This document shows, one piece after another, positions 1 through 36,204 of a DNA stretch of 36,204 bases. Numbering within the stretch: the first letter of the stretch is position 1; every line of letters starts with the position of its first letter. The translations under genes and the position numbers were made by a program. The DNA comes from a virus, in the IMG/VR virus record IMGVR_UViG_3300042868_008862, positions 1 to 36,204 of that record, one strand, 5' to 3'. Under the pieces are notes generated by a model. The model was not told the DNA's origin and made no database searches. It saw only the letters and a list, made by a program, of their open reading frames with translations.

Positions 1-1354
1 GGGTGTTAATGCTAGGGGTGTTTCAGATGAGGTAGCAAAAAATTTAACTAAACTTAATACATTTAATTTTAAAGGTGGTATAGAAGGGTTAACTAAAATG
101 GTAGCTCAGGCTAAAGTTTTAAGAATAAACATGGAAGAAGTTTTTACATTATCCGAAAGTTTATTCGAACCTGACAAAGCTATAGAAATGTCGGCGGCAT
201 TACAAAGATTAGGTGTTACACAATCTGAATTATTAGACCCACTTCGTTTGATGGATATGGCACAGAATGACCCTGGTGAGTTAATGAATCAAATGGCCAA
301 AATGTCGGAAAAATTTGTACAAATCAATAAAGATGGTCGTTTTGAAATTATGCCTGGAGCTAAAAGACAATTGATGGCAATTTCAAAAGAAATAAATATA
401 AGTTATGATGAATTAACAAAGATGGCTGTTGGTTCTAAGGAACTTGATATGAAATTAAGTAAAATCAAATTTCCTGCTACTTTTACCGAAGAACAAAGAA
501 ACTTCATAGCTAATTTATCAGAAATAGGTCCTGGTGGTGAAATGACTTTAACCGTTGATGGTACTCAAATGGGAATAGATAAAGCTATGGAAACTTTTGC
601 TAAAGACAAAGATGCTTTAGACAAATTTATGAAAGACCAAGAACCTAAAACGATGGAAGAGTTGGCAAAAGAACAACTTACTGTCCAAGAAAATCAAGAA
701 ATATTGTTGGCCATGATTGCAGACACTATGGGTTATGGTTTAGCAGCATCCAAAGGTGGTGAAAGATTAAGTAGGGCTGAGATAGAAATTTATAAAAATG
801 GTATCGAAGTATTAAAGAGAACAACTAAGGATAAAGAAGGTAAAGAAAAAACAGAAACATTTTCAGAAAAGGGAATTAGACAAGGTATTGGAACTCAGTC
901 AGATGATTTGATTAAAAGTTTATTCAAAGGTGATTTCAAAGGAGCTGGTGAGGCTGGCAGTAATATGGCCAACGAGTTTTACAATATGTTTAAGGAAAAA
1001 ATGGAAAAAGCTAGTGTTGTGTATAAAGAATCTAAAGTTGGAAGTATTTTGACTGGTGAGGATGAAAAAACTAAAACTCAAGTAGCAACTACCACAACAC
1101 CGAAAACAACTGAAATGAGTTATTTGGATAAATTACAAAAACAAGTACAAGCACCAACAACTCAAAACTTAAATTATAGTGGTAATTTAAATGTAACTTT
1201 TTCAGCCCCACCTGGTGTAAATACCACTGAGGTCGAAAGAGTGTTGAATGAACTTATGAAAAAACCTGAGTTTATTCAAATGATTGCTCAAATGGCCAAA
1301 GACCCAACAGGTAAACAAACTCCATCACAACAAAATATGAATTTTGGTAGATGA
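1..1354 (+). CDS. Probable tail tape measure protein, C-terminal part (5' end outside window)
   Basis: The reading frame is open from base 2 to the TGA at 1352-1354. The first in-frame ATG, at 98, is therefore internal and the gene begins before the window. About 450 residues are visible. They are largely helical and rich in Lys, Glu and Met, with many short amphipathic segments. Near the C-terminus comes a Thr/Gln-rich linker (about 108-55 residues before the end), then a short segment containing NVTFSAPPGVNTTEVERVL and a Pro/Gln-rich end. A long helical protein placed directly before baseplate hub genes fits a tape measure protein, which sets tail length and is ejected with the DNA. The call rests on composition, position and the look of the C-terminus. 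Another large helical virion protein is possible. Confidence 0.55.
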   Translation, partial: GVNARGVSDEVAKNLTKLNTFNFKGGIEGLTKMVAQAKVLRINMEEVFTLSESLFEPDKAIEMSAALQRLGVTQSELLDPLRLMDMAQNDPGELMNQMAKMSEKFVQINKDGRFEIMPGAKRQLMAISKEINISYDELTKMAVGSKELDMKLSKIKFPATFTEEQRNFIANLSEIGPGGEMTLTVDGTQMGIDKAMETFAKDKDALDKFMKDQEPKTMEELAKEQLTVQENQEILLAMIADTMGYGLAASKGGERLSRAEIEIYKNGIEVLKRTTKDKEGKEKTETFSEKGIRQGIGTQSDDLIKSLFKGDFKGAGEAGSNMANEFYNMFKEKMEKASVVYKESKVGSILTGEDEKTKTQVATTTTPKTTEMSYLDKLQKQVQAPTTQNLNYSGNLNVTFSAPPGVNTTEVERVLNELMKKPEFIQMIAQMAKDPTGKQTPSQQNMNFGR

Positions 1355-1371
1355 TAAAAAAAAAATTCATC

Positions 1372-1379
1372 TATTTATT
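1372..1379 (+). promoter_or_regulatory. Late-promoter-like TATTTATT box
   Basis: TATTTATT lies in the 38-base gap before the 1679-residue baseplate gene, 13 nt ahead of its ATG at 1393. It overlaps a perfect 14-base palindrome at 1375-1388 (TTATTTTAAAATAA). The same box at nearly the same spacing precedes the genes at 13841 and 26696. It resembles the T4 late promoter TATAAATA in length and composition. The promoter role is inferred. Confidence 0.5.
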
Positions 1380-1392
1380 TTAAAATAAGATT

Positions 1393-4300
1393 ATGTCCGA
1401 AAGTTCATTATCGTTTGCATCAACATCAAGTTTTAGAAATAGTTTACTGAATAGGAATTTACCCCCCTATGCAGTGACTGGTGTTTATACAGCACCTGTT
1501 GGTACTAGAACATATGAAACAAGTTTAAGTGATTACAATGTTATTAATTCACCTGATGATTTAATCTCACAGAATCCATTTGTAAGACAACTTTATCCGT
1601 TGAATGAGTATGGACCTGAAGGTGGATATAATTATACAATCACATACAATAACCCACCAATAATTAATAGTTCTAATCAAGGTGAATATAGTCCAAACGA
1701 CACAGTACTAGATTTAGTTAATGAATTTTTTATTGACGCAGCATATATCGAAAACAGATATGGTCCTGTGGGAGGATTCAATGATATGGTTATTATTGAT
1801 AACATACAAAACAATAATAAGTTATATACACCATATTGGAATCCCCCAACTTTTGTACCCTCTTCCTATAGTCCATATCAGATTCTAATTTCTCCTGACC
1901 CCGCTGGTGATAGTGGATTATTATCACAAGATTCATATTTAGCTAAGCTTGGGGCTCAAACTTTAAAAAAACTTTTTCAGGACAGAGTTGATGCTGATAC
2001 AAGAAGAAATACACAAGGCACTTTGACTCTTGATACAACAAGTGACCCTTTTGATATTTCTTTAATTATTGCGGGTAAAGAACCCTTGAGGTCTAAAAAT
2101 TGGACTATTACAGTACCAACAACACCAACTAATGAATCACCATTTATACAAAGTTTGGGGGGTGCATATTTTCCTGTATCACCTATTGCTGGTGATTATT
2201 TTGACCCTGTACTTTTTAATGCTGGTTCATCCACACAAATATCATTAGCTCTTAACGTACCTAATTTAACAACTGGAGGTGGAGGTTTACCACTCACCTT
2301 AAATATTACAACGAATCCATCACAGAATTTCATTGATAACACTGGTACAGGTCAACAATCAGCTTTATTTGCTAATATTGATTATAATAGATATAGAGCA
2401 CAATATACAAGAACTTCACAATTTGCACAAACTGAAAGTACAATAAATCAAAATGGTACTTTGAATGGTGGTTACTATGTGGGTAGTAGAACATCTGAAC
2501 CATCGACTATTACATCACCACCTTTACAAATACCTATTGACCCATTCGGAAGACAAGTACAAACACCGGTTTATGGACCTAGTGAGTTGGGTAGTTTATA
2601 TGAAGGAAATATTGGTCGATTAAATTTTGGTTTGGCTGGTAAATCATCATCTGATGGTGGAGGTATTGATGGTCAATTTGTGTGGGTTTCACCTAAATAT
2701 AAAAGTGATGCTGGTTTTAAAGCAACACCTGGTGGTGGTACTGGTTCACAAGATGAGGAATTTAATTTAATAAGTTCACAATATACAAGTAACGAATCAA
2801 CAAATTTACAATTCAAAGAAAGTTCTATTTTAGATGCAACTCAACGTCTTGTTAATTCGGCGGATTTAGTTAATGGTATTTCGAGATTAAAACACGTTGG
2901 AAATGCAATTAATCAAGTTAGTAAAGTTTTCAACGATGGATATAAAGAATTAACAAAAGGTTCAAGAGTTTTATCATATAGAGATAACACTACTGGTGCT
3001 GAAGCGGGTATTGAATATTGTAGGGTATTTGCAAAAGATACACCTTATTACACTTATGGTGATTTACAGAAATCAGATGGTATTACTAAATCAGGTAGAA
3101 GATTTGACTATTCTGTATTGGACAACACTTATAATTTAAACATAGCACCACTCAAAAATCCTGGTTCAACAAATCTACAACCAAATGCAAAAGGTCAAGT
3201 TGTTGCTAAAAAATATATGTTCTCAATTGAAAATCTTGCTTGGAGAACATCAAGTAAACCTGGGTTTACATATGATGATTTACCTGCATGTGAAAGAGGA
3301 CCTAATGGTGGTAGAATTATGTGGTTCCCACCCTATGATTTAACATTTGAAGATAGTGCTGATGTATCCTTCGATGCAACAACTTTTATTGGTAGACCTG
3401 AACCTATATATACTTACTCAAAATCAAGTAGAAGTGGTTCAGTAAATTGGAAAATCATAGTCGACCATCCTTCTGTTATGAACACAATTGTTCAAAAACA
3501 ACTTAAGGGTCAAACTAAAGAAAAAATTGATTCAATAGTTGATTCATTTTTTGCAGGTTGTGTAAAATTTGACATTTACGAATTAGCTAAAAAATTTAAT
3601 ACAATACCATTGTCTGAATTATATACATACCAAGAGGTTATTAATAATCCAAGATTAACCAAAGAAGAACTTGGTCAAGTTATAACAGAAATATCAAAAG
3701 AAAATGTACCACTTGGAGGACAAGATGGAGGAAATGTTACTCCACCTCAGGGTGTCAAAAAAACTACACCAGACCCAGCTAAACAAGCTTTTGTTGATGC
3801 CTATTTAGGTATAGGTTTTTATTTTGACAATGATATTCCATCATCTGGTGATATTCCATATAATAGTACTTATGATGGTTATATTTCAAAAAAAGAAACT
3901 TATAAAACGAATGCTGAATCAGCTTTTGCTTCAGGTGGAACTTATTGTAAACAAAATGTTGAATTTTGTAATAGAGCCAAAAATGTCAACGAGTTTTTCG
4001 ATTCTGTTGTAAAAACAAATTATGAAAAAGTTTCAAGTGGACAAAAGAATTTTATTACTGATGCCTTTGATTTATTGAATAATAAAAAAGGAACTATTAC
4101 TATAGAAATGGAGGGTGCTGCCTCAGCGACTGCGTCAGTTGATTACAATAAAAAATTGTCACAAAGAAGAATAGATTCAGTTGAAAGTTTCTTAAAATCT
4201 TTTAAAATCGGAGATGCTAATTTACAAAAATTTATTGATGATAAAAAACTAATAATTAAAGAAATTGCAAGTGGTGAACAAGCTAAAAGTGTTGTTCCCA

Positions 4301-6432
4301 AATCGGCAGATGGTACACCAGGTTTTGAAGTAAATTGTACTGAGGATATTAAAAGTACAACTGGTGCTATCACTTTTCAATCACAAGTATATTCTGTAAA
4401 TGCAATGGCTTGTAGAAGAGTTATAATAAAATCAATTGTTGTTGATGTACCCGATATTGAAACTATTGAACAACCGAATGTTGAAGAACAAAAAGAAGTC
4501 AAAACACAACAAGTTGATGTTGTATCAAGTAGACCTGTAGATAGAGTTCAACCAACTGTAGATATTGTTAAAAAACTTAAAGATGGTATTGGTAAAAAAA
4601 TATTGAGAAACTTATTTAGTGAATGTGATTATTTTGAAGTATTGAAGGAAGAAAATCCTATGGTATATACTTCAATTGTTGAAAAAATAAAGTATTTCAA
4701 TCCGGCTTTCCATTCTATGACACCTGAAGGCTTAAATGCTCGTCTAACTTTCTTGAATCAATGTACAAAACCTGGTGAAACGATACCAACAATAGGTCCT
4801 GATGGTAAACCAAGATACAATGATGCTCAAAATACTGCATTTGGTGCACCACCAGTTCTAATACTTAGAATAGGAGATTTTTACAATACAAAGATAATAC
4901 CTAAAAGTGTTAGTTTTACATACGAAAAAGATGGTCAATTTGATATGAATCCTGAAGGTATTGGATTACAACCAATGATAGTTTCAGTAAAAATGGGATT
5001 TGACATTATTGGTGGTATGGGTCTTAAAGGTCCTGTAGAACAATTACAGAATGCTTTATCATTCAACTATTATGCTAACACAGAAATATATGATGAAAGA
5101 GCAACACCTACTGATGAAAGTTATAAAGTTGTAGACCAAGAAATTATTACTTCTTTAACCGCAGGAGAAGAAGCTGCGACAACTCAAAATTCAACACCAC
5201 CACAGACAAATCCTGGTGGTTCAACTATAGGTGAAATTATTACAAATATACCAGTACCTAATGGTCAAAATGGTGAAATCTCATACGGAAAAGTAATGGA
5301 CACATTAATAGACCAAAGTGTAGGTTATTTCAATAACACACTTAATACATTAGAAAAGATTACACTAAATTATAATTATGGAATTCTACAATTGGTGAAT
5401 CAAAAAAGATTATATACGACTGGTTTAATGAAAGGAGCAACTTGGGCAAACCAAGATACACCAATCTGGGGTGCACCATCTAGTGTTGGTGAAACATTGG
5501 CCACTTTATTTAAAAATGTAACTGATGATATTGATGATGATGCTAACATAATTATTGAAGAATTAAATGCTAAAAAATTTGGATTAGATTCACCAGCAAT
5601 TAAAGGAGTTAAACAAAATATGAAAGAGTATTTTAAAACACTTCAATCTGAATTTGAGAATGGTATTACAACTATAACACAAGAGTTTATAAAGTTTGAA
5701 CAAGATTTTGTTTACTTAATACGACAAATAAATTTAATAAGTGAAAATACTGATGGAAAACTTTTGAATGGTAATAAACCGAGAGTTTATAACTTAACAG
5801 GTACTTCAGAAGTAACAGCATCAAGTTTGGAAAGTAGTCCAAAACCAACTAACACTACTGAGGAATTATCTTATGATTATGAGAAAGTTTACGAAGCATT
5901 GATTGACTATAATGATTATTTGTCAGGATTGGAAACTGAGGCAAAATATACAATTATAACAACAGAAGAAGGTTTAGATGAAATTTTTCCATTGAATGAT
6001 TCTTTATTTAAAGATAATTCTGAACTTCTTTTCTTTATGGTTATATCAAGAATATTCTCTGATAAAAATAAAAGGGATGGTTTTATTAATAGTATAATTA
6101 AAGGGGAACTTCTTAAAATTTCAGACCCACTAAATTTAAAAAATCAATTTACACAGATAGTAAATAAGTTAGCTAATAAATATGATAAGGAATTAGCGGA
6201 AGAGGAAAAAATGTTCAAAGAACTAAGAAAAGATAAATATTTAAAAAATTTCTTAAGTAGTCCTGACGAAAAACTTTATCCTAAAGGTAAAACAAGAAAA
6301 TTTAATTATACAACGATACCTAACCAAAATACTAATGCAACACAAGAAACAAATATAAAAAATGTTTTTAGTACCACTAATACTAATCAAGATACTCAAA
6401 CATTTGATGGAAAAGTTTCATTCAATAGTTAA
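1393..6432 (+). CDS. Very large baseplate/tail hub protein with internal OmpA-like domain
   Basis: This 1679-residue protein has no signal peptide. Residues 1-600 are Asn/Thr/Ser/Pro-rich and beta-like, as in virion proteins. Around residues 640-700 is a block with WFPPYDLTFEDSADVSF and FIGRPEPIYTYS, typical of baseplate-associated proteins. Residues about 806-1018 look like an OmpA C-terminal (peptidoglycan-binding) domain: FYFDND at the start, YN..LS.RR at 918-926, and NAMACRR at 1003-1009. Residues about 1153-1237 (ILRIGDFYNTKIIP ... GPVEQLQNALSFNYYANT) resemble tube- or hub-like modules of contractile tails. The C-terminal 400 residues are helical and charged. The gene is followed after 3 nt by a LysM-like baseplate gene. 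A baseplate role is well supported by content and neighbours; the exact T4 counterpart is not clear. Confidence 0.65.
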   Translation: MSESSLSFASTSSFRNSLLNRNLPPYAVTGVYTAPVGTRTYETSLSDYNVINSPDDLISQNPFVRQLYPLNEYGPEGGYNYTITYNNPPIINSSNQGEYSPNDTVLDLVNEFFIDAAYIENRYGPVGGFNDMVIIDNIQNNNKLYTPYWNPPTFVPSSYSPYQILISPDPAGDSGLLSQDSYLAKLGAQTLKKLFQDRVDADTRRNTQGTLTLDTTSDPFDISLIIAGKEPLRSKNWTITVPTTPTNESPFIQSLGGAYFPVSPIAGDYFDPVLFNAGSSTQISLALNVPNLTTGGGGLPLTLNITTNPSQNFIDNTGTGQQSALFANIDYNRYRAQYTRTSQFAQTESTINQNGTLNGGYYVGSRTSEPSTITSPPLQIPIDPFGRQVQTPVYGPSELGSLYEGNIGRLNFGLAGKSSSDGGGIDGQFVWVSPKYKSDAGFKATPGGGTGSQDEEFNLISSQYTSNESTNLQFKESSILDATQRLVNSADLVNGISRLKHVGNAINQVSKVFNDGYKELTKGSRVLSYRDNTTGAEAGIEYCRVFAKDTPYYTYGDLQKSDGITKSGRRFDYSVLDNTYNLNIAPLKNPGSTNLQPNAKGQVVAKKYMFSIENLAWRTSSKPGFTYDDLPACERGPNGGRIMWFPPYDLTFEDSADVSFDATTFIGRPEPIYTYSKSSRSGSVNWKIIVDHPSVMNTIVQKQLKGQTKEKIDSIVDSFFAGCVKFDIYELAKKFNTIPLSELYTYQEVINNPRLTKEELGQVITEISKENVPLGGQDGGNVTPPQGVKKTTPDPAKQAFVDAYLGIGFYFDNDIPSSGDIPYNSTYDGYISKKETYKTNAESAFASGGTYCKQNVEFCNRAKNVNEFFDSVVKTNYEKVSSGQKNFITDAFDLLNNKKGTITIEMEGAASATASVDYNKKLSQRRIDSVESFLKSFKIGDANLQKFIDDKKLIIKEIASGEQAKSVVPKSADGTPGFEVNCTEDIKSTTGAITFQSQVYSVNAMACRRVIIKSIVVDVPDIETIEQPNVEEQKEVKTQQVDVVSSRPVDRVQPTVDIVKKLKDGIGKKILRNLFSECDYFEVLKEENPMVYTSIVEKIKYFNPAFHSMTPEGLNARLTFLNQCTKPGETIPTIGPDGKPRYNDAQNTAFGAPPVLILRIGDFYNTKIIPKSVSFTYEKDGQFDMNPEGIGLQPMIVSVKMGFDIIGGMGLKGPVEQLQNALSFNYYANTEIYDERATPTDESYKVVDQEIITSLTAGEEAATTQNSTPPQTNPGGSTIGEIITNIPVPNGQNGEISYGKVMDTLIDQSVGYFNNTLNTLEKITLNYNYGILQLVNQKRLYTTGLMKGATWANQDTPIWGAPSSVGETLATLFKNVTDDIDDDANIIIEELNAKKFGLDSPAIKGVKQNMKEYFKTLQSEFENGITTITQEFIKFEQDFVYLIRQINLISENTDGKLLNGNKPRVYNLTGTSEVTASSLESSPKPTNTTEELSYDYEKVYEALIDYNDYLSGLETEAKYTIITTEEGLDEIFPLNDSLFKDNSELLFFMVISRIFSDKNKRDGFINSIIKGELLKISDPLNLKNQFTQIVNKLANKYDKELAEEEKMFKELRKDKYLKNFLSSPDEKLYPKGKTRKFNYTTIPNQNTNATQETNIKNVFSTTNTNQDTQTFDGKVSFNS

Positions 6433-6435
6433 ATT

Positions 6436-6759
6436 ATGGCAAGACAAACATATAACAGATACGCAGATTTTCTTTTAAACGGACAACAAACGATTGTTCC
6501 ATATATTCAACTACCAAACAAAAGTAGTGATAAAAGATACATTTATAAAATTGGGATGTCCAGAATGGATAAAGTGTCACAACAATATTATGGTTCTCCA
6601 ACTTTCGGTTGGTTAATCTTGATGGCTAATCCACAATATGGTGGACAAGAATGGAACATACCTGATGGTTCTATATTGACAATACCATATCCGTTAGTAA
6701 CTTCTTTACAAGATTACAAATCCCAATTAAACAATCATTTCTTCTATTATGGTAGATAG
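6436..6759 (+). CDS. Small LysM-like baseplate wedge protein (gp53-like)
   Basis: This is a 107-residue protein. The core VSQQYYGSPTFGWLILMANP, followed by WNIPDGSILTIPYPL, has the LysM-like pattern found in T4 gp53 and in small tail proteins: a short helix, YG(S/N)P, W.(I/L)LM.N, then an IPDG.....IP strand. In T4, gp53 closes the baseplate wedge and joins neighbouring wedges. The protein is shorter than T4 gp53 (about 196 residues) and is close to the bare LysM-like unit. It begins 3 nt after the upstream stop, and its last 11 bases overlap the start of the 2349-residue gene, so all three are probably co-translated. The fold call is fairly firm; equivalence to gp53 is inferred. Confidence 0.65.
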   Translation: MARQTYNRYADFLLNGQQTIVPYIQLPNKSSDKRYIYKIGMSRMDKVSQQYYGSPTFGWLILMANPQYGGQEWNIPDGSILTIPYPLVTSLQDYKSQLNNHFFYYGR

Positions 6760-9700
6760 ACCCGAAAATATATTAGTCGATTTTGACTATAACAACATTA
6801 TAGTAGTTGACCCAAACAAAATTATTGATGAGGATGGTCGTGCAAAAGACAGACACATCAGGATGGAAAATATGGTCTATTATGCTAACTTAGAGTGTAA
6901 AGTAGTCCCTAGAACTAAATTAGCTGTGGGTGTTGCAGCTAATGATGCAATTCAAACAGTATCTGTAGCATCTCTTAATTTTCTACAACCTGGTGGAGAA
7001 GATTATCTTAATACTAAATGGACTGATGAAATAACAGGGAAAGATTCTTTGAAAGGTCAAGGTATTAATCAACCAATAAAAAACCAATTTCAAAATCCGA
7101 ATAAAAGTGATGACTACTATGTAAGACAAACAATTAATACTGGTGGTAAACCTGGTGCTACTGACACTGGATTATTAGGTATAAAGTCAATTAGTGTCAC
7201 AATTAACACAGCATTTGAACCAGTTATATCAATAAAAATGATTGATATAAGAGGTAAAGCTCTATTTGAATCAGGTGATAGTTCACCATATGCTGTTTTC
7301 TTCAACCTACCATATCCTTTATTCTATCTAACACTAAAGGGGTATCTAGGTAAAGCAATCAGGTTACCATTGATGTTGTATAAATTTGGTGCTTCATTTA
7401 ATACTGGTTCGGGTAACTTCGATGTGGACTTACAATTTTATACATACAAATATAATGTAATGACTGAAATTACAATGGCTGGTCTATTAGCTACACCTTA
7501 TATGTATAAAACAAATCTTAGAATACAAGAAAGAAGTGGTGTCCCCAATCAGTCAGCAAACGTACAAGATAGAACAGTTACTAGAGGGTATCAAAAGATT
7601 CAAGAAGTTTATAGTGAATATAAATCAAAAGGTATCATACCTGATGATTTTCCTGAACTAACGTTGATGGAAATGAAAGATAGATTGGACATTTTTATTA
7701 AAAATAAAATGGACACTTTTGCAAAAGAAAACTTACAACCATTGAGTGATTGTGAAAGTTATAGAGTTAACTTAGCGGAATACTATGGTGATGTTTATTT
7801 TTATGCAGGAAATCAATCTTGGTTCAATAGAAATATGGACACACAAAATTTTATAGTTTTGACTGATAAAAAAACTAGGGTTTATACGTTCACTAAAGTT
7901 ATAGATACACCTGATAAAAGAAACACTGCTGAAAGTGAATTAATTGGGAAAATTAATGATAATAATAAAAAATTAAAAACCAATCAAACTGTTGGTGAGG
8001 ATGGAAAATATAAAATAGGAAAAAAACCTGAGGTTAAGAGTGCGATAAATTTTAGTATAAGTATAGATACCTTCAGAAAAGTTGTACAAATCAAAGATAT
8101 TGATATCGCTGAAACCTTCCTACAACGTAAGAAAAAAGAACCCACACCAGCTGAATTGGAGACATTTCAAGCTGAGTTGGAATTACAATTAGAGTTTCAA
8201 GCGGGTTCATTTAAAACAAAAAATGGGGACATAAAACAAGAAAAAAAATACTTTTTTTTCGAAGGTGATGGTTCATTTACTTCAATAGTACAACAAATGA
8301 ACACAGACCTCAAAAGAATAAAAGAGGATATTGAAAATGCTTTGACTGAGGCATTGGCCGACTTATTACAAAATAAAAACAATGGTATTGGTTTTGTACC
8401 AAACATTAGAAATGTGTTAGCTGTGTTCTTTGCTAATGGTGAGGCATTTTTGAGATTGATGGATGATGTACATACTAAAGCTTGGAATGAAAGAAATAGT
8501 GATGTTAGGAAGAAAGCAATTTTTGACCCACAAGTTGCTGGTGCTTCACAAGATAATATAAATCCAGGTGATGACACTAATACACCAATTTATCCTTGGC
8601 CACAATTTATTGTCGCAACTAATGGTGAAAATGGACAAGAAAAATATGAAATTAGATATCCTGGTGACCAATCTTTAATAAGTCGTACTCAAGGTTATTT
8701 ATATGATAAATGGCCTGAAATTGAATTTGTTGAAGAATTCATTAAAGGTTTGACTGAGAGAGACCCCGAAAGAAAAGAAATCGGACCGACAACAAATGAG
8801 GTATTAGATATTAAACGTGCATCTATTAATGCTATTGAGTTTCCAATAACCAATCAAGTTTATAGTAATAAAGAGGAAGTTAAGTTCTTTTATGAGATTT
8901 ACGAGAGATTAATTTATTTAGTTAATTTTTCAAAAATTACTCGAGCAAACAATACTAACTCTACTGCTGACGAAATATCAAATGTTTTAGCCGAGTTTGA
9001 AAGTGGTAATCTTTTGGATAGTTTGGGTGTAAATAGTCCATTCATAATTATGAAACTTAAAAATTTGGGTTTCAATGCTCAAACTTTTCCTTTAATCCTT
9101 AGACAAATATCTAATGGTGGTATAGGAGAAAGTTGGCAAAATTATATCAGAGGAATTTTCAATACAAAATATATACGTAATCAAATTTCTAATTCTAGTT
9201 TCGAATTTATTAAAAGTTCTGATTTTATTAGTAGAGCTACTGAACCTCAATTATCAATTGTTGACGAAGACAAACTACAAAATTTTATTGATGATTCTAC
9301 CGCAGGTAATAAAGTTGATTTTACTGACACTTTTCCATTTACAAATTTAAATTGGTGTAAAAATAATTTAGCTAATGGTGTTGGTGTATCCACAGTTAAT
9401 CAAGCTATGGATACGAAAGATGTTATATTTTATAATAAAAATAAAAAAGTTATAACTAATTTTAACCAAGATACGACCTTTAACCAAATCAGACCAATTA
9501 CACACTTTGTTTTTCAAAATGCTAGTGAACCATCAGTAACGGAAGATAATTTAAAGACATTTTTACAAAGTAGAACAACTGATTATAAGTTACAACTTAT
9601 AACTGAAGGTAATGTTGATTATTCAAATTATAATGGAAATTTAGGTTTGGCTAATCAAACATCTTCTATGTTTAATACACCATACTTTACCAACTCAATA

Positions 9701-12700
9701 CAAGAAGCAATACAGAAGTTTAGGAATGGTGACCCCTACCCTTTTACTGTTCCCGCTTACTTGTTTTTGAATAGTTTACCATTAGCAACACCCAAAGAAA
9801 AATATAAAAGTTGGGACTTTGGTGAAGAAAAAACATTGAGTTATATTTTTGCAAGTTTAAAAAAATATTCGGGTGTTCACAAAGTACCATACGCATGGTT
9901 ATTAAAATTAGGTTCTGTTTGGCATCGTTATAAAAAATATGTTGAAAGTACAAATAACTTTGATATATTGGATAACTCTTGGAAAAACTTTAATAGCTTA
10001 GTAAATTATGACCCAGTTACATCAGCAGCAACTAAAACATATAGTTTGACAATTAATAATGCAAACGTTGACATAGTATTAGAAGACATCAATACAATCG
10101 GTGTGGGGACTGGTACAACTACTTCCGTAATTATGAATGTTGGATTTTATCCAAAATTAATAAATGACTTTAACGTTTTTTACCAAGGTTATGAAATAAT
10201 AAAAAGTAACCAACAAATAAATGGTATTGCGAGAGTAACTGGTGGTACAATATTAACAATTTCATCGGTTAATATTGACCAAATAGTTGTTGGTAATATT
10301 TTGGGTGGAACAAGTTTTTTAGCTGGTACTACAATTTTATCACAAATAAATGGAACACCTGGTGGTGTTGGTCAATACACTATCAATTTACCACAATCAG
10401 TTAGTGACTCAAACTTTTTTATAACTAATTCTCAATCTATTGGATACTCAGATACGTTAATACAACAAGCTCTCAGTTCAGGTTTAACGATGGAATATGT
10501 TGCTGAAGCAATTATAAATGAAACAAATTCGGCAAGAAATCTTAATACAAAAATAATACCTTGGTCAGTGAGTGTTAAAACACCTGCGGGTAAATTTTGG
10601 TATCAAATACCATCAAGTGGTAGTTTGTTTAATCAAACAAAATTGGAATGTTTTAAAAAGACATCAACAAATGGAATTTCATCAGTTGTAATTCCAGTTA
10701 CTGGTAATACTGCAATTCATAATGGTGCTGTAAGGACTTTTTGGACTGCACCAAATTATGGTTATTTCGACAATAACAAACTTACCAAACCTTCATACGA
10801 TTCATATTTAAAATATATAAATCCTTCGAGCGATGACCAAGAAAACTTTAGTTTTAGTCCATTAACTCCATCGAAGATTGAGGAACTTTTATCAATTTTT
10901 CCCAAAGATGTTTTAGATGGATTTGAAACTGAGTTTTTAAAGTTTTCACGTTCTGTTTATGATATTGAAAGTGATGGGTCAACTAATATTCCTGGTGGTA
11001 TTAATGAAATACCATCTAAAGCTGCGTTTAAAAACTTCCAAGCTTTAATGAGGGATATGATGAAAATACCAGTTATAACTGGTAACACTGGAGAAGAAAT
11101 TGTCTCAAGTGTTCAAACAAATCAATTTGAAAAAATAAATTCATATCTTTCAGATTTCCTAATTTATGACATATACTTCAAGTTTGGTAATCCATCAAAC
11201 TATGATAGAAAGTTATTTTTAACTTTTTCTAACGAAGAAGTGATTGACCCCATCGTTTGGGAAAAGTATCAAATCATAACACCTAATAGTGTACCTGTAA
11301 ATGGAAACCCAACTTTGTTATTTTCAGAGGTTAATTATCCTAATGTTTGGAAGGCTTTGAGAACCTATGTGGGATTTTCAACAATACAAGATATAAGTTA
11401 TAAAAATAGTGGTTCATATATCACTGATTTCTTTGTTGATTTTAATGTTGCGTTTACGGAAGATAATGTTAAATCTTTTGCTCAAATTATCAAAATTTAC
11501 GCAACTCAGAAACTAAATCAGTTTCAAGTAAATCAAATTGAACCACCTCAGTCACCACCAACACAACCAACTCAGATTGTAGGTATAACTTATCTCAAAA
11601 ACTTATTTACAATTAACATAGAATACTATGATGGTAAATATAGAACAGTTTATAAGAACTCTGGTGGGACACCTCTATTTGAAAGTAAGTATGAAAGTAT
11701 TCCACTTTCATTGAGAGCAGCAAACAATTTTAATGTAACTGCAACAACAAATGTTTATTATTCGGCAATAACTAATCAAGTTATTGAAACTGCATATAAT
11801 TCATTATCTAATAATCCTAATGACCCGCAATATATTGTAAGACAAGAATTTGTTGAACCACAAACTTATACACCAACACCAAACACCACACAACAGAAAG
11901 GTAAAAATGCTTTTCAAACTGCTATGTCATCCTACTTGTCTCAAGTGGATAACTTTAGAGATAAGATTGTTAACAATTTGATACCAAAATTACAAAAATC
12001 TTTGGCCAATGTTAATATGACAGTTGAAGAACAGAAACCATCGAAGTTGACTGGTGAACCACAACCTAAAGTTGAATTATGGGAATCATTTAAAGCATTA
12101 AATGATAAATGGATTTCTGGTAACGATTATAAAACTAAAACATTATTTGAGGATGTTTTATTATTGGATAGGGCAAATAAAAACATTGGGGAAGAAGTAT
12201 TAATTGATATATTTTCAATAAGTGACCAAATTACAAACATAAATGCTTCGGCTAGTTTGTATTCTTACGTTACGGGTATATTACAATTAAATCATTTTGT
12301 TGTACTTACAATACCTAACTACATCAATTTTTACAATGTACAAGATGCGGTAAAAGACCCTAAACCAAGATTGGAAGATACTACAGAGTTTGCAAATACA
12401 CTTTTCGGAACATTTTTAAATGTAGATTATAGAGAATCAACAGCTAAAATGGTTTGTACTTACGCAGGTAAAGCTAGTGAACAACCTGATGTTAAAAGTG
12501 TTGACTTCAGATTTAGAAGTGATTCATTTGATTTGACTAGAGCAAGTGATAATCCCTTGGTTGAAAATCAAGTTGGTAAAAAAGATTGGGATAAATCAAA
12601 TAGAGTAGTTGGATTTAATGTTGATATCGGTCCTCAAAATCAGGGTGTATTTAAAAACTTTAGTGTTGGTCAAAATTCATCTTTAGCAACATCAGAATCA

Positions 12701-13798
12701 CTTCAGATTTTAAACCAAATGGCAAATCAAGGTGGAAACAGAGGTGGTGCAACACAAAGTGTATCCTTATATAATTTATATAAGAACAGAAGTTATACTT
12801 GTAATGTTGATATGTTGGGAAATGCTTTAATACAACCAACAATGTACTTTAATTTGAGAAATGTCCCAATGTTTAGTGGTTCATATTATATTACATCAGT
12901 ATCTCACCAAATTACTGACTCTTCTTTTGAAACTAGTTTTGAAGGTGTTAGACAACCAGTACCAAATTTACCCAAGATTGATAATTACATACAAAATCTT
13001 AGAGCTAACTTGGTGAGTAAAATTACTGAATTGATTAAACAACAAAGTACTACTACATCTGGACAAGCTAATACAAATGTAAATAGTGTTACAAATAATG
13101 TAACTAAAAACATTGGAAACGCTGCTGCAATAGAAGTACCTAAAACCACAAACGAAACTTGTAAACCAATCACAAATTATAGTAATTATTCAAATGATTC
13201 GAATCCATTGATTTTAGAAATAACTTACAAATCTTTATTTGATGAAATAAGATTACAAAGTCAAAACTTGGGTTTAAATAATCAAAAAACAAAAGAAATG
13301 ATTATTTTGATTTTTTATTGGTCGTTTGTATATTCATATGATGGTAAAGATAAGTTAAAAGTATTTGGTAACAATCCTGGGTTGATTTCAATAGACCAAT
13401 ACTGGGGTACAATTGGAAATCAAAAATATTTCTGTACTACCACAACAAATACAATACCTTACGTTGAATTCAATTCGATTACTGATTACGTTGTATTTTT
13501 AATTAACAGATGGAAAGACAGAGTACCAAGTATTTTGTCATCACAAATTATAAAGGTTATTGGTGAAACAACAACAAATACCCCAAGTATTGAAGGATTT
13601 GGAAGTTTACAAGAAGCTGGAAATTTATCAAAAGAGATTATAAAATTTTGTTATACTAATTCTTTTTCCGAGAGTCAGTCAGTTGGATTGGAAAGTTACA
13701 ACAAAATAGTCAAAAGTTCAGATTATTTTACTTATAGCAGTTTATTAGGTACGTCTTTCATTATTACTTGGACACTAATTAAAGATACCAACATATAA
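6749..13798 (+). CDS. Giant baseplate hub-like protein, with inserted beta-domain and glucosaminidase-like C-terminus
   Basis: This is a 2349-residue protein. Residues about 140-250 (EPVISIKMIDIRGKALFE, then NLPYPLFYLTLKGYLGKA) look like the first hub domain of gp27/gpD-type proteins. Residues about 1880-2065 look like the second: SYTCNVDMLGNALIQP, FNLRNVPMFSGSYYITSV and a closing F.T...GVR strand. The long middle is unlike T4 gp27 (391 residues). It includes, at about 1158-1226, a Gly/Thr-rich beta module (VTGGTILTISSV, then GGVGQYTINLPQSVS) that recurs in many phage virion proteins. After a Gln/Thr/Asn linker (about 2070-2130), residues 2160-2349 faintly resemble a glucosaminidase domain (FGNNPGL at 2206-2212, YWG at 2218-2220, DYVVFLINRW near 2247), but I see no catalytic Glu. 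The start overlaps the upstream gene by 11 bases. The hub role is inferred from these blocks and from position. Confidence 0.6.
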   Translation: MVDRPENILVDFDYNNIIVVDPNKIIDEDGRAKDRHIRMENMVYYANLECKVVPRTKLAVGVAANDAIQTVSVASLNFLQPGGEDYLNTKWTDEITGKDSLKGQGINQPIKNQFQNPNKSDDYYVRQTINTGGKPGATDTGLLGIKSISVTINTAFEPVISIKMIDIRGKALFESGDSSPYAVFFNLPYPLFYLTLKGYLGKAIRLPLMLYKFGASFNTGSGNFDVDLQFYTYKYNVMTEITMAGLLATPYMYKTNLRIQERSGVPNQSANVQDRTVTRGYQKIQEVYSEYKSKGIIPDDFPELTLMEMKDRLDIFIKNKMDTFAKENLQPLSDCESYRVNLAEYYGDVYFYAGNQSWFNRNMDTQNFIVLTDKKTRVYTFTKVIDTPDKRNTAESELIGKINDNNKKLKTNQTVGEDGKYKIGKKPEVKSAINFSISIDTFRKVVQIKDIDIAETFLQRKKKEPTPAELETFQAELELQLEFQAGSFKTKNGDIKQEKKYFFFEGDGSFTSIVQQMNTDLKRIKEDIENALTEALADLLQNKNNGIGFVPNIRNVLAVFFANGEAFLRLMDDVHTKAWNERNSDVRKKAIFDPQVAGASQDNINPGDDTNTPIYPWPQFIVATNGENGQEKYEIRYPGDQSLISRTQGYLYDKWPEIEFVEEFIKGLTERDPERKEIGPTTNEVLDIKRASINAIEFPITNQVYSNKEEVKFFYEIYERLIYLVNFSKITRANNTNSTADEISNVLAEFESGNLLDSLGVNSPFIIMKLKNLGFNAQTFPLILRQISNGGIGESWQNYIRGIFNTKYIRNQISNSSFEFIKSSDFISRATEPQLSIVDEDKLQNFIDDSTAGNKVDFTDTFPFTNLNWCKNNLANGVGVSTVNQAMDTKDVIFYNKNKKVITNFNQDTTFNQIRPITHFVFQNASEPSVTEDNLKTFLQSRTTDYKLQLITEGNVDYSNYNGNLGLANQTSSMFNTPYFTNSIQEAIQKFRNGDPYPFTVPAYLFLNSLPLATPKEKYKSWDFGEEKTLSYIFASLKKYSGVHKVPYAWLLKLGSVWHRYKKYVESTNNFDILDNSWKNFNSLVNYDPVTSAATKTYSLTINNANVDIVLEDINTIGVGTGTTTSVIMNVGFYPKLINDFNVFYQGYEIIKSNQQINGIARVTGGTILTISSVNIDQIVVGNILGGTSFLAGTTILSQINGTPGGVGQYTINLPQSVSDSNFFITNSQSIGYSDTLIQQALSSGLTMEYVAEAIINETNSARNLNTKIIPWSVSVKTPAGKFWYQIPSSGSLFNQTKLECFKKTSTNGISSVVIPVTGNTAIHNGAVRTFWTAPNYGYFDNNKLTKPSYDSYLKYINPSSDDQENFSFSPLTPSKIEELLSIFPKDVLDGFETEFLKFSRSVYDIESDGSTNIPGGINEIPSKAAFKNFQALMRDMMKIPVITGNTGEEIVSSVQTNQFEKINSYLSDFLIYDIYFKFGNPSNYDRKLFLTFSNEEVIDPIVWEKYQIITPNSVPVNGNPTLLFSEVNYPNVWKALRTYVGFSTIQDISYKNSGSYITDFFVDFNVAFTEDNVKSFAQIIKIYATQKLNQFQVNQIEPPQSPPTQPTQIVGITYLKNLFTINIEYYDGKYRTVYKNSGGTPLFESKYESIPLSLRAANNFNVTATTNVYYSAITNQVIETAYNSLSNNPNDPQYIVRQEFVEPQTYTPTPNTTQQKGKNAFQTAMSSYLSQVDNFRDKIVNNLIPKLQKSLANVNMTVEEQKPSKLTGEPQPKVELWESFKALNDKWISGNDYKTKTLFEDVLLLDRANKNIGEEVLIDIFSISDQITNINASASLYSYVTGILQLNHFVVLTIPNYINFYNVQDAVKDPKPRLEDTTEFANTLFGTFLNVDYRESTAKMVCTYAGKASEQPDVKSVDFRFRSDSFDLTRASDNPLVENQVGKKDWDKSNRVVGFNVDIGPQNQGVFKNFSVGQNSSLATSESLQILNQMANQGGNRGGATQSVSLYNLYKNRSYTCNVDMLGNALIQPTMYFNLRNVPMFSGSYYITSVSHQITDSSFETSFEGVRQPVPNLPKIDNYIQNLRANLVSKITELIKQQSTTTSGQANTNVNSVTNNVTKNIGNAAAIEVPKTTNETCKPITNYSNYSNDSNPLILEITYKSLFDEIRLQSQNLGLNNQKTKEMIILIFYWSFVYSYDGKDKLKVFGNNPGLISIDQYWGTIGNQKYFCTTTTNTIPYVEFNSITDYVVFLINRWKDRVPSILSSQIIKVIGETTTNTPSIEGFGSLQEAGNLSKEIIKFCYTNSFSESQSVGLESYNKIVKSSDYFTYSSLLGTSFIITWTLIKDTNI

Positions 13799-13827
13799 AT
13801 TTTTTTATTAAAACTTTATATTTATAT
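13793..13827. repeat. AT-only inverted repeat around a late-type box
   Basis: ATATAAAT at 13793-13800 is the exact reverse complement of ATTTATAT at 13820-13827, with a 19-base spacer. The left arm includes the stop codon of the giant hub gene and the right arm overlaps the TATTTATA box. Pure A/T arms of 8 bases could occur by chance in this composition. Confidence 0.4.
13819..13826 (+). promoter_or_regulatory. Late-promoter-like TATTTATA box
   Basis: TATTTATA lies in the 42-base gap between the giant hub gene and the 74-residue gene, 14 nt before the ATG at 13841. Spacing and sequence match the boxes at 1372 and 26674. A promoter role is inferred from this recurrence. Confidence 0.5.
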
Positions 13828-13840
13828 AAAAACTAACAAT

Positions 13841-14065
13841 ATGAGTGTAAAATTAATTTTAGATAATTACTTAGGTAAAAATACTAGAACCTCTGAAAAA
13901 GATATGGGGGATGGTACTAAACAAGTTTGTGATTTAGACACTGGTGAATGTTACACAGTGAGAATGAAAGATGGTCTTATTGAAAGAGTTGATAATACAA
14001 TGAGAACTCATAAAAAAATTCAAGTTGAAACAACAACAGGAATAAAACAACTATTAAATGGTTAA
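13841..14065 (+). CDS. Small conserved-looking protein of unknown function
   Basis: This is a 74-residue protein I cannot assign. A hydrophilic body carries GDGTKQVCDLDTGECYTVR, whose two cysteines seven residues apart (CDLDTGEC) sit in a likely beta-hairpin, followed by a basic segment and a short C-terminal helix. It has no signal peptide or membrane segment. It has its own upstream box and is followed after 2 nt by the Pro/Gly-repeat gene, so the two are probably co-transcribed. A late-expressed virion or assembly protein is plausible from position only. The ATG at 13841 is the natural start because a stop-rich gap precedes it. Confidence 0.6.
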   Translation: MSVKLILDNYLGKNTRTSEKDMGDGTKQVCDLDTGECYTVRMKDGLIERVDNTMRTHKKIQVETTTGIKQLLNG

Positions 14066-14067
14066 TA

Positions 14068-14784
14068 ATGAAAACTGACTTAAGAATTTTAGAAGAACTA
14101 AAGAGATATAATCAAATTAATAAATACATAAACGAACAAGAACTACCACCAGCACCAGGAGGAGAAGTTCCACCAGTACCTGGAGGGGAAATACCACCAG
14201 CACCAGGGGGAGAAGTTCCACCAGCAGGTGATGTTCCAGCTCCAGCTCCTGATACTGCAGCAGGAGCACCTGCACCACCAACAGCACCACTACCTGAACC
14301 AATTGACACAGAGTCCGACCCTGATGTTGAAAAATTAGGAGACGAAAAGAAAAAAGGTGATAAGGAAGAAATTGAAGTCACTGATTTAGTTAAAGGACAA
14401 AAATCTGTTGAAGAAAAACAAGATGAATATTTCGAAAGTTTATTCAACCATCTCAATGATTTGGAATCCAAATTAAATGCTATGGATGGTATATTAGATA
14501 GATTAAATTCTATTGAAACTAAAATTGAAAAATACAGAGTTAAAACACCTGAAGAAAAATTAGAACTTAGAACTTTAGATTCAGGTCCTTTTAACCAAAA
14601 ATTAAGTAAGTTTTTTGAAGACAAGGAGGAGGAAATGGAAGCGAGTGGAAAAAATGAATATGTTTTAACCACAGACGAAGTTGAAAGTTATTCACCTAAT
14701 GAAATTAAAAGAAGTTTCAGAGATTTTGGTGATACTGAGATGACTCCTGAAAATGACGTAAGTAAATTCAAAAAAATATATTAG
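14068..14784 (+). CDS. Pro/Gly-repeat and coiled-coil protein, probably virion-associated
   Basis: This 238-residue protein matches no family I know. An amphipathic N-terminal segment (MKTDLRILEELKRYNQINKY) is followed by INE at residues 21-23. Then come three 8-residue repeats of the type PPAPGGEV (residues 27-50), a further Pro/Ala-rich stretch to about residue 78, and a highly charged part. Residues about 120-160 form a likely coiled coil (FNHLNDLESKLNAMDGILD). The C-terminal half is acidic with scattered aromatic residues. A flexible Pro-rich arm joined to a coiled coil suggests a scaffold or linker role. The short N-terminal helix followed by an I-x-E site resembles proteins targeted to T4 proheads and trimmed by the prohead protease, but that is speculation. 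The gene ends before the promoter of the DNA-metabolism block. Confidence 0.6.
   Translation: MKTDLRILEELKRYNQINKYINEQELPPAPGGEVPPVPGGEIPPAPGGEVPPAGDVPAPAPDTAAGAPAPPTAPLPEPIDTESDPDVEKLGDEKKKGDKEEIEVTDLVKGQKSVEEKQDEYFESLFNHLNDLESKLNAMDGILDRLNSIETKIEKYRVKTPEEKLELRTLDSGPFNQKLSKFFEDKEEEMEASGKNEYVLTTDEVESYSPNEIKRSFRDFGDTEMTPENDVSKFKKIY
14146..14217 (+). repeat. Three tandem 24-base coding repeats (PPxPGGE[V/I])
   Basis: Units at 14146-14169, 14170-14193 and 14194-14217 encode PPAPGGEV, PPVPGGEI and PPAPGGEV. A partial fourth unit (PPAGDV) follows to 14235. The copies differ at several third positions, so they are not a very recent duplication. Copy number could vary between related phages. Confidence 0.85.
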
Positions 14785-14791
14785 AACTTAA

Positions 14792-14823
14792 TTTGACAAA
14801 CCCACGGCTGACACTTACTATTG
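14792..14823 (+). promoter_or_regulatory. Host-type (Bacteroidota -33/-7) promoter before the DNA-metabolism block
   Basis: TTTG at 14792-14795 is followed after exactly 20 bases by TACTATTG at 14816-14823. This fits the Bacteroidota vegetative promoter (-33 TTTG, about 19-21 bases, -7 TAnnTTTG) with one mismatch in the -7 element. It lies in the 76-base gap before the gp32-like gene, whose ATG is at 14861. That gap lacks the TATTTAT box seen before structural genes, which suggests host sigma-factor use for early or middle expression. A TATAAT at 14826-14831 lies just downstream. Confidence 0.55.
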
Positions 14824-14860
14824 TGTATAATATTTCTTAACAAAAAACTTTTTAAACATT

Positions 14861-15712
14861 ATGGCGACAAATCCATTAGATGCTATTTTAGCTCAGTACG
14901 AACAATCACAAAAATCAGGTAGCAATACCAACAAAATGTCTCAAGATGAGAGAATGAAGAAATACTTCGCAGCTCTTCTTAAGGACAATGAAAAACAAGG
15001 ACAAAAAAGATTAAGAATCCTTCCAACTACAGATGGAAGCTCACCTTTCAAAGAGGTGTGGTTTCACGAAATCCAAGTAGATGGTAAATGGCAAAAGTTC
15101 TATGACCCAGGTAAAAATGATAATGAGCGTTCTCCACTTACAGAAGTATATGAAGAACTTATGTCAACTGGTAGAGATGCCGACAAAGAACTTGCAAAAC
15201 AATACAAGCCTCGTAAATTTTACATTGTTAAACTTATCGACAGAGATAATGAAAACGATGGAGTTAAGTTTTGGAGATTCAAACACAACTACAAAAACGA
15301 AGGTATCTTAGATAAACTTATTCCTATCTTTAGAGCAAAAGGTGATGTAACCGATTCTCAAAAAGGTAGAGATATTATCTTAGAGATGACCAAAGCAAAA
15401 ACCCCAAAGGGTGCAACATATACAGTTATTCAAACTATTATGTATGATGACCCAGCTCCACTCCACGAAAACAAAGAAACGGCTGAAGGTTGGTTAAATG
15501 ATGAACTAACTTGGGCTGATGTTTACTCTAAAAAACCAGTAGAATACTTGGAAGCTATTGCCAAAGGTGAAACACCAAGATGGGATAGTGAAAAGGGTGG
15601 TTATGTTTATAGTAACTCAGATTCAGGTGAAGTTGTATTAGGTGGTAAATCCACACCAACTTATTTGGATGATTCAGATGATTTCGAACCAAGTGGTGAC
15701 CTTCCGTTCTAA
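14861..15712 (+). CDS. 32: gp32-like single-stranded DNA-binding protein
   Basis: This 283-residue protein (T4 gp32 has 301) would coat ssDNA during replication, recombination and repair. The core resembles the gp32 OB-fold: KRLRILPTTDGSSPFKEVWF near residues 49-68, then RKFYIVKLIDRDN and FWRFKHNYKNEGILDKLIPI. The N-terminus holds a basic/Gln segment comparable to the gp32 cooperativity domain. The last 14 residues are acidic and end in SGDLPF, like the tip of bacterial SSB (DDIPF). There is no cysteine in the whole protein, so the gp32 zinc site is absent. It is first in the DNA-metabolism block, behind a host-type promoter and ahead of a strong hairpin terminator, so it can be transcribed separately at a high level. 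Identification is supported by the core pattern and by uvsX, helicase and nuclease downstream. Confidence 0.85.
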   Translation: MATNPLDAILAQYEQSQKSGSNTNKMSQDERMKKYFAALLKDNEKQGQKRLRILPTTDGSSPFKEVWFHEIQVDGKWQKFYDPGKNDNERSPLTEVYEELMSTGRDADKELAKQYKPRKFYIVKLIDRDNENDGVKFWRFKHNYKNEGILDKLIPIFRAKGDVTDSQKGRDIILEMTKAKTPKGATYTVIQTIMYDDPAPLHENKETAEGWLNDELTWADVYSKKPVEYLEAIAKGETPRWDSEKGGYVYSNSDSGEVVLGGKSTPTYLDDSDDFEPSGDLPF

Positions 15713-15728
15713 AAATATTTTTTAACCC

Positions 15729-15759
15729 GAACCCCATTAACAAAGTGGGGTTCATTTTT
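15729..15759 (+). terminator. Rho-independent terminator after the ssDNA-binding gene
   Basis: A perfect 8-bp stem, GAACCCCA (15729-15736) with TGGGGTTC (15746-15753), encloses a 9-base loop and is followed by ATTTTTA. The G/C-rich stem stands out in this AT-rich DNA. It lies 16 bases after the stop codon and just before the small gene at 15769. It probably uncouples the abundant ssDNA-binding message from the uvsX operon. Confidence 0.85.
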
Positions 15760-15768
15760 AAATCCTAA

Positions 15769-15996
15769 ATGAAAATTCAAATTAAAATGATTGATGCTCT
15801 TGCTCTAAAATATGAGAGTGAGATAGCAGAGGCTGAGGCCACCTTATTGGTTTATTTCTCTAATCCTGTTGGAATTGGTGAACATCCACAACACTTAGAA
15901 GAAATGGATAAGTATGTTGAGAAAATGGCTAATGCTAAAGACAAGTTGGAAACACTAAAAGAATTTGTAAAATATAATTTAAACAATGGCAATTAA
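15769..15996 (+). CDS. Small helical protein coupled to uvsX, function unknown
   Basis: This is a 75-residue, mostly helical, acidic protein. The central signature SNPVGIGEHPQHLEEMDKY, followed by a coiled-coil-like helix (KMANAKDKLETLKEFV), matches my memory of small uncharacterised proteins in T4-like phages; no function is known to me. A helix-(NPVGIGEH turn)-helix hairpin is likely. Its last 11 bases overlap the start of uvsX, implying translational coupling and possibly a shared process. The ATG at 15769 follows the terminator by only a few bases, so the gene relies on read-through or a promoter I cannot see. Confidence 0.7.
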   Translation: MKIQIKMIDALALKYESEIAEAEATLLVYFSNPVGIGEHPQHLEEMDKYVEKMANAKDKLETLKEFVKYNLNNGN

Positions 15997-16990
15997 GAAA
16001 ACGGATTTCAGTAGTATTAAAAAGAAGTTCTCTACCTCAGCAAAGTACAAACAACAAAGATACTTTGACTTGGGTACTGAGTTCTTGGATGCTGTTGGAT
16101 TACCAGGTCCTGCTGTAGGTCACCTAAATATGTTTTTGGGTCACTCTGATACTGGTAAAACAACTGCTTTAGTAAAAACTGCGGTAGATGCTCAAAGAAA
16201 GGGTATTCTACCTGTGTTCATAATCACAGAACAAAAATGGAGTTTTGAACACGCAAAATTGATGGGGCTACAATGTGAAGAAGTTGTAGACGAAGAAACA
16301 GGTGAAGTTGATTGGGATGGTTTTTATATCTTTAACAATAACTTCGAATACATTGAACAAATCACAGATTATATCAACGACTTACTTGATGCACAAGAAA
16401 AAGGTGACCTTGAATATAGTTTATGTTTTATGTGGGACTCAGTTGGTTCAATTCCTTGTAAAATGACCTTTGAAGGTAAAGGTGGAAAACAACATAACGC
16501 ATCAGTTCTTGCTGATAAAATTGGTATGGGTATTAATCAAAGAATTTCAGGTTCTAGAAAAGCGGACTCAAAGTTTGAAAATACTTTGATTATCGTGAAC
16601 CAACCATGGGTTGAGTTACCAGATAACCCCTTCGGACAACCAAAGATTAAAGCTAAAGGTGGTGAAGCAATATGGTTGAACTCTTCTTTGGTATTTTTGT
16701 TTGGTAATCAAAAAGGTGCTGGTACAACCAAGATTACGGCAACTAAAGATAAAAGAAGTGTTAAGTTTGCATCAAGAACTAAAGTATCTGTATTGAAGAA
16801 CCATATTAATGGTTTGGGATATGATGATGGTAAGATAATTGTAACTCCCCACGGATTCTTATCAGGTAAAGATACAACTGAAGAAAAAGCTTCTATTGAA
16901 AAATATAAGAAAGAATACGCAGATTATTGGAAAGATTTATTAGGTTTGGAGGGAGATTTCGATTTGAAAGAAGAAAAAGAATATGAATAA
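15986..16990 (+). CDS. uvsX: UvsX/RecA-type recombinase
   Basis: This 334-residue RecA-family ATPase forms filaments on ssDNA and catalyses homologous pairing and strand exchange, which in T4-like phages also starts recombination-dependent replication. Walker A is GHSDTGKTT at residues 52-60. The likely catalytic Glu is in ITEQKWSFE (E82). Walker B is LCFMWDSVGS with D151. Further RecA-like segments include ADKIGMGINQR, TLIIVNQPWV, and AKGGEAIWLNSSLVFLFG as the mobile-loop region. The C-terminus is acidic, as in RecA and UvsX. Its length is slightly below T4 UvsX (391). The start overlaps the small upstream gene by 11 bases, and its end overlaps the methyltransferase start by 8 bases. A recognisable UvsY mediator is not present in this window. 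Confidence 0.93.
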   Translation: MAIKKTDFSSIKKKFSTSAKYKQQRYFDLGTEFLDAVGLPGPAVGHLNMFLGHSDTGKTTALVKTAVDAQRKGILPVFIITEQKWSFEHAKLMGLQCEEVVDEETGEVDWDGFYIFNNNFEYIEQITDYINDLLDAQEKGDLEYSLCFMWDSVGSIPCKMTFEGKGGKQHNASVLADKIGMGINQRISGSRKADSKFENTLIIVNQPWVELPDNPFGQPKIKAKGGEAIWLNSSLVFLFGNQKGAGTTKITATKDKRSVKFASRTKVSVLKNHINGLGYDDGKIIVTPHGFLSGKDTTEEKASIEKYKKEYADYWKDLLGLEGDFDLKEEKEYE

Positions 16991-17990
16991 ACTAAAAGTA
17001 ATATCACTATTTTCGGGTTATGGTACACAAGAGTTGGCACTGAAATACATCGGTGTTAACTATGAAGATGTTGCAAATTGTGACATCCTTAAAGTTGCGA
17101 ACATAGCTTATGATTCATTACACGAGACAACATTGGGTAACTTGGGGGACATATCAAAGGTTAACGAAGATAGTTTCCCCCAATGTGACCTGATGACCTA
17201 TTCTTTCCCTTGTCAAGATATATCAATATCAGGGGTACAAAAGGGCATTCAAAAAGGTACAAGAAGTGGTTTGTTATATGAAGTTGAAAGGATTTTGACA
17301 AAGAACCAACCGAAGTATCTTTTGATGGAGAATGTTAAAAACTTGGTGTCACATAATCACATTGAGAACTTCAAAGCTCATATTTCATTCTTAAATGAGT
17401 TGGGTTATGGTTGTTCTTGGAAGGTCTTGAATGGTGCTGACTATGGTTGTCCACAGAATAGAGAGAGGGTGTTTATGATGTCCGTATTTGGTTTGACAAA
17501 TGATGAAGTTGAAACAATTATGAGTGGTGTTGAGAAACATAAGAAAGATAGAGTTCCTATGAGACCATTCATCGAAAATGAGATTACAGAGGACTTATTT
17601 ATCACTTGTGACATTACACCTAACCATCCCAAAAAAGATAGTGTGTGCAAACTTGTGGCAAGGAGAAACGATGTTAACTACGACCAAGCAAGACGAGTTT
17701 ATTCAATTGATGGTTGTTCCCCTTGTTTAACAACAACTGGTTCACCACAGATTATGGTTGATGGCAGAATAAGAACTATCACAGGAAGAGAAGCTTACAG
17801 ATTTATGGGTGTTAGAGAAGAAGATATTGATAAACTATTATCAACAAGTTTAACAACTAATAATCATATTGCGTTGGCGGGTAACTCCATTTGTGTACCA
17901 GTAATGGAAGCTATCTTTACAGAGTTCTTGGGTAAGTATATCACTCAAACAAAAGAAACAAAATCGTTCACACAATTAAGTTTATTTTAA
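16983..17990 (+). CDS. DNA (cytosine-5) methyltransferase
   Basis: This 335-residue enzyme should transfer a methyl group from S-adenosylmethionine to C5 of cytosine in a specific DNA site. The C5-methyltransferase motifs are in order: motif I SLFSGYGTQELAL (8-20), motif IV SFPCQDISISG with catalytic C77, motif VI MENVKN (115-120), motif VIII QNRERVFMM (158-166), motif IX RRVYSIDGCSPCLTTTG, and motif X GNSICVPVMEAIF near the end. All key residues are present, so it looks active. The target-recognition region between motifs VIII and IX is short, and the target cannot be read from sequence. No restriction enzyme is beside it. It overlaps uvsX by 8 bases and abuts the nuclease gene, so it is embedded in the replication operon. 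Protection from host restriction is the likely role. Confidence 0.93.
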   Translation: MNKLKVISLFSGYGTQELALKYIGVNYEDVANCDILKVANIAYDSLHETTLGNLGDISKVNEDSFPQCDLMTYSFPCQDISISGVQKGIQKGTRSGLLYEVERILTKNQPKYLLMENVKNLVSHNHIENFKAHISFLNELGYGCSWKVLNGADYGCPQNRERVFMMSVFGLTNDEVETIMSGVEKHKKDRVPMRPFIENEITEDLFITCDITPNHPKKDSVCKLVARRNDVNYDQARRVYSIDGCSPCLTTTGSPQIMVDGRIRTITGREAYRFMGVREEDIDKLLSTSLTTNNHIALAGNSICVPVMEAIFTEFLGKYITQTKETKSFTQLSLF

Positions 17991-18998
17991 ATGACAAGAA
18001 CATTATTGGTCGATGGAAACAACCTCATGAAGATAGGTTTCCATGGTGTGAAAGATTATTATCATAATGGTAATCATATTGGGGGTATATGGCACTTCCT
18101 AAACACTATTAGAAGATTCATTGAAGAATATAACTTTGACAAATCGGTTGTGTTTTGGGATGGCGAGGGTAACTCAAGTAAAAGAAAAATCATTTACCCC
18201 CAATATAAAGAAAACAGAATCCAAGAATCTAACGAGTTTAAGGTTCAATCATTTACCTATCAAAAAGAGAGGGTAAAACAATACTTGGAGGAGATGTTCA
18301 TTCGTCAAGTGAACATAGAAAATAACGAAGCTGATGACTTAATTGCTTATTATTGTCAAATAGCAACTGACGAAAAGATTACCATTTTTTCATCGGATAA
18401 AGATTTAACCCAACTTATATCACAGAATGTTTCCATTTATTCACCATCAGCCAAGCAATTGTATAGTTTTGGTGATAAAATTAAACTTAAAGAACATGAG
18501 ATTCCTCACAACAATATTTTAACATATAAAATATTGGCAGGAGATAAATCTGATAATATTGATGGAATCTATTATTTGGGTGACAAAACTTTATTTAAAT
18601 TATTTCCCGAACTACTTGAACAAGATGTAACAATTAACGATATTTTATCCAAGGCTGAAAATCTCCTCAAAGAAGATAAAGAGAATAACACACTCAAAAA
18701 TCTTTTAACAGGTAAGACAAAGACAGGAATTTATGGGGAAGAATTTTTTCAAATCAACCAAAAGATTGTAGATTTGTCAGACCCATTGATAGATGATGAG
18801 GGGAGAGAGGTGGTTGAATTATATTATAAGGAAACACTTGACCCCGATGGAAGAGGACATCGAAATCTAATTAAAATGATGATGGAAGATGGATTCTTCA
18901 AGTTCTTACCAAAAGGAGATGATGCTTGGGTGAACTTCTTAAAACCCTTTTTAAAACTAACAAGAAAAGAAAAACACAATTTTAAAACAAAAAAGTAA
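17991..18998 (+). CDS. rnh: RNase H / FEN-family 5'-3' nuclease
   Basis: This 335-residue protein belongs to the T4 RNase H/FEN-1 family (T4 Rnh has 305), which removes RNA primers and flap DNA from lagging-strand fragments. The metal-binding acidic residues are in place: D8 in LLVDGNNL, D57 in VFWDGEGNSSKR, E113/D115/D116 in NNEADDLIAYY, D136/D138 in FSSDKDLTQL, and D185/D188 in LAGDKSDNIDG, followed by a helix-hairpin-helix-like region. The C-terminus is basic. The ATG immediately follows the methyltransferase stop with no gap. Neighbouring uvsX, helicase and ssDNA-binding genes agree with a replisome role. Confidence 0.9.
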   Translation: MTRTLLVDGNNLMKIGFHGVKDYYHNGNHIGGIWHFLNTIRRFIEEYNFDKSVVFWDGEGNSSKRKIIYPQYKENRIQESNEFKVQSFTYQKERVKQYLEEMFIRQVNIENNEADDLIAYYCQIATDEKITIFSSDKDLTQLISQNVSIYSPSAKQLYSFGDKIKLKEHEIPHNNILTYKILAGDKSDNIDGIYYLGDKTLFKLFPELLEQDVTINDILSKAENLLKEDKENNTLKNLLTGKTKTGIYGEEFFQINQKIVDLSDPLIDDEGREVVELYYKETLDPDGRGHRNLIKMMMEDGFFKFLPKGDDAWVNFLKPFLKLTRKEKHNFKTKK

Positions 18999-19003
18999 AA
19001 ACA

Positions 19004-19456
19004 ATGAGAGAGCAAGACATTACCAAATTGGAGTTCTTAATGATGGTTAACGACAACATCATAGTTCAAAGATACTTCAATGTTAGAGATTACAATCCTG
19101 ATGCAAGAAATTCAGTTGATTTCAAAGAGTATATGGATGATTTAATCCATAACTTGAATTATCAACTTAAGATGAAAGCTGTGAGTTATTTGTTGGAGAA
19201 TCAATATGATATCACAAACAAACCTGACATCCTTAATACCTCCTATGTAGATGGCCCTGAGTACTTTAACATTTATTTAAAACAAGGGGACAAGTTACTT
19301 TGTCATAGAAGATTTGACGCTAAAATCTACCCTCCAAAGATTAGATACACAGTTGACATCAGACAAACAATCAAAGGAATTTTATCAGAATTAACTAGTT
19401 TATTTTCAGCAAGAGACCTTTCTTTTGATTATCTTGGACTTAATACAAGAGTGTAA
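19004..19456 (+). CDS. Conserved-looking protein of the replication block, function unknown
   Basis: This is a 150-residue soluble protein. The N-terminal part contains KLEFLMMVNDNIIVQRYFNV and RDYNPDARNS. A helical middle (MDDLIHNLNYQLKMKAVSYL) and a beta-rich C-terminal half (YFNIYLKQGDKLLCHRRFDA) follow. I recall similar VNDNIIVQR-type proteins as uncharacterised genes near replication genes of T4-like phages, but I know no function. It lies 5 nt after the nuclease gene and before the helicase, where T4-like phages sometimes carry helicase- or recombination-accessory proteins. It does not resemble T4 UvsY or gp59 in visible motifs. Confidence 0.7.
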   Translation: MREQDITKLEFLMMVNDNIIVQRYFNVRDYNPDARNSVDFKEYMDDLIHNLNYQLKMKAVSYLLENQYDITNKPDILNTSYVDGPEYFNIYLKQGDKLLCHRRFDAKIYPPKIRYTVDIRQTIKGILSELTSLFSARDLSFDYLGLNTRV

Positions 19457-19464
19457 TATTTATT
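19457..19464 (+). promoter_or_regulatory. TATTTATT box before the helicase gene
   Basis: TATTTATT starts directly after the upstream stop codon, 19 nt before the helicase ATG at 19484. It is the only such box in front of a replication gene and its spacing is longer than the 13-14 nt at the best structural sites. It is therefore a weaker candidate and may be a chance match. Confidence 0.3.
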
Positions 19465-19483
19465 CATACAACAAATTTAAACT

Positions 19484-20860
19484 ATGTCATCTAACAAAAA
19501 TTTTGATTATTTAGGGAGCTCATTTCAGATACAACTACTTAATCAAATTGTGGTAGATAGTACCTTTTCAAGGTCAATAATTGATGTAATAGAACCTAAT
19601 TATTTCGAAAACAAATACTTCAAACTCATCATACAGATGATTAAAGAGTATAATCAAAAGTGGGACTCAGTGCCCACTTTTGACACATTGGAACAAATCA
19701 CAAAATCTGAGTTTCAACAAGAACAAATTGCCAAAGTAGTAATTGATACTCTTAAGAAAATTAAGGATGCACCTATCTCTGGTGGGGATTTCGTTCAAGA
19801 GAAAGCGTTAAAGTTCTGTAAACAACAAGAGTTACAAAAAGCTATCACTAAAGCACAAAAAGTAATTGATGGGGGTGAGTTCGAAAACTACGATACCCTT
19901 GAGGAAATGATTAGAGATGCCCTACAAGTGGGTATCAATGAAAACGGAATGTTGAGTGTATTCTCCAACCTTGATGATGTATTAAATGAAGATTTTAGAC
20001 ATCCAATCCCAATGGGTATTGGTGGTATTGATAGATTGTTAAAAGGTGGTTTGGCAAAGGGTGAGATAGGTGTTGTGTTAGCACCAACAGGTGTAGGAAA
20101 ATCGACATTCTTGACCAAGATTGCAAACCACGCTTTTAACTTGGGTTATAATGTCCTTCAAATATTTTTTGAGGATAATCCCAAGGTTATTCAAAGAAAA
20201 CATTTTACATTATGGACTAAAATCCACCCTGATGATATGTCTAACAAGAAAGAGGAAGTAATGATGAGAGTTAAGGAGATTGAACAAAAAATGGACAATC
20301 AACTTATCTTGGAAAAACTTCCTTCAGATACAATGACAATGACACAAATCAAAAATCTTGTAAGAAAAAAGATTGCTGATGGATGTAAAATTGATATGAT
20401 TTTATTAGATTACATCGATTGTGTTGTTCCTGAGAAAAACTTGGGTGATGAATGGAAATCGGAGGGTTCAGTTATGAGAGCATTTGAAGCAATGTGTCAC
20501 GAATTGAACTTGGTTGGATGGACTGCAACACAAGGTAATAGAAGTTCAATATCTGCTGAAGTTGTAACAACTGACCAAATGGGAGGTTCAATTAAGAAAG
20601 CTCAAGTAGGTCACGTAATTATATCTGTAGCAAAAACATTACAACAAAAAGAAATGAAGTTGGCAACAATTGCGATTACAAAATCAAGGATTGGTGATGA
20701 TGGAATTATCTTCGAGAACTGTAAGTTTGATAATGGAATGTTGGATATCGATACAGAATCTTCAGTTACGTTCTTGGGACACGAAGAACAAAAAGAAGAA
20801 AACAATAGACAAAGAATTAAAGATTTATTAGAAAAGAGAAAACAAAGAGAAAACACTTAA
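19484..20860 (+). CDS. 41: Replicative DNA helicase (gp41/DnaB type)
   Basis: This is a 458-residue hexameric 5'-3' helicase of the DnaB/T4 gp41 family (gp41 has 475), which unwinds DNA at the fork and works with primase. The N-terminal helical domain (to about 150) is followed by a RecA-like motor: [20 protein letters not shown] leads into Walker [10 protein letters not shown] at 200-208, then [12 protein letters not shown] (H1a-like), Walker B MILLDYID with D309, and [11 protein letters not shown], the sensor (H3/H4) region. The C-terminal 25 residues are charged. The gene is followed by nrdB after 2 nt. No primase is visible in this window. Confidence 0.92.
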
Positions 20861-20862
20861 TT

Positions 20863-21813
20863 ATGACAGAAAAAATTTTAACAGAAAATCCAAATCGTTT
20901 TGTAATTTTCCCCATTCAATACCACGATATTTGGGAATACTATAAACAACATCAGGCAGCATTTTGGACAGCAGAAGAGGTTGACTTGACTGGTGATATC
21001 AGAGAGTGGCAGAACTTATCGGAGAATGAACAATACTTCGTTAAAAATATATTATCATTCTTTGCCGCATCAGATGGTATTGTTAATGAGAATTTGGCTG
21101 AAAACTTTTATAGAGAAGTTCAATATCCTGAAGCTAAGTTTTTCTATGGATTTCAATTGATGATGGAAAATATCCATTCTTTAATGTATTCTTTGTTAAT
21201 CGATACTTATATATCTAATCCAAAAGAGAAAGACGAATGTTTTAATGCAATTGACAGATTACCTGCGGTTCAAAAGAAAGCTAAATGGGCATTCGAATGG
21301 ATTGAAAAAGCATCATTCCAAGAAAGATTAGTTGCTTTTGCTGCGGTTGAAGGTATATTCTTTTCAGGTTCATTCTGTTCTATTTTCTGGTTGAAATCAA
21401 GAGGAATTATGCAAGGACTTTGTAATGCGAACTCCTTGATTTTTAAAGATGAAAACCTACATTGTGATTTCGCAATTCACTTGTTGAACAACCACGTTGA
21501 GAACAAACCAAGTGAAAAAAGAATCAAAGAAATATTACTTTCTGCTTTGGAGATTGAGAAAGAGTTTATCACAGAATCACTACCTGTATCTTTAATTGGA
21601 ATGAACTCCAACCTTATGAAACAATATTTGGAGTTTGTTGTTGATGGTTTGTTGGTTAAGTTTGGATGTAGCAAACAATTTAATGTAGAACAACCATTCA
21701 AGTTTATGGAACAAATTGCAATTGAAACTAAAGGTAATTTCTTTGAGTCAAGAACTATGGAGTATCAAAAAGCAAAACTTAACGAAACTATTTCATTCAC
21801 AGACGATTTTTAA
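20863..21813 (+). CDS. nrdB: Ribonucleotide reductase class I, beta (small) subunit
   Basis: This 316-residue protein houses the di-metal site that generates the radical for aerobic ribonucleotide reduction. All metal ligands are present: D71 (AASDGI), E102 and H105 (MMENIHS), E163 (AVEGIFF), and E197 and H200 (KDENLH). The radical Tyr is Y109 ([10 protein letters not shown]). The C-terminal ISFTDDF matches the peptide that docks into the alpha subunit. The [16 protein letters not shown] pattern is of the eukaryote/Bacteroidota-like type rather than the E. coli NrdB or NrdF type. It lies 9 nt before nrdA in one unit with the helicase. It should raise dNTP supply for phage replication. Confidence 0.95.
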
Positions 21814-21822
21814 AAATTAATT

Positions 21823-24240
21823 ATGTCATTAAGAATTCAAAAAAGAGATGGGGAGGTTGTGGCCTTTAATCCCACCAAAATACAAAACAGAATTAAAAAA
21901 GCTAGTAAGAACTTAAATGTAAACTCAGACCAGATTTTCATTAAGGTTATTACTTCAGTACCAACAGAAGGTGTAATTTCAACAAAACAATTGGATAAAT
22001 TGATTTATGAGATTGCCGCATCATATACAGGTAGCCACCACGATTATTCGAGGTTGGCTTCTTCTGTTGCAATATCCTCATATCATAAAGAAACAAATGA
22101 AAGTTTTTGTGAGACAATGAAATCATTGGCTAATGTTGGAATCGTTAATCAAGAATTAATTAATATGATTGATTCATATGGTGATTCTAACATTGATGAG
22201 GTAATTAATCACGAGAACGATTATAACTTTGATTACTTTGCTTGGCGTTCATTATTTGAAATGTATTTGTTAAAAACACCTGAAGGTGTTACTGTGGAAA
22301 GACCCCAACATATGTATATGAGGGTAGCTCTATGGGTAACAAAGTCATTTGATGAAGCGGTTGAATATTATAAGTCATTATCAAATCAACTTATTTCTCC
22401 TGCAACACCAATTATGATTAATGCGGGTACAAAGATTCCACAATTGGCTTCTTGTGTACTTCATTATAATGATGCGGATTCAAGAGAAGGTTTATTGGCA
22501 ACAATGAATGATATCTCTACGTATTCTGCTGATGCAGCAGGTATTGGACTTTGTATGTCAAACATTAGAAGTAAGGAGAGTAGATTAAGTACATCAGGTG
22601 GATTTGCTGGTGGATTATTGAAATATCTTAAGATTGTAAATGAATCATTAAGATTCTTTAATCAACAAGGAAGAAGACCTGGTTCTGCCGCGATTTACCT
22701 TGAACCTTGGCATAAAGATATCTTTGACCTATTGGATATCAAAAAGAATACTGGGGCTGAAGAACTAAGAGCAAGAGATTTATTCACCTCTTTATGGTTA
22801 CCTGATAATTTTATGAGAGCTGTGAAAGAAGATGGGGAATGGTATTTATTCTGTCCAAATGATATTAAGAAAGCTGGTTTAAAACCATTACAAGAATGTT
22901 TTGGTGATGAATACGAAAGTGTTTATAACCAAGCTATAAGTTTAGGATTAGGAAAAAAAGTTAATGCACAAGATGTTTGGACTAAGGTAATTGAATCTCA
23001 AATTGAGACTGGTGTACCTTACCTTTGTTCTAAAGATAATGCTAACAACAAAACTAATCATCAGAACATTGGGGTTATCAAACAATCAAATCTTTGTAAC
23101 GAGATTTACCAATTTACTGACGAGAAAACTACAGCTATCTGTACTCTATCTTCAATGGTGTTGAAAAACTTTGTAAAAGATGGTGAGTTTAATTTTAGAC
23201 TTCTTTATGAAGAAACAAGAAAGGTTGTTAGAGCCCTTAATAAAGTTGTTGATATTAATAACTATTCAACTTCAAAAGGTGAAAAGGGTGGTAAAGAACA
23301 AAGAGCAATTGCAATTGGAACTCAAGGTTTAGCGGATGTATTCTATCTTATGGATTATGAGTTTACTTCAGACGAAGCAAAACAACTAAACAAAGATATC
23401 TTTGAGACAATTTATTTTGCCGCAATCACCGAAAGTAATAGGTTGGTAATTGATGGTGATTATAAACCATATGATTTCTTCGATGGTTCACCAATGTCAC
23501 AAGGACAATTCCAATTTGATATGTGGGGACTAACAGAATCTGATTTATCAGGTAGATGGCCTTGGGAAGTATTAAAGTCAAATGTTAAACAATATGGTAT
23601 TTGTAACTCATTGTTTACTGCACAAATGCCTGTAGCAAGTTCAGCTAAGATTACTGGTTCATACGAAATGACAGAACCTGCTCACTCAGCTATCTTTAAC
23701 AGACGTGTAGTTGGTGGTGAAATTATGATTGTTAACAAGTATCTAATCAGTGACTTTGAGAAACTTGGAATATGGGGAGAAGACCTTAAAAATGAAATCA
23801 TTTATAATGAGGGGTCAATCCAAAATATTAATTTCAACAACTACTTAGACACAGAAGATAAGAAGTACAATCAAAAGGTTAAAAGAATTGAACACTTGAT
23901 TAAGAAGTACAAAACGATTTGGGAAATATCTCAAAGAGAGTTGATTGATATGGCAGCAGATAGAGGACCTTTCATTGACCAATCACAATCAATGAATATC
24001 TATATGGGTAATCCTACTTTATCGAAGATTACTTCATCTCACTTCCACGCTTGGCAAAAAGGTTTAAAAACACTTTGTTATTATGTGAGAACAAAAGCAA
24101 TCTCAACAGGAGCAAAACACTTGGCTATGGATATATCTAAGATGGATAAACCGAAAGTAACACCAACATTACCCCACGTTGAACCAGTTACAAACAAACC
24201 AACGGATTCACCTTTTGAATGTTTTGGATGTTCATCTTAA
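21823..24240 (+). CDS. nrdA: Ribonucleotide reductase class I, alpha (large) subunit
   Basis: This is an 805-residue catalytic subunit that reduces ribonucleoside diphosphates to deoxyribonucleotides. An N-terminal ATP-cone (RIQKRDGEVVAFNPTKI, residues about 3-90) gives allosteric activity control. Catalytic residues are present: C211 (QLASCVLH), the N423-C425-E427 group (SNLCNEI), C440 (AICTLSS, the second redox Cys), and the Y753-Y754 radical-transfer pair (CYYVRT). The C-terminal C800 and C803 (ECFGCSS) form the shuttle dithiol that is re-reduced by thioredoxin or glutaredoxin. Length and motifs are complete. It closes the DNA-metabolism block, and a strong terminator begins 8 bases after its stop. 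Confidence 0.96.
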   Translation: MSLRIQKRDGEVVAFNPTKIQNRIKKASKNLNVNSDQIFIKVITSVPTEGVISTKQLDKLIYEIAASYTGSHHDYSRLASSVAISSYHKETNESFCETMKSLANVGIVNQELINMIDSYGDSNIDEVINHENDYNFDYFAWRSLFEMYLLKTPEGVTVERPQHMYMRVALWVTKSFDEAVEYYKSLSNQLISPATPIMINAGTKIPQLASCVLHYNDADSREGLLATMNDISTYSADAAGIGLCMSNIRSKESRLSTSGGFAGGLLKYLKIVNESLRFFNQQGRRPGSAAIYLEPWHKDIFDLLDIKKNTGAEELRARDLFTSLWLPDNFMRAVKEDGEWYLFCPNDIKKAGLKPLQECFGDEYESVYNQAISLGLGKKVNAQDVWTKVIESQIETGVPYLCSKDNANNKTNHQNIGVIKQSNLCNEIYQFTDEKTTAICTLSSMVLKNFVKDGEFNFRLLYEETRKVVRALNKVVDINNYSTSKGEKGGKEQRAIAIGTQGLADVFYLMDYEFTSDEAKQLNKDIFETIYFAAITESNRLVIDGDYKPYDFFDGSPMSQGQFQFDMWGLTESDLSGRWPWEVLKSNVKQYGICNSLFTAQMPVASSAKITGSYEMTEPAHSAIFNRRVVGGEIMIVNKYLISDFEKLGIWGEDLKNEIIYNEGSIQNINFNNYLDTEDKKYNQKVKRIEHLIKKYKTIWEISQRELIDMAADRGPFIDQSQSMNIYMGNPTLSKITSSHFHAWQKGLKTLCYYVRTKAISTGAKHLAMDISKMDKPKVTPTLPHVEPVTNKPTDSPFECFGCSS

Positions 24241-24247
24241 AAATAAG

Positions 24248-24274
24248 AATCACGACCTTAAGTCGTGATTTTTT
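24248..24274 (+). terminator. Rho-independent terminator after nrdA
   Basis: AATCACGAC (24248-24256) and GTCGTGATT (24262-24270) form a perfect 9-bp stem with loop CTTAA, running into a T tract (24269-24274, then more Ts after one G). It separates the DNA-metabolism unit from the baseplate wedge unit that starts at 24321. Confidence 0.9.
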
Positions 24275-24283
24275 GTTTTATGG

Positions 24284-24291
24284 TATTTATA
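24284..24291 (+). promoter_or_regulatory. Late-promoter-like TATTTATA box before gene 25
   Basis: TATTTATA sits just after the nrdA terminator, 29 nt ahead of the gene 25 ATG at 24321. It is the better placed of two such boxes in this gap, since a transcript from here would include the whole start region. Confidence 0.4.
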
Positions 24292-24309
24292 GAAAAAATA
24301 TAGGGTATA

Positions 24310-24317
24310 TATTTATT
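24310..24317 (+). promoter_or_regulatory. Second TATTTATT box before gene 25
   Basis: TATTTATT ends only 3 nt before the ATG at 24321. A promoter here would give a transcript starting at or inside the start codon, so this copy may be chance, part of a tandem pair, or a sign that another start is used. Confidence 0.25.
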
Positions 24318-24320
24318 GTT

Positions 24321-24779
24321 ATGGCAAATGGTTTTACATATGGTATAAATTTCCCATTCAAGGATTCTTATGAAGGAAATTACTTAAGTTTATCTCAAAC
24401 AACTGAACAAGAAATCAGAAGTAATTTAATTCATTTATTGTTAACTAGAAAAGGTACAAGATATTATTTACCTGACTTTGGAACAAGATTATATGAGTAT
24501 CTATTCGAACCTTTGGATGGTCCTACTTTTTCTGATTTAGAATCAGAAATTAGAGATTCTGTTGCGGAATTCATACCTGGTATAACAATAACAAATGTGA
24601 CTATAACACCTGCCTCGGAGGGTGAAGAAGATAAAGGATACTACATAAATGAAGATAACCAAAGAGAGTTTAGAGTACCAGGTATTGGACAAATGGAACA
24701 CACAGCAAAAATAAAAATTGACTACATATCAACTGATACTGCTTTTGAAAGTAGTGACTTTGTAATTATTAATATATAA
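24321..24779 (+). CDS. 25: Baseplate wedge protein gp25
   Basis: This is a 152-residue protein of the gpW/gp25 family (T4 gp25 has 132). It links baseplate and sheath and has a lysozyme-like ancestral fold. The family core is clear: TEQEIRSNLIHLLLTRKGTR, the PDFGTRLYEYLFEP signature, and a helix with EIRDSVAEFIPGITITNVTI. An acidic insertion (SEGEEDKGYYINED) precedes the final strands. The frame stays open upstream to an ATG at 24219, but that start would overlap nrdA and read through its terminator. The ATG at 24321 is chosen because it follows the boxes and gives the normal N-terminus. Gene 6 follows after 4 nt. Confidence 0.92.
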   Translation: MANGFTYGINFPFKDSYEGNYLSLSQTTEQEIRSNLIHLLLTRKGTRYYLPDFGTRLYEYLFEPLDGPTFSDLESEIRDSVAEFIPGITITNVTITPASEGEEDKGYYINEDNQREFRVPGIGQMEHTAKIKIDYISTDTAFESSDFVIINI

Positions 24780-24783
24780 TTCT

Positions 24784-26622
24784 ATGGCTAACAAAAAAAT
24801 ATCATATACAACCAGAGATTTCCAATCCATAAGAACGGAACTTATTAATTTTACAAGAACATATTACCCAGACCTAATTGATAATTTCAATGATGCCTCA
24901 ATATTTTCGGCTCTATTGGATTTAAATGCTGCGGTTTCAGATAACTTACAATACAATATAGATAGAAGTGTACAAGAAACCGTACTACAATATGCACAAC
25001 AAAGGTCTTCCATTTTTAATATAGCAAGAACTTATGGACTGAAAGTACCTGGTCAAAGACCTTCTGTGGCATTGGTTGATTTCTCAATAACAGTGCCTGT
25101 TTATGGTGATACTGAGGACTTAAGATATTGTGGTATTTTAAGGAGAGGGTCTCAGGTTAATGGGGCTGGTCAAGTTTTTGAAACTGTGAGTGATATTGAT
25201 TTTGCTTCGCCAATAAGTTCGGATGGTGTTCCAAATAGATTAAAAATACCAAATTTTGATTCTAATAATAGATTATTAAACTACACCATAGTAAAACGAG
25301 AAACTGTAGTAAATGGTACTACAAAGGTATTCAAGAGAGTTATTACCGCAAATGACATAAAACCTTTTTTTGAGTTGTTTTTACCCGAAAGAAACGTTTT
25401 AGGTGTAACGAGTGTTTTACTTAAAGATGGTACTCAATATGCAAATGTCCCTACAGCTGAAGAATTTTTAGGTTTAGAAAATAGATGGTATGAAGTTAAA
25501 GCATTGGTTGAAGATAGGGTATTCATCGAAGACCCAACCAAAGTATCTGACAATCCTGGTATTAAGGTAGGAAAATATGTTCAAACAAATACAAAATTTA
25601 TATCAGAATTTACACCTGAGGGTTTCTGTAAATTAACTTTTGGTGGTGGTAGTCAATCAGCAGACGAACAATTAAGAGAATTTGCTAGAAATGGTTTTGA
25701 ATTAAACTTATACAAATATTCAAACAACTTTGCTTTAGGTAGTACATTGAAAGCTAATAGTACACTATTCATTCAATATAGAATAGGTGGAGGTACTGGA
25801 AGTAATTTAGGCGTAAACGTAATTACTCAGATAGGTACAATAAACTTTAATGTCAACGGACCTTCAACTTCGGTAAATACAAGTGTAATTAATTCTTTGT
25901 CTTGTACAAATGTCACTGCAGCAATTGGAGGAGCACCAGCACCAACTACCGAAGAAGTAAGAAATTTAGTGACATTCAACTTTTCAGCACAAAACAGAGC
26001 TGTTACAATTAATGATTATGAATCATTAATAAGAACAATGCCTTCACAATTTGGAGCACCAGCCAAGGTTACAATCACAGAGGAGAACAATAAAATTAAA
26101 ATTAAAATGTTGTCTTATGATGAAACTGGTAGATTGACTGAGGTGGTTTCAAACACACTCAAAAATAACGTAGCTAATTACTTATCGAATTATAGAATGA
26201 TTAATGACTACATTTCTATCGAAACTGCGAATGTAATCGACTTAGCATTTACGATAGATGTTGTTTTAGATAATAGTCAGAATCAAGGTGCCGTAATAAC
26301 TCAAATCGTTGATAATGTAACTAATTTTATGTCACCTTCAGTTAGAAACTTAGGTGAAAATGTTAATATATCAGAATTAAGAAGAATATTACAATCACAG
26401 AATGGTGTAATAACTCTATCAAACATATCGGTGTTTAATAAAGTAGGTGGTGAATATTCATCATCTCAAACATCACAAAGGTATTCAGATAGTGAAACTA
26501 AACAGATTGAATTAATAGATGACACAATTTTTGCAGAACCTAGTCAAACTTATCAAGTAAGATATCCTGGTAAAGATATTAGTGTGCGTGTTAAGAATTT
26601 GAGTACGGTCAATTTTTCGTAA
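24784..26622 (+). CDS. 6: Baseplate wedge protein gp6
   Basis: This 612-residue protein (T4 gp6 has 660) is a Baseplate_J-related wedge protein that forms the inner iris of the baseplate. The N-terminus SYTTRDFQSIRTELINF followed by DNFNDASIFSALLDLNAAVS is typical of gp6-like proteins, as is the following helix with RSVQETVLQYAQQRS. The central part holds beta segments (VALVDFSITVPV) and the QYRIGGGTGSNLGVNV segment. The segment TTEEVRNLVTFNFSAQNRAV followed by DYESLIRTMPSQFGAPAKV is the second Baseplate_J-type block. It lies 4 nt after gene 25, with the gp7-position gene downstream, matching the 25/6/7 functional group of contractile tails. Confidence 0.88.
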   Translation: MANKKISYTTRDFQSIRTELINFTRTYYPDLIDNFNDASIFSALLDLNAAVSDNLQYNIDRSVQETVLQYAQQRSSIFNIARTYGLKVPGQRPSVALVDFSITVPVYGDTEDLRYCGILRRGSQVNGAGQVFETVSDIDFASPISSDGVPNRLKIPNFDSNNRLLNYTIVKRETVVNGTTKVFKRVITANDIKPFFELFLPERNVLGVTSVLLKDGTQYANVPTAEEFLGLENRWYEVKALVEDRVFIEDPTKVSDNPGIKVGKYVQTNTKFISEFTPEGFCKLTFGGGSQSADEQLREFARNGFELNLYKYSNNFALGSTLKANSTLFIQYRIGGGTGSNLGVNVITQIGTINFNVNGPSTSVNTSVINSLSCTNVTAAIGGAPAPTTEEVRNLVTFNFSAQNRAVTINDYESLIRTMPSQFGAPAKVTITEENNKIKIKMLSYDETGRLTEVVSNTLKNNVANYLSNYRMINDYISIETANVIDLAFTIDVVLDNSQNQGAVITQIVDNVTNFMSPSVRNLGENVNISELRRILQSQNGVITLSNISVFNKVGGEYSSSQTSQRYSDSETKQIELIDDTIFAEPSQTYQVRYPGKDISVRVKNLSTVNFS

Positions 26623-26644
26623 AGATTTATTTTGAATTGTATTG

Positions 26645-26694
26645 AATTATCTTTTTGAAATGAACGTATAAACTATTTATTTCAAAAGATAATT
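26645..26694. repeat. Long inverted repeat before the gp7-position gene
   Basis: The arm at 26645-26661 pairs with 26679-26694 over 16 bp with a single bulged T, leaving a 17-base loop. The right arm overlaps the end of the TATTTATT box and finishes one base before the ATG at 26696. On a read-through transcript from gene 6 the hairpin would hide the start region. A transcript starting at the box would lack the left arm. Confidence 0.75.
26674..26681 (+). promoter_or_regulatory. Late-promoter-like TATTTATT box
   Basis: TATTTATT lies 14 nt before the ATG at 26696 in a 73-base gap, inside the loop and right arm of a long inverted repeat. Spacing matches the boxes at 1372 and 13819 to within one base. 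Confidence 0.5.
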
Positions 26695-26695
26695 A

Positions 26696-29600
26696 ATGTC
26701 TCAATCATATAGAATAAGAACCGAAGTCGGTAAGGATAAGTACGTAAATGTACTATTAGAACAAGATTTCGAACAATTAGAAATCCTTTCATTAAAGATT
26801 CTTCAAAGTCAAATTTACACTAGATTATGTTCAGATTATGGTGTTGTTGCTGGAAGAATTACCGCTAATTCAGGGTTCGGTTTACCAAATTGTAAAGTGT
26901 CTATTTTCATCCCTCTATCCAATGAGGATGAAAACAATCCTATTATATCTGATTTATATCCCTATAAACTTTTAAGTGATACTAATGAAGATGGTTATAG
27001 ATATAATCTATTACCTTATGTTAAATCACATAGTGGACATAACCCGACTGGTTCTTTTCCTGACAGAATAGATGTACTTACAGACCCAAATTTAATAGAA
27101 GTTTACGACAAATATTATAAATTTACGGTAAAAACAAATGATAGTGGGGACTTTTTAATATTTGGTGTTCCATTAGGTACTCAAACAATTCACGTTGATA
27201 TTGACTTATCTGATATTGGTGAGTTTTCATTATCACCCCAAGATTTAATTAGATTGGGTGTTGCGACCGAATCTCAAGTTGCTGGTACAGAATTCAGAAC
27301 ATCGACCGACCTAAATACATTACCACAAATAATAACACTTAATAGAACAATTAATGTTGAGCCATTGTGGGGTCAACCTGAAGTTTGTACTATTGGAATT
27401 ACAAGAACTGATTTCGATATTACAGAGGAATCAGGTATAGAAATTACGCCAACAGCAATTTTTATGGGTAGTATTTTCTCAAATGGTAACGACCAATTTC
27501 AAACTCAGAGATGCAGACCAAAATTAAGAAGTGGTGATTTGTGTAACTTAGTTGCAGGCCCTGGTGAAATATTAGCAATTAGACAAACAATATTTAATGA
27601 TGATACAGGAAGACCTGTTTTAGAAACTTTCCCTTTGGAATCAGGAGGTCAAGTTATTGACGATAATGGTGCTTGGTTGGTTGACGTACCTATGAATTTA
27701 GATTATGTCACAACTAATGAGTTTGGTGAAAGAGTAATTTCTAATGACCCAAAAGTTGGTATTCCGACAAGAGGAAAATATCGATTTAAAATTAAATGGA
27801 ATCAATCACCTACTTTGTCTGAGGACATAAAAAGAGGTTATTTCTTAGTTCCAAATGTTAGAGAATATGGTTGGGAAGTAAATGTGGACAAAGACCCCTT
27901 AGTTATACAAGATTGGATAACTAACCCATTATCAATACCACCAACTATTGACCCAAACTTTTATCCAAACAATGAATTAGCAAAAAAATCGTATTCCTTT
28001 AGTTTAGATTGGAATGATTATGTTGACCCTCAAACTGCAATTAATTGCGAAGATACATTTTATTTAATGTCTTTTAACAAAGTTTACACTGTATCACAAC
28101 TAATTGACCAATATAGAAGGGGATTTTTACCGAATGAATTCGTTGGAATAAAAAATAATTTAGATGATGCGTGTGAAAGTGATAACGTAAAGTTTCCAAA
28201 CAATGATGCAAATTATAGATTTGATTTATTGTATTTGTTAGCACTTGTGGCTATGTTTATTTTTAAACCAATTTTATTTGGTTTAGTTCCTATAATTCAT
28301 ATTGTTGCTGCTTTGGTTGCAATTTTAGGGTTCGTATTTGGAATTATTGTTGGGGTTATTTTATATATCGTTTTACCAATATGTTATGTTATTGCGGGAA
28401 TTGTCGCTTTTTTGAATTGGTTAGGTGCTGGTTTGGAACCTATTGATTGTATTGACCCTGAAGAGATTAATCAAATTATGGACGATATGTTCAATTTGTA
28501 TAAAAAAATATTGAATATAAATTTACCATTGTTAGTTTATCCCAATTGTGAATTGTGTTCTTGTGAACCAGGAGGTGAGTTAAGTACCCCACCATCAAGT
28601 GTTCAATCCTCAGGTAATTATGTCGCAGCAGCCACAGAAACGGGTGGAAATGGTATTTTATCAACATATATGTTACCTACCCAATATGATGTCAAAGATG
28701 TTGATGTTCAGTTTAGAAGTGGTATACAAGCTTTATTGGCTGGTGCTGCATATACTCGTGATGAACCATCAGGTAAGGCAAGAGTCCCCCAATTTTCAAG
28801 TTTTGGAACAGATACTACTTGTCCTTCTGTTAGTACACCTGAAGACCCAACAAAAATAGTTTTATTTACTAACAACCTCACTTTAGCGGAAAGAATTAAT
28901 TTATTTAACGTAAAAGCTAAATATTTCGATGAGAATCAAATAACAAATCCTGGTGGAGGTGTAAACAGAATTAAAGTAACTTTCAACACACCAAATAATA
29001 ATCCACTTACAAAATTCCATTTGGATAATATGTTAGTAATTTCTTGTAAAGAAAATACTTTATCAAATTTTCCAGTTGGTCAAATTATTACGTTCCAAGA
29101 CCCGAACTTAAGTTCGGATATAAATATTAATGGTTTTACACAATTAAATCAATATGGAACTGGTGCTGTAACTGGTTCAACATATCGTCAACAACCTATA
29201 GAAAATGTACAATTATCATATGCAAATCCAAATGGTAATGGTTCTATCTCAGTGTTAGGGGGTTATGACTTATTTTTCTCAGGAGACCCACAATTCCATA
29301 AGTTTCCTATGGATATTGAGTATTTCCAAGTAATTACAGCTATGACCTATTCAAATTATACTGGTCAATGTCAGTCAGCAAGTTTAAGTAATAATAAAAC
29401 ATTACCACATCGTACTTTAGGTAATGATACATTGTTAAGAGAGGTAAATGGTGTTTACTCTTATAGTTATTATCCACCATCACCACCACATCAACAGTTC
29501 CCGCCAGCAAGATTATACAATCCTATGAAATTGTATAAAAAAAATACTGAACAAGTTATTGTTTTTCTTGTAAGAGGTGTTGACCCATATTCAACCAGAC

Positions 29601-32044
29601 AACCTTGTGAATATGATTTGAGTAGATTGTTCGGATATGACTTGGATGTTAACGGACTACCACAAGGTAACGTTATAGTTAGAGGTAATTATAAACTTAA
29701 TATACCAATACAAGCATCAAATAATAATAATAATCTAAATGGTCTAAGGGCTGTGAGACATAGTTTTGGGATAACAAGCACAACCCAAAATATTTTATCT
29801 ACGTCAGATATAATAACGGGAATACCACTATACTATAATTCTTTTAATTTTGAATTGTCCACAAGTGGTTTGGCTAAATTTAGTAGTTTTACTTCTGATA
29901 TGCCAAGTTATTATTCTAGTTTGGACTCATCTGTTCCTGCAAGTTTTAGACCAAACGATGTACCATCAACAAGTCAAATTAGTTTAAGTAGATTTGCTGA
30001 AACACCTTCAGTGTTTTACAACAACTCAGAAGTTTTGAGGGTGAAAAGTCATGCGGCAACCATTAATCAATTCGCAAACCCAACCTTACCATTTCAAGGG
30101 GGTAATTCACCATATTATTGGGGGTTTTCTGTTGAAATTGATTCATTTTTAGGTACATTTCCTGCTGGTTCAAACACATCAGGCTGTAATCGTGATTATT
30201 TTGGGGCATTACCTAATGATTATCTTTATGATACGAGAGGATACTATGTTAATGAAATTATAGATGGTGGTTCTTTGATGGGACAAGAAAAATCTCGTAT
30301 TACAAGTGCAGTATTTGATTTTTATGCTGATGGTTGGTACTTTGCCCCAAGATACAACAATACGTATAATTTCCAAGCGGCAACAACACCTACGAATGCA
30401 AGAAAAATAATAATGCGTTCAGATAGATTACCAACTTCATCAACCGTTACTGATGTACAAGGAAATAGCTTACCATTACAAAGTAATCTAATCTTTAGTT
30501 TGTTCAGATTAAGTGATAGTGGTTTAGCTCAAGGAACTACTGGTACAGCATCATTCATTGGTGGAGGAGCTGACCCATCAAATTTAGATTTAGTTACCTC
30601 TGAGTCAGTTCCCAATCCTGTTTTTGAATCATTTACTTGTGAGAATGCAGTACCATTATTTTGTTATACTGTAGGTACGAACAACGAAATTTCAATAAAA
30701 CCTGATGATAACATTTGTTACACAAATGGTGTGACTGGAAAAAAAATAATGAAAAACGGATGTTATCAACTTATTTCAGAAATCTTGTTATCACTACCTG
30801 CTGACCTTTTAATTGTTAATGAATGGACATCAAGGTTATTAGTTAATTTCGGTGCTTGTAGAAATGTGTGGTCTCATTTATTCGTTAATAATTGGATTAA
30901 TGGTTCTTTGTATGCGTTTGCATTTAAAAATGACAGAATTTTTGATGCTAATAATGTACCACGTAGTCAATATTGTCGTAGGACATTATATCTACACCCA
31001 ACAAACAATTTTTATTATAGAAGTAGTCCATACGTAACTGGAACAACGACTGGATTTATTGGTGCACCACCAAGTACTTTCAACATATTACCTTTCGTAC
31101 CTGGTATCCCTTTCGGTGGGAATGATAGGAACTTGAAGTTCCCAACAACTATGTTAGATTTAGGTCCTAGGTCTCAATTTTTACAAGAACTTGTTTTTTC
31201 TGATGAATTTGATGGTTATGTTGTTAACAGAATGGATGATTCATCTTATTCTGATGTAAGTGAGATATTAAATCTACTTATAATAAGTAGATTAACAAAT
31301 CTAAGTTTTATTGGTATATTATTGAGTGCTGCAGGTGGAACTATATTTGAATTCTTCTTAAATAATAGAGATTTATTTAAAAACCTTGTTGATGCTGATT
31401 ATGCCCAAATGATATCTATAAGTTCCGAATTAGGAATTTCAGCTTTCGAACCTGCAAATTATCCTACTGACCCAAATGGACAAGACCCTATTTATATCAA
31501 TAGCCCGTTTGCTAGTGATGTTGTAATGGGAATATTTTGGTCAAGTGATACACAAGTTAGAGATTATATATCACCAAAAAGAAATATAATCAACACCAAT
31601 GCTAATTTAGGTTCAATTTGTGGGTTTTCAAATATACCTGTGTTCTCGCAAGAAGTTCCATTCTATCAATGGCAAATACAACCAAACGCAGATGGTGGTG
31701 CTGCTGAGAGTATTTTTGGGTCTCAAGGAAACAATTGGTTTACTAACCCCATTAATAGTAATGGTACTTTTTTTAGTTCAAACTATCAATCAATGGACAG
31801 ATTACAACAAACTTCTAGATATTTTAGATATGATAGTAATACTAAAGGTACTGGTTATATTTTTGCTACAGACCAAAATGGTGATGAAGATGGTAATAGA
31901 CAATTATGGTCACACAATAATCCTGACGACAACAACATCACTGTTGGTGCACCATTCCACTTCTATTTTGGTCTGAAAAAAGGAAAAACTTCTTTTGATA
32001 GATTTAGAAGAAAATGGATAAAATTTGATACAATAACTGATTAA
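26696..32044 (+). CDS. Giant baseplate wedge-type protein in gp7 position, with internal hydrophobic segment
   Basis: This is a 1782-residue protein that follows gene 6 where T4 has gene 7 (gp7, 1032 residues); homology to gp7 is not visible by eye. Residues about 45-175 look like a carboxypeptidase-regulatory-like beta-sandwich (GRITANSGFGLPNCKVSIFI, then FTVKTNDSGDFLIFGVPLG). A well-ordered block at about 240-400 includes GPGEILAIRQTI and YVTTNEFGERV. Residues about 511-580 are almost entirely hydrophobic, enough for two or three membrane spans, followed by a Cys cluster (CELCSC). The remaining 1150 residues are Asn/Thr/Ser/Tyr-rich and beta-like, as in peripheral baseplate proteins. It ends by sharing one base (TAATG) with the next gene. 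A structural role is secure from context; the individual function is inferred. Confidence 0.65.
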   Translation: MSQSYRIRTEVGKDKYVNVLLEQDFEQLEILSLKILQSQIYTRLCSDYGVVAGRITANSGFGLPNCKVSIFIPLSNEDENNPIISDLYPYKLLSDTNEDGYRYNLLPYVKSHSGHNPTGSFPDRIDVLTDPNLIEVYDKYYKFTVKTNDSGDFLIFGVPLGTQTIHVDIDLSDIGEFSLSPQDLIRLGVATESQVAGTEFRTSTDLNTLPQIITLNRTINVEPLWGQPEVCTIGITRTDFDITEESGIEITPTAIFMGSIFSNGNDQFQTQRCRPKLRSGDLCNLVAGPGEILAIRQTIFNDDTGRPVLETFPLESGGQVIDDNGAWLVDVPMNLDYVTTNEFGERVISNDPKVGIPTRGKYRFKIKWNQSPTLSEDIKRGYFLVPNVREYGWEVNVDKDPLVIQDWITNPLSIPPTIDPNFYPNNELAKKSYSFSLDWNDYVDPQTAINCEDTFYLMSFNKVYTVSQLIDQYRRGFLPNEFVGIKNNLDDACESDNVKFPNNDANYRFDLLYLLALVAMFIFKPILFGLVPIIHIVAALVAILGFVFGIIVGVILYIVLPICYVIAGIVAFLNWLGAGLEPIDCIDPEEINQIMDDMFNLYKKILNINLPLLVYPNCELCSCEPGGELSTPPSSVQSSGNYVAAATETGGNGILSTYMLPTQYDVKDVDVQFRSGIQALLAGAAYTRDEPSGKARVPQFSSFGTDTTCPSVSTPEDPTKIVLFTNNLTLAERINLFNVKAKYFDENQITNPGGGVNRIKVTFNTPNNNPLTKFHLDNMLVISCKENTLSNFPVGQIITFQDPNLSSDININGFTQLNQYGTGAVTGSTYRQQPIENVQLSYANPNGNGSISVLGGYDLFFSGDPQFHKFPMDIEYFQVITAMTYSNYTGQCQSASLSNNKTLPHRTLGNDTLLREVNGVYSYSYYPPSPPHQQFPPARLYNPMKLYKKNTEQVIVFLVRGVDPYSTRQPCEYDLSRLFGYDLDVNGLPQGNVIVRGNYKLNIPIQASNNNNNLNGLRAVRHSFGITSTTQNILSTSDIITGIPLYYNSFNFELSTSGLAKFSSFTSDMPSYYSSLDSSVPASFRPNDVPSTSQISLSRFAETPSVFYNNSEVLRVKSHAATINQFANPTLPFQGGNSPYYWGFSVEIDSFLGTFPAGSNTSGCNRDYFGALPNDYLYDTRGYYVNEIIDGGSLMGQEKSRITSAVFDFYADGWYFAPRYNNTYNFQAATTPTNARKIIMRSDRLPTSSTVTDVQGNSLPLQSNLIFSLFRLSDSGLAQGTTGTASFIGGGADPSNLDLVTSESVPNPVFESFTCENAVPLFCYTVGTNNEISIKPDDNICYTNGVTGKKIMKNGCYQLISEILLSLPADLLIVNEWTSRLLVNFGACRNVWSHLFVNNWINGSLYAFAFKNDRIFDANNVPRSQYCRRTLYLHPTNNFYYRSSPYVTGTTTGFIGAPPSTFNILPFVPGIPFGGNDRNLKFPTTMLDLGPRSQFLQELVFSDEFDGYVVNRMDDSSYSDVSEILNLLIISRLTNLSFIGILLSAAGGTIFEFFLNNRDLFKNLVDADYAQMISISSELGISAFEPANYPTDPNGQDPIYINSPFASDVVMGIFWSSDTQVRDYISPKRNIINTNANLGSICGFSNIPVFSQEVPFYQWQIQPNADGGAAESIFGSQGNNWFTNPINSNGTFFSSNYQSMDRLQQTSRYFRYDSNTKGTGYIFATDQNGDEDGNRQLWSHNNPDDNNITVGAPFHFYFGLKKGKTSFDRFRRKWIKFDTITD

Positions 32045-33864
32045 TGGGAAATATTAACTATACAAGAGTTGTTTTGGGGTCTTTGAGGTATAAGTCAGCG
32101 CCAAATACTGATTTATCCTTTCAGATTCCATTTAAGAGTACTCAACGTGAGTTGATAGAGTACGATAGGAGTGCTGATATAAATTTACAACAAGTATTCC
32201 AAGATGAAAGGGAAGCTTCAAATTTGTTCAGACCATCTTGTAAATTTAATGTAGTATTCAAAAATGCTTACACAGGTACAACCAATTACAGACCTTTCGA
32301 ACGAAACTTGTATTACACCAATGCTGAAGAAGTTATAAGTTCTAGATGTGTATATAATAATAATAGTTCACCTTTACCTTGGGGTGGTTTTCCACTATAT
32401 AATGAATTTGATTTTATACGAAACGATTACAATGTTTCAGGTTACACAACATCACCAAATAATCATATAAATTTTGTAGCAAGTAGTGCAAGTACGTATA
32501 ATTGGAATTTCTTTTTATCGTATGGGTATGATAATGATTATACCAAGGAACACACTGCAACCTTTTTGATACCTGATGATATAAATCCTTACTATGAGAC
32601 AGTTAATTGGGTAGTAGGTGATGGTATCCCCTTCGTATTGACAAAAGGAACTTTCAATGGTAGAAATGTTTTAAGATTTAGATGTCCAATAAAACATGGT
32701 ATGGATGTGGGTGAATATGTTCAACTAAGTTCAAATTTTACTTACGATAATAGTAGATTATTTCAAGTTTATAGTTTGGGGGATTATAGTTATGGTTCTG
32801 AAGAGTATATTTTTAATTTGGTTGATTATGGATACACCGGAACAACATTCAGTGTTGGACTAAAAGGAACTGCTAAAAGAGTTTTAAATCCAAATAACGT
32901 CACTGATACAATCTCAGAGTATTATGTTAGAAAACACAAAATAGTTACAAATGTTAATGATGCTTTATTAGTTAAAACTGGTTTTGAAGAAAATAGTTAC
33001 AACAATGTAAAGAAGTATGAAAGTAGTGGTTTTACCCCTGATGGCCAGGCAAGAGTTTCTGTTAAGGAGGGAGGTCAAGCATATTCATTAACCTTCAATA
33101 AAAAAATAGATATTGGTTCTTTATTAGACAATCAACGAAGACCATTAACAGAATTATTTTTTACGGTGATTTGGAAGGGATATTTTGGATGGACTTTGGG
33201 CATGCCTAAAATTTCACCCCAAACTGGTTTCTACGGATTAAAACAAGGATGGGAATTCAATTTACCCTTAGATACAACAACTAATCAACCTAGTCCTTGG
33301 TGGCAAAATTCAGAATCTAGGTCTGAAACAAATTTTCCGATTGGAACATATACAACAACTCAAACTTCACAACCTCAGTATGGATTTACATATGTTGAAA
33401 CTCTAAATGAGGGGGATGAGATGGATGGTGAGATATGTGAGTGGAATAATTTTGCCCAAACTGAAAGAATGATTGTAGACATATATCATAAAATACGATT
33501 TAATCCTTTTGTTTTTGCAACTAACTCAAACACGATAGATAACCTCAATTCTAGAGGTTATTATTATAAACCATTTTATAGTTTACCAATACGTGTTTTT
33601 TCTGATTATATTGAGGATGGTAATTTTAACACAATAGTTGGTGTACCCGATTACGCATATTTCTCAACATCACAAAATACCTTTAGATGGAGGGATTTAT
33701 ATCCATATGGCTTTGTTGACTCAACTGGATTGGGTTATGATTATCCATTTTTAAATGGTGTTCATTATCCTTATGACAATTATACTTTTAGAATAATACC
33801 TGAAGGAACTAATTATACAGAACAAACTATAATAACTCAACCAACAATAGATAATTGTGAATAA
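32044..33864 (+). CDS. Structural protein of the baseplate wedge region, family unknown
   Basis: This is a 606-residue, beta-rich protein with many Tyr, Asn and Phe residues, no signal peptide and no membrane span. It occupies the place of T4 gene 8 but is nearly twice as long as gp8 (334), and I see no gp8 motif. The C-terminal third is the most ordered part, with EICEWNNFAQTERMIVDIYH and YYYKPFYSLPIRVFSDYIE. It is translationally coupled at both ends: its ATG overlaps the upstream stop by one base, and its last 8 bases overlap the next gene. This points to a stoichiometric partner in the same baseplate or fibre-attachment assembly. Confidence 0.6.
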   Translation: MGNINYTRVVLGSLRYKSAPNTDLSFQIPFKSTQRELIEYDRSADINLQQVFQDEREASNLFRPSCKFNVVFKNAYTGTTNYRPFERNLYYTNAEEVISSRCVYNNNSSPLPWGGFPLYNEFDFIRNDYNVSGYTTSPNNHINFVASSASTYNWNFFLSYGYDNDYTKEHTATFLIPDDINPYYETVNWVVGDGIPFVLTKGTFNGRNVLRFRCPIKHGMDVGEYVQLSSNFTYDNSRLFQVYSLGDYSYGSEEYIFNLVDYGYTGTTFSVGLKGTAKRVLNPNNVTDTISEYYVRKHKIVTNVNDALLVKTGFEENSYNNVKKYESSGFTPDGQARVSVKEGGQAYSLTFNKKIDIGSLLDNQRRPLTELFFTVIWKGYFGWTLGMPKISPQTGFYGLKQGWEFNLPLDTTTNQPSPWWQNSESRSETNFPIGTYTTTQTSQPQYGFTYVETLNEGDEMDGEICEWNNFAQTERMIVDIYHKIRFNPFVFATNSNTIDNLNSRGYYYKPFYSLPIRVFSDYIEDGNFNTIVGVPDYAYFSTSQNTFRWRDLYPYGFVDSTGLGYDYPFLNGVHYPYDNYTFRIIPEGTNYTEQTIITQPTIDNCE

Positions 33865-34702
33865 CAACAGATATTATATAACATTACCAGTAACCTCACA
33901 AGAGATAAACATACCAATAGAAATTACAGAAGATTTCTTAGGAAGGTCTGATAGTATTGAACTTTATGAAGATGAGGTTTTGGGTCAAGTTATTGGTATT
34001 CCATTTGATTTTGAAGTTGGTAGATATTCACATAATGAATATTCACCAACAAACACACAAACATCAGTTAACTACGAATTCTACTTTTATAGTGGAAATC
34101 CTAACACTTTGAGTGCAACAACATGCCCTTTATCAAGTTCACCTGATTTAACACTTTGGGGGAATAATTATTTGGCTGAAGGTTTCAATTCAAAAGAATT
34201 GTATTACTTTGCTAACTCTTTTGCAAATTCGTTTTTCAAACTTGATTTTTACGATAGACCTGACGAAAAAAACCAAACTAATTATTTTACCGTAATAATA
34301 CCAACTCAACAAGGTTTTACGACAACAGCGTCAATTTCACCTTACATAGCACCAGTACAAGTTAAAATACCAAAGTATAAATTGGATTTTGTTGGTGACA
34401 AAGAGGGTTTCTTTTTTTATTGGTTAAATGTACCACAATTTTTGACATTAGATACTTTTTATATGTCAATGAAATTTTTTGATGCAAAGTTGGGTGTTTT
34501 TGTAAGAATGATGAATGAACCTCAATGTCGATTACCAAACAAATACCAATTTGATTCAAGTATATATTTTTATAATAAAGTGAAACTGAATTACGATACA
34601 AAAAAATATGAAATTTTTGATGGTAAAAATCATAATAATAGAATAGGTACAACGACAAATCCTATGAAGTGGTACGAATATGTTAATCCACCAAATTTAT
34701 AA
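33857..34702 (+). CDS. Structural-type protein of unknown function, GTG start
   Basis: This is a 281-residue protein. The start is GTG at 33857, because an in-frame TAG at 33848 leaves no upstream ATG and the N-terminus NNNRYYITLPVTSQEINIPI reads as a complete beta-strand start. The middle is rich in Phe, Tyr and Asn. The C-terminal part contains a compact segment, FFFYWLNVPQFLTLDTFYMS, then KFFDAKLGVFVRMMNEPQCR. I do not recognise the family. It overlaps its upstream neighbour by 8 bases and the next gene by one (TAATG), so it belongs to the same coupled structural unit. The alternative non-ATG start codons just upstream (ATT, ATA) are less likely. Confidence 0.6.
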   Translation: MNNNRYYITLPVTSQEINIPIEITEDFLGRSDSIELYEDEVLGQVIGIPFDFEVGRYSHNEYSPTNTQTSVNYEFYFYSGNPNTLSATTCPLSSSPDLTLWGNNYLAEGFNSKELYYFANSFANSFFKLDFYDRPDEKNQTNYFTVIIPTQQGFTTTASISPYIAPVQVKIPKYKLDFVGDKEGFFFYWLNVPQFLTLDTFYMSMKFFDAKLGVFVRMMNEPQCRLPNKYQFDSSIYFYNKVKLNYDTKKYEIFDGKNHNNRIGTTTNPMKWYEYVNPPNL

Positions 34703-35880
34703 TGGAAAGTACAATTTATAACATAAGAATTTCACCTGAAAATATATCCAACGATTTATTTATTGTTCCGTATTTCGGAGGATTTTCCCCACAAATTAGT
34801 GGAGACCCTTGTTGTGTTACGACTTTTTCAACAACACAAAAATATGAAGGATTTACGTATGTTTACTCCTCTATGACAAATGTTTTATCAGGCGGTACTA
34901 ATGGGACTTCTTTATTAACAGGACTAACATTACCTATTTTATTTACACAATCAGCTGTAGATTTCGGATATTATTCAGTATTTGATGGAATGATATTACA
35001 ACAAGATGTAATGACTAATTTTGTCTTTACAGGCTCAACCATATTCCCAAACAATTTTACAGTAATTCTTTACAATACATCAGAAATAGAACTAAAAAAA
35101 TACTTGAGTTTTTCGAACTATCAAATTAGTTGGGGCGATGGTTCAACAACAACTATTGGACCTTATACTTCAACACCTTATACTCACACATATAGTTCTG
35201 CTGGAGAATATACAATAACTATGTCGGGCATGAGTCCTTGGGGTTATAACACAATTCAAAAAACACTAACAATACCATTCTCTTCAACTACGATTAACAA
35301 TCCAAATGGTACTGCGTATTTTACCCCACTTGGTGGAAGTTGGTCAGGAAGTGCTTTGAATTACAATTTTATTTATAGTGGTGATTCAGATTGTGAAACA
35401 ACAATAGAAGGATTCAATACATTTTTGGGTAACTCAGATTTAATCATATCAGGTTATAGTAAATCAGGACTTAATGATTTGGAAGTTTATGGTTCAATTA
35501 ATAACCCTAATTTTTATTTAGGAAAATATAAAATCGGATGGCAAGTTACAGGTAGTTCCAATGTTGTTGGTACTTTTTGGGGACCGAATCCAAATGGTTA
35601 TACAGCATATACTATTAATGGTGTTGATTACTATGACTATCCTGATGGTACGACTTTATTCATCGTTAGTGGTGTGTCTGAGGTTGATTATGTTTGTTCT
35701 GCTATAACTAAAAATGAAGCACTACTCAATGTTATTGATGAACCTGCAATACAAACAAATGTTTTTGTTGAAAGGGGTAAGAATTCGGGTATTGAAACGA
35801 TGATAAGATTGGGGGAGGTTGATAATCTTGGGGATTTAGATAATTATGGCTACGGATTTTTTAAAGTTACAAAGTTGTAA
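34702..35880 (+). CDS. Structural protein with PKD-like domain
   Basis: This is a 392-residue beta-rich protein. Residues about 118-190 form a PKD-like Ig-fold: the WGDG turn at 144-147 (YQISWGDGST), the HTYSSAGEYTITMSG strand pair, and a closing TLTIP strand. PKD domains are common surface-binding or spacer modules in virion and cell-surface proteins. The conserved-looking C-terminus VFVERGKNSGIETMIRLGEV with YGFFKVTKL may be an attachment domain. The start overlaps the upstream stop by one base. The stop codon lies inside a perfect hairpin. A role in the baseplate periphery or host-surface contact is plausible from domain content and position. Confidence 0.65.
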   Translation: MESTIYNIRISPENISNDLFIVPYFGGFSPQISGDPCCVTTFSTTQKYEGFTYVYSSMTNVLSGGTNGTSLLTGLTLPILFTQSAVDFGYYSVFDGMILQQDVMTNFVFTGSTIFPNNFTVILYNTSEIELKKYLSFSNYQISWGDGSTTTIGPYTSTPYTHTYSSAGEYTITMSGMSPWGYNTIQKTLTIPFSSTTINNPNGTAYFTPLGGSWSGSALNYNFIYSGDSDCETTIEGFNTFLGNSDLIISGYSKSGLNDLEVYGSINNPNFYLGKYKIGWQVTGSSNVVGTFWGPNPNGYTAYTINGVDYYDYPDGTTLFIVSGVSEVDYVCSAITKNEALLNVIDEPAIQTNVFVERGKNSGIETMIRLGEVDNLGDLDNYGYGFFKVTKL

Positions 35881-35894
35881 CTTTAATATTTATT
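35861..35894 (+). terminator. Candidate terminator hairpin overlapping the stop codon at 35880
   Basis: TTAAAGTTAC (35861-35870) and GTAACTTTAA (35877-35886) are perfect reverse complements, giving a 10-bp stem with a 6-base loop followed by T-rich TATTTATT. The TAA stop lies in the right arm. The stem is A/T-rich and the T tract is interrupted, so termination may be partial; a translating ribosome would open it. Confidence 0.5.
35887..35894 (+). promoter_or_regulatory. Late-promoter-like TATTTATT box abutting the hairpin
   Basis: TATTTATT begins at the base after the 10-bp hairpin and lies 41 nt before the ATG at 35936. Spacing is longer than at the best sites, but it is the only gap in the last 4 kb and marks the start of a new gene. 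Confidence 0.4.
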
Positions 35895-35935
35895 AATAGG
35901 TTAGTCAATATAAACTTAGAATAAAAGAATAATAA

Positions 35936-36204
35936 ATGGCACTCGCAAGTTATGGTACTATAAGACCATCAGATGTTTCACCAGAAGACGTTGAGATAAT
36001 TTTACATTATACCCCATCAAGGGATGATACAGCTAATTTTGTATTGACTAAATTAGATTCAGTTTCATTATTGAGACCATACTTTAACAATAGTAGTACT
36101 GGTGGAAATGCTAACATAGAAATATTAGGTGGTTTATATAATTTAAAATTACCTGCTGACCAATTTAATGTTATTGGAATTTACACAATTTATTTAAGAC
36201 CAAC
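35936..36204 (+). CDS. Unidentified phage gene, N-terminal part (3' end outside window)
   Basis: Eighty-nine codons are visible from the ATG at 35936 and the frame is still open at the window edge. The protein starts MALASYGTIRPSDVSPEDVE and continues with alternating beta-like segments (FVLTKLDSVSLLRPYF, then NIEILGGLYNLKLPADQFNV). There is no signal peptide. Location after the baseplate wedge genes suggests a further virion protein, but I cannot identify it. Confidence 0.6.
   Translation, partial: MALASYGTIRPSDVSPEDVEIILHYTPSRDDTANFVLTKLDSVSLLRPYFNNSSTGGNANIEILGGLYNLKLPADQFNVIGIYTIYLRP

Follow-up and report, generated by a model that had tools for sequence, protein, structure and literature searches.

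Loss of GATC from a T4-like phage fragment and its long relatives, probably through host restriction

How does a stretch of phage DNA come to lack a four-base word that should occur about a hundred times? The stretch analysed here (the window, 36,204 bases, G+C content 32.1%) is a T4-like phage fragment for which an earlier note had claimed a complete absence of GATC against an expectation of roughly 100 sites. Both statements held: an exact string count gave 0 GATC, and the expectation is 105.6 from base composition, 88.7 from a first-order and 106.5 from a second-order Markov model. Of the 256 4-mers of the window, GATC ranks last by the ratio of observed counts to those expected from the second-order model. 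Since the word is palindromic, the zero count holds for both strands. The parts of the window referred to below are the following (Pfam family and E-value in brackets):

1-36204, no strand: whole window, T4-like phage fragment, GATC-free on both strands
14861-15712, plus strand: gp32-like single-stranded DNA binding protein (PF08804, 9.8e-13)
15986-16990, plus strand: UvsX/RecA-like recombinase (PF00154, 8.1e-4, below the Pfam cut-off)
16983-17990, plus strand: cytosine-C5 DNA methyltransferase (PF00145, 3.7e-57)
17991-18998, plus strand: 5'-3' exonuclease, T4 RNase H-like (PF02739, 3.4e-30)
19484-20860, plus strand: DnaB-like replicative helicase (PF03796, 5.9e-11)
20863-21813, plus strand: ribonucleotide reductase small chain (PF00268, 1.7e-106)
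21823-24240, plus strand: ribonucleotide reductase large chain (PF02867, 6.7e-161)
24219-24779, plus strand: gp25-like baseplate wedge protein (PF04965, 9.4e-11)
24784-26622, plus strand: baseplate J/gp6-like baseplate wedge protein (PF04865, 1.4e-6)

When the codons of the window genes were shuffled synonymously, gene by gene and with protein and codon usage held constant, 92±5 GATC were predicted (30 shuffles), as compared with the 0 present. Several other palindromes are scarce as well. The earlier note had correctly listed CTAG, GGCC, CATG and CCGG as present, but three of them are themselves depleted (observed/expected: CATG 13/86, CCGG 3/13, CTAG 32/60); CGCG (1/3.6) and GCGC (1/4.8) are likewise below expectation, and GGCC (15/10) and GTAC (119/110) are not depleted. 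A single-sample artefact was ruled out, as GATC counts vary among contigs of one metagenome: observed/expected values are 0/67 (L004) and 6/18 (L051) in metagenome 3300034063, and 9/72.5 (L009) and 0/15.7 (L027) in metagenome 3300044638.

The loss of GATC results from selection on the word itself and exploits synonymous sites. This is best seen in the relative G002 (194,498 bases, 97.5% identical to the window), which contains 0 GATC where 571 are expected. Its coding sequence has none, versus 405±16 under synonymous shuffling. Asp codons preceding a C are GAC in 252 of 252 cases, compared with 634 of 3455 elsewhere; none of the 531 Ile codons following a G is ATC, and none of the 80 Ser codons following xGA belongs to the TCN group. 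The Asp rule holds without exception in G332 (297/297), G333 (309/309) and G339 (92/92), and is broken in G337 (51/288), a relative with normal GATC content. Between the window and G002 there are 891 substitutions, which should have created 14.1 new GATC; as not one is present, the absence is maintained. We also aligned to G002 the GATC sites of six partners. That none of these 176 sites is GATC in G002 is trivial, given that G002 is GATC-free, and only the synonymous share of the differences is informative. Synonymous/nonsynonymous differences number 31/8 for G027, 12/5 for G013, 10/7 for G007 and 9/5 for G008; those for G018 (59/57) and G004 (10/13) show, taken alone, no lean to synonymous change.

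For the rest of the genome, where the earlier note had proposed the same count, long relatives were counted instead, and they have zero GATC too: besides G002, these are the more distant G332 (293,850 bases, 745 expected) and G333 (272,437 bases, 782 expected). To call this, as the note did, the usual mark of restriction is too mild: a complete lack of the site over 194 to 294 kb is an extreme case, and some relatives have been purged of further 4-mers. CCGG is lost in G332 (0/200) and in G339, and G337, with normal GATC (410/395) at similar G+C, has nearly lost TCGA (2/95). The purging is both site-specific and lineage-specific, and the further word that is lost changes from lineage to lineage. 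Among the best 80 of at least 592 terminase relatives, 51 are GATC-free, 28 depleted and 1 normal; a second search retained the best 80 of 87, and the counts of both sets describe near relatives rather than the whole family. Lineages that keep the loss have terminases no more than about 75% identical. On well-supported branches, the GATC-zero state switches at least five times in the first tree and at least six times in the terminase tree. In both trees, labels of zero and partial are noisy at short loci, as 10-20 expected sites can give a chance zero in a partly depleted lineage. The first tree holds 71 of 81 rows, after omission of those with a methyltransferase match below 280 aa or an expectation below 10; the terminase tree has rows from all 80 loci plus G002, and eight added records gave no row. 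Many rows are identical, leaving 45 and 59 different ones, respectively.

We consider it likely that in this lineage of large T4-like phages GATC was purged by host restriction at that site. Repeated exposure to a restriction system of Bacteroidota hosts would select against every copy, which would be removed largely through synonymous changes and then kept out; a site-free genome would escape cutting and require no protective GATC methylation. Candidate nucleases are of the Sau3AI, MboI/DpnII or DpnI kind. The earlier note had likewise pointed to host restriction: selection on the site stands as observed, and a host nuclease as its agent is what we infer, together with its kind and its host, as the best reading. 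A precedent is the under-representation of GATC given for 46 of 46 phages that infect hosts with a gene for the corresponding Type IIM enzyme (PMC6286503). Also in favour is Flavobacterium phage immuto, which has annotated 7-deazaguanine DNA-modification genes and near-normal GATC (155/195 in the first 50 kb).

Several weak clues suggest that the hosts are probably Bacteroidota. Immuto, an annotated relative, infects Flavobacterium, and its annotated recombinase is 40% identical to that of the window. With the latter as query in the search for the host group, relatives were found at eight places in genome records, of which four carry Winogradskyella, Flavobacteriales or Flavobacteriaceae in the title and the rest are Prochlorococcus, Aliivibrio and two further bacteria. 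The top match (59%) is titled Prochlorococcus, and this title and that of Aliivibrio count against the assignment. Promoter and ribosome-site statistics of G002 point to Bacteroidota, but the promoter motif also occurs nine times on the opposite strand.

The nuclease search in candidate hosts that the earlier note had suggested was carried out in 296 genomes of a flavobacterial order. Above the curated cut-offs, the DpnII family occurs in 1, the MutH/Sau3AI family in 8 and the DpnI family in 5 of them, one of the last five with an internal stop. One genome was counted under both the MutH/Sau3AI and the DpnI family. The lone DpnII-family match is weak (29.7 bits) and adjoins a C5 methyltransferase, which makes its GATC specificity unsure; none of the six genomes holding a recombinase relative has a DpnII-family gene. 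The MutH-family frames comprise 417-481 aa, with two MutH stretches in 7 of 8, some of the second ones weak, and a C5 methyltransferase gene adjoins them at 5 of the 6 loci fetched. Such a frame length, doubled MutH stretch and neighbour correspond to the layout of Sau3AI, unlike MutH. The low frequency of GATC nuclease families in the sampled order fits poorly with a family-wide absence of the word, unless such systems are commoner in the actual hosts or GATC is the target of further systems.

With regard to the phage's own enzymes, the earlier note had argued that its cytosine methyltransferase gains nothing from GATC, which is fair: without sites, there are none to protect. The nearest solved chains are 8c56/4dkj (1e-44), followed by M.HhaI (1e-29). 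The catalytic part is 31-37% identical to four flavobacterial enzymes adjoining Sau3AI-like genes, but their long target region is missing, and no relative of the enzyme was found in the GATC-free G332 and G333. Judged by its sequence, the enzyme gives no sign of GATC recognition, and the idea that it protects GATC or accompanies its loss was dropped on account of the differing target region and the lack of a relative in G332 and G333. Adenine methyltransferases were surveyed in 16 records with three families (PF02086 for most records). Genes were found in G004, G005, G008, G025 and G026, with a broken copy in G007, and none in the zero-GATC records G001, G002, G003, G014 and G021. The D12 gene of G004 scores below the cut-off of the Dam model (TIGR00571, 67.8 vs 114.85 bits) and reaches 26-27 bits with the solved "DNA adenine methylase" chains, which we take to be E. 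coli Dam. That GATC was regained upon gain of an adenine methyltransferase was also dropped: a D12-family gene is present in the GATC-free G332 and G333, and the near-normal G018 and G019 (fragments) are without all three families.

Could the loss reflect a bias of mutation or composition, or the inherited composition of the host, rather than selection on the word? In 14 pieces of 8 flavobacterial genomes GATC is always below expectation (13/47 to 92/96), but no piece comes near zero, and the shuffles of G002, with identical proteins and codon usage, together with the normal count of G337 at similar G+C, refute bias as a sufficient cause; this explanation retains next to no probability. Avoidance of methyl-directed mismatch repair (MutH at GATC) or of Dam-type methylation has a precedent in the E. 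coli phage phiX174, described as GATC-free and as mutating at a lower rate once sites are inserted (PMC5014478); an orphan GATC methyltransferase is also described for Flavobacterium psychrophilum (PMC11837570). However, the MutH family is confined to the 8 of 296 genomes mentioned above, where it resembles Sau3AI in length and C5 neighbour, and further palindromes have been lost as well, which makes this explanation highly improbable.

Alternatively, the phage might itself make a GATC nuclease for the destruction of host DNA, and have cleared the site from its own genome. The absence of GATC extends through a deep phage family, and G002 contains uncharacterised homing-type genes, one of them with a sub-threshold match to PF18741 (restriction-endonuclease-like, 31.5 vs 38.2 bits). 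The padloc and Pfam scans of G002 covered 80 of its 201 called proteins and list 25 of 78 (padloc) and 25 of 51 (Pfam) families, which leaves room for a nuclease there. On the other hand, MutH/Sau3AI- and DpnII-family genes are absent from 16 phage records, among them the window and G002 but not G332 and G333. Furthermore, the genes that G332, G002 and G333 have in common and that G334 or G025 lacks, judged by protein starts and matches to known genes, include no evident nuclease; G025 and G334 are possibly incomplete. We regard self-avoidance of this kind as very unlikely. A GATC-directed host defence outside classical restriction, e.g. Dnd-type phosphorothioation, could also drive the loss. 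The report on HF1 haloviruses mentions an archaeal antiviral system that modifies GATC by phosphorothioation (PMC7230728), and few of the genomes have a classical GATC nuclease family; still, we judge this explanation unlikely.

If host restriction is the cause, one class of bacterial defence can leave a strong and long-lasting mark on the genome of a large phage, steering hundreds of synonymous positions round a four-base site. Near relatives with no, a few per cent or normal GATC, and with other missing words that differ, offer a natural experiment on the pace at which avoidance is gained and lost, and where metagenomes are the sole source of a phage, its missing words may mark the restriction of its host. 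It is conceivable, though rather doubtful, that full GATC loss is a long-standing hallmark of a jumbo-phage family, that the second lost palindrome depends on the lineage, and that the missing set records the restriction enzymes of the hosts; if true, the palindromes missing in each lineage could predict hosts. In a bolder version, the family would carry an unrecognised GATC nuclease aimed at host DNA.

Phages that have lost a palindrome cut by host restriction are a known kind, exemplified by Staphylococcus phage K and the HF1 haloviruses; what is new is the scale, together with a pattern that spans the family and is changeable. Phage K faces a host enzyme that is known (Sau3A), whereas here the host is deduced, sequence lengths go up to 294 kb and the GATC state varies between close relatives. 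As described for the HF1 group, GATC and CTAG are both fully absent group-wide, so that there, too, more than one palindrome is lost, which leaves the methylases unable to act at the missing site (PMC7230728). In contrast to our case, the hosts are archaeal, with described systems, and every isolate lacks both words (PMC7230728); here, the second word varies, being CCGG in G332 and G339, with TCGA nearly lost in the GATC-intact G337. Moraphages, jumbo phages of 200-307 kb with predicted Bacteroidota hosts (PMC12619734), resemble the present family in genome size, predicted host phylum and gene functions, a likeness that does not rest on phylogeny. Of their core or noted functions, PhoH, Clp-type ATPase, sigma factor, prohead protease, gp25, gp6, terminase, UvsW-like helicase and DnaJ occur in G002 or the window; the main text of that paper contains neither the word GATC nor methyltransferase (PMC12619734). 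Immuto (Immutovirus) differs from the window by its 7-deazaguanine genes, its near-normal GATC and the lack of a C5 methyltransferase between recombinase and exonuclease, but shares the gene order DNA-binding protein, recombinase, exonuclease, DnaB and ribonucleotide reductase.

An exact string count bore out the earlier note's reading that the window is free of GATC: the number of sites is 0, where the models used predict between 88.7 and 106.5. Among the 4-mers of the window, GATC has the lowest observed/expected ratio; CATG, CCGG, CTAG, GCGC and CGCG are low as well, GTAC and GGCC are not. Every open frame of more than 200 amino acids lies on the plus strand, and the T4-like genes encode a gp32-like protein, a recombinase, a C5 methyltransferase, an exonuclease, a DnaB helicase, a ribonucleotide reductase, and gp25- and gp6-like baseplate proteins. 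Since this stand-alone IMG/VR record of 36,204 bases is only a fragment, relatives were consulted for the remaining genome.

The loss proved far larger than the earlier note had claimed, as long relatives also lack the word. A search with the C5 methyltransferase, of which the best 80 of 87 loci were kept, led to the phage record G002 (194,498 bases), which aligns with the window over 35,872 bases at 97.5% identity and has a GATC count of 0/571 (observed/expected). G001 and G003, both nearly identical to G002, are likewise GATC-free; farther from the window, the counts are 0/186 in G014 and 0/67 in G021. The content is about 8 to 10% of expected in G004, G005, G007, G008 and G015, about 20% in G013 and G027, about 65% in G025 and G026, and about 85% in G018 and G019. 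Using the terminase of G002 as query, we found a wider family of at least 592 relatives; among the best 80 of these, which were kept, 51 have no GATC, 28 less than half of the expected number, and 1 a normal content. Complete counts for two long members gave GATC at 0/745 and CCGG at 0/200 in G332 (293,850 bases), and GATC at 0/782 and CATG at 34/706 in G333 (272,437 bases). For G334, the GATC count is 315/884. A 126-base direct repeat lies near both ends of G332; despite this repeat, we do not claim that the record is complete, because its class in IMG/VR is linear.

As published, the 140 kb phage K has lost GATC under Sau3A pressure (PMC6532042), HF1 haloviruses are devoid of GATC and CTAG (PMC7230728), phiX174 is devoid of GATC (PMC5014478), and a survey found the word under-represented in each of 46 phages whose host has the corresponding enzyme (PMC6286503). 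Thus, GATC avoidance of this kind is already known. Judged by titles and abstract openings, full-text searches of the openly licensed literature listed no paper on a 200 to 300 kb genome devoid of GATC. The present case is notable for its scale and for the variation among close relatives.

Other words are scarce, too. In G337 (104,339 bases; pieces L310-L315), GATC is normal (410/395) and TCGA is reduced to 2/95, which is the same kind of purge directed at a different palindrome. The whole G002 record is poor in the longer words CCGTC (0/29), CGACG (0/21), ATGCAT (0/17), GGACCC (0/17), GGTACC (4/44), GGAACC (13/70) and AGACT (31/159); these may be marks of further restriction specificities.

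The earlier note had ascribed the loss to selection by host restriction, and the selection on GATC is shown by the following results. Shuffling codons within genes, which leaves protein and codon usage unchanged, gave 405±16 sites for the genes of G002, 528±7 for G332 and 543±11 for G333, and the native count is 0 in all three. In G002, aspartate codons preceding a C are GAC in 252 of 252 cases, compared with 634 of 3455 elsewhere; isoleucine codons following a G are ATC in 0 of 531 cases, and serine codons following xGA are TCN in 0 of 80. The same aspartate rule applies to G332 (297/297), G333 (309/309) and the related record G339 (92/92), whereas the GATC-normal G337 uses GAC in only 51 of 288 such codons. 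Finally, 891 substitutions separate the window from G002; a random placement of changes with this spectrum would give rise to 14.1 GATC sites, and both sequences have 0. Therefore, the absence is not merely inherited but is being kept up. It follows from the figure of 14.1 that a site arises from about 1.6% of random substitutions; as this influx is small, we estimate that even modest selection per site could suffice to keep the count near zero. At GATC sites of relatives, the ratio of synonymous to nonsynonymous differences reveals a clear synonymous share for G027 (31:8), but not for G004 (10:13) or the distant G018 (59:57).

The zero state has changed repeatedly. The methyltransferase tree (71 rows) requires 8 changes, at least 5 of which are forced by well-supported branches; the terminase tree (81 rows, from the best 80 of at least 592 relatives) also requires 8, at least 6 of them forced. 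In the outer part of the latter, zero GATC is the commonest state, and most partly depleted rows group near G002. This suggests that the absence may be old and may have been relaxed in places; as the tree is rooted at its midpoint and lineages exchange genes, the ancestry of the zero state is not settled. At window positions 15986-16990 and in relatives, two recombinase types, one close to that of the window and one only about 60% identical, adjoin C5 methyltransferases that resemble each other, which points to gene exchange at this locus.

Turning to the agent, no member of the MutH/Sau3AI or DpnII families was found in 16 phage records, which include the window and G002 and leave G332 and G333 outside. 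The solved chains closest to the window's C5 methyltransferase are 8c56 and 4dkj, the latter being the CpG enzyme M.MpeI, followed by M.HhaI; the target region of the window's enzyme is unlike that of four enzymes adjoining Sau3AI-like genes. No relative of the window's enzyme was found among the called proteins of G332 and G333, both free of GATC; in these two records the recombinase gene lies next to the exonuclease gene. Adenine methyltransferases of various kinds occur in the relatives, but do not vary consistently with the number of GATC sites.

Three clues point to Bacteroidota as hosts. The only annotated phages matching the window's recombinase are four records of immuto (Immutovirus; 40% identity), which infects Flavobacterium. 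Of eight recombinase relatives located in genome records, four bear the titles Winogradskyella, Flavobacteriales or Flavobacteriaceae; against this assignment, the closest relative (59%) is titled Prochlorococcus and another Aliivibrio. Of the 201 genes called in G002, just 2 have AGGAG or GGAGG within the 20 bases ahead of the start. The -7 promoter motif of Bacteroidota, TAnnTTTG, lies upstream of 14 of the 57 G002 genes with promoter room (200 shuffles: mean 4.9, maximum 10); read on the other strand, these regions contain 9. The recently described moraphages (PMC12619734) are of similar size, are predicted to infect the same phylum and have many core genes in common with the phage studied here, a likeness in these features.

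The GATC nuclease families that the earlier note proposed to seek in candidate hosts do occur in the likely host group, but were rare in the sample. Among 296 genomes from the order of one of the flavobacterial records holding a recombinase relative, families over the cut-off were found in 1 (DpnII), 8 (MutH/Sau3AI) and 5 cases (DpnI; one with an internal stop), one genome being counted under both MutH/Sau3AI and DpnI. A C5 methyltransferase gene is expected beside the nuclease in Sau3AI-type systems, and a gene matching that of the window is adjacent in 5 of 6 fetched MutH/Sau3AI loci. A C5 methyltransferase also adjoins the DpnII-family gene, which makes the specificity of this locus unsure. 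GATC systems of Bacteroidota are on record: one in Prevotella intermedia is listed as active, and its nuclease shares 51% identity with MboI (PMC5608340); Flavobacterium psychrophilum has a GATC methyltransferase without its nuclease (PMC11837570). GATC amounts to 28 to 84% of expected in six nuclease-bearing flavobacterial genomes (10 pieces) and to 75 to 96% in four others (4 pieces), one of which has a broken DpnI match below the cut-off. From nuclease families, published systems and genomic GATC levels we conclude that the likely host group does exert restriction pressure at GATC, though this was rare in the sample; host restriction at GATC is the likely cause of the loss.

Several modification genes deserve mention. 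In G025 (piece L092, 205008-207092), the C5 methyltransferase is split by an apparent intein exactly within the catalytic Pro-Cys motif; in G026, a split match within one long frame looks like the same case. About 2.5 kb outside the stretch corresponding to the window, G002 encodes a 518-residue protein (L105:17921-19477, minus strand) that matches DUF7487 and also, weakly and below the cut-off, the Mom (adenine modification) and PvuRts1I-like families. In Flavobacterium phage immuto (L170, 1-50000), the order of the replication genes is the same, 7-deazaguanine DNA-modification genes replace the C5 methyltransferase, and GATC is near-normal: one and the same gene neighbourhood shows two different ways of meeting restriction.
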